64,000 nt of DNA from Grifola frondosa (lineage: Eukaryota; Basidiomycota; Agaricomycetes; Polyporales; Grifolaceae). Of the stretch, positions 1 to 64,000 are shown one piece after another. A program made the position numbers and the translations under genes. The notes under the pieces are model-generated. The model saw nothing but the letters and a program-made list of their open reading frames with translations, was not told where the DNA came from and ran no database searches. How positions within the stretch are numbered: the stretch's first letter is position 1; each line of letters begins with the position of its first letter. The stretch spans positions 1,116,001 through 1,180,000 of the forward strand of contig LUGG01000013.1 in assembly GCA_001683735.1 (NCBI GenBank). Direction: 5' to 3'.

Positions 1-653
1 CCGGCGCACAGGCGATTGCTGGACGCTTCACCCCGGTTCGTTCACCAACTACATCACCCGCTCCTTCAAGGAGCCGCGTCTCATCGTCGTGACGGACCCG
101 CGAGTGGACCACCAGACGATCCGCGAGGCGTCCTACGTCAACATCCCCGTTATCGCATTCTGCGACACCGACGCGCCCTCAAGTTTGTCGACGTCGCTAT
201 TCCCATCAACAACAAATCCCGCCATTCCATCGGTCTGGCGTGGTGGCTTCTCGCGCGCGAGGTGCTCCGCCTCCGCGGCACCATCCCTCGCACCTCCGAC
301 GGCTGGAATGTTATGGTGGATATGTTCTTCTATACCGCGATCCCGAGGAGGTCGAGAAGCAGCAGCAAGAGGAGGCTCAGGCCAAGGCCGCTGCTGCCGG
401 CGAGCAGGCCGAGGTGGTCCCCAACGAGTGGGATGTCACCTCTGCCCCGCAGGCGGGCGGCATCAACCCTGGGTTGGTCGCCACAGAGGGCGGTAAGTTT
501 CTATCGAATTTGCCTCACAGTCTGTTGTTAATTGTATTATGTAGGTGCTCTCGACTGGTCTGCAGAGCCCACGAATGCTGGCCCTACCGACTGGGCAGCC
601 GAGCCACAGGAACGGGCTGGGGTGCGGAGGCGGCGGCGACGTCGAGCTGGTAG
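1..653 (+). CDS. RPS0: 40S ribosomal protein S0 (uS2/RPSA family), 3' part, frameshifted
   Basis: Small-subunit ribosomal protein of the uS2/laminin-receptor family, which acts in late 40S maturation and translation. The start lies outside the window. Visible are the core motif VTDPRVDHQ, then [31 protein letters not shown], the aromatic [10 protein letters not shown], and an acidic tail with two DW[SA]AEP repeats ending [16 protein letters not shown], typical of fungal S0. One intron (493-544) joins cleanly. The frame changes three times: near 180 (CCCTCAAG, one C short of expectation), near 331 (TATACCGCG) and near 612. A functional S0 cannot be frameshifted, so either the assembly has indel errors or this is a decayed extra copy. 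Family assignment is certain. Confidence 0.9.
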
Positions 654-1005
654 GAGGGTTGTGTCGCGCTGTCATCTATATACGCTATCCTTGGTCTGGC
701 AATGTCGTGACATTTGCTGGAGTTTATGTGCTTGTCATGGTACACCCCATTTTCCCTCACAAAACCTATGTGACGCATATGACCAACATGACATGCTTTT
801 TCAGCTTTGCTTTCTGCAGAGAGTGGTACCGAAAGCAAACATAGCTGTGGAGTCTCTCGGTTCGCGCTGTACACCTATTTCATTGCAATTCAACATGCGT
901 CAGCTATAATTTACACGGTATTTCTTTCGGCATCCGTCGACTACATCTACATCTTTCCAGACTCAAGGCGACCTTCAACGTACCCATGTAACTCAGGATC
1001 AAAGC

Positions 1006-2269
1006 TCACTCCATACTGCCGACATGATCGTCCTCGATGCCCTGCGCCGTAAGTGCAGCATGCATTGCCTCCACCTCGTCCTGGACACGCTCAATAGACT
1101 TGAAGTACTTGACCGTTTTCACATGCAACTCTGTAAAATGCGACTTAATATAGTCAAGAGCATAAGCGCAAGGCCAGCGTACCGGCTGTAGCATCCTCGT
1201 CGACGACAATCAGCGCCCATGGGTGCATTTGCAGGGCAGAGAGCGTCCACTAGACATTACAAATGATTAGCACAATGGCAAAGTTATGAGCCGTGTAAAT
1301 CATGTACGAGATGGTTCACGCCCTCCTCTACGCGAAATCAGCAGAAACTCGTCAGCTCGAAAGGCGGGCGGCTACTCACCAATAGCCTTGCTGAGCGCGA
1401 GCGCCTTGCGCTGGCCGGTGACGACGACAACGACCTCGCGGCTGTCGAGCACGGTCGCAACCCCGACCGTGAGCGCCATCCGCGGCACCGCAGCAATGTC
1501 GTCATTGAAGAAGCGAGCATTTGCGAGGATTGTGTCGTATGCGAGCGTCTTGATGCGCGTGCGCGAAGCCAGCGAGGACCCTGCCAGGGATGGCGGTGTG
1601 AGAGGAGAAGCGTGCGACACGATATATGCGCACCTGGCTCATTAAAGGCGATATGTCCGTCCTCGCCGATGCCGCCAAGGAACAGTTCGATGCCGCCGAA
1701 TGCCTTGATCCGCGCCTCGTACTGGTTGCACTCCTCGATCAGATTCTTCGCGTTGCCGTTGAGGAGTTCACCTGCGAGGCGGGTATCGACTGCAAGGGCT
1801 AAGTTCAGCAAACAGCAAACAACAGGAAGAGATACGCACTGTGGGAGAAGAACTCGCGGAACATGAAGGTGTGGTAGGATTCGGTGTGATCCCGCGGGAG
1901 GCCGACGTACTCGTCCATGTTAAATGTGACTACATTCTTGAAGCTGTGGGGCGATAAGCGGGTGGGACTGTGGTATGGATTGGTACATACGACAGTTTGC
2001 CTTCCTGCACTAGACTGATAAGATGCTTGTATGTAGGGATGGGGGAAGAGCCATAGGGAGGCCGAGGACGAAGGGCTTGTCGGGGGTTGGTGCGAAGTCG
2101 TTGATACTTGGGTCATAGTGAGTATGCGGGAGTCGATTAATAGAAAGACTGCGCACCGTTTGCATATGTAGTCACCAAGTACTCGCCAACGTGAGTCGCG
2201 TTGTCACGGATGATGAGACCTGGTGGGCATGAGCTCGCACCCCTAGAGGGAAGAATGAAACGTACGCAT
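1006..2269 (-). CDS. Glucosamine-6-phosphate deaminase (isomerase)
   Basis: Converts glucosamine-6-phosphate to fructose-6-phosphate and ammonia in the cytosol, feeding amino sugars from chitin into glycolysis. The start [17 protein letters not shown] is made by joining ATGC at 2266-2269 to the next exon over a short intron. Later exons give [14 protein letters not shown] (substrate loop), [18 protein letters not shown] (catalytic core), [56 protein letters not shown] and [14 protein letters not shown]. At least seven introns place these in the order of human GNPDA. Around 2050 the glycine-rich phosphate loop ([14 protein letters not shown]) needs one extra base (CCTATGG), so there is a frameshift, and the junction just upstream is also one base off. 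No operon-like neighbour is seen. Confidence 0.9.
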
Positions 2270-3765
2270 GGTAGGAAGAATGGCGAGGGGCTCAAGGTCT
2301 AGGTTGGAAACAAGGAGGAAAGACACTGCGGGAGTGGACGGGGAGTGGGACGAAGATGGATGACTGCATGATATGTCGAAGATCGAGAATGTGGTTGCAT
2401 GCGAACACAACGATCTCGACCGTCTGCCACCACTTGAGGACAATTCTTGATCCCTCCTATCGATCACGCAGCTTGGTCAGAACGCGAGTACATGCCTCTG
2501 CCGGTGTGCATGTGGTGAAGCCAATCTTTCTCATTGGTTCCGCCGATATGTGAGCATGCTGCTTCGTCGCAACAAGCGACGACGAGCATTCTCCGTCTGA
2601 CACCGCCCTGCTTCATCTGCTCATCATCGGTCCGGACGCCGGTCACGGTGCCTACATCCCTTTCCCGTAGTCGACCTCGACGTGGAACGTTGAACGTTGA
2701 ACGATAGAACTCACCTCGACCCCACGTTAACTTCAGATCTGTCTAAATCTTCAAGCTAACTCCTGAGACAATCGCTTCATGCCATATTGAACCCCATCCC
2801 TACCCTCTGCCTGAACCCTCGACTCAAACTTCCCCGTCCGTCTCTTTATGGACGAAATCCTACTCACCCATTGATATGCGAAGCCTATAATATGCGAGGG
2901 GTAGAACTTCAAGCGAGGCAATGATTCTAAGGACAATGTACTGGCGACATCGGTTCCGATGTGTCCAGGCTATAGAGAGGCGGCTGGAGGTGACTCGTAA
3001 TATCTCTGCGGAGCATTTATGCGAGGGAAAGAGTGATAAAGCTTCAACGTTTCAACGTCAATGAATTATATAGCCTCTGCCTTTTATTGTAACAAATCGA
3101 GTCCCGATTTAGCCTTCTCGATCGATGCAAGGGCCAACGAGCTGGAGAATTGCCATAAAAGGATGGCGTTCGACCAAATTAGGCACACTAGTTAGTATAA
3201 GTGTAATGATACTTTTCCTTTAAAACTCTCATCCAAACAGTCACTCGTTTGAAGCTGGACTTGGAAAAATGTCCTGAACAGATATCTCATAACATTAGCA
3301 ATATACAGATGTAACCTCGACCCATTCTGCAGCGCAGTCAACGCTCAGAGATTCGAAATACGAGCTGCACGAATTTAATAATTCCCGTTTCAACTTCACC
3401 TTACGATATCATAGACATTGTCTCATTAGGCAGCTATCTTGAAGTCTTGAGAAGGAGGTGACTGCCGGACTACGTCCCACCAGCACGTATCAGAGGGATT
3501 CTGGCTCTAGCGAACGGCAACCAAAGAATAACGCACACTTCGGGTTCTATGTAAGGAACGGCATCTTCTTCCTACTACTAGAGGTTCGTTCGGCAAGGCT
3601 AACTTCGGGTAGCACTATTTCTGCTACCTAGGCAATCTGGGTCGTCCAGTCAATTCTTCCTTCGATTCGGAATGTTTCAATAGATAATACTATGTACTCG
3701 TCCTCGGATTCTAGACAGAACTCCCTGATTCAAAAACCCAAATAAATCAACCACGCATGGATGGT
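2270..3765. other. Intergenic, no gene recognised
   Basis: About 1.5 kb between the deaminase start and the 3' end of the homocysteine methyltransferase. Open frames are short and show no family motif. The part next to 2269 presumably holds the deaminase promoter. A small run of GAACGTT repeats sits near 2684-2705. Nothing else stands out. Confidence 0.5.
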
Positions 3766-5064
3766 CTACTCAGAAGAATTCGTACCTGCTACCAACGCAG
3801 CGATCTCCTCAGGACCAGTCTTACAGCAACCCCCTATGACCAGACCCTGCACGCCCTTGATCTACGGCATCTCGCACGGAGGCCCACAGCTTCGTAGCCC
3901 ACCGCCTCCTCTGTATGCTGTCGAGACCAGCTCTGAGTGATAGGATCGTAAACATCACCCCGTTCGGGTACACGACCAGCCACGGCCAGCTTTGCCTTGT
4001 ACTTCTGCAGATGTCGCCACAGCACGCCTAACTCGCGCAGCAGGCGAGGCAGAAATTACATCCGTGCAGTTTTCCCTAAGCCCCATGGGGTGGGCTCCAC
4101 AAAGGCAGCGACGGTATCCTTTATCTCAACATTGTGTTCCAAGGCCGCCGCCACGACCTGCTGAACCGATAGCCTTTCTCCTCCGCGGTTCTTTCTTCTG
4201 GATATCGACCGTCCGGATACACCTGCTGATCCACCACGGCTTCCACCACGGCTTTGATACCTCGGGCGTAGCTAGCTCCCGCTGCAGTGCGCCCACTGCC
4301 CTCCTAATGGCCTTGATCTCTCGAGCGAGCGGAACGGTCTCGAATGCAAGGAAGTCCACAACCTCCCAAATCTCCTTGTCTCCAGCGAAAACGCGCAGCC
4401 TCTCGAGGTGGAACTCCGTCAGCGCATCCACGGCTGCGTGTTCCTTGCTCTCTCTTCCTCCGACTCTCCGAACGCGTTATAGTTCTTCGCAGAAGGACTA
4501 AACCCGCCAGGGCCGTAAGGCGGAGGTGAGAACCCATCAAACTCCTGCGCCGGGGAAAGCGTTGCCCGAAAGGCCCTAGGGACAGTGCGATTCTAATTTG
4601 CGCGGTTTGCGAGCGCTCCGTGCATCATGGTCCATTTCCAGGAAGCGCCGCCGGGCTTCATCTGCTAACCGGACGGACTTCAGCATAATTCGTGTTGCAT
4701 CTTCCCGGGAATAGCCAGCGCGTTCGAACGTGTTGAACGCGCTCTGATACCTGTTCACCGGGAACTAAGCAGTTAGCCGCGCATTGTACAGCGAAACTGG
4801 TTAGCGCACGTAGATGTAAGAATCACATCAGATCCGGCTCGGAGGAACGCCATATGCGCTGAGATGATCACTTCAGGCTCCTCGTCAATGGGTTTCGAGG
4901 ACCAGAGAGGGGTGGAGATGTTTTGTGGAAGAATCCTCCAGAGTTGTGCCCTACAGCAAAAGAGTCTGTGCGTGACGATCTCGAATAGATTGTTTACAGA
5001 CCACCGTCAAGGAAGAGTATCTGTCGCGGTTGAACCGCACTACCAGACTCGGTGTTGCACACAT
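3766..5064 (-). CDS. Homocysteine S-methyltransferase, frameshifted
   Basis: Transfers a methyl group, in this family usually from S-methylmethionine or S-adenosylmethionine, to homocysteine to make methionine in the cytosol. Motifs in order: ILFLDGGL then GTTLE after an intron, VIISAHMAFLRAGSDVILTST, FERAGYSREDATRIM, RIALSLGPFG, EFDGFSPPPYGP, WEVVDFLAFETVPLAREI, KYKAKLAVAGRVPE, and the zinc site VIGGCCKTGPEEIAAL close to the C-terminus. The order and the GGCC zinc ligands fix the family. The reading frame breaks about six times, nearly always where one base is missing from a homopolymer (for example TTCGGGCAACG where GGGG is expected, and AAATTAGA where AAAA is expected). The start at 5064 is the first suitable ATG and is uncertain. 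No fusion is seen. Confidence 0.88.
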
Positions 5065-5378
5065 GATGGTACTTGTTCAAGCCACAAATGGTCACAAACG
5101 TGAACCATACTAGTGCGTCACAATATTTGCATGTTACGATCGGTATATCTAGATGAGATCGGCAAGATCAATGCAGTTCATCTAGCCTAAATCTCACGAA
5201 AACACCACTGGGCTCAAAACAGGAGGATTCAAAGCATACACGGACATAAAGGGATGGCGAAAGACGATCTATTTCACAACTACATTTCCTGCTCGATGAG
5301 AAACTGGGTCTATAGACTTACATCTAAAATGACATGCAGACTATTCAGCATCACGGCAGAAGTCTACAAGAAATCCAC

Positions 5379-7734
5379 TCACCAGCCAGCTCCAGACCGC
5401 TCTACGAAGTTGCGAGGAGGAGGCTCATCATATCTACCATGGCGCTAGGGTCAGGAAACTCAAATACGACAGCGTGTGAGCACGTACGAGGCGCTGAGAA
5501 CTTCTGCCAGGCCAGACTTGAAGTCCATCTCTTCGGGCTTCACGAAGGACGTGCGCATCCATAACCGCGCGCCAATATAGAGGACAGGGAAGAGCATCAG
5601 AGGAAGGTAATTGGTGACAAATACATCCGTGGCCCATTGGCCCTTCAGGAAGACCGACCAGCCGCTGAACTGTATAATGGGGTCCAGCACGGGCATCTAG
5701 TGAGTGTGCGGCGGTCACGAGCAGGTGATGGGAATGCGTACGAAACAAAGGATGAAACACATGATGGCGGCATACCATGCAGCGTACGGCTGCAGCATCG
5801 ACATGTACGGGAGCGTTTTGCGGTCGATGCCCTGCACTTTAAGGCCCTTGTGGAACCGAATGTATATCACGGCAATGCCGAACCAGCTTACCAGCCCCGA
5901 GATGGCTGTCCTACAAGCAGGCAACGCTTCAATATGGCGTGCATTCCAATATCATGAGTGCGCACATGTTACCAAACCTATCAGTTAAGACATCAGGGTC
6001 ACTATGAGCATGTGGGTAGTAGCACGGAGTGCAACACTCACCAGCCGAATACTCTGCCGCTTCCGCTTCCAAGATCCATGTAGGAGAGAAGTCCGAATGA
6101 GGCACATATCATCACTGACACCCAAGGAAGGCCGTGCTTGGTAACTTTCAGGAATATGCTCGGTGCATTTCCATTGGCCGCAAGACCATCTGTGCGAGAG
6201 TAATCAGCGTCTATCGTATGAAGCCGACGGCATGCACCGACAGAGTGCACGGGAACTGCAATACAAATCGCTGTTAGCCGCAGACCAAGCGGAGATTAAC
6301 AAGCAAGCGTTGATGATCTATGGGCATAAAGGGGTGAACCAGTGTGACACCTGCGGCAGAATGAAGGTATACCGAAGGTAAGGCCTTGATACCGGCGTTT
6401 TGAATAGCGATAACGAAGGGCGACGCGGCTGCAGTACCATCTGTCAGGTTCAGTCTTGGGTCCGTGAACGGAACGAGTAGCCCAATAATAGCTACTCCTC
6501 CAATATAAAACAAGAGAAGGCGAACGTAGACGCGGCGAATTGCTTTGGGTATACTTCTACGCGGGTTCTTCACTTCAGCACCGGCAATCTAAAAAAACAA
6601 CGGACGAAGAGGTGAGTGAAAACCGTATCCAACGAAGTGCACGAGACGCACCGCAACAACTTCGGTGCCTATGAAAGAGAAGGCGGCCTGCGTCATGACG
6701 GCCCACCATGCCAGAAAGCGCCCTTTGGCACCCTCGATTTCGTTGAACTGCGCAAAAGGTCCGGGATGTTTCCAGTATCGGAACCCAATGCGATCGTGAT
6801 TTGGGCCTCCACCGAGGTCCAAAACAATGCCAAGAATGATAAGTCCGGTGATCGTAATGACCTTTACGGAGGCAAAGATGAATTCAGCTTCTCCATAGAC
6901 GCCTACGAAGCTCCTTTAGTGGCGGCACAAAAATGTACCTAAGTCGACTCACTGGCTCCAAAGAGGTTGATGGATATCACAATGGCAAGACAGAGAGAAA
7001 TCCACACTGCATTGTTGATAGATCGGTTCCTACATAGGTCTGGGTAAGATATTGTACATCCGCATGGATCAAAGAATACTCACCAATAATTGATCAGAAC
7101 GGCACCAGCGCTTACTTCTGCGGGGAGGATAATGATCCAATTATAGCCTGGAACAATACATGATGAAATCAACAGAACCCCGAGAACATCATCCTTACAA
7201 TATAGCCAGCCAACCGCAAATGACCATGCGGAGTCGACGAACCGTTCTGCAAATGTAATGTGGCCCCCGGGAATAGGAAGAAATGCGGCCATTTCACCCA
7301 ATGAGATCTAGCCGAAAATTTAGTTTTGGTGTAGCACGCTCGGAGGAGAGGTCTGATTCTGACCATGACTGTGTAGCATACGGAACCGACAACGCAATAT
7401 CCAAGGAGCAATCCAACGGGGCCACCATTCCGCAGCCCACTCGCCGTGCCAAGGAAAAGCCCAGTTCCAATAACGCCTTGACAAGAAGTATCTGCAACCG
7501 CGCATGGAAATGATAACAAAGGGATGAGCGTACCACCAATACTGCGAAAAACAACATGAACTCGAGCAGAATATTGTATATGGTCGACTCTCACCTAATC
7601 ATGGCAATGTGCCTGTTTTTCATCTGTCGGAGAAGAGTCCGCTCGCCAAATTCGCTGGGGACATTGGCCTCTGAGTTGGAGTCATCCACAGCCTTGACTT
7701 CCAGAGACACATCCTTCTCCATGAGACGAGCCAT
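5379..7734 (-). CDS. Amino acid permease (APC superfamily, fungal AAT family)
   Basis: Plasma-membrane proton-coupled amino acid transporter with about 12 membrane segments. The N-terminal cytosolic tail MARLMEKDVSLEV runs to MKNRHIAMI. It is followed by SIGGVIGTGLFLGTASGL (first membrane segment), VGSVCYTVMISLGEMAAFLP, ERFVDSAWSFAVGW, WIIILPAEVSAGAVLINYW, FSFIGTEVVAIAGAEVKNPR, INACLLISAWSAANSDLY, SSRALYGLAANGNAPSIF, AISGLVSWFGIAVIYIRFHK and LMLFPVLYIGARLW. Around ten introns splice in frame, including one exon of only about 11 nt near 5980. The C-terminus reads YDEPPPRNFVERSGAGW-stop. One extra T would give the family's usual ERFWSWL, so a single frameshift at the end is possible. Substrate cannot be told from sequence. 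Confidence 0.9.
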
Positions 7735-7792
7735 AGTTAGCGCTACCTAAGGACAGTAGGTGTACACAACTAAGGGAACAAAGTTGCGATGG

Positions 7793-7843
7793 AGGAAAGC
7801 GAACATTTATACGAGATGGAAAGCGAGCATTTATACGCGAGAT
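7793..7843. repeat. Short tandem repeat upstream of the permease
   Basis: Two imperfect copies of GGAAAGCGARCATTTATACG lie about 60-110 bp upstream of the permease start codon. This is a possible regulatory site, but nothing beyond the duplication and its position supports that. Confidence 0.4.
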
Positions 7844-8178
7844 GGGAAGCGCGGCTGATAAGGTGAGTGTACATCCTACCCGGCGTGATCTGGGGATCTC
7901 GGCAGTACTCAGCTACTTGTGTTGGTAAATTTTGACACACATCCTAAATTTGACATAAGAGTGGGAATAATACGCGGAACTGAAAACTCACCAGCTGCAT
8001 TTGCCGATTGCAAGGATAGTTTAAGAGGTCTCAAATATCCGGTATGTCGCGACGACGTTGACGTCTGCGCTAATCCAATGTTAGCTGAGGCAGTTAGGTA
8101 AGGAGAGCAACATGCATTTTTTTTTCACTTCGCTCTGACGATGCAAAGATGGTGGCTTGACAGGTGGAGTGAGGACCT

Positions 8179-9117
8179 CTAGATCAAGATCACCTGATGC
8201 AGAGCGCTGCAGTTAGTGGGGAAAGCATATACCCAACGGTTCTGCGCACCCAGCTTGAAGTCCACAATGTACCGCGGTAGTTCATGATCATGATAAAAAT
8301 TAAACGTCTTATGTTCGTGTTGCAGAAGCTGGGTGACAAAATCAGTTCTAGTCATTGGTCTGCAGGTCTTGAAAGTCACCTTGAAAAGCGCCTCGTTATC
8401 TCATCGTGACCAACCTATGCTACCGATCAACTTTGTTCATATCTTATGACAAAATAACTTTGACATACCTAGTCGAGACGGCCTCTGTCAACGACGTCGG
8501 TAATCGAGACTCTTGTTGCAAAGTAACGCTAGCCTATCTCTGCATGAATTTTCGAAATTCTTATGAGCATTATTTGAAGGATAAAGTTATATGGAAATGT
8601 ACTTACAAGGACGTCGACGGAACAATGCGATAAAGATAAACACTGCAATCGATAGTCTACTGTGCAACATGATAACGCAGGCATACAGTCATACAGTCAC
8701 GATATCTGTAGGAGTCCCAGCACCTGGAACGCTGGTCGACGAGCGTCCAAATGACTGGTCTCCAAATGACTGGTCATATTTTCTTATCCCTCTGCCGGTT
8801 TCATCTGGGGGATCGCGCGCACACGAGACGCAGAAATACGGAGTTTGCTCATCGGAATATAGAGCAACGGAGTCTTCAACTCCGATGGACGCGCAAATCA
8901 GCAGGAAAGGTAGACGTCGCCGCCAATTCTATCATGGTCGGTGTGCACAGTGGCCACACATCGCAACATACAACGTGACGATATTGTTGGAGGCGTTCAG
9001 CTTTAGCCGTCTGTCGGTCCTAACCTGGGGACCTGCCAGAGAGGATAAAATAACTGATTCCGACCCTGCAATGAGGACCGAGCAGAGCAATACAAGTAGC
9101 ATATACATGTACGCCAA
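8179..9117 (-). CDS. Unrecognised multi-exon gene, possibly secreted
   Basis: Not recognised. The 5' frame begins MAYMYMLLVLLCSVLIAGSE, which looks like a signal peptide with cleavage after GSE. Further minus-strand coding stretches follow: one near 8745-8830 with DQSFGDQSFGRSS, encoded by a 15-bp direct repeat, and a last exon from about 8379 to the stop at 8179 with TRTDFVTQLLQHEHKTFNFY and RYIVDFKLGAQNRWVYAFP. Plausible short introns separate them, but I could not join all exons without ambiguity. The start, exon structure and even the unity of the gene are inference. Confidence 0.3.
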
Positions 9118-9228
9118 TGCGCATGGTACCCTTTCTGTGCATATGCAAGGGGCCCATGCTGAAAGTCGATCAGGCCAACAACGAAGAGTGAGCTAAGTAT
9201 CGATAAAATGAGGAGCAGAAACTTACTG

Positions 9229-12200
9229 TCAGATGTGCGTATTGTTCCAAATTGACCTTACCACGAAGTCCGCAGGGTCAGGATGAGAGACTTTCGAGAG
9301 CGCCGCGTTTGGAACAAATTTCACTGGTTCGACGGGTCATGATCAGTGCTACAACAAACTACTCACGTGAGAATGCTTGCCGGTGCGATCGATACCCGGA
9401 ACGAGGTAGAAACCATTCAAAGGGGCACCTGTTTCATTGTCTGCAAAGTAGCCAACAGTGCCTGCAGGGTGGTCGATCCAGGTCCATGGAGCAACACCAC
9501 CTTTAGCGGAAAGAGTGAATGTCAAGTTGTTACCACTGGCCACGGCGATGGCAGGGTCAACAAGATTAGCAACGGAGAGAGGATTCGGAGTGAACTGTGA
9601 AGATGTTCAGCAAAAGATAATCAATCCCAACACACGACGCACGTATTGTTCGTGTGTCACCGTCTTGTTATCTACCACTGCAGTGAGGTTGAGCAACAAC
9701 CATGCGTCCGTTGCGTTCATCCCTGTAGGAAGGATCGTGTCCAGGCCCGTTGCCTGAAATATCACAGAGTTGTTCAGCGTTGGGACGACGAAGTCATGCT
9801 TCGATGAGTTGAGTTCCGTCCCACTCCAGTCATACCAGGTCAGCTGCGCCATGCCGGTCACTGTATCCCACCGATCTGACGTCACAAGAACTTCAAGCGT
9901 CTGGTTGTCCGGTGTCCAGAAAGGATAGACGATAACGGGGGAGTAAATGTTGGTCATCCCGTAGTTGAGCACCTTCCACCGCCCAGAATACTCGATGGAT
10001 GACCAGCTCACACCTTGCCAGATGTCATTGAGCTGCCACACGAGTGCTCCCAGATTGTTCTCGCCTAGTCCCGCACCGCGGCGGTACCACGCGATCTCGG
10101 ATACCATGTTCATCGACTGGAACACCTGTGTGCTAAAGCACCACTGAGCGAACGTCTGGTTAGAGTCGGAAGTGCCGGGTGTCGGGAGCCACAGCTCGAC
10201 AGCCGTAGTCATCTGCCCTTGACCCTGTGGTGCGTTCGGGTTGGGCCAAGCGAGCGATCCGGCAGGCGGGTGGTGGTCCCGGGAAGCGACAACTGTGGAA
10301 TTAAAGGAGAAGTCCTCTGGAGAGGTCAGGACCTCTTCCCAACTGTAGAATGATGGCATCGAGTGGAATCTGAAAAGGAAATACGACAATGAAGGCCAAA
10401 CTTAGGGAACAGTGCATGCATACTAACCCAAATTCATTGACGAATCTGGTCGAAGTGTATCAGCAACATGCAATGTTAGAATTACGTTAATCGACCAACC
10501 TCGAAACTGGATATGTGCTGTAGTTGAAAGCCTGAGACGCATCGTAGTTATATCTTTCTATTGCTCGGCTGTCAAGAGCGTTTCCATTCGAACCAAATCG
10601 TCACATACCACCATTCCCATAAATGAAACCTGGTGTCTTATTGTTGAATCTGATCTCGTACGGAACGAGACTCAAGACGCCGCTCGTAGTTGAGCAGTCG
10701 GTGTATGCCACCTGGAACGGCATTTAGCTCAGATCATTGATATGAATACTTGAATACTCACTGACGATTCTTCTTCGAGTACAATGTCATGCAAAAAGTA
10801 TTGAAACAATGTGACAAACTGCAAGATGACGGATCAACAACAACATACAATCCGACAGTGATAGCATACCTCATCCAGATAGTGCGTCCCGTTCGCCAGA
10901 GTCTGGTTAACGTCAATGACAATTCCCTCGATCTCGTTACCGCCTGCCCACTGGACGTTACTCGGGTGTCGATTGATCCTGCGAACATTCTGGCGCACTT
11001 CAGGGTCGATCGATTCAAGAAGCCAATCATTAATGGGATACAACGCATCCGAGAAGATCAGCTCCGACCATGCGAGGATGCCCAGCTCGTCGCACGCCGA
11101 GTAGAAGTCATAAACACCAGTGATTTCGTCCGAAGGCTGGTAGATACCTCCGCCCCAGACACGCAACTGTAGTTCAATAACAGCGATTAGCAATATAATG
11201 ACACCAAACTATATATTGGTCAAAACAACGAACCATGTTCTGTCCGCTGTTTACTGCGCTCTCAAGTACCCAACGCACTTGGTCCGATGTTATTCGCGCA
11301 TAAAAAGGATCAAACGGAATGATATTCGTCCCCATAGTGTAGAATGCCTTTCCGTTCACTTCGAAGTGCCACTGGTCGCCTGGTGTAATACCGCGAGCTT
11401 GGATGTCCGCCTGCGAGTACGGGGTCTGCACAAGTTGAATCGTGCGGAAGCCGCTACGAGTCGTGAAACTTGCGCTAGGCTCGCCTGCGAGCGCAAGAGT
11501 GATCGTGAAATTGTACAACTTGGGGTGCCGAGGTTATGCGGAAACCATCTTTCTGGTATACTGTCTGGGATGGTGAACCCGGCGCTCACAAAGGTGGAAG
11601 CGTTGGTCGCAGCGGGAATCGGGCCGAGAACAAGGGAGCCCGAGGTAATTTTCAGCTCAGGAATTGAGATTGTAAGTGTTGGGGAGTGAGCAGGGAGCAC
11701 AGAGCGCACAGCCAGGGATACCATTACGAGCCAGTCTGCGGCTTCATTTGGCTTTGATACTGAGGTTTGTCCAATCTTGGAGATTTCAAGAGAAGATTCC
11801 TCTATTAAGACACTGCCAGTGGTAGACGCGAGAAGGGGATACGAGGCCGGAGCGCCATCCGAAGAATCATTTTTTTTGCTGGGTAGCATCACCAGATATG
11901 CGGGTTTAAAGATTCCACTTGGGACGAACGCGGGTCCCTATCAGTGAGAATTGAGACATAGCGTAAGCTCAGGTTCGAGCAGAAAGCTTACCCAATCCCA
12001 ACCAAAATCAGAAGATATCTTTCGGATAAACTGTCGGATACCTGCGTACTCAAACTGCACATAATCAGACGCCAGATGCTTATTCTTTCGGAACGAGAGC
12101 TTACATCGCCGGTGGGAGAGATCTCAGCATCTGGCCGTGATGTCACATTCAACCCGTAGAAGTATGCAGACTCTAAAGCAACGGTCACATTTGTGTCGTG

Positions 12201-12717
12201 ATGAACAGGAGAAGCGATGAGGTGCGAAATGTCGTATACATATTGGCGGAACTGGTTATCAACCCAAGCAACCGGATGGCCTGCTACAGTCTGTGACATC
12301 TCATGAGTAACGGCTTTCATACAGCGAGAATTTCGTACGATATTTGCAATGGTATCGATTCCGTAGAAGACCAGAAACGTAGTCGACACATCAGATGTCT
12401 TTCGTATGAACGGAGATAGGTCTGCCGTGTAAGTCCAACTGTCATTCACAACCCATCTCTCGGTGTAGTCTGTCAATAATGATTATGATTCCGCATATTG
12501 TCTAGTTATAACGAACAGGACAGACCATTGATACCAAGGAGCGGTTCCGTGATGATGCCCGCCTCAGAGATCGAGATGGGCTTGGGAAGGCACTTTAGCA
12601 GGAATCACAATGGTACCATTTTTGTTTCAAGTGTCCAGTCAGGTTGGAGAGGCTGAAAACATCTGCAGAGGCAATGGTGGAAAGAGCTGCGAAGGCCCAG
12701 GATAATAGAGCCTTCAT
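9229..12717 (-). CDS. Beta-mannosidase, glycoside hydrolase family 2 (secreted)
   Basis: Removes terminal beta-1,4-linked mannose from manno-oligosaccharides released from plant mannan. Position 1 starts MKALLSWAFAALSTIASA, a signal peptide. Then come NDYTERWVVNDSWTYTADL, RKISSDFGWDWGPAFVPSG (sugar-binding and sandwich domains), LRVWGGGIYQPSDEITGVYDF, NRHPSNVQWAGGNEIEG with the acid/base glutamate after GGN, RFVNEFGFHSMPSF with the nucleophile glutamate in NEFG, WQLNDIWQGVSW, and a C-terminal beta domain with many N-x-T sites. About a dozen introns. Exon 1 (12,560-12,717) has three frame breaks and another lies at about 11,523 (ACCCCAAG), again mostly short homopolymers. The end ALSKVSHPDPADFVVRS...NNTHI-stop is standard for fungal members. 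Confidence 0.93.
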
Positions 12718-13126
12718 CTTGTACGACACACGCAACGATGGCACCGGAGATATTGATCAGCACTTTATATATTTAACGGGATAGCAGCACCTCCGGCCGG
12801 CTGAACGAGTCGCAAATACGACGACCCATGACTCGTAGTCGAGCTCAACATGACAAGTAGATCAAGGCAGATGACCAGATTCTTTCTGGAAGAAGCGAGA
12901 AGTGACGTACTCGCCACAGTTTTTGGAACCCCCCTCCCCCCAATGTCTCATATAATGATAGACGGACTTCGGCAGTGATGCACTGGCTCAATTCGGGAAC
13001 AGGTATCAAGAAGTATCGGGCATCTCAAAATGACTTAGGCAGGATGAGACGACGGAGTCTCGTCGCACGAGTTAGACATCTTCAAGGGCAAATTCGGAGC
13101 AGAGTCAACAGTGCCGAAGTCAGAGA
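12718..13126. other. Intergenic, beta-mannosidase promoter side
   Basis: About 400 bp between the mannosidase start and the left end of the 46-kb block. No gene seen. A C-rich tract lies near 12,930-12,940. The sequence changes abruptly to AT-rich DNA soon after the block starts at 13,127. Confidence 0.5.
13124..13126 (+). repeat. Left target-site duplication AGA
   Basis: AGA directly precedes the terminal CACTG. The same AGA follows CAGTG at 59,126-59,128. Three-base duplications are the rule for CACTA/EnSpm elements. Three bases match by chance one time in 64, so this supports the call only together with the termini and transposase. Confidence 0.6.
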
Positions 13127-14045
13127 CACTGAGGGGAATTACCGATGTTTCCACCGAACACATTGTGGACACATGGCGGACTTTGATTGAATAAGTCCCG
13201 TGTGTGACTGGCAGTCACATTGTAATCTCATTTAAAACAACCATTCAAATGTGTTTCGAATAATTACAAGCTGAGTTGGGATCATATTCGCTTATGATAT
13301 TTTATATGTGCGTGCAATGTCACCGGCTTGATCTGTTCAAACTGAAATCTCGATATACATATTAAATGTTTGAGTTACAAACATGAGAGAAATGTCTAAA
13401 ATGTGTTTATGGTTTAATCATAATGTATCGCCCAAATACATTGGGACAACATATTGTAAACATTGTTAAAACATAGTGAGGATATTATATAGAATACCAA
13501 AATTTTATCCATACATGTGAGGACATTCAGAATCTTATCAAAGTGGTAACATTAATTGTTTTTCATGAACATATATAAAATACATATTAATATCCGGTTC
13601 AAAATGTGTCCGAAGAATTTATATTAAATGTTTTCCAGTGAATCGCGTGACCACAATCCCGATCCAATTCCGACACTATTCTCAGGTGATTCCCACGCGA
13701 TTCCCACGTGATCTACACACGAACTCATTCCACCATCCACGCCATGGGACAATCTTGAACTTGAATCACAGACAGCTGCGGCACCTCTCCATTCTAGCCT
13801 TGTAATACTACGTTTCGCTTCACTCGCTTCACTCTTCTTCCGTGCACGTTCGGGGTGGCGGGGCGCCAAAGACTTCGAGTCCTGGTGCACCGTTTCTTGG
13901 GGACGACTTCGGGTCCTCCCCTTGTTCCTCTGGCCGACGTCCCTTTTGACTGCTTTGCTAGCTCTTCTTGGTCGTTGGCGGTCTGTTTTTTTTTTTTCAC
14001 AAGCGTTCCTCAGCTCGAGAGCGGTGCGGATTAGCATGAATCCCG
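13127..14045 (+). repeat. Left terminal inverted repeat (about 0.92 kb)
   Basis: Begins CACTGAGGGGAATTACCGAT and matches 58,222-59,125 in reverse complement. Differences I could spot by eye are a few substitutions (for example near 13,239 and 13,360), a three-base gap near 13,775 and small length changes in an A/T run. The outer 500 bp are very AT-rich and contain the motif AAATGTGTYY at about 13,248, 13,399 and 13,602, which may be subterminal transposase-binding repeats. The inner part (13,829-14,006) is the 178-bp block also found twice inside the element. No long gene-like frame crosses the AT-rich part. Confidence 0.85.
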
Positions 14046-14199
14046 GGGTGCTAGAAGAACGGATTTTTAAATGGAGATCTTCCACGAGCAACAATGCTCT
14101 GCAAAGCAGTATACCCACGAAGACGGCAGCATCCAGCTCGTAAGTCCTCTCCGTTCTCACCTCAGACGCGCATTATCCAAAGTCTATCCTGCAGAACAT

Positions 14200-14610
14200 C
14201 GGGCGTGCGAGTGCTTCCCCTCCTCTTCCTCGAGCAAAGTCCCCACCATCCTCGCATCCCTATTCGGCGCCCTCATCGGCCTCGCGCTCGTCATCGGGGT
14301 CGTTTATTACATCCTTCACTGCATCTACAAAGCGCACCACTCCCGTGAGCGCCAGTTCCGCTGCGGCCGGGCGAACGACTCGTCCAGCGGAAGACCAGCG
14401 GCAGTGGCACGGTCAAGCTTGTCAAGGGCACCTTCGGCGGGCGCGCGCAGGGCTCGCAAGCTAATCTCCTCGGCGTTTTGCAGCATTTTGCATCCTCCAT
14501 TCTCGCAAATCGCCCGCATCCTCTGCGCACGCCCAGCACTCCAGCAGCTACACCCCCTACGTCGTCTACCAACAGAGACCATGCAACCCACTATCCTCCA
14601 CAACGCTGAT
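14200..14610 (+). pseudogene. Membrane-receptor tail fragment
   Basis: One frame reads KVPTILASLFGALIGLALVI (start of a single transmembrane helix) followed by basic IYKAHHSRER. A shifted frame continues with KLVKGTFGGRAQGSQANLL and a Pro/Thr-rich tail to a stop near 14,610. This resembles the C-terminal half of a one-pass membrane protein of a kind common in mushrooms, without its extracellular part. It starts just inside the left terminal repeat, so it may be a captured fragment. No function can be given. Confidence 0.4.
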
Positions 14611-15100
14611 GCCACCGCGAAACTCTCTTGAGTTTTCTTTGAGAGCCCGAACGGGCGGCGCTCATCTGCGTCTCGCGCACACCTGCAAAGTGTTCAAGGA
14701 ACCCGCGCTGAACGTCCTCTGGCAGGATGTTGATTGCCCATGCTGCTCATCGTGCTCGTCCTCAATATGGTCCTCAAATGTGCCCGCCGTGCTGGGCTTG
14801 GTATGCTTACTTCTTCCGCTCGAGCCCGCATAACCCATGATGCTCACACCTGCCTCACAGGTGACAATGCCTGAGTGCGATGACTGGGCACGTCTGCTTG
14901 CGTACGACGAGTTCATGCGCAGCGTAACACATGTCGAACGCATTGGCAATGTTTCCCCCACTGCCTGACCAACGTTTGAGGAGCGCCGCCCATGCCGTAC
15001 ATCCTGCCCAACCTCCGGAGACAGCTGCAGGCCTCAAGCGCTGCCAGCTCTTCCGTGATTGTGCTGAATGTTGTAAGTTTACTGTTGTCTTTGTTGCACA
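14600..15100 (+). pseudogene. F-box protein fragment
   Basis: The frame from 14,609 contains LAHTCKVFKEPALNVLWQDV, the second half of a mushroom F-box domain, preceded by a disrupted LLSFL-like start. After a short intron-like gap near 14,800-14,860 another frame reads MPECDDWARLLAYDEFMRSV, as in F-box proteins of this group. The leucine-rich remainder is absent or scrambled. Probably a truncated F-box gene rather than a working one. F-box proteins recruit substrates to SCF ubiquitin ligases; no substrate can be inferred. Confidence 0.4.
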
Positions 15101-15617
15101 CAACTGATATTCGTCTTATAGATCAAGTGCGCCATTGATGAGTGGGGTACCGGATGTGTGCGGCAATATCATGAGGTGTATCACTGATTTGATGGAAGGC
15201 TCAGTGATTTGGACTGTGATAGCGATGGAGATCAAGTAGTATGTAGCCTGTAGTCACCTCAAATGAAAGTATCCGTTGGTGCTTCTTGTGGCCAGTTGAA
15301 GTCGGAAAGTCATCTATAAGTTCATTGTTGCACACTGTTGGGATGTAGGGTGGTTGACACTGGTGTCTGCAGGCTTTTCTATTGTTCTACAGAATTTTCG
15401 GTTACTACAGAGTGCTACAAAGTTCGTGCGCTACGCTACCGACAACTCCGTAGTAGGAGAACCTCAACACGAGTATATCCACAATGTCGGTAACATGGTA
15501 GAGAAACGTTTTCCTGATGGAAATAGGGAGCCAACGAAATATAGTATCTGCAGTTACAGACAATATACATGGTACAGAGAGAGGTGAAAGATGCGAGAAG
15601 TGGCTTGTGTCGGTCAG
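15100..15617. other. No gene recognised
   Basis: About 500 bp without a convincing coding frame. Short frames occur on both strands, but none carries a known motif. Confidence 0.4.
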
Positions 15618-16982
15618 TTAGCAATGCGGAGTCTTAGAGATCGATAAGTGTAATAACAGATGTGATACATTTTGATGGTGGCTTACTTTTTCGACGAACT
15701 CGATGCTGCTATGCGAGATGCTTTTCTTTTCCTTTCGGAAGAAGAGCTGAGGGAATAAACAGTCAAATTGGCGAAATGAATCAAGAGTATGATGAAATTC
15801 ACGTGCTGCCGGAAGTGTTGTTGTTCGGGGCAAACAGTAGTGTCTGTGTTGACAGTGAGGAAGCCCTTTATGTAAATGATAGGTAAGTGTGAAATGAAAG
15901 CAGATGTGAAAATATAATGGAGACTAACATGCCAGAGATGCCGCGAAAACGCAACCGAACCATGTCTTCGAGCACGAAAACAACGTCGGTGACGGACTGT
16001 GACCAGATGGAATCATCGGTGATTGGCCCTTTCGGGATCCACCAAAACAGGGACAAGACGGCGATACGGATGCCACAACGACTACCTTTATCGAGAGCGG
16101 CCAACTGAGTGATATCGGTAGCCGCTATGAGGCGGAGGCGAGGCGATTGCAGGCGTCTTCGATCAGGGTTGATTGTCCACCACCATGTCCTCCAGGCGGC
16201 ACCAAAAGTGTCCGCATTGATTTGCTTTGGGCCGGCGTGAGGCAGTCGTTTTTGCCGGATCCACTCGTAAATTTCGATGGGCCGTGCATTGGTGTCCAGG
16301 ATCTCGCGCTACAAAAAGATGTTAAAAAAACACAATGATCAAACAGTGTAAAATGGGACCTTGCAGCCTTTCCTGAGGTTCTCATAGTCCGTGAGTAATT
16401 GCCAGAGTTTAAGGCAACTAGCCTTGACGTCAGGTGACACATTTTCGCGTTGAGCAGTGGTGCGTAGCGAATAGTGTTGAGTTCCGGGTCGTCAGTAGTA
16501 TTGTCAAGAATACTTTCCAGCTTGAACAGTAAGATGGGGCTTAGCGCACGCACGATGCGACTGAAAATGAAATGTTACTTCGAGTTGGTCAACGGCGCTC
16601 TCTGTGCAGGTGTCGGATTTGTGATCGATGAAAGATTGGTTGGGGCAGGGTCGGGCGAGAGATGGGGCAGAGCAGGGTCGATATTAACTTTGTCGACAAA
16701 GAGAGGAATGGAGGCGGAAGCAGGGTCAGCAGACACTTAAAGATAATGTATGAATAACATGTTAGGCGACTGTTCAATTGTGGCTCACCGGTGTGGACAT
16801 CCTGAATGACATTAGACGCGACTACGATGAGTGAGGATGTTGCTATGGTCTGTTCGAGATGTTCGAGGACGCGATCGAGACGGGTTCTGTCAAACTTGAG
16901 GAGTTCGATAATTTCCGCCATTTCTGCGTGGGCCATGATGATTGTGCTCGAGAGAAGAAAGCAAGAGAGCATTGAGAACATT
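15618..16982 (-). CDS. Unrecognised gene, left copy of a duplicated family
   Basis: Not recognised. The N-terminus MFSMLSCFLLSSTIIMAHAE could be a signal peptide; alternatively translation starts at the inner MAHAEMAEIIELLKFDRTRL (16,936). It continues LDRVLEHLEQTIATSS. Later minus-strand stretches read LSPILLFKLESILDNTTDDP, IEIYEWIRKNDCLTPAQSKS and a last part with SRCGIRIAVLSLFWWIPKG and VTDVVFVLEDMVRLRFRGIS. Exons seem separated by short introns. The first exon is nearly identical to one on the plus strand at 43.93-44.12 kb, where the downstream sequence differs, so the two copies share only their 5' ends. Confidence 0.35.
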
Positions 16983-17362
16983 GGTTCGTTGATGTTTAAA
17001 TATGTGGGTGTTGCCCACGGTTCGACAACCAACTCAAGTTCCAGACGCGGTGGACGAGGTTGGCGACACGCGGTCACGTGCTGGGATTCCGATTGTTCCC
17101 AGTCAATAGGGTCTCAATGCTCATTCACGTTTGACAAAAAGCATTCGATCTCAATGGTCGATTAATAAGTACTTATACAACGGCTTCAAAAATTAACAGC
17201 AAGCACACTTTGTACAATGATTTCTCTAAGATGGCTAGATGGCACGTATGCAGGAGTTGTACGATATATGCGTAACAATTTGAATGTTCCTGATTCGGCG
17301 AAAAAGCCGCTTATCATGTGACCCCATGCTTGGGTTCATCGTGAATCGGAACTTCACTCACT

Positions 17363-17540
17363 TTCACTCTTCTTCCGTGCACGTTCGGGGTGGCGGGGCG
17401 CCAAAGACTTCGAGTCCTGGTGCACCGTTTCTTGGGGACGACTTCGGGTCCTCCCCTTGTTCCTCTGGCCGACGTCCCTTTTGACTGCTTTGCTAGCTCT
17501 TCTTGGTCGTTGGCGGTCTGTTTTTTTTTTTCACAAGCGT
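17363..17540 (+). repeat. 178-bp block, left inner copy
   Basis: Starts TTTCACTCTTCTTCCGTGCA and ends in a T-run plus CACAAGCGT. The same block lies at 13,829-14,006 (same direction) and at 41,668-41,846 and 58,253-58,426 (reversed), so it is mirrored around the middle of the element. The length of the T/A run differs between copies. Confidence 0.85.
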
Positions 17541-17572
17541 ATGCACAAGACACTATTATCTGCGGCGGAACC

Positions 17573-18190
17573 CATGTGGGCGTGCTGAAGTCGAGTTTCG
17601 ATGGAAGCGTGCAGAAGCATGGTGTTTTTCTTGGTCCATTGGATTCAATTCGATTTGCGCGCGGTTTTCGTCCTGACTGGTGAGTTACCGACTGATCTTG
17701 CTGTGACTGTCTGGAAAAGCTGATAGCGCGTTAGTTACGACTGTGGATGACGTTGAAGTGTGGGCGACGTCGTGAAAACGTTTGAAGGAGATCGTAGGAG
17801 ACAACTTCGACCAGAACCCGTGTGGGCATGCTGAAGTCGAATTTCGATGGAAGCGTGCAGAAGCATGGTGTTTTTCTTGGTCCATTGGATTCAATTCGAT
17901 TTGCGCGCGGTTTTCGTCCTGACTGGTGAGTTACCGACTGATCTTGCTGTGACTGTCTGGAAAAGCTGATAGCGCGTTAGTTACGACTGTGGATGACGTT
18001 GAAGTGTGGGCGACGTCGTGAAAACGTTTGAAGGAGATCGTAGGAGACAACTTCGACCAGAACCCGTGTGGGCATGCTGAAGTCGAATTTCGATGGAAGC
18101 GTGCAGAAGCATGGTGTTTTTCTTGGTCCATTGGATTCAATTCGATTTGCGCGCGGTTTTCGTCCTGACTGGTGAGTTATCGACTGATCT
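17573..18190 (+). repeat. 246-bp tandem repeat, left array (about 2.5 units)
   Basis: Unit starts appear at about 17,573, 17,820 and 18,066, spaced 246 bp. Each unit contains GCGTGCAGAAGCATGGTGTT and a splice-donor-like GGTGAGTTA. Two units are virtually identical. The array recurs reversed at about 41,030-41,640 and partly at 57,863-58,200. Open frames in it are identical between units and look incidental. Confidence 0.85.
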
Positions 18191-19049
18191 GACTGTGACT
18201 GTCTAGAAAAGCTGATAGCGCGTTGGTTACGACTGTGGATGACGTTGAAGTGCGATTCTCCCTCATCACCTCCCATGCTATCTCCCATGCCTCACGTGGA
18301 ATTTGGGTGTCATATCGGAGAGGTTTGTATCCCGTTGATATCCTCCGCCTCCGACAACGACTAAGGGCCGTTCGTCCTCGAAGCGCGTACAAATAGCATC
18401 GTGGCATCGATGCCTTCGCAATTCCAGTCTCGGATAGACAAGTATCGCTTCAACTGACTGTCCGAAGGAGGCACTCCTCGGATTAGAGACCATCGCATTC
18501 TGTGAATTCGTGGACGGGGCACAAGACGGCGTTATGTTGGACTCGTCGTCCACATTCACGGATCTTCAGTGTTGTACCGACGCTTTATCAGTCGAGTTGT
18601 GGCAACCGGAGGCCATCAAGGCCCTCTCAATGTTTGTAGCCTTTGTTAGTAATCGACCCAAGAGGACCAATGTACCCTTGCCGACACCGCGTCTTCTTGA
18701 CCAATTACCCTTCTGTCTCTCGGCATCACTTTCCATAGGCCGATTCATGTTTTTCGTGACCTCTCCAAACCTCGCACCTGACGAGGAGTTGAACATCTCT
18801 CGGGGAGTAGCGTCTTGAGTAGCGTCTCACATGGGAATAACCATCACGTACTGTGCCCTCGGAAGTAGACATTCTGAGGGAATGCCTGGTGTTCAATCCC
18901 GCAGTCAACAGTGACTCCTTTTATCACTCCCCCAGAGCAGAGTTTCCATATTTTTTGAAATGTCGCATCACCTACCAGACGTGCTCTCCTGCACGTTGCG
19001 TTCTGGGATATCGCTCTTCGGGATGCAATCGCTACTCGCTTCGCTGGAG

Positions 19050-20870
19050 ATGACCCGTATGGTGTCGGGGACAATAGTGATCATCCTCGCTCTCTGGAAC
19101 ATTTCCGAATCCAAAACATCGAGACCAATATCATCATATCTGGTACGCGTTACAACGGTTTTACTCGTTCAACAGCAAAGGATAAATGTTTTGTGGATAT
19201 GTTCATATGTAATGTGCACGGATTGCTGCACCTTACTCTTCTATACAATCTGCTCCTGGCCTTGAGGACCTTGAGATCGCTCTTTCCACCCTCGTCATCC
19301 GGGAAACTGCCTACGGACACTCCTTAGTCGACGCTATCTTTTGACTTCCGATGTTCTCTCGATTCGCTCCAACTGCGGTGGGATTTCCCCATTTTGACCA
19401 GAACGTTTGCCCGTGTTCGATCCTTAACATGTCCCGTCTCGCCTGAACTCAAGATCGAGGTTGGATGGGGCAGCATAGTACTCGCGGTTTCCGTTCTCGT
19501 TATCAACGACGGCGTTGAGACGGAGGAATGGGAAGAACTGGCTTGTTTACCACGCTGGAACAAGTACATCCAGTCGCTATCACAGTGAAGGGCGATAACG
19601 GTTGTCTCCAAATTCCTTTCGGCTACGTGGCGGCGGATTTGATCCTCGACATTAATGTGACGATGAAGATATCAAGCATTTGATTCATATGGGTTCGACG
19701 GCGTTGGGGCTCTTCTTGAAGGTCGAAGAGGATATCCGCGAGCCTCTCCCTCATCTGCTCAATGCATGCGTCAATCTTGTCTCTTTGAACGTACACTTCT
19801 CCCTCCGACCTTGGGGCATTGGGACGCATCATATTTCGGCTTGCGTCCTGCCAACGGTGGAAGACCGAACGTGAGTCAGACTTGCTGCACTCGGGGGTAG
19901 TATTCTGGCTCCGAGCGTTCTCGAGCAGGAGCTGGTCTTCATCGATCGACTCGGATCCTCCCCTCCGTTGGCCCGTTTGGCATTTGATGAGCTGACATTG
20001 CACTTATCACCACCGTCGTTTCCGCCCAACGCCATCCCCGACTTCCTGCGTACCGCGGGCCGAAGTCTCCCACGCGGTACACAATTCTAATTCTGATGCA
20101 TATTAACTTCACTGTGGCTTCTTTCCGTCTGTCACGCCGCGACTACCCTCTTCCATTGCTCAATATCCCACCCAACGGCGTAACTGCCGTTAATGCCGCT
20201 CTGGAGTTCGACACTGCTCTTGTCATCGCAGGGGAGACGGGAGCGGAGGATTCTGTAGAGTGGATTCCGTGTGAGATTGTGTGAAAACTCATCGTGGTCT
20301 TCACGGTGCTTCTCCGCTCAGCATTTATGTCCCAAAGACGATCATGCCAGTCAAGACTTATATGCTAACCAATAATTCGTGTCATGACGGACGGCGTGAC
20401 CGATTTCGGATGGGGACTTAGCTATGGAGCTGCAACTCAGGACTTAATGCGAATCATTGATACGTTGTCGCATGCTCCTCCTGATAGCTCCCCTCCTATT
20501 AGGTTCTGGGATGAGGTAAGTAGTTAGTAGTGCATGGCCAGAGTTCGCTTTCCGTGGGCTGACGCGCCGGAACAAATGACCTTCATCTTAGTTGAGGTTG
20601 GCATTTCATTGGCATGTCAAATTTTCTTTAAGAACGAAGTCCACCTGCACATGAAGGGTCTCGAGTATGTCTCTGCTATATTCTGCGTGACTCTCATCAC
20701 TTGGTCATAGGTTCCCAAGGGCCCATGAAACGGAAGGGGCTGGCGCCGGCTTTACACTTCGTTGGACAGGAAATCCGCAACTTATGATTGGACAACCAAA
20801 TGATGGGGGCGAATTCGTCCAAGTCGTCAGCGATTCGATGCCATTGGTTATACCCAAGTAAGCCACCAAC
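19050..20870 (+). pseudogene. Degenerate coding fragments, unknown family
   Basis: Scattered plus-strand stretches look protein-coding, for example LEDLEIALSTLVIRETAYGH near 19,265-19,330, a stretch near 20,200 with LVIAGETGAEDSVEWIPCEI, GVTDFGWGLSYGAATQDL near 20,400, and FTLRWTGNPQLMIGQPNDGG near 20,760. Frames change often and stops intervene. This could be a decayed leucine-rich F-box protein of a mushroom family, but no motif proves it. Confidence 0.25.
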
Positions 20871-23340
20871 GTTTGATATTCACTGGTAACTTCATTAATC
20901 ACCGGATTGGTAGCGTGGAGGATTCATACAGCGTACAGGAAGGAGTGCAAGAGAAATCCAAGTCACCAAGGGAAGGGAAACCGGCTCCAAAGTCGAAAGT
21001 GTCGAAAGGTTCACGCCAAATTCCGCTCTGGCGCCTGCTTTGGCGTTGGGTTTGTCTTAGAGCGAGCGTGTGGACCAGAATGCCCAAGTTGTACTGGAAA
21101 GGCCTTCCAGCGCCAGTGCCGTTTGTTTGATCTCAAGCCTCATTACGACGTGAGGTTAGAGAACAAGGTGGGAATTCCTGTACTCAAGGTGGGGTTTTTG
21201 ATATTATTTGCATTCTACACTAAGCGCCGTTCAGTCATTGGAGGACTCCTACAACGGATTGCGGTCCGACTTCATCCATATGTCGATCTCTTTGACACGT
21301 AGAGTGAAGAGTCCGCAGTCCAGCAGTCTTCACCTCTCGCCTGAAGTATTAGCTCACCTCTGGTCTTGGCGGTCTCTCTTTGATGGAGTTTTTTCGCTGC
21401 CTATCAGGCAAGGGAATTTGTACTGACGAAAACGGTTCGTATCGCCCCAATTCGGACAACACCTGGCCACACTGAAGTGTTTTCGTCCCTCAGCTATTCA
21501 TATCCCATGCATATATCGACAGTTCGAAGGACACTAGTGCATCTCTTACCTGCAGCATCTTGTCCATGGTTTACATATTTCAAACCCACAGTTGACCACG
21601 GTCCAAGCGCATGAGAGCATCAGATAGGATGCAGTAAGTTTGGCGCAGAAGATACACATGTCTGTTTCCTTGGGAAAGAGTGAGTTATGTTTTCCTATGA
21701 TGTGATGCCCAAGACTCATGCCCGGGACAGCGGTCTCCCAGATACAGATTGATTGATCTAGCGTCTGCATGCGCGAAGGAGTTACAACAAAAGACGCTTG
21801 ACGCAGCGAGATCTGCAAGACCTTAAGGCATGCGGATGTCTTCTGATTCACAGTCAGAGAATGAGGTGAGTAACATTCGTCTTTGTTAGGCTCACGACCA
21901 ATCTTTTCACTCTAATATTTCCCTCGCTAGAAGACAAGAAATGGTCCAAATGATCTTCCAAGAATGATCTCGCTACTGTAGAGTTATATTTCTCAGTTGC
22001 GTGCAGTGGATGCCGCATCGCATGCTCAAAGCCAAGGCAGTCAAAGTTACTACATGCCTACCGATTCGGTCTCTCCAGAAGAATGGACGGAATTCGACAA
22101 CGTTTATCAAGTGTATTGCCCTCAGATAATTATGGATAATGCTATTCGTGGTGTATGTTCCTGAATCCTCGTTATCTTGAACAGCACTGACTACGATCCA
22201 CAGGTAATGATGCAGTATTATTATTGTTCTCGGCGAGGCTTTGAGGCATATTGATTCGTGTAACTCACACCCTTTCCAGTGCGGTGGAGTTTTATTCGCG
22301 ATCAGACCGAGGCTGCTCTCGCTGAATTCCAGCGCGACTGCGAGAAACAACGAGGGCCTGCTGTAAACGCGCAGCCAGCAGCAGTTGTCGCTGTTCGGAA
22401 ACGTCTTGGCAGCGATAGATCGAGTACCTCTTTCGAGATCTCGCCCAAACTATTATCGGATTCTCCTGCCTCCATCGATCCACTACAGGCATGGTCGGAT
22501 GGTGTTTCCCTTAGAAAAAGTCATTTCTGCCTCCTGCTAAAGCCACAGGTTGTGCTCCAAATTGTGTTCGCGCAGATTATGGTGCGTGCGAAGTTGCGAT
22601 TCCCCCGGTGGTGTTAGGTACCCTAATAACCCCGCGCTGCGCAACTACAGTTCCTCAAGACATCGGCGTACCCTTGAGTGTACCATAGTTCAGACAATAG
22701 TGTCAAATCTGATTGATAGTGTCAGGTAAGGAGCGGAGGCGGAGACGACCACACCTCCGGTGGAGGGGAAGCACGGACGCGACCGAGGTACGACGGACTT
22801 CAGGCGCCTTCAAGGACGATTCAATAGATTCGCGGAAGTTTCTGGTAACTCGGGTTGGTCGTGAGCGTCTCTCTAGCCGTATTGGCAGAAGGTACGTTTT
22901 CTCGATAGACCCTGTTGACTACTGACAACGGCGAGATTGATGCATGGGCGCGCACTCTGTGGATACTGCGAGCATGAGCCTATGTGGGCTTATTGTAAAC
23001 CCGGATTTGACGATCAAGGACTAAGAGTCGTCGACGCAATCGGGCACGGGTGGTGTAAATGCACCATGGTATACCGAATGTTGAGAGGTCATGACATACT
23101 TCTGCGATTCTGGTACGATACTACTCCTACCAGCAACTCGCTTATTCCACAACGCAGAAATCATGACCATATATAAAAGCTTTCCGAACGTTGTACATAC
23201 AACCGCTGCATGATTTAAAAAGCAGAGTAGACTTCCGCGTTACACATACGGCCGGGTCTTGTGATGATCTCCGTTGTGTGATTGAGCCATCCTGGCAAGA
23301 ATTGATTATCTTTCCAGCGGAGAACACGATAGAAGGTGAC
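20871..23340. other. Mostly unassigned, possible gene remnants
   Basis: About 2.5 kb without a recognised gene. A plus-strand piece near 21,030-21,130 is cysteine-containing (ACGPECPSCTGKAFQRQC). Another near 22,000-22,140 reads SVSPEEWTEFDNVYQVYCPQ, and 22,279-22,617 is open for 112 codons. None matches a family I know. Confidence 0.25.
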
Positions 23341-25160
23341 TCACATCATGATTGAGGCCGTATGGGAGAAGTTATACGGAGAAGACTTTGGCGACAACAC
23401 GTCTAGCTCGAAATCAGATAAGGTTTCTAACCAACGCGGATTATACGCATTGATAGGAAGACCTCCCTGAGCGGATCGAGAGGCATCTACTTTCTGTGAC
23501 GCGATACGAAGATGAGGATGAGCTCCCCGGGTGCTTGTGTTTCCTGGGCCCAGGCGCGATTTCCTGTATGCAGCATCGAAAGTCCGAAGCCAGGGAGTCA
23601 GGATCGGGTTTCTCCATGGCTTGATGAGGACACGATATTCTGTAACCCCATTCTCATGCTCCGATTCATCCGAACTCATGCTGGAAATTCCAAGGTCCAT
23701 TAGGATACCCACATGCCGCCTGAGCTCTGAATGCTTCGCAGCGCTCTCAAGGCGACGGTGATACAACTACTATACGATGAGCGGATATAGAGAGTATGGG
23801 ATCGGACACTCACGTTACGCTGTCTCTCAGCTCTCTTAGCGACCCTCTTCTGCTGATCGACCTCCAGGTCTGACATAATATTCTTTTGATAGATCCTGCG
23901 GAGGTGCTTGAGATGCGTCTGAAAGGCAGTCGCAATCTCATCCCGATCGGTACAAGTGTAAAGTCCCATCTCCAGAAAACTATTAACAAACACCCTGATA
24001 ACCGATTTGTTCCAAGGCGATCCAGGAGGGGAATCGAGATCTGGACGGAAATTGTCCGCTGTACAGCAGTAGCCAGAGGATGGCGTGTACTCCAGCACTT
24101 CACTCTCTGAAGCCAGGAACTGAGGGTCGAATGGAGAGCCTGAACTCTCTCGATTCATCAACAATCTCGCATGGTGCTGTACCTCTCTCTGAATGGATAG
24201 AACTTTGTAAGCTTTGTGATTGTTTCTTATGTGGCTAAGACGCACCGCTAAACTCACAGCATCCGGAGCTCGAGGCTTAGGAAATCCAGTGGTTTTTTTA
24301 CGAGCTCGTGTAGGTATCAAAGGTGTATGATCTTCTGTATCTGCTGTCGATCCATCATCGCCTCCGTCATCGCCCCGAGTTTCCGTAGGTTTCATTCCGT
24401 TAGGTGGTGTATGGGCATCGTGGTGATTCGCTTCATGTTCCCGAGTTTGTTTGGAAACCCAAGTCTCGAGCGCATCAGCAAATCTTCCCATCTGGTGTCC
24501 AAATTCCCGCATATCTTTGCGGAGCTCTAGGATGTCATCACGAGAGGCAGGAATATTCTGTGGTGGTAAATCGTCAGCAATTACGATGTTGAGAGGGTGA
24601 TTCAACCTTACATTGTGGCCACCACCATTATTTGGGACTTCCGGAACAGGTACGTTACCGCCAGATGCGTGAGATGAATCACGGAACTATATGAGAGGTC
24701 AGTACCCAACTTAACATCAGGTCAGAAAAACGTACATTGTGACTATGCCGTGAAGACACGTTAGGAAGACCACCTGAGGCTGGTATGTGGGAGGAAGGAG
24801 TCTTGTGGTGCGCAGTCGGTTGTGGAGAGGTTGCTTTTTGGAGAGATTCTCGACCGACGACACCTGGACTAGACGGGAAATTCTCCCCACGCGTATGACG
24901 CTGAGTATGGTCGCGGATTCCACGCGCATGTAAGGATCCAGAGAGGAGAGGTATTTCTCCGGTAACATGTGCATCTCGAACTAATTTTTAAGCGTCAGAA
25001 TGTACGAAATTCATAAGTACTACCCTTCGTACCCTGCCATACAGAGGATATGATATGCGATTCTCCATGCGCACGTTCCTGCGAGTCGTTGGCCCGGAAT
25101 TCCTGCCATTGACGAGATCTTCAGTGTTGGTCCACACGATTAAGACATAATGAAAAACTC
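23341..25160 (-). CDS. Conserved-looking mushroom gene with disordered N-terminus, function unknown
   Basis: Not recognised by function. From the 5' side: serine/histidine-rich stretches (25,160-24,720), a short exon with SGGNVPVPEVPNNGGGHN, then DDILELRKDMREFGHQMGRF, an acidic low-complexity part, and a compact C-terminal region with NSFLEMGLYTCTDRDEIATA, FQTHLKHLRRIYQKNIMSDL, RAERQRN and, after an intron, RRLESAAKHSELRRHVGILM, SSDESEHENGVTEYRVLIKP, LPINAYNPRWLETL and a stop at 23,341. Exons join in frame. The 5' end may lie further up, toward 25.6 kb. Genes of this look are, to my recollection, common next to transposons in Agaricomycetes. A relative of its N-terminal part lies at 36.8-38.7 kb. 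Confidence 0.55.
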
Positions 25161-27189
25161 ACCAATTGTAATCTCTCCGTTGTCACTCTGGAAGAGAAGC
25201 TCCCATCCATATTGTCGTCTTCATCCTTAAGAAAAGTCCCAGGAATGTCGTTGGGAGCTGCAGATCTACGCCGTTTGCCGGAGAGGTTAGTGATGATAAA
25301 TGGCGGTCAGCTTCAATCGGAACTGACATCGGCACGATATTGGCTCCTGGATACAATTTATGGGTAAGCTTGTATCTTAATATGTGGTTCAACGTGATCG
25401 TTCTTACCCAGATTCAATTGTCTGTTCACAGCTTGATACAGACCTTGCCCAGGAGCGAATGCGAAAGGACTGTGTGCTAAATGCGAATACAGTAAGTAAA
25501 GTAAAAATTCAGCAACCCGCCAGCAATGCCGTACCAAAGACAGTAGATCTGTGGGGTATTGCGCGTTGTGCTTCGATGTCCATCTCGTCAGACATATCGA
25601 CTCAGAGACTAGGTGGCAAGAGAAGACAGTGCAGATGAGCATTAGCGGAAATAACTTTAAGTACCTCTATGCGCGTTGGAAGAGTCCTGCCAGTCGTGCT
25701 CCGTTCGTATATTCATTTTCCGCCCGATGAAATGTACTTGATTGCGGCACTCGACAAACACGGTATCAAAGATCTAAGATTCGGCGTCTCGCGTGACCGA
25801 TGTCACGTCGCCACCCAATATTGGTTCGGAAATATACGTCGTCACATCGGAAAGGTGATCTTGAACGTTTTCTCGCAACTAAACCGTGATAGTACCCACC
25901 TCTGGTATAGCCAACCAATGTAGATATATGAGCCGATGTTCGCACTCCGAATCTAGGCTTGGACAACCGTTATAACGAAACCATCCTGGGAACCCCCAGA
26001 TCCCCCACGAAGAGTCCTGACATGGCCGAACCGACATTTTGCCCGTGCGTTCATATTTGAGTTCTTGTTTGATAGCTGGCGGACATTGCTTACAGAACTG
26101 TGCGCTTTTTGGCTGACGCCCAATTCGCTGTCATTCAAGACGACAAGGACAGCATCATTAACCAGGGTGCTGATTGGATGTCTGCGCGGGTTTTCATTAT
26201 ACAGCACCATCCGTTGAACAGATGTACGTTCCGAGCTATTTCTATCATTCAGAGCAGACGTAATTCGTATCGTTCCCGTTAGATGAACTTAGTGTTTTGG
26301 CCGATGGCGACCACCGCGATTTGTTCAGAGGACACATTCAGATGGAGTGGCGTTTCGTTTGTGATGCGGTAAGCATTTACTTGTAATATATAAATTGTTT
26401 CTCAATAAACTTGACGTAGTTCACTCAAACTATTGCTTGGTACCCATTGGGATTCTCCGCGCACTTTCAGCTCACTTTCCACTGTTTCTTGAATTTCTCT
26501 GGTTTCATGAAGACATTCATCGATGGGATGGTTTTCAACGAGATGAAAAATTACATGATAGGATATGTGTTTCCAACCCGGATGAGTCGACCTGGGAGCT
26601 CGACCGCAATATAGTCATCTGTCTTGGTAATACACAGTATGCATCATTTGAATTTGATTTGCATTGACCGCATTTGAATTATTCTTATCCGGACATACAA
26701 ATTTACGAGGAGAATCTGCGAGAAAACCATACAAGTTAATCTCAGCCTCAATGCTTGTTCCTCCGGCATTCTCCGTCGGCGATGATCAAATACAATGAGG
26801 GGACCATGCGGCGTATTCGGATGAATCCTGTCGAATCGAGTGAACTTACTTCAGCCGACGAGGGGGACAATGCGCAGCCGGATTAGTGCTCATGCGGGTG
26901 CATGTTTGATCCTGTTTGATCCTGCAATATGGCTCATGACTTGTGCTAGCAAGATAGAGGGACTCGATGCTTATCACCGGAAGATTCAGTCCCCCGGACG
27001 GCGCGCCTCGTCGTGTATGTTTCGGTTCCTTTGCGTTGGACCGCGTATGACAACACAGATGGAGTGCCTGAACCTGTCGCATTGCAAGCGTGCGGTATCA
27101 TCAATGACTCGACTTCTTGCCTCCCCCCAATTGTTGAGTCACCTCTCTTCCTGTGGACTAGTGGTCGTCGACTTTCATTGAGTTTTGAG
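25161..27189. other. Unassigned, scattered open frames
   Basis: Several frames of 60-110 codons on both strands, such as 25,669-25,923 (+) and 26,395-26,667 (+), show no motif I recognise and no clear splicing pattern. Possibly remnants of cargo genes. Confidence 0.25.
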
Positions 27190-28522
27190 ATGAGCACCCT
27201 GTCTAAAACTCATACTGAGAAGCCAATCGTGAGCCATATTATTGCCAGGCCTGCGCTCACCGTGCTGATAGCCAACAGTCTCTATTTATCGACAATATCC
27301 TTCAAATCTATGTGATCAGTGGAATTCTTTTCTCGTTCTGCACTCCTGTGTCCCTTCTCCGGATTGCAAGGACATGTCGCATCGCTAATGATGCTATTGC
27401 CACATATGTCAGTCTTGCTTTCGACATCAATCGTCACCTCTCGCGGTACTTTTTGGAGCCTATTGCATTCCGTTCTTTGCAAGCGCGAACTGGCACTTTG
27501 ATATCTGGATCGAGTGCACTTCAATTTTTTGACAGATCATTTTATCCCTCATCTGACCTCGACCTCTACGTGCATATGAGGCACCGTCGTGAAGTCGGAC
27601 GCTGGCTCAGGAGCGTGGGATACAGTTTCGTTCCCTCTCCCCACCAGCACTCCGATTTTGAATTCGCAGTTGTCCATTCAATATCTCAGTCGCCCGGGGG
27701 TATTTACACTATGCCGGGCATCGCAGCGGTTTTCACGTTCACCAAACCCGCCCATGATTCCTCCAATCTTAAAATTCAGCTCATCATTGCCAAAAATACG
27801 CCTATGGAAGTCGTCTTGGGCTTTCATTCCAGTAGGTCTTATCTTTTTGTCGATAACATTTTGCTTACAATTCCCTCAGCTTGTGTTATGAATGTCATTA
27901 GCTACGAAAAGGCGTACTGTCTATTCGCGAAAGCTACCTTGGAGGAACGCCGCTCTCTACTCAGCTCCTCCTGCCATGGTCGCTCTAAACGGCGCGCCGA
28001 AGGTCTCATCAAGTACAGTCAGCGTGGCTTCGAGATGGTGACGCGTCTCAACCCCACATACCCATCCTTTCACCTCGGATGGCGCTGGATTGACGATAAC
28101 ATCAGCTGGGTGCTACCGCTGGATACTGTTCAGGTCACCCCTCCTCCTGCAGCAAACCCGAGCTCGCTTGCCGTGGCGCATGATCCTGTTGCAGTATGCA
28201 ACTGGCAGTTGCTTTATACGTGCTCAAAGGGAGCTGTAATGCACTTTGGCATATCAGCTACAGAAGTGCTGCGATATCGCTACTTGCTCACGGATGCCAA
28301 TCTGGTGAATTATCTGACGCGGGTATTATCTGGAAAGATGCGAGAGGAGGAGCGCAAGAAGCGATCGGAAATAGAGGACTGGACGTAGTAAGTTTCACTT
28401 CATGAGCACATTATCGCGCGCTCTAATGTACGTGGTCTAGCTATGACGAAGAACTCCCTGGACTTTGCCGCAACTTCCTCCAGGATTTGGCTATGAGACA
28501 AATGGCTTGTATCAGAGAGTGA
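27190..28522 (+). CDS. Nucleotidyltransferase-fold protein (mushroom family)
   Basis: Four exons: MSTLSKTHTEKPI, then an intron ending at 27,278, the main exon, a 48-nt intron at 27,832-27,879, and a last exon after the intron at 28,388-28,440 ending in MRQMACIRE-stop. The first part of the main exon is F-box-like (FSFCTPVSLLRIARTCRIAN, INRHLSRYFLEP). It is followed by TLISGSSALQFFDR and SSDLDLYVH, the Gly-Ser and Asp-x-Asp signature of the nucleotidyltransferase fold. Then YEKAYCLFAKATLEERRSLL and a conserved C-terminal region. Complete and undamaged. The fold is seen; the reaction and substrate are not known, and such proteins may be inactive. Confidence 0.65.
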
Positions 28523-29174
28523 GATTGTAAGCCGTCGACTTGCGGCGGGGCTGTCATTCGTTCGAGCACAATGCGAGAGAGAGGGGGTTGCGCAGTCAAC
28601 GTCATATTTAGAACCTCATCGTCGAGTGTAAACTTGCGAACCTGTTCAATTTGTTGTCCAGCGCCGCGCCCATGAAATCGTGAGTTTAGCTTACCGAATT
28701 AAGGTCCGAATCAGTCAGTGGAGAATCTGCTTCCTGTTGGAAATCATGAGAATGGTCGTCACTGAGAGTAGGGCATATCACATATGCACTACATAATTGA
28801 ATCGGCGGGTATGGATCGCGACTGACCTGGTTATAGAAACAACTTGTTAAGAGCCTAAAACTCGTGTTAGACTAGGTCCACCGTGATGGTAAAAATGTGC
28901 AGATCCAAGCTTTGCGCAGCGGTTGGAAAGAGAGAATTACCTAGAGGAGAAGCGAGATACCGAGTAAATCCGCCTAGTATCCTGCTCGCAGGACACTGAA
29001 CATGTCGAGCGACACTGTCATGCAATTCAAGCGCTAGCTGGAGATAGCGATCCGGATATAGCCATGATACACGTGGGATAGACATGGGATACCTCTCTGA
29101 CTCTCTGCTCAGCACAATTCTCGACGACCGCTGCAGAGTACTGAAATACTGGTTCGATCATCACACATATTTCT
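28523..29174. other. Intergenic
   Basis: No plus-strand gene seen. A minus-strand frame of 82 codons at 28,867-29,115 lacks any motif. Confidence 0.4.
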
Positions 29175-30045
29175 ATGCCCAGCCTTCCAGAGGACCTCCG
29201 TTTCTCGGATTTGACTCATCCCAACGTCCACCCGAGTGATCCGCGTCTCCTTGCTCAGGGAAAGCGCATCAAAGGTCCGAATGCTAAGTACTATGTGATT
29301 TGGCGTGGTCGCCGCACTGGGATATTTGGCAATTGGTAAGCTCCCTCTGCTCTACACGCAATTGAGTTTAAAATTTCATTTCATTGGCTGACAGGGCATT
29401 GGCGAGGGCCTTGGTGCGCGGATACCCTCAAGCTGCATTTGCTGGCTACCAGAGCGAGGCAGATGCACGCCGTGCCTTTGTGGAGGGGCCCACTTCTGAG
29501 GAATTACATCTTGTTAACCGACCAGGCAGCTTCGATGAATTTGAGGATGATCAGATAGAGCCTGGTGACATAGCCTTCTGCAACCGAATAGTCTCCATCA
29601 GCCTCTTCTCGCCACGCCCCACTGGACGTAGAGTCCCCACCCACACTCATCCACCTATTCATGCATTCCTCCACCTCCGTTCCCCTCCTCCACTCAGCGT
29701 ATCTCACGTCTCTTTGAGGCGCAGAGTAAATATAATTCAGATAGCTCCGATAAGGAGTTTCGACAGCGGGATGTGAGAGATCAAGGGACTTACATGTTTG
29801 AGAACACTCCGGCATATGTAATTGTGCGCGGGTTACTCCCGGGAGTCTATGTCGATCAGTCAGTATATTCCTTCAGTATCTTACATACTTGGCACTCATT
29901 CTACACCAGACTAACTGCCTTTGCAATGCTGGGCACTAGCAAGCATTCGAGATTGCACATTGCGAAGTCTGTGCCAGACGCAGATCACTATTTTGTCCGT
30001 AAATTTATGGAGGGGATGGTCCGTGAGTTCAACGGCAAGAATTAA
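29175..30045 (+). CDS. RNase H1 N-terminal (viroplasmin-like) domain protein
   Basis: Starts MPSLPEDLRFSDLTHPNVHP. The segment KYYVIWRGRRTGIFGNW joins over an intron (29,336-29,394) to ALARALVRGYPQAAFAGYQS and ADARRAFVEGP: the RNA:DNA-hybrid-binding domain found at the N-terminus of eukaryotic RNase H1 and in caulimovirus P6. No RNase H catalytic domain follows. Instead there is an acidic and Ser/Pro-rich linker, then QGTYMFENTPAYVIVRGLLP and, after an intron at 29,859-29,909, TAFAMLGTSKHSRLHIAKSV to the stop. The linker contains a frame change that may be another intron (29,590-29,740). Likely binds nucleic acid; role unknown. Confidence 0.6.
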
Positions 30046-30269
30046 GGCGGGATTGGAGACTTCGAGCTTTGAGATTTGTGTACGTAGTCAAGTATCATTT
30101 CCATGAATGCTACATCAGTGCTGGATTGTGAGCTGGTATCTATGGGTCCCAAGAGAGAGTCGTAATCGAGACACATCTCCGAGCAGGACGGTATATTACT
30201 GTAGACACCACAGATCATCTGTATCCCACTAATTGAAGCAACTACAGATACTAGTGATTAGACGTTATA

Positions 30270-32175
30270 CTAGGCAGCGTATTCGCTGACACCGCACACA
30301 AGGGCTTGCTCAGAGAGCCAAGCATGAAAGCGTGCATTGTTGGGAGTCATGCGTCGTTTGGGATCAACCTTAAGGAGACGGTGGACAAATAGCCGAGCTT
30401 GCAGGCCTACTCCGGCGTCACGCAGCAAATCCCACTGCACACGTCGGGTACCAATCTATGTGACGACATTCAGACCTCGCCCTAATTTGAACGGACGGCG
30501 ATTGGTCAGCCTGGAGACAGAATCAGTAACCTCGATCCTAATGGAGCGGTTTGGAGGCAATGCCCACATCGTGAATACAATAACCCGATTGACCAGCTAT
30601 CAACAGCATGGTCATAACCTTCATACGCATGCTGGTCCACAACTTCCGGGGCAAGGTACCACGGAGTACCACAAAATGTCTACCCATGGACTAGCGTCAG
30701 GGATGAGACATGCACACTTTAATGAGCGCTGACGCACATGTAGCAATGTCGCGTTGTCGATGACTCGAGAGAGCCCAAAATCTGCTACTTTGACCATTGA
30801 TGGGTTGGTTGCAGTCATGAGAATATTCTCCGGCTTCAAGTCACGGTGAACAACTCCCATAGCGTGAATATACTATGAATTTCTTGTAAATGCTATTATG
30901 TACTTAAACGACATAGAGACCACTCACCGCTACGGCGTCGCAAATCTGAAATGCAATTCGCTGCACCTCCAATTCACCTGATGATGGGCGTCACCAAGGA
31001 ATATTCGTGCACTGAATTTGACTTACTCATTGGCCTATGATCCCGAACGTACTTGGAAAGATCTCCTCCTGCTACCAATTCCATAACAAGACCTATTACA
31101 TCAGAAGGTATATTATCAGTGGATGTGCGTCGATGAAATAAATACGTACAGATCTGATGTCGCTCGTAAAAAACTTCTTTCAAACTACATATATTCGGAT
31201 GAATTAGCTTCTCCATAATTTCGATCTCAGACTCGAAGTAACATGAACCATCGATCGACTTGAATTCGTTCAGATTTTCTCGACGAATGGATTTGATCGC
31301 ATAGAGGACGTTTTCAATTATATGTCGGGCCTTTAGCACAGTTGCGAAGCCGCCCTTCCCAATCTCGCCGATGATCTCGTATTCCTCTTTCAGGCCACTA
31401 AAGCGTCGATTGGCTGCCAGATTCTGAAATTCATAGCCTAAAAGAGTATGACTGGATATGTATCAGAGCAACAAGGCATCGACGTACGATATTTCATATG
31501 ATCATCCTCAGTATCATATACGCCAAAGCAATTTCGTTGCCTTCCTGCAGCAATGCACACCTATTCTTTCCTATCTTGATACCATTAATCTGTAGCGTAG
31601 CACAATATGAAACCCCAAAAACTAATCGCGAAAACAACACTGACGTATGTCCCATTTAGTGACAGGTCAACCACGGTGATCTTGGATTGCTGCGTCCGAA
31701 GGCCGTCCCAAGAAATAACACAGTGATAATTGCCTGTGGTAGAACACATGTCATTAGCAGCTCGAAAGAGAGCACTTCGGCGCTCACTAATGTGTTCCCA
31801 GGGGAATACGATATCCGTTCGTTTCATAACGGCCAATGGTGCAAGTAGCAGCTGTGTTCTTGAAAACGTGTTGACTACCGTGGCGGTCCAGTGGTACCAG
31901 CAGACCCCAAGGGCAGTCGTCTAAGCGGAGCTCTGGCAACATAGCTTGATGCAAAGGCATAGTACTACCTCCAAGAACGTAGAACTTGGAGCTCGAGAAT
32001 AGGAATGGCACACAGTACTGTCTCGGCAAGGAAGAGCGGAGGATAGGATGCGTGATTGGGGTTTAGGACGTGCGGCGAAGATTCGGGCGGCCGCACCTGC
32101 TTCCAATGCATGTTTCTGGACGTATGGCAATATCGATCGTACCTTAGATGGCAAAAGTATTAGGTATTGTATCAT
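30270..32175 (-). CDS. FHA-domain serine/threonine protein kinase (Rad53/Chk2-like layout), possibly defective
   Basis: The N-terminal part holds an FHA phosphothreonine-binding domain: [58 protein letters not shown]. The kinase follows: [20 protein letters not shown] (P-loop), [10 protein letters not shown] (ATP lysine), [46 protein letters not shown] (catalytic loop), [56 protein letters not shown]. Ten or so introns. Two defects: an extra G near 31,815 (AACGGATATCG) shifts the frame in the FHA domain, and an in-frame TAG lies near 30,462. FHA kinases of this layout act in DNA-damage signalling; here the role is inferred. Confidence 0.75.
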
Positions 32176-32677
32176 GGTTGAACGTTCATTGCGCCACGAG
32201 TATGAAGCCTAAGAAGCATTCATCCGGCCGCCTTCTCTAGATGCCCTGATGGACAAGTTAGTTTAGCCCCCTTCGTTATCGAAAACACGCCACGCGACCT
32301 GACGGAGACGGAAACTTCGAACGCGATAACTCTGTGTGGAGAATGTTTCGCCTAAGATGACGATCTTCGTGGTCAGAATATTGGTGATTATCCCAAGATT
32401 ATCCGCTCGCGTATAACTTTGGATTTTGTAGGGATTATGCCTTAATCCCAATTAGTACTCGTTGAGTTAACAGTCGGGCGATTCCCGTTCCTTCCTTATA
32501 AAGGTTTACGTGACACGCGATTGTTGTAGATCTGATCGCAATTGTTCAAGAAACTAGTGCGGACAATCATAAAACCGGTCAAGCTCTTTTTCGCTTTCGC
32601 CATGCCTGCTTCATATTTGTCTGAACGTCTCAAGCTGGTCTGAACACTGCCTCACAGCTCTTGCTCACGCCTGCCTA

Positions 32678-33370
32678 TATGTCATCTCTTTTTCGTTCCA
32701 ATCATGAAGACGAGGTTGGTACCGCTGTGCTAGCCCCAGCGTTAATGTCGACTAGCGACGTCGTGAGTATTTGGTCAATATCATTCTATAGTAAGCTAGT
32801 ATTGATCTCCTCCTCTCCAAGTTGGACATCGTTGATGAACCGGAGATGATGGGTTCCTTCTCTGCCGCTCAGCCTGAATTGGTATTTTTCGTCTCGTACA
32901 TGCTCCGTGACGCATTACTGCACTTACATTATTCATAGCTATCGCCTTCTATTCAACGACCGATCTCGTCCGCTGCGGCTGTGCAATTCCGAGCCATTTT
33001 CCAAGCACTGGATATTGGCTCAAGCACTACTATCAGTGTGGTATTGGACACCTCCAACGAGTTTTTTCATCGTGGAATGTCTACCAGCACATCGATCTAT
33101 CTTCTGTTAGCTCAAAGGCACATGGTACCTTTTGGTTTTTTTCCGGGACAGGCGTCACATGAAGAACTTTTCAGCTACTTGTATCCTCTGATACATGAGA
33201 TACAAAGGATTCAGAGAGCGGGTATCCTGCACGTAAATATTGAAGGAAGCACAAGAATTTACCCTTTATTACTCGACACGGTGGTAGACGCTCCTCACCC
33301 GACAGGAAGTGGTGGATCAATGCGTCTCATTTCCATTGCACGGTACGTTCTACGTTCGTATCAGTATTGA
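32678..33370 (+). CDS. Unrecognised gene
   Basis: Starts MSSLFRSNHEDEVGTAVLAP and splices in phase 0 through short exons: LDIVDEPEMMGSFSAAQPEL, then LSPSIQRPISSAAAVQFRAI, FHRGMSTSTSIYLLLAQRHM, HEELFSYLYPLIHEIQRIQR, and SMRLISIARYVLRSYQY-stop. The introns (about 32,762-32,820 and 32,883-32,939) have normal borders. No family motif, no signal peptide and no membrane segment are seen. It lies between the divergent kinase gene and the WD40 gene. Confidence 0.35.
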
Positions 33371-33919
33371 AGCACTGTATTGATCATTCTTGGTATCAGA
33401 ATGGGAATGTAGGTAATAACCAGTGTTGATCGAGAGCTGGCCGTCGCGGTGGACTGGAATCCGAATACCCTTCTCGAATTCTTTGGTCTGACCTATATAT
33501 GTTACCTGTGCATTGATACCCCCAAATCAACTTCTTTTCCGATAAGCAACGGCCGCTTTGCGATGTCGAAGATAATACTAGGTCATCGCCGGGTCATCGC
33601 TAAATAGTGCTGTGCTGAGCAACAGAGTCAACGTAGTCCATCACCACCCGACGGAAGCTTAAGCCATCATCATAGCAGAGTAATTGATTAGACTAACACA
33701 GCGATCCTCTCATGCATGTGGTGTGGTGCGATGAGTACGAAAACTCGGAAAGCCTCGACAGAAGGACCCGATCTCATACGATAATAAACAAGAGAAGCAC
33801 TGCTAATTTACTTTAGTGGCAATCTAGCTTAGTTGGCAATGTCGACATACAGCCCTAGATGCGAGGACAGGTGAACTGAGATTGTAGCGACAGAATCCGA
33901 CTGATTCTAGTAGACGTTC
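33371..33919. other. Intergenic
   Basis: No gene recognised in about 550 bp. Confidence 0.4.
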
Positions 33920-35773
33920 CTAGACCTCGGGTACCCGGAGAAATTGACGCAATTCAATCCTGATTCTTTCGAGAAGCCAGTCTTGAATGCGCCTTTGAGT
34001 ATTGAGCACCGTGTAGTAGACATCGATGGCCAAAACGAGGGACTTTCTGCACAACATAACCAACGCAGACCAGAGACGATAGAACTGATAATGTTTCAGT
34101 ATCTGTATGAATGAAATATCAACGACAAACGACAAACCAAGTGTATCATACTTCTGGCTATTGTACGCCACGGAATTGTTGCCCTTGTGGCATAGATGCC
34201 ATATGCAAACACGACGAAGGAGACGGCTGTGGACAGAAGCACAACGTCGCGACGGATTTTGCCGCTGGATCCAAATAGAGGGTTTAACTGGGAGCGATTA
34301 GTATGACCAATGGCCAGAAGCGATATACAACTCACAGTCACAGCATGTAAAGCATCAACAACCGCATCACTTAGATCATCGTCTCGATGTACACGAGCTA
34401 ATGACGTTGTTAGTAGATTCCCCAGGAGATGTATAGCGACCTCACATATCTTGGCGCGCCAAATCTTTAAATACGTCCCTTGTCCCTTTGCGGTAGTCGC
34501 AGTTGCAATATAGCTGAAGTTCCCGCATTGGTACGTCTGAAGACAGTCTGGTCAGATTGATATCCATTCCACAGTTTCGGATTACTTGCGTCAATGGCTT
34601 GAATGGTATCTTCTGTATTTACGTGAGTGCATTTCGCACAGCAACTACAATGTCACGCACCATTATGAGCGAGTAGTTGAAAGTACTCTCCAGTTGCTAC
34701 CTCCCATATGCAGACGTTTCCCGTTGTTGTTCCACACACCAAGGCTTGTCCTTCGTGTATATATGCAACTTGCAGCCTATGTTTGCTGCGAGAGGGGACA
34801 TCCAATTTATAGTGACGTCGCGGTGTCCGCTTCTTCGATGATCCAATGAGGTATGATTGCAAGCCATTTATTAAATTATAGACAACAATGTTGCGTCCGT
34901 CGGGACTCAACGTAGATGAACCTCTGCAAGAAAAGAACATGAGTTCGATACAGTCTGAGTCACATCGCGATTCAAAACATACTTACATGTTTGGAGTGTC
35001 GTGAGGCGGCAAAATTGACCATATTTGCGAGCGAGTTCTTACATCCCAGCAGCTAAGACCAAGTTGACAACGTGAGCACCGTAAATCATAAATGCAAAAA
35101 AATTCTCACATGACGCCATGTGCGAGGTAAGAGACAATGAGATTGCTGCCGTTCTTGTAGAATTGTAACGCGACCGCTCGCAGCCTTGGATCAGCGTCTG
35201 ATACGAAGGATTCGACCGCGGGTGGAGTCGGAATTTTAACGTCACCGGAATAGTTGTCTGGAAGAGCGGAGTTAACGCGAGAAGTCAAGAATAGTTAGCC
35301 AACTCACTCTGCTCGCGCTCATGCGTGATGTGGACCTCCTGTCCTATACCAACCGCAAGACACGTAGTCGTGGTATCATATGCAATGCAATAGATGGCGC
35401 CACGAATCCCAAGGATAATTTCATGCCTCTCGCTGTGTATCTACAAGTACTTCAGTGAGGCGATGTATAAGCAATTCAATAACTCACTAGTGAAAAATTG
35501 TGGAGCTGAACCAAGTTCCCGTTTTGACAGCCGATCAAGAGGGTGTTGGAAACCTTCGGATGCCATAACATACAGTCCACCGGACTCTTGAATAATGTTC
35601 TGAAGAGAAGTGTACCGTCGGCCAGGTTCCAAATTATCAGAGAATTATCATCGCTGCCACTGGCCAAGTAGCTCCCATCGGGTGAGAAACAGACACAGTT
35701 GACGGTGGCGCTATGTCCAGAGGTCAATGTAAATGTCTGGACATAAGCAGTGGTATGCAGCTCTGCCACCATG
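33920..35773 (-). CDS. WD40-repeat protein with C-terminal membrane segment
   Basis: Starts MVAELHTTAYVQTFTLTSGH; an upstream ATG at 35,883 is possible. WD40 blades are seen in HSATVNCVCFSPDGSYLASG followed by SDDNSLIIWNLADGTLLF, RAVALQFYKNGSNLIVSYLA, GSSTLSPDGRNIVVYNLING, and HEGQALVCGTTTGNVCIWEV, then YIATATTAKGQGTYLKIWRA. The tail carries a hydrophobic helix, VVLLSTAVSFVVFAYGIYAT, and a basic region ending FLRVPEV. Exons splice in frame across about seven introns with no obvious break. This combination of beta-propeller plus membrane tail recurs in mushroom genomes. Probably a membrane-attached scaffold; partners unknown. Confidence 0.75.
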
Positions 35774-36008
35774 GTGATATGGGAAGAGAATGTCTTGAAG
35801 AGAATGTCTTGTAACGTCGTGTAGCCGTGTCGTGTACGGCGCAACTCTCCCGGATATGGCAGTATAATGCGCCACGTCTTCACGAATTACTGACCGAAGT
35901 TCAAGGGAGGAATACGACGGTATTGATCAACGGTAAGGTCTTAAGCTTAAGGTTTGATAATCAGGTGGGTGACCAGATTTCTCTGTTGACCCGCATATAA
36001 GCGCCCGA

Positions 36009-36624
36009 ATGCGTGCTAAGGGAATCACGGCCGTGACTGAGTTACTCAAACTCCGCCTCCCTCATCCTCCTCCGTTGCTGCACTTATATCGAACGGGACC
36101 TTTGTGGGATCGGCCGCATTTTGCACGGGAATTTGTAGACGCTGTCGGACGGATTCCAGACTTAGTATTAGACCCTGGTATGTCCAAATTTATGAGTGAA
36201 TGGCTCGGGAAAAATGAATCTGGAGCAAAATGCAAAACAGGGTTCCTCTGCCAGGGCTGGCGTCAGCAATCGGGCTCCCTCCACTGCATGCGGCAGCAGC
36301 GGACTTCGGTTCAGACTCTCCGCAATCATGCCTTGAGTTCGCATAAACCCTCTTCAGTTCCACGTTGATCCAGTGGCCAAGATAGCCGCATGCATGTTAG
36401 TCGAGGCTAAACGTTGCACGATGCATGCATTTGGACTTACCTCATATGGTGTAACAGATTCCGTGTCAGGTCCACGAAGTCTATGCGCTACAGTTTCTAT
36501 TTCCACCAACAGAATATCTCGCGAGAATAATCCAAATCTCCCAGCCGCCGCAGTTGCTCAATGCGCGATATGTTCCCCTCAGTTGGACGATTTTATTCGA
36601 CATTCGACGGCCATCTTGGGTTGA
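36009..36624 (+). CDS. Unrecognised open frames
   Basis: Two neighbouring frames (36,009-36,368 and 36,373-36,624) are open for 119 and 83 codons. Stretches such as FVDAVGRIPDLVLDPGMSKF and SVSGPRSLCATVSISTNRIS look coding, but they match nothing I know and the exon structure is unclear. Confidence 0.2.
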
Positions 36625-36799
36625 AATATCAGTGGTGCTCGCCTTATGACTGTGCGACGGCCGGAACCCGAGGAGAGGTCGGTATATATGGTATCCGGGT
36701 CATGCCGATTCGGACAAATTAATCCAAAATGCCAGTGACCAGCCTTTCACGCATATATAATCTCGTTGAGGATCTCATCTCGAAATTTCAGGACTATGG

Positions 36800-38677
36800 A
36801 ATCCGGATACATTGAAGTCGAGCTCATGGAAGCTCGGTTCACTCTGTGAGAGGTATGACCACGATTTTCCCTTTGACAATGAAAGGCCCTGACCACATGT
36901 CGTAGCCGTCTTGCGAACGAGGGAGAACCCGCCGCACATACAGACCCTCTGGTTCTCGCATTTTTACGTCCACCACCTCAAGCTCTCGCACTGTGACATC
37001 CGTCGCAGGAAGTTGTCTCAGTGTCTCATCGGTAGTCGCTAGTTTTCAAGCGGTTGAAGGTATGAGCTATTGTCCTTGTGTGAGTTTATTGATAGATTCT
37101 CTTTTTGATGTAGACAACAACTTCGCTGATGCCGAATAATAGATTGCCAACTCAGCATCTCGGGATTGATCCCTTGGAACCAACAAGCGACTCACTCGAC
37201 TCAAATCTGAATCGCCCCTCCAATTCGTTAGCGGGCACAATTTCCACGTAAGTTGACCACCACATTTCCGCGAACGAAATAGTTACTTATTGGTATATAT
37301 CCATAGGAAGCGTTCCAGAGAGATCGATTCCAACAGTGACGAGGATAGCATCAGCTATAATAGTCGTGATGCCGAAGATCCACTTCCTCCTGAGTTTATT
37401 GCGACCAAGCGAGTTCGTCGCATGAGTACGCAAGTCATATAGCTCTGAGCAATAACAGTACTTATTTACGCAATTGACAGGATGGATATGCGAGCTTCCG
37501 GGATCATCGATGCCAGCGCCCGGCCGCGTGTCAGTTGTCCAGAGTATGAAGATGATCTTCGCATTCCTGGCGCATACCCAGTCAGTCCGCCTGCAGGGAA
37601 TCGTCGCGGTTCCTCTCCAAAGCCGAACATTACAACTCGAACCGCTAATCGCCATGTGAATCGTGCTGTACGTTCCGGTCCTCGTGCTATTTTGAGTGGC
37701 AACTGATTCACGCCACTAATCCTTTCCAGTCCGGCACTAGGAGCATGTGTTCCCGGCAGTGTCGCTGCAATGACTCTCACACAAATTAAGCAGAACGTAT
37801 GACTCTTGCCTCTTTCTAGCAGTAAACGCTGATATAATCTTCTGCAGCTGGTGCCTCCACGCTTGCATCCTCTAGCTGTGCGGCAACAGTTGCTACTTCC
37901 GAGAATGCTTCTCCAGAGGCCTTAGTGCGGGATATTGAGTCAGACGTGGTATGATTCGATCATCGTTTTGGTGTAATTTAAATTAAGCCGTACTGCAGCT
38001 CGCGGTTCCTTCTCATACTACTGTGGTAGAAATTCACTTGCGTTGAGCGATGTTACATTGGTGCCGTCTGGAGAGCCTATATCCGCCGAATCTGTCACCT
38101 TCACTGGAAGAGTAGATGCTGCAAGAAATGAAGTAATATAACTTGTCCTCGCTCCTCTTACGATGTACTTACGTCTTCGTAGCCCGTTGCTGTCCCACCT
38201 GTAGCTTTGGGGCGTTTACCGTCGATGCCAATCGGAGAAAACCCTGCTGTGGCTTCAAATCCTGCGGCGCAATCAAATGCTGGGGTATGCAGATACGCAG
38301 ATCATTGTAGAATCCCACGAAGTTGACAATACTACAGGTGGCTCCATCTCTTAGCGAACTTGCGGATGCGCCACGATATGCAAACCTTAGGTCAACATCT
38401 CGCACGTTTCACTGAAGTTATGGTCGCTTCGTTGGCGTCTCGACAGCCTGACGGGCCTCATACGCAGGATGCTGTCAATGGACAGCCCGATGATATTCCG
38501 ATGGATGTTGATGACGACGCGGAGCTCGCGTTAGTCGTAGCTGATCGTCCACCGGAATGGGCTTTTGCTTTGCATAACGATATGATGGAAATGCGGGGAG
38601 AATTGCGAGCTCTGGCAATAACTTTGAAAGATTCACAGACGTTGTGCAATCCCCAAGACCTTCCTCTCGCATCGTGA
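36800..38677 (+). CDS. Disordered-protein gene related to the 23.3-25.2 kb gene, function unknown
   Basis: A chain of short exons with good GT-AG borders: one ending GTIST at about 37,250, then KRSREIDSNSDEDSISYNSR, DPLPPEFIATKRVRR, MDMRASGIIDASARPRVSCP and YPVSPPAGNRRGSSPKP, and a last exon with MRHDMQTLGQHLARFTEVMV, PDDIPMDVDDDAELALVVAD and MMEMRGELRALAITL to the stop at 38,677. The helical segment after MRHDM resembles the LRKDMREFGHQMGRF segment of the gene at 23.3-25.2 kb, as does the overall Ser/Arg-rich low complexity. The compact C-terminal region of that gene is missing here. The start is not defined. Confidence 0.35.
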
Positions 38678-38689
38678 CGGGCACGGTGA

Positions 38690-40251
38690 TATCACCAATT
38701 CATGGACGTTGATGACGAGGATGCTAGTTTCGCGCGAGATCTGGTGGCAGGTTCTACGAGAGATACAATGGCAGGTTCCGCGAGAGACGACATTCAAACC
38801 AGGTCAACACATTCCAGGAATCAGCCTGTGAACATTTGGATTCTGTATTCTTTTAATGTATGTCAGTTCTAATATCAGCGGTTTGGAGGCCGGGTTTGAA
38901 GTTCACTTTAAAGTCTAGTTTTGCAAGAGCACTTAGGACGAGAGAATGACTTGGCAATGAACAAAATCATAATTTTTCGATGTTGTTACTCACCTCACCC
39001 TCAATTCGTGTGCGCGCTATCATCAACCATGACATCTTATTTGATGAATGATCAATCGGAAAGTGCGTGTATTTATCCATGGCCCTTCAATAGCCCTGCA
39101 AAAGAGGAATAAATTAGCTGCCCTGGTCCTCATCCTGATCCATTCCCTCGTGCTTTCTCTGCGTAGATCTGGCTAATGGGCGGAACCTACGAATCAGATA
39201 TGTCAATGATATAGCCCCTACTTGATGAACAGATATTGCTGACCTACTGCTGGAGCGAATCGACAATCGCTCAATTGACGTTGCGGAACGGGTCGAGCAC
39301 GGGAATCGACGATTAAGTGACGCGCACAACAGATCTTCCGATAGCTTCGTACGTTGTCAAGGAGGACGTCATGCCCTCCAACAAGACGAACTCTAGGCTG
39401 CTTCCGCATCGCTTTGGCAGTGTCAGATGTAGTGTGGTTGCAGGTCTTGTGGATAAACGTTACAGAACTGTGCCACCGCGGGCGACGACCGGTTACGGCT
39501 GCTAAGTGCGAGAGGGACGCTGGGTCTCTTACATCTCAACCCACATTGTGGGAGAAATTGTGCCGGATTCTTCACCCCACCCCAGTCCACTGGAGAGACA
39601 TGGGTCTTGGACGGGTGAGAATACACTAATTTTTTCAGCTATCCTTGTCAAGTGAAATTGCACAAACGACGTACCATCCCATCAAAAAAGCGGTCAAAAT
39701 TACCGTCGCGTTTGCGTGCCTTCAATCATCGTCCCAATACGGTAGGATAGGAATGTTGTAGTTGAACAAGATGCGGGGGTCACGAGGCCGTGGAGTCGCT
39801 AGTGGAATGACATTCGATGACTCGAAGATACACAGAACATTGATGAGACGTACTTGACGATAAGCCGAGGAAACGCTGCCATCGCGTGTCCTCCTGCTCG
39901 TTGACTCCTCCTTCAACATTCCAAACCCAGTACCATCATGTAGTCACCCAATACATCATCTTAAGTGAAAGGATTAGCAGAGCAACAATCAAACAATCTA
40001 GTCCAGACCGTACCATACGAGGCTGTTCATAGGTCGTCCATTTGCGAGGGGAAAAATTCCCCTGGTTCCTGAAAGAATATTAATCAGCGTGAACTGGTAG
40101 AATGGGGACTTACACGCACCGATAAATGCGATCCATATCGGGAGCATCTTCAGTGCTCTCTTGTTCTTCTGCTTTGTGTTTCCACTCAGCGCGCTCCTGC
40201 TCAGGCAGGGTACACGTGTGGCAGGAGTGGTCGATGACGCAGCATTTCCAG
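38690..40251. other. Unassigned region
   Basis: Short frames only. The minus strand near 40,110-40,250 codes for a cysteine/histidine-containing stretch (FCWKCCVIDHSCHTCTLPEQ) that continues the PSEVDILRECL frame of the inner inverted repeat. A diverged version lies at 18,950-19,050 (+). Confidence 0.3.
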
Positions 40252-41029
40252 CAAAAATATGGAAAATCTGCTCTGGGGGAGTGATAAAAGGAGTCACTGT
40301 TGACTGCGGGATTGAACACCAGGCATTCCCTCAGAATGTCTACTTCCGAGGGCACAGTACGTGATGGTTATTCCCATGTGAGACGCTACTCAAGACGCTA
40401 CTCCCCGAGAGATGTTCAACTCCTCGTCAGGTGCGAGGTTTGGAGAGGTCACGAAAAACATGAATCGGCCTATGGAAAGTGATGCCGAGAGACAGAAGGG
40501 TAATTGGTCAAGAAGACGCGGTGTCGGCAAGGGTACATTGGTCCTCTTGGGTCGATTACTAACAAAGGCTACAAACATTGAGAGGGCCTTGATGGCCTCC
40601 GGTTGCCACAACTCGACTGATAAAGCGTCGGTACAACACTGAAGATCCGTGAATGTGGACGACGAGTCCAACATAACGCCGTCTTGTGCCCCGTCCACGA
40701 ATTCACAGAATGCGATGGTCTCTAATCCGAGGAGTGCCTCCTTCGGACAGTCAGTTGAAGCGATACTTGTCTATCCGAGACTGGAATTGCGAAGGCATCG
40801 ATGCCACGATGCTATTTGTACGCGCTTCGAGGACGAACGGCCCTTAGTCGTTGTCGGAGGCGGAGGATATCAACGGGATACAAACCTCTCCGATATGACA
40901 CCCAAATTCCACGTGAGGCATGGGAGATAGCATGGGAGGTGATGAGGGAGAATCGCACTTCAACGTCATCCACAGTCGTAACCAACGCGCTATCAGCTTT
41001 TCTAGACAGTCACAGTCAGATCAGTCGAT

Positions 41030-41640
41030 AACTCACCAGTCAGGACGAAAACCGCGCGCAAATCGAATTGAATCCAATGGACCAAGAAAAACACCATGCT
41101 TCTGCACGCTTCCATCGAAATTCGACTTCAGCATGCCCACACGGGTTCTGGTCGAAGTTGTCTCCTACGATCTCCTTCAAACGTTTTCACGACGTCGCCC
41201 ACACTTCAACGTCATCCACAGTCGTAACTAACGCGCTATCAGCTTTTCCAGACAGTCACAGCAAGATCAGTCGGTAACTCACCAGTCAGGACGAAAACCG
41301 CGCGCAAATCGAATTGAATCCAATGGACCAAGAAAAACACCATGCTTCTGCACGCTTCCATCGAAATTCGACTTCAGCATGCCCACACGGGTTCTGGTCG
41401 AAGTTGTCTCCTACGATCTCCTTCAAACGTTTTCACGACGTCGCCCACACTTCAACGTCATCCACAGTCGTAACTAACGCGCTATCAGCTTTTCCAGACA
41501 GTCACAGCAAGATCAGTCGGTAACTCACCAGTCAGGACGAAAACCGCGCGCAAATCGAATTGAATCCAATGGACCAAGAAAAACACCATGCTTCTGCACG
41601 CTTCCATCGAAACTCGACTTCAGCACGCCCACATGGGTTC
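41030..41640 (-). repeat. 246-bp tandem repeat, right array
   Basis: Mirror copy of the array at 17,573-18,190, with the same 246-bp spacing (identical frames at 41,068 and 41,314). Confidence 0.85.
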
Positions 41641-41667
41641 CGCCGCAGATAATAGTGTCTTGTGCAT

Positions 41668-41846
41668 ACGCTTGTGAAAAAAAAAAACAGACCGCCAACG
41701 ACCAAGAAGAGCTAGCAAAGCAGTCAAAAGGGACGTCGGCCAGAGGAACAAGGGGAGGACCCGAAGTCGTCCCCAAGAAACGGTGCACCAGGACTCGAAG
41801 TCTTTGGCGCCCCGCCACCCCGAACGTGCACGGAAGAAGAGTGAAA
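41668..41846 (-). repeat. 178-bp block, right inner copy
   Basis: Reversed copy of 17,363-17,540, starting ACGCTTGTG and an A-run. Confidence 0.85.
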
Positions 41847-42393
41847 GTGAGTGAAGTTCCGATTCACGATGAACCCAAGCATGGGGTCACATGATAAGCG
41901 GCTTTTTCGCCGAATCAGGAACATTCAAATTGTTACGCATATATCGTACAACTCCTGCATACGTGCCATCTAGCCATCTTAGAGAAATCATTGTACAAAG
42001 TGTGCTTGCTGTTAATTTTTGAAGCCGTTGTATAAGTACTTATTAATCGACCATTGAGATCGAATGCTTTTTGTCAAACGTGAATGAGCATTGAGACCCT
42101 ATTGACTGGGAACAATCGGAATCCCAGCACGTGACCGCGTGTCGCCAACCTCGTCCACCGCGTCTGGAACTTGAGTTGGTTGTCCCGATCGTAGATCGCA
42201 TCGAATGCGTCCTGGCGCCTGCTAGCTCCAGAAGAAATTCGTGACACCGAATTCTTAGTACTATCGACCAGACGCGACGTCTTCCTGCACAATTTATACT
42301 TCACCATGTGCCCCCATCATCTCTCCCTCCGCCCTTATCGCCCAACTAGCGCTCCGCTTGCATCTTAGGACTCATAGTGTTCTGAACTTGAAG

Positions 42394-43474
42394 ATGGTCA
42401 GTAGTCCATAATAGCAGAAGTTGCTATCATATATCTTAATATTAACTGCTTTCAGGCTCCCCGAGGACTCTCTATTGAGGAAAAGCGCGTCAAACTCGTA
42501 GAGATATTCCATGAAACGGTACGGGAGCTAGATATCTCGTCAGGACAGGAACAATCTAATGCATATGTATACACAGAAAGATTTCTTTCAGGTATTGTGG
42601 CGTCTATTTCACGCGTTGGCATGAAACATAACCAGTCGTCCGCATATAGCTGAAGGAACTAGAGAAGATGGCACCGAAGATGAAGGGCATTGGTGCGCGC
42701 CATTGAATCACATTAGTCGCGTCATCTCTAACAAGAAGCGTCCCTCAGTATCCCAGTCGGTGAAGGAGGTCCTCCAGTCGCTCGTCGACGATGGCCTCGT
42801 CCAGAGCGACAAAATCGGCTCCTCTAATTGTGAGTCAACCATCAGGTGTACTTGGAGCTATATATATGCTGACTATATGTGCCCATATACTTGGAAATTT
42901 CAAGTTTTTTGGAGTTTTCCCTCTCAACGGGGCGCTATTGTTCGTCAGGAGTTCTGCCGTTAAGGTTACTTGCTGAAATGCTCATAGATGTCCAACCGGC
43001 TCGCCACCGTCACAGAAAACCAAGCATCTCTCCGTACACAGCTGTCAGAGCTGCGCTCTGCTATCGAAGTAGAGAAGGCCTCAAGGACAGATAGCGTTCG
43101 TGTCTTGTCAATGACCTGATGTCTGATTTTCTATTCAACGTTCTTTTTAGGCCGAGCGCGCCGCGGCACCGAGCAACTCGCCGCGTCGAAGAAGGAACTT
43201 GCTGAGCTAGAGAAAGAGCTTGCAGCGTACGGCGCATGCGACCCGGCCAAGGTCGAGGAGAAGAAACGGGGGGTCGTACTGGCGAAAGAGGCGGCTGTCC
43301 GTTGGACAGGTGCGTATCCCGTGCTGTTCCGTACTCTCATTGATGTGGGAATATCGTGGAACAGATAACTATGCTTTGCTGCTTTCGCATTTCACACGCC
43401 AGAATGGCGTCGAAGCAAGTGAGGTCAGGAAATATCTTGGTGTGGACGAGGACTACGAGGATATTGAGTGCTAG
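42394..43474 (+). CDS. MND1: Meiotic nuclear division protein 1 (partner of Hop2)
   Basis: MND1 forms a coiled-coil heterodimer with HOP2 that helps Rad51/Dmc1 pair homologous DNA in meiosis. The first exon is just ATG (42,394-42,396). Then come APRGLSIEEKRVKLVEIFHE, DFFQLKELEKMAPKMKGI, SQSVKEVLQSLVDDGLVQSD and FFWSFPSQRGAI (winged-helix N-domain), NQASLRTQLSELRSAIEVEK and EQLAASKKELAELEKELAAY (coiled coil), ACDPAKVEEKKRGV, LAKEAAVRWTDNYALLLSHF, and a C-terminal helix ending EDYEDIEC-stop. Eight short introns are retained, so this is not a retrocopy. One frame break lies near 43,165 (GCGCCGCGGCACC). It lies inside the extra segment of the right inner repeat arm. Whether the genome has another copy cannot be seen here. 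Confidence 0.9.
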
Positions 43475-43928
43475 GTTGCTCGTCTGCGTACGCTGTTTTC
43501 TTTTTTCTGGTCTAGTAAAATTGACCCCACGATAGGAATTCATCAGAGGGTGTATGCAGTGCTCGATCCAAATCATCGCCGTCTTTTAATCACCGCAAAT
43601 TCATGGATCAGAGAGTATCAAGCGTTGATAGGGCCATCGTACGAATTGTTAACATATTTCACATTAGGCCCTCGGTGGCAAGATCGAGAAACAAGCGCAT
43701 CACTGGGACTACATCGAGTCGTGAAGAGTATGTTCCTCGCCCTCTGCTGCGTCAAAATCGTCCCCACCCATCTGCCCTCGGGGATTTACTGTGTATAGAT
43801 TTGGTGAGACGTTGAACGAGCTGTATCGGTCTGCGGAGAAGGAGCTCCCCATACGGAGCTACTGTCCCGTATTTGCAACGGCGTACGAATGGACTCTTGT
43901 ATCGCTGAAGCAAATGAATGTGAACAAA

Positions 43929-44404
43929 CGAACCGTGGGCAACACCCACATATTTAAACATCAACGAACCAATGTTCTCAATGCCCTCTTGTTTTCTTCT
44001 CTCGAGCACAATCATCATGGCCCACGCAGAAATGGCGGAAATTATCGAACTCCTCAAGTTTGACAGAACCGGTCTTGATCGCGTCCTCGAACATCTCGAA
44101 CAGACCATAGCAACATCATGTCGATACGCTTCTATCCAATCTCGTCGCCCTTCCGAACTATCTTTCGCCCCTAAAAAATTCCGAGCCTTACTGTGCCTGC
44201 GTCAGCGGTTATGCTTCCAAGGAGTTTTGCAAGGATATCATCGCAGTGTTAGAGCTGGGATTGACACAAACGGAATCCGGGCTTCGGTTGATTGTCGATA
44301 TAAGGCGCGATCTGTCACTCACGCAGGAATCATTCTATCATGTGTTGCAGACCATTCCACTTTGGATCGACATACTGCTGGCATCATTAGGACTGAAGAA
44401 ATGA
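43929..44404 (+). CDS. Unrecognised gene, right copy of a duplicated family
   Basis: Shares its first part with the minus-strand gene at 15.6-17.0 kb: MAHAEMAEIIELLKFDRTGL, then LDRVLEHLEQTIATS. After the homology ends near 44,120 a different frame reads LVALPNYLSPLKNSEPYCAC, VSGYASKEFCKDIIAVLELG, LTQTESGLRLIVDIRRDLSL and IPLWIDILLASLGLKK-stop at 44,404, which looks like a genuine C-terminal exon. The join between the two parts needs an intron or a frameshift near 44,115-44,145. Four cysteines in the second part may be structural. Function unknown. Confidence 0.4.
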
Positions 44405-44575
44405 TGACTACATAGTCAAGGTAGTACCGAAGATCACGTTGAGTGCTACTTGGAATTCCCTCTCGGGAGTTTTCTGCAACATCAAACAAACATCCTCACT
44501 CACAACTCCTTTGTGAATCGTACGACTGCACATAGCAAAGTGACTAAGCAAGTGAATGATGCAGAGATGATCAAC

Positions 44576-46960
44576 TTACAGATGGCACAGAAGACCATTC
44601 ATGCAGAAGTGATGGCCTCTGCATGGGCCCTCCACAGGACATCCGAACTCACGTCCCGGTCCACTAGACTTGCGAGCTTTGGCTCGAGCTGCATGTCTTC
44701 TATCGCGACGCTTTTGTTGCAACCGACTCAGCGACCCGGATCTGTCCACGGTTCGAATCACTTCGGTGGCTCCGATTGTTCCTACGCTTCCAGGGATTTC
44801 GACTGCTTCCGGGGATTCGAAAGCGGCAAACTTTCCGATGACTCCTGCGACATCTCCAGAGGTTTCGGGATGAGCAACTCTGGCTGCTTGATCCAGATGT
44901 GCCTTCCAGGATAGCAAAGATGTCCACGCATAATACAGCGATGTATGGAGCTGTAGAACGTCCTCTCCAGTCCCTGTATGCAGACGGTGCTGTCGAAGTT
45001 CATCCGCAGTTCTGAGGCTAAATTCTAGGTTTTCCGCACTGAGGAAGTCACATGCAACTTTGATGGAGTCCGAAGTGTTACTGACCTACATTTGAGATGA
45101 ATGAGCGTACGACAGAAATAGCGAAGTACTGACTTGATGGGCACATCCGGCAGGGATGAAGACAGCGTCGCCAGGACGTTGGTAAATCAGACAAGGTGAA
45201 ATCCCGTACTTTGCCTCACATGCATATAAAAGAGCTGGGGTCATGTAAAACTGCTGTGAATGGATGGGATCGCCCATGGCCGGATCATAGGAATCGGATT
45301 CTGCAAGGAAATCCCGCAGAATGTTTGCTTGGATTGGGCTCCATATGTGCCACGTAGCGCTGCCGTAGAGCATGATGTTTACTGCATCTGTGACATCGAT
45401 ATGCAGCCTCGTAGATCCGAAATGGTTATCGTCTTGAATGGATGCCAGAGCATTATACATCTTTGGGCCTGCATGTCACGTTGAGATGAAGTAATGAATT
45501 AGAAAAACGATAACCTACCCAAGTCTGCATGAATCCCGTTGAGCGGAAAGTGGGCGGCCAGATTTCTCACACCGTCTGGGGAGGTATAATCCTTGACCGG
45601 TAAGGCACGAAAGAAGGCCCGGTATAGCTCAGGAAAGATGTTTTCAAAATTGTCCTTCGGAGGCCAATCCTTGTACAGTCCACTTGTCAGATAAATGAAT
45701 ACAAGAAAGCATACTGTGCGAACCTTTAATTTCCATATTCCCACCGATGGCCCTCGCGACACGCCAAATTGTCTGAAAAAATCGCCGACAGTAGAACTGA
45801 TAACTGCATTTGTTTCGCAATTATGCAATTTAACTGGTCTATCTCCGTAGCGGTCGATGAAATATTGCGGACCCCACGTTCCTTGAAGTAGGTGAGCGTG
45901 GAGACCGGTGATGACAATGGGACTGTGTTCTTTCCAGGCCTCTCTGAAACTTTCGCTGTTGACAAAGTGGGATGCAAAAGATATATGTCTGTTCGATGGC
46001 TTCGTCGTATGTATGTAGCTAATTCATCGTCAAATTAATATTCGATACAGCATTGACAGTTGAAATCACACGGGCTTGTCGATGTAAATCAGCATTTGTT
46101 GGAGATCTTTCTCGAGTTGTGGTAGATTAAACCGAGTAAGGGGTATGAGTGCGTCAGCATGATTAGAACAAGGCATATTCTTGAAGGGAAAGGACGGTAA
46201 GGTCTATCACATTGTTTATAACGAGAGTGCTTACCTTCGATTGATTCGGAACCGCAGCTAACGATACGTTCGCAGAAATGAAAGGATGGCAACAGGAATT
46301 GCAAATCTCTCTACCACACATCGTACATAACCAGCTTTGGGAAAACAGATGAGTATTGCATATGTCTGCGAGCAAGTAATTAGATTATATGATTGCCAGC
46401 ATACAGCATCCTATGTTACCACAAGAAACCCTCAGTTCGACTTCCCTAGGTCTGTACAAGAGGGTTACGGAGTCGCAATGTTGTTGTTCGCGTTGAAGAG
46501 CTGGAAGTAGAACATGTGCAATCGCAGCCTAAGATATTTCGTAAGTCGTGGTCCAGAAAGAATATGAATAAATGAACCAGCTGCTGGTCAACGTCATCCA
46601 TTTCGAACTGTCTGCTGAACACTTGAGGAAAGTGAGGAACAGGGCCAACCGGAAAATAAAAGGTGATGGAGGGCGGTTCATGATCTTTGATTTCTAATGC
46701 ACGAATACCTTTAATTATGTGGTGATCAACGACGATTTCATTATACAGACAGCGCGGAGACTTGACAAACCTTTGAATCGGCACTGGCCCGCACCTCTGG
46801 TGGTGCTGCGCGAAGCCGCCTTGGAACAAATGAAACATGCCGGATGGTCCGACCATTTGACAGTCCGGGAACGTGTTTTCTGGCTCAAGCAGCTCAACGT
46901 TTGAATTATATGGTGTAGCTGCGATGTTTCCATGTCGATGTCAACAGTCAGGTTTGTCAC
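44576..46960 (-). CDS. JmjC-domain protein, KDM3-like histone demethylase family
   Basis: JmjC enzymes use Fe(II) and 2-oxoglutarate to remove methyl groups from histone lysines; KDM3 members act on H3K9. N-terminal region with a CxxC (ACFICSKAAS) and QCRFKG, then a zinc finger CNTHLFSQSWLCTMCGREIC near 46,300-46,360. The JmjC part reads SFREAWKEHSPIVITGLHAH, WGPQYFIDRYGDRPVKLHNC, DWPPKDNFENIFPELYRAFF, HFPLNGIHADLG, LHIDVTDAVNIMLYGSATWH (iron ligands H and D), GDAVFIPAGCAHQVSN (third ligand H), IKVACDFLSAENLEFSLRTA. The C-terminal tail is Ser/Arg-rich. All three iron ligands are present. Exons join in frame in the catalytic part; the N-terminal exon near 46,760-46,860 may hold one frame change. 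Confidence 0.82.
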
Positions 46961-49534
46961 GTTCTGTCACACCTCTAACATCGACAACCTAAAATCATAT
47001 ATCCCCACTACTATAGCGGAATACGAGTAGGAAGATAGACCGATCATTCACACTAGTTCTGCACCTCGGTAACTTGGTCGTGCACTTTATTGAAACAGCT
47101 ATGGGCGAATAGGTGTCTAAACGTCCGACTTTGCATCTCGCACTTGAATTCATCCGACTTTCAGGACACAGTCATTCCAGCTCACCCATCCGCGACAGGA
47201 ATACCGATATCTTCCATTTCCGAAGGGCACACATGAGGTGTTGTACTGGCCCGGCTTCAGACGGCTCTAACTCTGGGTCATGAGCCGTCGAAAGCCCTGA
47301 GCTAGGGCTTCACACACTTTCCTGTACTATCACGATCCTTCACCCACGAAGAGATTCACTTCCGGAGCGCGCTCCCCAGACGCATCAATTCCGAGGCATT
47401 CCACTGGGTGTCTGCAAGTTGATCAAGACGGGCAACAAGAGGCTATGGTGTCGATAGCTGCATGGGACCAGGTAGAGACGTCCCGGCATAGAGAGACACA
47501 GGAAATACGCGGAAAGAACTCCGAACGTTCATGAAGGACGCATTGTCCTGAAATGGGTGCTTCGGGAACGGGTCCACGTCGAACAGTTTGATGACCGTCT
47601 TGCGTACCTTATGAGCAACTCTCACCGCGTCATTACCTTGCTGCTGAGCGCTGATGGGTCATCAGCATTGACGCCGTCCATGATCGCGTACTCTTTCAGC
47701 TTTCCTTGGACGGCTGCCAGGACACAGACCGATTCTGTGCCTGCCTCGCTTTGCAGGGTTCTACGGTGTCAGAGTGAAGCCCCTATGAGCAGGGTAGATT
47801 TCGGAATCTCGGCCCAAACGTAATTGCAAAAATAATGCATCCGTAAGGGAACAATCTAAACGCGCGTGCGCGGCGCGTTTTGTAGGATTAAAAGGGTGCT
47901 GTATCACGGGTTGGTATTCACAGCAGGACAGTCGTAAAAGGCATTCGCAGACCGAGAGTTCCAGTAAAAAGACGTACAGACGCAGACGTTGGTGCACGAG
48001 GCCTAGAAAGTTGGTGTTATCAATCTAATATATGCATACGTTTCCTGTCATACATTACAATCCCGGCGTCCCGATACGTGCTGAGAAGATGTTTCAAATC
48101 ATCTCGCACATTGAAACGAGGGTACTACTCACAAGGGGTGGATATATTCCTCTCGCGCTTCTTCTCGCGGCCCTTGTAGGTGCGCATAGTCTCCTTCGTC
48201 ACCCATCGAGGTTCTCCATTAGACAAGTGGAGCACATATTCGTCAAGATCCGGATGAGGATATCCTTCATCGATGAGCGTCCAATCCAAAGATGGTGTGC
48301 GGATCCAAATTTGTCTCGAATTGTGATTATAATTGTGCAGAAATAACTCCCCAGACTGTGCCAGAACGGTCGGGGGCACAGACAACGGGCTGTCACCATT
48401 TGAGAGATACCACACAATTTTTTCACCGCGGCCTCTGATGGCATGATCGTGCCTCGTAGCTCTGGGATACGTAGCATGCCTCGTAGCGCTGGAACACGCA
48501 TCAATGTACTAACTTTCAGTAAAAATTTCAGTACTCACATGGAATTCGATGCAATTCGATGAGAAGGAGATGCTGAGGTGGCACTTATGGATGTCCAACT
48601 TTGAGATTGAATGCATGGACTTAGAACAGACTCACGTTGCGGGAGAGAAATTATTTCTCGAGCTCACGCGCGATGATACTGGTAAAGGACTTTGGTGTCT
48701 ATGTTCTCTCATCTAGAAAGGGTGAGTTGTAACTATATGCCGTGCCCTCAAGATGACTCACACTATCCATTCTCGTCTCCTGGATATTGTACACAGGAGC
48801 TGCCACAGGGGCACTGTAGAAATGGAAAGAGAATCATCTCGATGTCATCGTGGGTAACTCAATCCTACAGCTGCACACAGACCTCATGCCAGGTTCAGGA
48901 ATTTGGAGGTGGCGATGCCTGAGAATGGCATAATGGGGTGGATGTACAATACCTTCATCGCTTTCAAGAAGAAGGGCCGGATATGAAGATTCTTCGATGA
49001 CAAGGACAGCGGGAGATTTCGGTTCGGTCATATGGGTCAGAGTAGTATCGGCACGAAGTCGACTCTCCCACGCTCTTTCTCGATACTTACACACGGCTGG
49101 GTGCCCGTCTGTGGGCGCTGCAGTGACAGCTTTCACACGCTCGCTCTGTTTCTTCTCGTTCGTTGCTCGTTTTATTCACCCTTGAAGTAAGTGTTTCTTC
49201 CCCCTTTAGCGCACCAATCTGCTGATATCCCCCCAAATAGGGCCACTATAAGGTGCGCACCATTTTCGTCCCACCCCACGGTTCCAGAAAGACTTTGAGT
49301 CCTCTGGGTACACGTGTGTGACAGCCAACTACGAGTTCGCTGTTGCATGGGTTGTGTCGTCTCTCTCGATGAACATTAATGGCCAGTGATATGCAGATTT
49401 TAGGTGAGTTTGTTCACTCCCACGCGCTGGATAGACTTCGAGTCGTCTGGTTTCCCATGCACAGCCAATTTCAAGTTCGCTGTTGCTCAGGTTCTTTCTG
49501 AGGCATGTTCTCATGCGAATGTCTATTCAGCTCC
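46961..49534. other. Largely unassigned; coding remnant on the minus strand near 48.1-48.5 kb
   Basis: About 2.6 kb without a complete gene. On the minus strand, 48,125-48,500 contains VLAQSGELFLHNYNHNSRQI, WTLIDEGYPHPDLDEYVLHL and RWVTKETMRTYKGREKKRER, a plausible exon of an unknown protein. Two related stretches near 49,270-49,330 and 49,400-49,470 on the plus strand repeat CTTTGAGTC/CTTCGAGTC with GTTCGCTGTTGC, which looks like a local duplication just upstream of the next gene. Confidence 0.3.
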
Positions 49535-51664
49535 ATGGGCGACAGGACTCTGCGGTTCCAGTTGGAGGTGCAAGGGGATCCGAATGGTGAGCTCTCCAAT
49601 TCTTGGCACGTAACTATTAGCTGATGCCTTCCAGTGACATTGTCCTTCAACGATGCACTTGTCGCTGCTGTATCCGAAGATGGCGGCTGGATCATTACGT
49701 CTCCAAATGTTGGATTTATTCCGCGACCCATCATAGGTCTTGTGGAGGTAAGACTTCGTGAGGACGGACGTTATGGCGAGGTCGATCCCATTCAATGGCC
49801 TCAACTGTTCGATGAACGCCTCCCCCATTATGCGATGATCCCTCGGTGTGCAAAGGACGGCCAATTCAATATGCATCCTGCACCAGCGATGTGGCTCAAC
49901 GCTAAGGACTCCGACTTCGTTCCTTGCGGGGGGGGTTCCATGGTGGAAGGGTTAGGCTTTCTCCGTAGCGTGGCTGTTGAAGCGCTGGAGAAGCCCGTTG
50001 ACCATCTTAGCAAACTTGTCACGACTGTTTTTAAGCAGAGGCCAAGCCGACTCGCTTTCACAGAAATGTCGATGAGGCATGCATGCACCCGTCTTCGCCA
50101 TTGTCCAGCTACTCGTCGCGACATCATCCTTCAAGTTGCGGAGGTGCAGAGATATTACTTGGAAACTCTTGCCTACCTCAATTGGCATGCGGAGTTTGTG
50201 GACAATCCTCTCGCGTCTCCGGACGCAGTACCTATCACAGTTGCCGATGATTTGATGGGCGCTCTTACGACAGATCCGGGTGTTGTGCAAAAGTTGATGT
50301 CGGCAGGGATACCTGTGTGGTATTTCAGGAGGCCATCACAGATGACGCAGGGTGTCGTTATTAGGCGAGTCGTCGGGATCTCTACCCCGAACGTCAAGAC
50401 GGAGCATGGAATGTACCACGGGGTTCCTATCTATACCGGCAGCGCTGGATACCGTCATCTCATCGCTATGGGCCGGGGCGGGCATACGTACCATGATATT
50501 GCTTCTACTCCCTATCCTAATGTTCAAGATCCTGCTCTTTATTTTGGCTCAGTCGTGACCAACAAGCCTCAAATTCTCATGACGCCAGAAGAATTGGCCG
50601 CCCTACTCCTTGCACGGCCTCGCTCACCCATGCCTATGTCGAACAGTGCTCGCAGCAGACCTCGCACTCACACCCAGCCGTGTAAGTACTTTGTATGCAT
50701 CTTGTCGCTAGTCCGCATCGCTGATCAACTGTCGCTTACAGATTACATACCTCCCGTACGCGGAAGGGACAAGTTTGTCGAACTAGAGCATGCTTACATG
50801 CCTCCCGTCATCGAAATCTGGGCGGAAGCACTGACATCTGTCAACCGCGCGCGGCCTAGACAATCGGGGAGTAGGCAATGGGGCTATTGGACTCCAGAAC
50901 CTGCTCTAGTCTTAGGTCCCACTGCGCCTATGCGTGTTGCCCGCTATATTCGCAATTGGGTAGCAGCTCGTGAGCCTTGGTTGTATTTGTTGGAGATTCC
51001 GACAATATCTTTGGAGGACATTAAGACCCAGACATGGAGAACGCTTTTGAACAATGAGGGCGATTTGATTGATGCCGAGGAGCTATCCTTCGATGAGCTT
51101 ACCACTCGGGCTGCGAAAACCAAGGCAGAAGTGGTTCATGTTTTTGGCCGGGTCTTTGAGAAAGAGAGGGTCAATCCACAGGTCACTAGGCAGCTTGCAT
51201 GGTTCGGTCATCGTTTTGATGTTGTTCCGGCTACGCTCGCTCCTCAGATTATTTGGGAGCTACATGAACTTGGCTTCCGCTACGAGCTTCTCGCTTTGGA
51301 CCGTCACTTCGTCCCAAACCAAAAAGGCCCTGCGGAGGAAATCTTGCGGGAGGAGCTTATATCGGCTATTTTTTCAGGCAATGGGGCTATACGTGTCACC
51401 TCTCTGCCTACGTTTGACTGTGGTTTGGCAGCCCGCAAACCAAAGGACCGTGCTGCCTCCCTTGAGGCACTTCGCAAGGTCATGTTACGTTGGACTCCCT
51501 GTCCTCCTCTCCTGCGCAAGGCACAGCCTCTTTCGAGGATGTCTGAGGATGATTACATTTCAATGATGGAGAGGTACATCGCGAGGGGCTATACGCAGTG
51601 TTTCTATGATGCCTCCGGCCGTGCTCCAATTGTTCCCCATCGCTTCCCGTTCATGTTGATCTGA
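49535..51664 (+). CDS. Large companion gene of the transposase, function unknown
   Basis: Three exons. Exon 1 starts MGDRTLRFQLEVQGDPN and joins over an intron (49,587-49,634) to VTLSFNDALVAAVSEDGGWI. A second intron (50,682-50,741, 60 nt) is a multiple of three and free of stops. About 670 residues. Stretches that look conserved include FVPCGGGSMVEGLGFLR, LETLAYLNWHAEFVDNPLAS, DDLMGALTTDPGVVQKLMSA, GIPVWYFRRPSQMTQGVVIR, and a C-terminal block with PVIEIWAEALTSVNRARP, WLYLLEIPTISLEDIKTQTW and LAWFGHRFDVVPATLAPQII. No catalytic motif is recognised. I recall similar proteins as frequent in Agaricomycetes. It is undamaged, on the same strand as the transposase and 0.6 kb upstream of it, so it may serve the element. 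Confidence 0.7.
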
Positions 51665-52296
51665 TGTCCATCGTCTTGCCTTCTCTCATAAAGATTCTTC
51701 TTACATGCCTTTGTCGTCTACCGGCCTGGTTCATCACGGTCATGGAGTTGATGCTCACCACGTGCCTGGTTATTCTCCCTTTGATTGTTGTTTGTTTTAT
51801 CTGTTGTACTGTTTTAGTATTCGAATGCTTTGTGTATGCGTCTCAGTGCTCTGTCTAGATTATGTGAAATATCATGATGCACTCCATGCAAGAGGTTGAC
51901 TTTGATTATGAGGAAGAAGGTACGTGAGCGTCAGTGAAGGATTACCGGAACAGAAGATTTATACCTAGGCGTGAGTTAGTAGAGAATGTTGGCGGTGCAA
52001 ATCTGGTAGATGCATATAGCTTCTATGTAATGATGCATCACTGACTGGCTCGTTGGAAAATTCACAGAAAATTCAAATTATGCTACGAACTTCATGACAA
52101 GCACAAAATCGTAAATTCTGCCTCATTCAATCCAGATATATTTGAATCTATTCATCTATTGCTAAGTGTAGTAAGTACCCGGAATATCAATATTAGATTG
52201 CTATCAAGTTGAATCTAGATCTACGCTTGCATTATTTTGCGAAGACTGGATTTGAGAGTAGCAACGAGATTCCTCTTCCAGCGATCCTACCTCCTC
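51665..52296. other. Spacer between companion gene and transposase
   Basis: About 630 bp. It includes the 3' region of the companion gene and presumably the transposase promoter. An in-frame upstream ATG for the transposase lies at 52,237. Confidence 0.4.
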
Positions 52297-55200
52297 ATGT
52301 ATGTATCGACAGAACACACTCCTGCTGCGAGTGCTGCCACAATTCGACGGCGGAAAAAGCTGGAGAAGCTGAGGGCGTTAATTGGATCCGCGCAAGCTTC
52401 GGAATCTGAAGTTGACGCGCTCAGAAGGGCAGTATCAGTTTTGACATTACAGGACTGCCCACTTAAACCGAGGCCAGACTCAAGCTCATCAGGACGCACC
52501 ACATTTGACCATGCGCATTGCGATGAATCAGGATCCACCGTACCCAAGAAGGAGAAACCCGATGTCCATACCTCTTGGTCCGAAAGTGCCGATCGAATTC
52601 TGCAAGACATAGCATTCATTCGATCCAGTTGGACTCTCAGAATGGTTTCATTCTTTCCGAATATTCATTCATTGGTTTTTCTCCACGATCCCGTGTCATC
52701 GGATGCTGCGATTCTAGAAGAGTCACCGACAATTCCGACCGAATGCAATTCTGGCACATACTCCCTACTCCCATCTTCCCCAGAAAACCGAGGCTTCTTG
52801 GAGCATGAGAGCTGGGTATTTTCCATCCGCTCCACCTTGCAGGCTATGGACACGCGCAGCGATCACCAGGCCAATGATGCTCGTATTTTCCTTCTGGACA
52901 AAGTTGAACAGGAGACCATACGCCTAGCAGATACGAAGAAGTTGGAGTGGGAGAGGCAGCGAACCACCCTGAAGTCGGGAATTGTCGGAGGCCTGCTTCG
53001 CATAGATACAGGTACGCAGCTAGTCTAACATTCAAGCACTGGCTGAACTCGTCCTATTCAAATAGAACAGTATTTTACAGCGCAATCACATCTGTGGAGC
53101 TCTAAGATGGTCATCATTCAAGCTTCATATGTCCTTGTGCTCTTACTCCACCTGATTTTCGGGCTTCCAAGGAGAGCCAGCCAGGTATTATTGGCGGGAT
53201 TGCGGAGCATCGTCCGGCTGTCCCTATTGTATGCGCGGTGCGGCAGCCTGAGTGCACCAGACGAGCGCCTTCTCTCCCAGATCGCCCGGGATCCTGATAC
53301 GGTGATAAACACGTTCAACCTCGAGCCCACCGTCACGTCGTACATCTGCTGTCCAGAGTGTTATGCACTCTATGCGGATATAATGTCTGCCCCTGCGACT
53401 TGCACCTATCGCACCACTGCGCAAAGTGCTCCATGCAGTGCAAAGTTATGGCGGACGCGGAAAGCGGGCATAGATTCCTCACGCTCACCTATCCGCAAAT
53501 ATCTTCACCAATCGTTAAAGCAGTGGGTTGGGCGGCTTCTATCCCGTCCCGACATCCAGGACTACCTCGACACCTTCCAGGAGGGGTCAATCGGAGTCAT
53601 GCAGGATATCTTCGATGGAAGCGTGCTTCGCTCGTTTCTAGGTCCAGATGGCAAGCAATTTCTCACCACACAAGCGGGGGAGCTCAGACTGGTTTTCAGT
53701 CTCAATGTCGATGGCTTCAATCCCTTCCAGATGAAGGAGAGCAAACAAAAAGCCACAAGCACCGCCATGTATATGGTGTGTCTCAATCTTCCACCCCACT
53801 TGCGTTACCTTCCGGAGAACGTCTACCTTGCGGGTGTTATTCCTGGTCCAAACAAGCCATCTATCGATCAGATAAATCATTTCCTGGCTCTCCTCGTTGA
53901 TGAGCTGGAAATCTTTTGGGATCCAGGAGTGGAGTATTCGCGCTCGGCAAAATTCATATCAGGATGTCGAGTTCGCGTAGCTCTCATTCCTCTGGTGTCC
54001 GATGTTCCAGCTGCACGTCAAGTTGCTGGACTAGGTTCTCATAATCACACTTATTTCTGCAGCTACTGTTGTCTCAAAAGCGAAGACATCGAAACCCTGG
54101 ATCCTAGCACATGGCCCTCGCGAGATCTTGCATTCCATCGGAAAAGTGCTGAGGAGTGGCGCACGGCTCAGAGTACTCATGAAAGAGAGATCATCTTTGA
54201 ACGGACGGGAGGAATCCGATACTCCGAATTGCTTCGATTGCCTTACTGGGACCCCATTTTGTATGTCGTCATTGATTCCATGCACGACTTATACCTTGGG
54301 ATCCTCAAGAATCATGTCCGAGAGATTTGGGGAATCAGTGTTGATATGGACGATGGCAGTGCACAGCATGCCCGGAAGCCGCCGCCTATCCGGCCTGACA
54401 CACGGACAATGGCTCTCGCTGCAGACTGCCTATATTACGGTTCAGTAACTGCGCTGAAGAACTGCGGCAAGGCTGCACTTTGGCACCTCTGCGCCGATCG
54501 TGACTTGCGGCGAGCAGGGACTATTAAGCAGTTGATGAAAAAGCTTGTTGAATGGGTGAGTGCATTTTGATGGATGATCCCTAGCTGATGACCCTATCAT
54601 CTCAGCGTACACGAGAAGGATTTCCCAAACCGGTTACAAGCAGTACAGGGGCTGCATCGAACTATTCTGGCATTTCTCTTCCAACACCCCAGCCCGCGGA
54701 GCAAACGTCGCCCGACCAAAGTACGCGTACCCCAACGAACGAGGAAATTGTGGCGGCTGAGAAGACGTTGCTCAAGGCGAAGACGACGAAAACGCTTGCG
54801 AACAAAAGGAAGGATATCCTGGTTGCTATGTGTAGCGAGCGCGGATTATCTGGTGCAGGTATAAGAGCAGATCTCGCCAAACGTCTTATGGATTGGGTGC
54901 GGCATTCAGAGATTGTGCTGTTATTGGTTTTTCTCATAACCGACGTTCCTAGAGAGACTTACAGCAGCCGTCAATAAATGTAGCAGGGGAGACAGTCAGT
55001 TCATTCCCCAGTAGCCTGATTCATTCTAAGATATGCACTCCACAGAGTAGTTCGTCGACATCAAGACAGAATGTCCCCGAGCCCCAAGATCCATCAAGAC
55101 AGGGAGTTGCGGAGTTGCGCACTGCGCCAGACCATGCGATTGGCCGTCAAACGCTAGAGGAATACCGCAGAGACCGGAATCGAATGGAGCTCCCGAGTTG

Positions 55201-56526
55201 GATTGTTCCTGGACCAGTCGCATTTGGTACCACTCAATACGGGAAGCTCAGCGCTGATCAGTGGAGGACGATCGGTACCATCAACCTTCCTATCACCCTG
55301 ATACGGACATGGGGGACGGAGAAGGGTAGGCGCCTCGAGATGTTGCACAACTTCATGGATGCCGTTGATGCGATCGAGATTATTGGATTGAGAGAGATTG
55401 ACGAACAGCATATACAGGCTGCTGAGCACTCGTTGCAGAAGTACCTGAAAACATTAATGGTGCTTTACAAGGAAGCAAAAATACAACCAAACCACCACCT
55501 CGCGTTGCATCTGCCCGAGTTTCTGCGGCTTTTCGGACCGGTACATTCCTGGCGGACTTTCGCCTTCGAGCGATTTAATCATTTGTTGCAGATGATTAAC
55601 ACGAACAATAATTTTGGTAAGCATCATAGTATTGGCATCGTCAACTTCGCTAATGGAAGGCCTGCAGGCGAACTTGAAATGACGTTCATGCGCCACAGCT
55701 GCCGTGCTGCCAACCTTCGTCCTTTGCTTCGCCATCCGGCAGTCAAAGGCGCATTGTCCGAAGCCATCTCAGTCTATGAAGGATTGACAAATGAAACTCT
55801 TCGAGGGACATATGTGGAAGACATCGTGCGTGGCGTACAAAGTGTTCCGATCCAAAGCAATCCTCGCAAACCGCGCAAGGAAATTGTCCTGGAAGATCGG
55901 GTATTCAGTACTTTGCTACAAAGACTCAATTCCGAGGAGGGTGCGAAGCTTTATGTTGATGAGCGTCAGAAGGTTAAAGCATCCCGTGAGTGCTTTTTGA
56001 CTAGAAGAGCATTTCTCTGCACCGGGATCGTAGTTGCAGGCGTGCAATATAAAAGTCAAGACATTGCATCGAAGGACAGCAATATCATTTTTCGTCTTCC
56101 CAATGTCTGCCCAGACATAAATCCTGCCGGTCGGATCAAACTGGTATTCTTGTATTCAAGGTCTAACTCGAAGGGAGCAAGGGTCGAAGAAACATTCTTG
56201 GTGGTAGAGCGATTGATAGAGCTCAAGGACAAGGACATATCGTTGGACAATTTTCGCGCTTACAAGTGCGCCGGCGGCCGCCTCTGTTATAACCGCTATC
56301 ACGAACAGATTTATGTGATTCGGCCTAAGGACATCATATGCCACTTCGCGAAGACGCCTATGGAGGAACTGAAACTCAGTGAGCATTGTGTTCATGTTCG
56401 TCCTTTAAATCGTGTAAGTGTTTAAAATCTAATGTCGAAAGCTAGAGCATAATGTTGATCTGTACTCTATTGCAGCTATTGCAGGCTATCAATCTCCCAC
56501 CATTGGAAAACCCTTCGGACGAATAA
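52297..56526 (+). CDS. Tnp2-family transposase (CACTA/EnSpm)
   Basis: Catalyses cut-and-paste transposition in the nucleus by a DDE-type mechanism. The N-terminal part is helical (IRRRKKLEKLRALIGSAQAS, DKVEQETIRLADTKKLEWER), as expected from a host-like alternative exon. The core carries zinc-type cysteines (YICCPECYALYAD), LVFSLNVDGFNPFQMKESKQ with a likely catalytic Asp, VYLAGVIPGPNKPSIDQINH, FCSYCCLK and VVIDSMHDLYLGILKNHV (Tnp2 hallmark). A SAP-like segment follows, ILVAMCSERGLSGAGIRADL, then LALHLPEFLRLFGPVHSWRT, FAFERFNHLLQMINTNNNFG and a C-terminal domain ending LPPLENPSDE-stop. Introns lie near 53,011-53,064, 54,556-54,605, 54,897-54,983, 55,010-55,050 and 56,414-56,475. No frameshift or internal stop was found. 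A start at 52,237 is also possible. Confidence 0.9.
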
Positions 56527-56649
56527 ACGCACGCATAGATGGTACAACGTATATGTACAGTAGTCTATGAGTAATGACATTGTTGAGAACAATTTGATGC
56601 CACAGGGAATCGCGCTGCAGGATTCGTAGCCCCACATGCACGAATGCGT

Positions 56650-57790
56650 AGGTTACTCTAGTTCGGAGCCACACGGGTGCGGTCCCTCAGCCTCAGCCTT
56701 CTTGAACGAATCCCGGCAGCGATGTCTAGTTAACAAGGAGAACCAGTAAGAGTGGGCCTTCCACCTCGCGCGGAAGGCTTTCTCGCCGGCTGCGTGAAAC
56801 AAGTTGTTTCCAACTCCAAGTCTCCATAAGCCGGAGTCATATCGTCCGATCACTAAGGTGCGGGAGTTTCTCCTCATTACCGTCATCATCCGGATCGATG
56901 AGAGGTTGGCCATGACGCGGCGCTGTCCTAGCGCTCTCGATGCACTGCAACGCGCTCACATCAACCTCGCAGTGTTTTGCTCTCCAGGTCAGCGCGCCTA
57001 GCATACGCGGATCGAAAGGAAGAAATGACGGAAGCATGCACCTCGAGCCAAGCGAATCCCAAATGGCTTCAGGTGCCTTAGCTGGTTCCCAAAGCAACCT
57101 CTCCCGGGTTCGGTCAAACAGAACATCGATATGACCCTGGGGCCTCCAGAACTGGGTGCGCTTATAGATCTTCCAGAACAAGTAAAGGCCGGCGAAGATA
57201 GGGAGCTTGATGTCTAGCAGTCATCAACGGTCAGCCGGCGCACGAATGTGGAAAGTAGACGACCATACATGCTGTGAGGAAACCGGAAGCGTTGAAGTCC
57301 CAGAGCATGGCGAACCCATTGATGAGAATGAAGATCGTGATCCAGAACATGCCCCAGTATGTTGCAGGGAGCCATGGTATACGAGTTTCTTGCGGTCCAA
57401 GCCTTGCGTCTTCAATCCGCGGTCTATGTGACAGCCAGTGAGTAACATCATGCATTCCACGGTCCGAAAAAGACGTACAGAAGAAGACATACGTGATGTT
57501 CACGCCTAACCATCCGAAGAACCCGCCAAGTCGACGAACGAGTTGAACATGGTTACCGCGCCGTTCGACACGTTCATAAACGAGAGGAATGCGAACGCGC
57601 TCTCAGCCAACATCAGGCCGCCCTTCGTGCAATATGTGAGAAACCTCTGCGCCTGCCCGCGCAGAGCAAGTCCGTAGAGCACACGGGAGGAGCAGAACAG
57701 GAACGAGTTGCCGGCAGAGAATGCGATGCATAGTGTCTTGTGCCGGCGACGAAAGAGCACTGCGATGATTTTGAAACCTCGTGGGGTGAG
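56650..57790 (-). pseudogene. Amino acid permease, C-terminal half only
   Basis: Read on the minus strand: AFSAGNSFLFCSSRVLYGLA, FLTYCTKGGLMLAESAFAFL, FMNVSNGAVTMFNSFVDLAG, WLSHRPRIEDARLGPQETRI, YWGMFWITIFILINGFAMLW, IKLPIFAGLYLFWKIYKRTQ and FWRPQGH. These are membrane segments 8-12 of a fungal amino acid permease (APC superfamily, YAT-like). Segments 1-7 are absent. The 5' break near 57,790 is followed within 75 bp by the 246-bp repeat that leads into the right terminal repeat. It is not a copy of the permease at 5.4-7.7 kb, from which it differs widely. Probably a captured gene fragment. Confidence 0.7.
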
Positions 57791-57862
57791 GGAGATATTG
57801 CACCATCTTCACACTCGCGTTCTCGCTCCCCAATCTATTTTGAAACGTGAAGCCGTAATCGC

Positions 57863-58200
57863 AATCCAACGGACCAAGAAAAACACCATGCTTCTGCACG
57901 CTTCCATCGAAATTCGACTTCAGCATGCCCACACGGGTTCTGGTCGAAGTTGTCTCCTACGATCTCCTTCAAACGTTTTCACGACGTCGCCCACACTTCA
58001 ACGTCATCCACAGTCGTAACTAACGCGCTATCAGCTTTTCCAGACAGTCACAGCAAGATCAGTCGATAACTCACCAGTCAGGACGAAAACCGCGCGCAAA
58101 TCGAATTGAATCCAATGGACCAAGAAACGCCATGCTTCTGCACGCTTCCATCGAAACTCGACTTCAGCACGCCCACATGGGTTCCGCCGCAGATAATAGT
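57863..58200 (-). repeat. 246-bp repeat, third location (about 1.4 units)
   Basis: Same unit and direction as 41,030-41,640, with repeat phases near 57,925 and 58,168 (243 bp apart). It runs straight into the right terminal inverted repeat, linking the inner repeats to the element end. Confidence 0.8.
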
Positions 58201-58221
58201 GTCTTGTGCATCCCAGGATTC

Positions 58222-59125
58222 ATGCTAATCCGCACCGCTCTCGAGCTGAGGAACGCTTGTGAAAAAAAAACAGACCGCCAACGACCAAGAAGAGCTAGCA
58301 AAGCAGTCAAAAGGGACGTCGGCCAGAGGAACAAGGGGAGGACCCGAAGTCGTCCCAAGAAACGGTGCACCAGGACTCGAAGTCTTTGGTGCCCCGCCAC
58401 CCCGAACCTGCACGGAAGAAGAGTGAAGCGAGTGAAGCGAAACGTAGTATTACAAGGCTAGAATGGAGAGGTGCCGCAGTCTGTGATTCAAGTTCAAGAT
58501 TGTCCCATGGCGTGGATGGTGGAATGAGTTCGTGTGTAGATCACGTGGGAATCGCGTGGGAATCACCTGAGAATAGTGTCGGAATTGGATCGGGATTGTG
58601 GTCACGCGATTCACTGGAAAACATTTAATATAAATTCTTCGGACACATTTTGAACCGGATATTAATATGTATTTTATATATGTTCATGAAAAACAATTAA
58701 TGTTACCACTTTGATAAGATTCTGAATGTCCTCACATGTATGGATAAAATTTTGGTATTCTATATAATATCCTCACTATGTTTTAACAATGTTTACAATA
58801 TGTTGTCCCAATGTATTTGGGCGATACATTATGATTAAACCATAAACACATTTTAGACATTTCTCTCATGTTTGTAACTCAAACATTTAATATGCATATC
58901 GAGATTTCAGTTTGAACAGATCAAGCCGGTGACATTGCACGCACATATAAAATATCATAAGCGAATATGATCCCAACTCAGCTTGTAATTATTCGAAACA
59001 CATTTGAATGGTTATTTTAAATGAGATTACAATGTGACTGCCAGTCACACACGGGACTTATTCAATCAAAGTCCGCCATGTGTCCACAATGTGTTCGGTG
59101 GAAACATCGGTAATTCCCCTCAGTG
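58222..59125 (-). repeat. Right terminal inverted repeat (about 0.90 kb)
   Basis: Reverse complement of 13,127-14,045. Ends GTAATTCCCCTCAGTG at 59,125. The 178-bp block occupies 58,253-58,426. Identity with the left copy is about 99% by eye. Confidence 0.85.
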
Positions 59126-59128
59126 AGA
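59126..59128 (+). repeat. Right target-site duplication AGA
   Basis: AGA directly follows the terminal CAGTG and equals 13,124-13,126. Confidence 0.6.
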
Positions 59129-59579
59129 AGGAATGGTGCTGGTCATCTGACCATAGTAGATTTTTATTTGAGCGCTCACAACGTCGGTCGTCGCAGGAGC
59201 TGCACAAGACGGTCCACATCGCAGCGAGTAAGGACCGACGTGATCACGAGAGTCGCAAGAAACCTAGTTCATCAGGGCTCCTGCATGAATATTGAATATT
59301 GATCCACGAACATGTCGAAAGGACATCATGATCAATGGCAACGGTTTGTGCTGTGACAAACTGACCGTGATATCACGTCACGCGTCGCGACATGTTTGTG
59401 ACCGATCGCGTAGTCGCGCGTCCGCATCGCGATTTCCATGAATTCGAAAGTATTCTACACCTGCAACTATCTGCACCTTTACAACGTCCTCTCCACAAGT
59501 GGGGACATGAGTGTATGCTCTTCGGCAAGAATACCTCTGCAAAACCAAGAATTTATTCCAAGATACTAATAGTAGTACA
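59129..59579. other. Intergenic, host flank
   Basis: No gene recognised. Under the giant-element model this was continuous with 12,718-13,126 before insertion. Confidence 0.5.
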
Positions 59580-61524
59580 TCAGAAATTCCCAAGCATCGG
59601 CACTTCGTCAGCCAATCCCCTCAGCGCGTCCAACAGCTCCATGTCCTCCGCAGACATAGCACTGACCTTCTCGGCGCCCACCGCGCCCACAAATGGTAGC
59701 TCGTCCACCTCGCACACCGTGCCTTCCTTTGGGAGCGTCCCATTCTCGAAATACGCACGTACATGCTTCGCCGTGCACAGCGACGGCGCAGACAGAGAAC
59801 AGTGGCCAAACGAGTTCTGCACGAGCAATCCCGCTCCGCCGTACCGCGCGCGCACCGCCTTCGCATCCGAGAGAGGGCAGACAGGGTCGGATGTCGGCGA
59901 GACCACGAGCAGCGGGTGCGACGTGTTCGCCGCTTCCAGCGGACCCGTGTATCGCCACCTGGCGGTGAGCGGCCATTCGGCGCATCGTATACGGAGGTTA
60001 CCCCAGATGGGCGCCGCAAAGGGCGACATGGACGTTAGGTTAGTGAAGTATGCGGAGAACTCCTCTGGGGAGAAGGAGAACGGGTCCCCATCACCACAAG
60101 CGATGGCGTGGAATGCTTCGTTACTAATCAGCCAAGGCTGAGGCTCCTTACATTTGCACTTGTAGCTCAAAGGGAATGAGGATCCCAGAGCGGCGAGGGC
60201 TGTCTGATTGTTTTTCTCGACAGCGACAAGGGTATTCGCTACAGTACCGAACATCGTAGTGGGGCTGTAAGTCGCTAGGAACATCAACTGATGAAGCGAA
60301 GTCGCCGTGATTATGAAGGGACCATCGACAGCAAAGGGCACCGCGATAGGATTATTGGTGACTCTGGCAAAGATATTGGTGTAGCGATCATGGATTTCAG
60401 CCACAGTAGCTGCATATAGCGGACACTTCTCTGCCCCCGCTTGGTGACAGAACGTGAAGAAAGACTCGAGGACGTCATCTACGTCGGCGAGGTTCGTGTT
60501 CCATAACGCCGCGCGATAATTGTGCGAGTCGTAAACGCCATCAATCACGACACGTCCAACCTTCTCTGGATACATTGCCGCGAAGTACTGTCCAAGGACC
60601 GAACCATAGCTCTGCATGTATAATTATTTCAGTATATTCTGACACATCAGAGTAAAGCACGTACGAAACCCCAGTACTGCAGCTTCTTTTGTCCTAGCCT
60701 CTCCACGATGTGCAGCATGTCCGTTGCCACGCTCGCCGTACTCATGAACTTTGCAACGCCCCACTCCCCGCCTATGGCCTCAACACACCGCTCACCAACG
60801 AGCTTCTCCCTTGCTCTCGCAAACGCCACCGATCCATCACTCACGTTGAGCAGCCTGTCCCGAGAGAGCAGCTCCCATATATTACGCTGGGAGTCAGACT
60901 CGAAGCAGTGAGCCGCGGGTGTGCTTGCCCCGATCCCTCGCGGGTCAAACCCTAGTATGTCGAATCCACCACCAACGATGCGCGAGATGTTCGTGCCTAT
61001 TCGCTGGACAAAGTCTGTGCCGGAGCCACCTGGACCACCTGGATTGAGCAGGATCGTACCCTTGTAGTGATTGAGGTCGGAAGCAGGAATCATGCGCAGG
61101 GCGATTGTAGCATTGGGACTTTCGCCTGGTGAAGAGAGGTAGTCGAGCGGGAGAATCAGGCGAGCGCACTTCTGGCTGCCGAAGCAGTTGGACCAGATGA
61201 TACTATCCGATGGCGTAAGCTGTAGAAAGTATGATCATATCACACCGCCATGATAATGAGAGGCATAGATCAACGTACCGCATACCAGTCGAACTCTGGC
61301 TCACCAAAAAATATACGCGTATGATCAGACGTTGCTAAACCCGAAGAGTTGAGCAGTCTCCTAGGCCCGCAGCATGCCAACCATAACAAAGCGGAGAGTA
61401 CCGTGAGGCTGAGAAACAGTAGACGACGCCGAGTAGGGAACCGCGGCGAATGGTTCTGCGGAACATGAGCCACATTCGGGAGGATAGAGGACATCTCAAG
61501 CTTCATATCAAGCGCCTCCATCAT
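59580..61524 (-). CDS. Alpha/beta-hydrolase serine peptidase, tripeptidyl aminopeptidase (TAP) type
   Basis: Removes short N-terminal peptides from proteins outside the cell or in the secretory route. Three exons. The N-terminus has a basic cytosolic stretch and one hydrophobic helix (LLFLSLTVLSALLWLACC), so it is a signal anchor. Then WSNCFGSQKCARLILPLDYL, TILLNPGGPGGSGTDFVQRI (oxyanion loop), DILGFDPRGIGASTPAAHCF, and the nucleophile elbow WGF/SYGSVLGQYFAAMYPE split by the second intron (G-F-S-Y-G). The C-terminal TAP domain has LLVVSPTSDPVCPLSDAKAV (Asp) and QNSFGHCSLSAPSLC (His). Catalytic Ser, Asp and His are all present and there is no frameshift. The substrate is not known. Confidence 0.9.
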
Positions 61525-61782
61525 GAACCACTGTTTGAGAGTTAGCGAGAAGAATGGAATGGAAAATCATCCTAAGTTGCGGCAGCAATTTATATGTACT
61601 GACAAGCCGCAGCTGATGGAGAAGAAATAGCTTCTGATAAGGGAGCGCGTGATGGCGAGCGCGAGGCTTGATGTGGGTTTGTGTGAACGTGAGAGTTCTT
61701 CTATAGGTCAGTCAATACTCTGAGGAGTACGTAGTCATTCCGGAATACTATAGCGTCAACACCAATTCCCCTTCTTCACACC

Positions 61783-61977
61783 ATGAAACAAGTATTTCAT
61801 TATGGACCCCCGCCTGGCGCAGTCGAAATACGATATTTTTCACCGAATATATTGCAACGCACTTGGAAGCATGCCGAGGTTCATGCTCTGGCGCTGTGCG
61901 CCTGCGTCTGCAAGAAGTTTTCCGATTCTGCGCTAAGGGTATTAGGAAAGAAATTGACGATCTTATGCGGCTTTTGA
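61783..61977 (+). pseudogene. F-box-like fragment
   Basis: The frame contains EVHALALCACVCKKFSDSAL followed by RVLGKKL, similar to the F-box core of mushroom proteins. A shifted frame upstream reads MDPRLAQSKYDIFHRIYCN, a fitting start. No leucine-rich region follows. Likely a degenerate or partial gene. Confidence 0.3.
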
Positions 61978-62073
61978 GACTTGCACTCAGACGAGCTGAG
62001 GACGAAAAATCCATTGATGATGATGAAGACGTACTAACGGGAAGAAGTCAGATGTGTCAATAGCGGTAATGGC

Positions 62074-62698
62074 TTGAGAGACGAGGACGAAGAGCACATG
62101 TCTGCTTTCAATTATTTACCAGCGAGGCCCACAAAGGGACGTGGAGAATCGTTTGCAGAGATCGCACGCGGCCTGGACGAAGGATCCCATGCTGAGCTAC
62201 AGAACGCGTGCCACCCACCCACAATGCGAACGCCTCCGTCCCCACAAGATGGCATAACGGGCGAGCAGAGCGTCCGTACAAGTAATGGCATCGTTACCCT
62301 CAAAAATGGGAAGCGAATATGAAGACCTCAGTACCGATGTCCGGCTTGTAATGGATCAGGTGTGGTTGAGACCATCAAAAAGTCAAAGGAGGTGAATTAA
62401 ATGTACTCATGAAACAGCAGAGGTCCTGGACACCGATAATTCGGATCCAAACTGGCTGCAATCTTCAAGAAAGCACCCGGAACGTCGAGAGAAGCGATGG
62501 GAGAGGACTAAAATTGAGCACGATGCATCGCTGATGACATGGACAACTTACTACTTCCGAAACCTTCAAGCGGCCAGACGCAACTCCACGGCCGTCAGGA
62601 AGTCAGTTGAAGGTGTTGGCAATCCCGTGGAGAATACTTTTTTGCTGTCGGAGGCCGCTGGCCTATCAAATTTTCATGCACACGGAGTCCAGCTGTGA
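62074..62698 (+). other. Unrecognised coding-like stretches
   Basis: Frames with RPTKGRGESFAEIARGLDEG and, from about 62,420 to a stop near 62,698, WLQSSRKHPERREKRWERTK and FRNLQAARRNSTAVRKSVEG. Charged and helical, no family recognised. Confidence 0.2.
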
Positions 62699-63218
62699 GG
62701 CTGCAGACTTAAAGGATGACTCACTTTACATCGCTCCCGGGTCGACTCTCTTGATGTATGATGCATGATCTTTGTAGCAAAAAAAAATGACACTCCGCCT
62801 CAATCATAATCAAGTGCGGATGATCAAGTGCATCGCACAAACTGACCATGGCAGCAAACCAGTGTGGGCTAGCTTGTGGCACAGCCTCAGGCGGTCGGTG
62901 ATCACTGATCAGGACAGGACCGTTGTGGCGGTGCTAAAAATCCTCTCTCGTGGCAAGTTCGCCGTCAGCGTATCTGCGTGCCCCGAGCGACCACGAGCGA
63001 GGAGGAGAGCGGTCATGGCCGTGCGACGCCGACGGCAGCTCGAATTTCCTTTAGCCGATGCAGTGGTTGCCGGGCAGCGCCAGGCAGCTGTTGTCTGCGC
63101 ATAGCTTGTACTTGGCGCCTATCTGCCATTTGAGCGCTGCGGTGAATTAAACCTCTGGCTTTTGCAGAGGTACTTGTGCTCCAAGTCGACAGTCCTACTT
63201 TTTGTCTTGTCATGCGAC
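62699..63218. other. Intergenic
   Basis: No gene recognised. Probably holds the promoter of the gene starting at 63,219. Confidence 0.4.
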
Positions 63219-64000
63219 ATGCTACTTGCTCTTGCTCTTCTGCAGCTCACGCTGACGGGCCTCGGAATGACTCACTCCAGTGTGCGTTCGTTTCTTCCAT
63301 CGCAACCCAGTGGATGATTGACTGCTTTTAACGTAGACGGGTTGCAGAGATGGCTTGGATGTGGTAAGTCCTGTGATAGTCTATCAGATTAGACAGTTGC
63401 ACTAGGGGCAATACCCTGCAAAGAGAGTACCGCTGCTATCTATAGTCCTCGTCTCTCTGCGAGAAGGCGTAACAGAAAGAAAGCTTGAAGAACAATGAGC
63501 CCGTGCCCCATGTGCGGTTTCCTAGTATCACAGCTCTGCTACTTGCTTCGTACCGGATTTTAAGTCCGGATGTAAGATCTGATTCATGTCACACAGTTGT
63601 ATAATCAGATAGGACAGTCACCGTGTACTGTAAGTGATCTGCTACAAACACCCTGTATGAACAGTGAGTAATATTTCCAGTCCCATGTCTATTTGGCTCA
63701 CACCTTTGCAAGGTGCGATAGAGAAGCCGCTTTGTACATGGTGGGTGCCACGAAGCCGTGATGTATGAATCATTGACTCTATGTCTGTCGCAGCAACATC
63801 ATCTTTTACAACCTGCGCAGCGCCTGTGCCCTTTGTGAAGGCAATTCTACACCACCTTGGGTACATGGAGTCAACAGAACAATTGCCCCGATGGCGCCCC
63901 TCAACAGGGGTTTCCTACCGGATTCAGCACGAACAGTGTTGCCATTCCAAACTGGGCTCACCAGCCTCTCACCTCAACTGACGACTTCGATGTGACCACT
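63219..64000 (+). CDS. Secreted or one-pass membrane protein, 5' part, unknown function
   Basis: Starts MLLALALLQLTLTGLGMTHS, a signal peptide, and splices after TCCA (intron from 63,280) to NGLQRWLGC. A later exon from about 63,798 reads NNIIFYNLRSACALCEGNST, PPWVHGVNRT and, after a frame change in a C-run near 63,895, QQGFPTGFSTNSVAIPNWAH and QPLTSTDDFDV. A Cys-x-x-Cys-containing extracellular segment of this look heads many mushroom one-pass membrane proteins. The 420 bp between the exons is unusually long and the splice phases do not fit perfectly. Continues beyond the window. Confidence 0.5.

Follow-up and report, generated by a model that had tools for sequence, protein, structure and literature searches.

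Giant CACTA/EnSpm-type DNA transposon candidates with recurring accessory genes in Grifola frondosa

The window, a stretch of 64,000 nucleotides from Grifola frondosa (contig LUGG01000013.1), very probably contains an autonomous-looking DNA transposon of the CACTA/EnSpm type, which spans 13127-59125 (46.0 kb) and belongs to a family in which four giants, 46 to 69 kb long, are complete and two more are presumed. A single giant CACTA-type element had been proposed in an earlier note, and this is still the best reading, with the same kind of termini pairing around three more complete units of 48-69 kb. The features of the element, in window coordinates, are as follows.

13124..13126, no strand: target duplication AGA, left copy
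13127..14058, plus strand: left terminal inverted repeat, begins CACTGAGGGGAA (BLAST, MAFFT, terminus family)
16836..18955, plus strand: left arm of the internal inverted repeat (17024-18955 matches the right arm at 99.95%)
18256..22554, no strand: C13-like segment, 81-88% to C13:1078068-1083145, with gaps
23344..24686, minus strand: protein B gene, in two open stretches (24686-23703 and 23766-23344)
27219..28385, plus strand: block C, 389-aa open frame, no Pfam match
30977..32062, minus strand: protein kinase fragment (PF00069 at 30977-31462)
34330..35886, minus strand: WD40-repeat protein (block A), also in five other giants
40253..44117, minus strand: right arm of the internal inverted repeat, split at 42185-43928 by the C19-like piece
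44579..46020, minus strand: KDM3-type JmjC protein, HxD...H present, start position provisional
48076..48469, no strand: block E, matches in giants C27, C14, and C51
49625..51661, plus strand: 679-aa open frame of a dispersed multigene family (Pfam scan, genome search)
52219..56425, plus strand: Tnp2 transposase gene, four-exon open model with D, D, CxxC, HxxxxH, E and a SAP-like segment
57138..57808, minus strand: amino-acid permease fragment (PF00324 at 57509-57808)
57863..58211, minus strand: 246-bp-type repeats at the right end
58202..59125, minus strand: right terminal inverted repeat (BLAST, MAFFT)
59126..59128, no strand: target duplication AGA, right copy

The left end opens with CACTG at 13127 and the right end finishes with CAGTG at 59125, and similarity to related ends begins at these motifs. 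Nearly identical inverted repeats of about 0.9 kb ending at CACTG/CAGTG had been described from the letters alone; they were confirmed by BLAST over 932 columns at 98.4% identity, and the two arms differ in the MAFFT alignment by seven mismatches and eight gap columns. The AGA noted on both outer sides is indeed present immediately outside each end. The element therefore has both the CACT(A/G) termini and the 3-bp target-site duplication by which CACTA/EnSpm elements are recognized.

The Tnp2 transposase reported inside the element also held up, as the four-exon model is open and contains a Tnp2 domain (PF02992 at 53047-54567, Pfam E 4.7e-16). Its introns are placed at 53012-53065, at 54556-54605, and near 54883-54956, the third being one of several possible. 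The motif residues are D222, D319, and C338-C341 in a 507-aa frame, followed by H181-H186 and E206 in a 490-aa frame, which gives the combination of D, D, E with C(2)C and H(3-4)H that marks Tnp2 (Transposase_21) in CACTA/EnSpm elements. From the motif order and the spacing in RAG1, we infer that D319 is the second catalytic D. A predicted model of the core appears RAG1-like, with low TM-scores (0.36 at best). The order of the D, D, E and C/H motifs agrees with that given in PMC12730594. Relatives in the Tnp2 protein search were taken from the best 120 of 400 matches.

In the rest of the genome, the termini recur in pairs. A 31-base terminus pattern with at most three mismatches gave 35 hits, against 0 for its reversed control. 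Besides the window element, three complete giants were delimited, C2 (47.7 kb, AGA), C7 (54.2 kb, CCA), and C27 (68.7 kb, CACC), each with its own duplication and its own relative of the window transposase; the genome-wide search for more ends thus supports a giant element. Target duplications in the terminus family are 3 or 4 bp long, and perfect ones flank all four complete giants, window counted. The chance of this is ~1.5e-7, a figure that, like the place counts below, assumes independent copies, which the near-identical C51 and C14 are not. Taken together, the terminus hits and the duplications exceed what chance would give.

C51 and C14 are the two presumed giants, which continue past contig ends. 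Their left ends share 99.3% identity across 5 kb at different insertion sites, and their internal order differs. No right terminus was found within C51:66004-72446, which suggests that the C51 unit continues beyond its contig. The right end of C51 would lie on C30 (flanking TAT) and that of C14 on C48 (ATC), a pairing across contigs that rests on 3-bp matches, the alternative C51/C48 pairing having 2 bp in common as well. Not all flanks of C51-type ends are unrelated, as C30 and C51 share, away from the ends, two stretches of 78-79% (688 and 127 bp). The portion of C14 that is assembled yielded no Tnp2 relative.

The terminus family also includes ten small paired copies, nine of them with duplications (the exception is C1:529504-529948). 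It had been conceded at the outset that ends occurring widely as independent small elements would speak against a giant, and these ten pairs show this in part. Against such an objection, the large units are themselves paired, and a DNA search with the left end returned 11 matches, among which the 0.9-kb end is not repeated in full anywhere else. Two of the matches are the ends themselves, two lie inside the internal repeats, and the other seven, elsewhere in the genome, are short (68-129 bp, 74-81%). The ends of C2, C7, and C27, although related, also escaped this search. As a control query, the left 13.1-kb flank gave 5 matches, none within a giant. A looser pattern of 12 terminus bases matched 72 times, versus 8 times for its reversed control. 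It located no ends around three of the eight closest Tnp2 places, namely the units at C2:1.65 Mb, C3:1.72 Mb, and C43. One extra distant pair from the pattern, with words 60.2 kb apart at C12:1319509-1379755, was followed up and rejected, because it has neither a duplication nor similarity beyond 12 bases.

Several genes are common to the giants. Protein B and WD40 genes are present in all six and the KDM3-type JmjC gene in four (C27 and the assembled portion of C14 gave no match), and on this basis the three behave as element genes. Protein B has 14 places in the genome (19 search rows merged by eye), 12 of which are within 41 kb of a Tnp2 match; its protein search, word-based and length-limited and thus able to miss others, returned one relative, in Grifola. 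The 246-bp and 22-bp repeats lie close to the element ends, and protein B, a candidate binder, may be a second, end-binding protein of the TNPA-like kind. The WD40 gene has 12 places (14 rows merged by eye). The JmjC gene (exons 46020-45724, 45669-45519, 45468-45134, and 45085-44579) encodes a JmjC domain (PF02373, Pfam E 4e-11) and matches KDM3B at E 4.7e-55 with HxD and the distal H aligned, as expected of the KDM3/JHDM2 group. Its 13 places (47 rows merged by eye) comprise the window and 12 others, nine of which are outside the five other giants; some of these (C32 at 67%, and C3:2.74 Mb at 79% over part of its length) are no less similar than the copies inside. In the protein search (best 120 of 324 matches), Sparassis, Artomyces, and Phlebia each contribute several JmjC relatives. 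Block E also has matches at C28, C2 (1.626 Mb), and C27:144368, and block C, whose frame looks nucleotidyltransferase-like by eye from its motif, is also found near more distant Tnp2 genes on C24, C26, and C30. The 679-aa frame has no match in the other giants.

The interior also contains a second, internal inverted repeat (17024-18955 / 40253-42184, 99.95% by BLAST), the left arm of which holds 2.8 copies of a 246-bp tandem repeat (17568-18252) together with 189 bp of terminal-repeat sequence (17352-17540). The C13-like segment starts where these tandem repeats stop and reads as captured DNA. Pfam was run on 47 distinct chosen in-element frames or models, 36 of which matched no family at the thresholds used; matches to Tcp11, DNA ligase C-terminal, and BNR_4 were set aside as weak. 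Concerning the host-like cargo announced in the earlier note, the chromatin (JmjC) and kinase genes were recovered, and no meiosis gene was confirmed other than the kinase, to which a sub-threshold FHA match (31588-31920) belongs. A host or dispersed origin looks likely for the permease fragment (relatives at C6:957422 and C1:1908206) and the C13-like and C19-like pieces, and does not extend to protein B, WD40, and JmjC.

In mechanistic terms, the transposase would bind the ends and the whole unit would move by cut and paste, with host pieces carried along as passengers, and the middle may be inverted when the two arms of the internal repeat recombine. The KDM3-type demethylase may strip repressive H3K9 methylation from the element. 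Its role as an anti-silencing device is proposed tentatively and is made less likely by the JmjC copies outside the giants that are just as similar. It is also possible, if rather doubtful, that basidiomycete giant cargo transposons form a class of their own, in which a RAG-related CACTA enzyme and a standing accessory kit, often with an H3K9-type demethylase opening chromatin, would move host genes on the scale of Starships.

Other explanations for the 46.0-kb stretch can be considered. It is improbable that an ordinary CACTA element of several kb was inflated by nested insertions and captures, its size and genes being accidental. Such a history would suit the order and orientation of protein B, WD40, and JmjC, which vary between giants, and the interior pieces with 81-92% copies elsewhere, namely 42218-43928 (91% like C19:843494-845207), 18256-22554 (C13), 57138-57725 and 50681-52041 (both C6), and 31615-32379 in the kinase region (81% like C10:919813-920571). 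However, all four complete Tnp2-bearing units, window counted, measure 46-69 kb, the genome yielded no close relative that is small, bears Tnp2, and has paired termini, and the copies of WD40, protein B, block E, and JmjC in several giants are only 65-71% identical in DNA, which favours a long-standing association over recent nesting.

Two separate CACTA elements, or ends joined by rearrangement, could instead flank ordinary host chromosome, as might be suggested by the host-like gene pieces between the ends, the single and small copies of the terminus family, and the distant words on C12. This is very unlikely in view of the AGA at both outer ends and the own 3- or 4-mers of the three other complete giants; moreover, the C12 pair has neither duplication nor similarity beyond the word, and the inner genes are common to the giants whereas the left flank is not. 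It is hardly credible that the interior descends from a large virus or plasmid that became endogenous and picked up a CACTA transposase, in the way that Teratorn did with piggyBac. The size, the internal inverted repeats, and the kinase, WD40, and nucleotidyltransferase-like genes could fit, but no viral hallmark family was found in the 47 scanned frames (a weak point, with 36 of them lacking any family), and the JmjC gene has introns and, among the matches listed (best 120 of 324), named relatives that are basidiomycete proteins. A giant CACTA/EnSpm-type transposon is thus preferred.

If this is true, DDE transposases of the RAG/Transib group, which cut and paste, can carry units about two to three times longer than 20.5 kb, and mushrooms have a counterpart of Starships that uses a different enzyme and is a possible vehicle for gene sets. 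The KDM3-type gene in four of six giants also makes testable the idea of a transposon-borne, anti-silencing histone demethylase, which would parallel transposon-borne TET/JBP enzymes. Such giants are hard to assemble, two being broken at contig ends, which may be why they were missed.

No giant CACTA element in basidiomycetes and no JmjC gene in a CACTA element were found in the literature searched, most subscription papers and all preprints lying outside that search. The largest CACTA element met in that literature was the 20.5-kb Tgmt* of soybean (PMC2613891). Tgmt* resembles the Grifola giants in its CACT(A/G) ends, 3-bp duplication, Tnp2, and subterminal repeats, and differs in having 13-bp inverted repeats, whereas those of the window element are 932 bp long and the giants measure 46-69 kb and have extra genes in common. 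In the red alga Chondrus crispus, EnSpm families of 16-20 kb with 4-5 ORFs (cited in PMC6431247) are likewise enlarged by extra ORFs, and the window element is more than twice as long. Plavaka membership was rejected, as Plavaka termini are TGT..ACA or CATCA..TGATG (PMC12730594) and those of the window element are CACTG..CAGTG; Kyakuja-Dileera-Zisupton membership was rejected as well, as Zisupton has an 8-bp duplication (PMC12730594) versus the 3-bp AGA. Fungal EnSpm and Plavaka elements that carry TET/JBP dioxygenases are also of the CMC type and bear an enzyme thought to counter silencing, and the EnSpm ones have CAC..GTG ends and 3-bp duplications (PMC12730594); TET/JBP acts on DNA methylation, whereas four of the six Grifola giants carry a KDM3-type JmjC gene instead.

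With regard to giant elements, Starships of ascomycetes (PMC12134995), also reported in Tremella (PMC13066641), are similar in scale, cargo genes, and organization as a self-mobilising unit (PMC12134995). Starships use a tyrosine recombinase, in contrast to the DDE Tnp2 and long inverted repeats of the Grifola giants; Tnp2 was the only recombinase found among the 47 scanned in-element frames or models, and no tyrosine recombinase domain was detected in them, though one might be concealed in a frame outside this set or in short exons. The Teratorn element of fishes (41-182 kb) is also a giant DDE transposon with extra internal inverted repeats, one subtype having an inverted middle segment, but it consists of a piggyBac enzyme fused to a herpesvirus genome (PMC6431247).

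The ends of the 46.0-kb element are as the earlier note had read them, with CACTG beginning at 13127 after AGA and CAGTG running to 59125 before AGA. The terminal inverted repeats (13127-14058 and 58202-59125) are 98.4% identical over 932 columns, and a second alignment of them gave seven mismatches and eight gap columns. A second, inner inverted repeat (17024-18955 and 40253-42184; 1932 bp, 99.95%) is extended by a 189-bp piece (16836-17024/43929-44117), preceded in the right arm by a 1.74-kb interruption, and contains 246-bp tandem repeats of a kind also present at the right end of the element. The inner repeats enclose a 21-kb middle segment and may permit its inversion, which was considered because the orientation of protein B, one of the element's gene products, relative to the transposase (Tnp2) varies among the related giant elements. 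Towards its inner side, the terminal repeat (13983-14079, 58217-58252) is similar to C1:1909269-1909366 (C1 and the like are contigs of the same genome), a place also matched by 56794-56986 and 57753-57845; thus, part of the terminal repeat itself may be captured DNA.

Across the genome, taken to be that of the polypore mushroom Grifola frondosa (39.06 Mb in 64 contigs, with the window at C12:1116001-1180000), a 31-base terminus pattern allowing as many as three mismatches gave 35 matches, against none for the control. Together with a Tnp2 search, it revealed three more complete units, each with the transposase towards its right end.

Complete giant elements in other contigs
C2:2290745-2338483, 47.7 kb, target duplication AGA
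C7:1403854-1458021, 54.2 kb, target duplication CCA
C27:251938-320645, 68.7 kb, target duplication CACC

The ends of these three were read over short stretches. Ten small paired copies of the terminus family (0.4-1.9 kb) were also detected, nine with a target duplication (TAG, AGTC, CCG, CAA, TTC, CCTT, AAGT, AGT, and TTA) and one, C1:529504, with flanks lacking it. Given these values at giants and small pairs, the target duplication varies in length within the family, at 3 bp in some copies and 4 bp in others.

Two further left ends, at 16237 in C51 and 61572 (reversed) in C14, are 99.3% alike for at least 5.0 kb inward, the match beginning at the terminus. C30 and C48 both begin inside an element, 1.14 kb from its right end. 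The first 570 bp are common to these left and right ends. Flanking 3-mers agree for C51/C30 (TAT) and C14/C48 (ATC); neither of the other two pairings shows a 3-mer match, one having 2 bp alike and the other none. The C30 and C51 flanks contain two stretches alike at 78-79%, away from the ends. We infer that the assembly has split two giants, C51 with C30 and C14 with C48, of at least 57.4 and 62.7 kb respectively; they would be near-identical copies at separate sites, the near-identity referring to the 5-kb left ends and 1.1-kb right ends, the only parts compared. In their interiors, some common genes differ in position and orientation, and the Tnp2 genome search found no relative of this group in the assembled part of C14.

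For the gene content, window DNA at 18960-38900, 42185-57860, 16700-19100, and 13127-14050 was compared with the genome; 14051-16699, 38901-40252, and 57861-58201 lay outside every query. Blocks recurring between giants have 65-73% DNA identity.

Blocks of the window element and their occurrence in the five other giants
34330-35769, WD40 gene, in all five
23242-24190, protein B, in all five
48076-48469, block E, in C27, C14, and C51
27219-28385, block C (389-aa frame), found in none

Transposase relatives are present in the C2, C7, C27, and C51 giants. A KDM3-type JmjC gene was matched in those of C2 and C7 by DNA and in that of C51 by protein; neither comparison found it in the C27 giant, or in the C14 giant as far as the latter is assembled. 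The six giants together represent 0.86% of the genome, and the five others hold 8 of 12 non-window places of WD40 (P 1.4e-14), 5 of 13 of protein B (P 6e-8), and 3 of 12 of JmjC (P 1.3e-4), these P values treating copies as independent. Of the 14 protein B places, 12 have a Tnp2 match no more than 41 kb away, the remaining two being on C14 (within the giant) and C28 (near the contig start); four of these 14 places are weak matches (E about 1e-4). The only relative found in a protein search with protein B was Grifola's own. Block C also has copies away from Tnp2, on C13 and at C2:1.32 Mb.

The JmjC gene model comprises four exons and three GT-AG introns of 48-54 bp, and its product aligns with human KDM3B (E 4.7e-55), including HxD and the distal H, and with Pfam JmjC (4e-11). 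KDM3 enzymes remove H3K9 methylation, so the element-borne protein may plausibly have an anti-silencing role. Identity is 63% for the C2 giant, 69% for C7, 48-70% by piece for C51, and 61% for a copy at C2:1.64 Mb. Outside giants, copies occur on C32 (67%) and at C3:2.74 Mb (79% over an 80-residue piece), and that on C4 (36-65% by piece) is perhaps the host's own gene. Elsewhere, the best relative among the protein matches listed (best 120 of 324) is from Sparassis crispa (44%). Two KDM3-type JmjC copies near contig ends, at C3:2738382-2739498 and C48:73590-74400, match the query alike in several pieces; they may belong to further giants that the assembly has broken, or may be subtelomeric.

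Probable passengers include part of an amino-acid permease gene (E 7.1e-7), a 679-aa frame whose dispersed family gave 41 matches including the window, a 4.3-kb segment similar to C13:1078068-1083145, and a 1.7-kb piece 91% like C19:843494-845207; no match to any of these was found in the other giants. Counterparts of 22554 and 47608-47755 adjoin each other in C13, which may thus retain an older arrangement since split by the window element. The kinase (PF00069, 8.2e-15; FHA 9.7e-4, slightly below cut-off) has an 81% relative on C10, and may be common to the window element and the C27 giant, since an adjoining 127-bp stretch (30748-30874) has a 72% match within the latter. The 13.1-kb left flank, a control for that side alone, gave five genome matches, none inside any giant. 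Stretches of 5246-8276 in this flank have counterparts of 90-91% identity inside C8:612282-642844.

On C24, C26, and C30, more distant Tnp2 genes are accompanied, at about 20 kb or less, by a weak protein B relative and a block-C gene (389 aa), which makes a second giant CACTA lineage possible. The regions C26:199360-219539, C24:359095-379286, and C30:52459-72652 have the same gene order, with B about 19-20 kb from Tnp2. Common genes or Tnp2 also occur without recognised termini at C2:1616882-1651542, C28:9282-21329, C43:3430-6888, and C3:1700720-1724663, which are probably older, rearranged, or split giants.

In the open-licence literature, no report of giant CACTA units in basidiomycetes, or of JmjC in such elements, was found. 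The passages available from published sources give 20.5 kb for a soybean CACTA element (PMC2613891), 16.5 kb for one of quinoa (PMC8978399), and 16-20 kb for large elements of Chondrus (as cited in PMC6431247); they also describe EnSpm with TET/JBP from fungi (PMC12730594) and Transposase_21 relatives noted among fungi in 2006 (PMC1636069). By the features tested, the window element is classed as CACTA/EnSpm, and its size and the common gene set distinguish it within this group.
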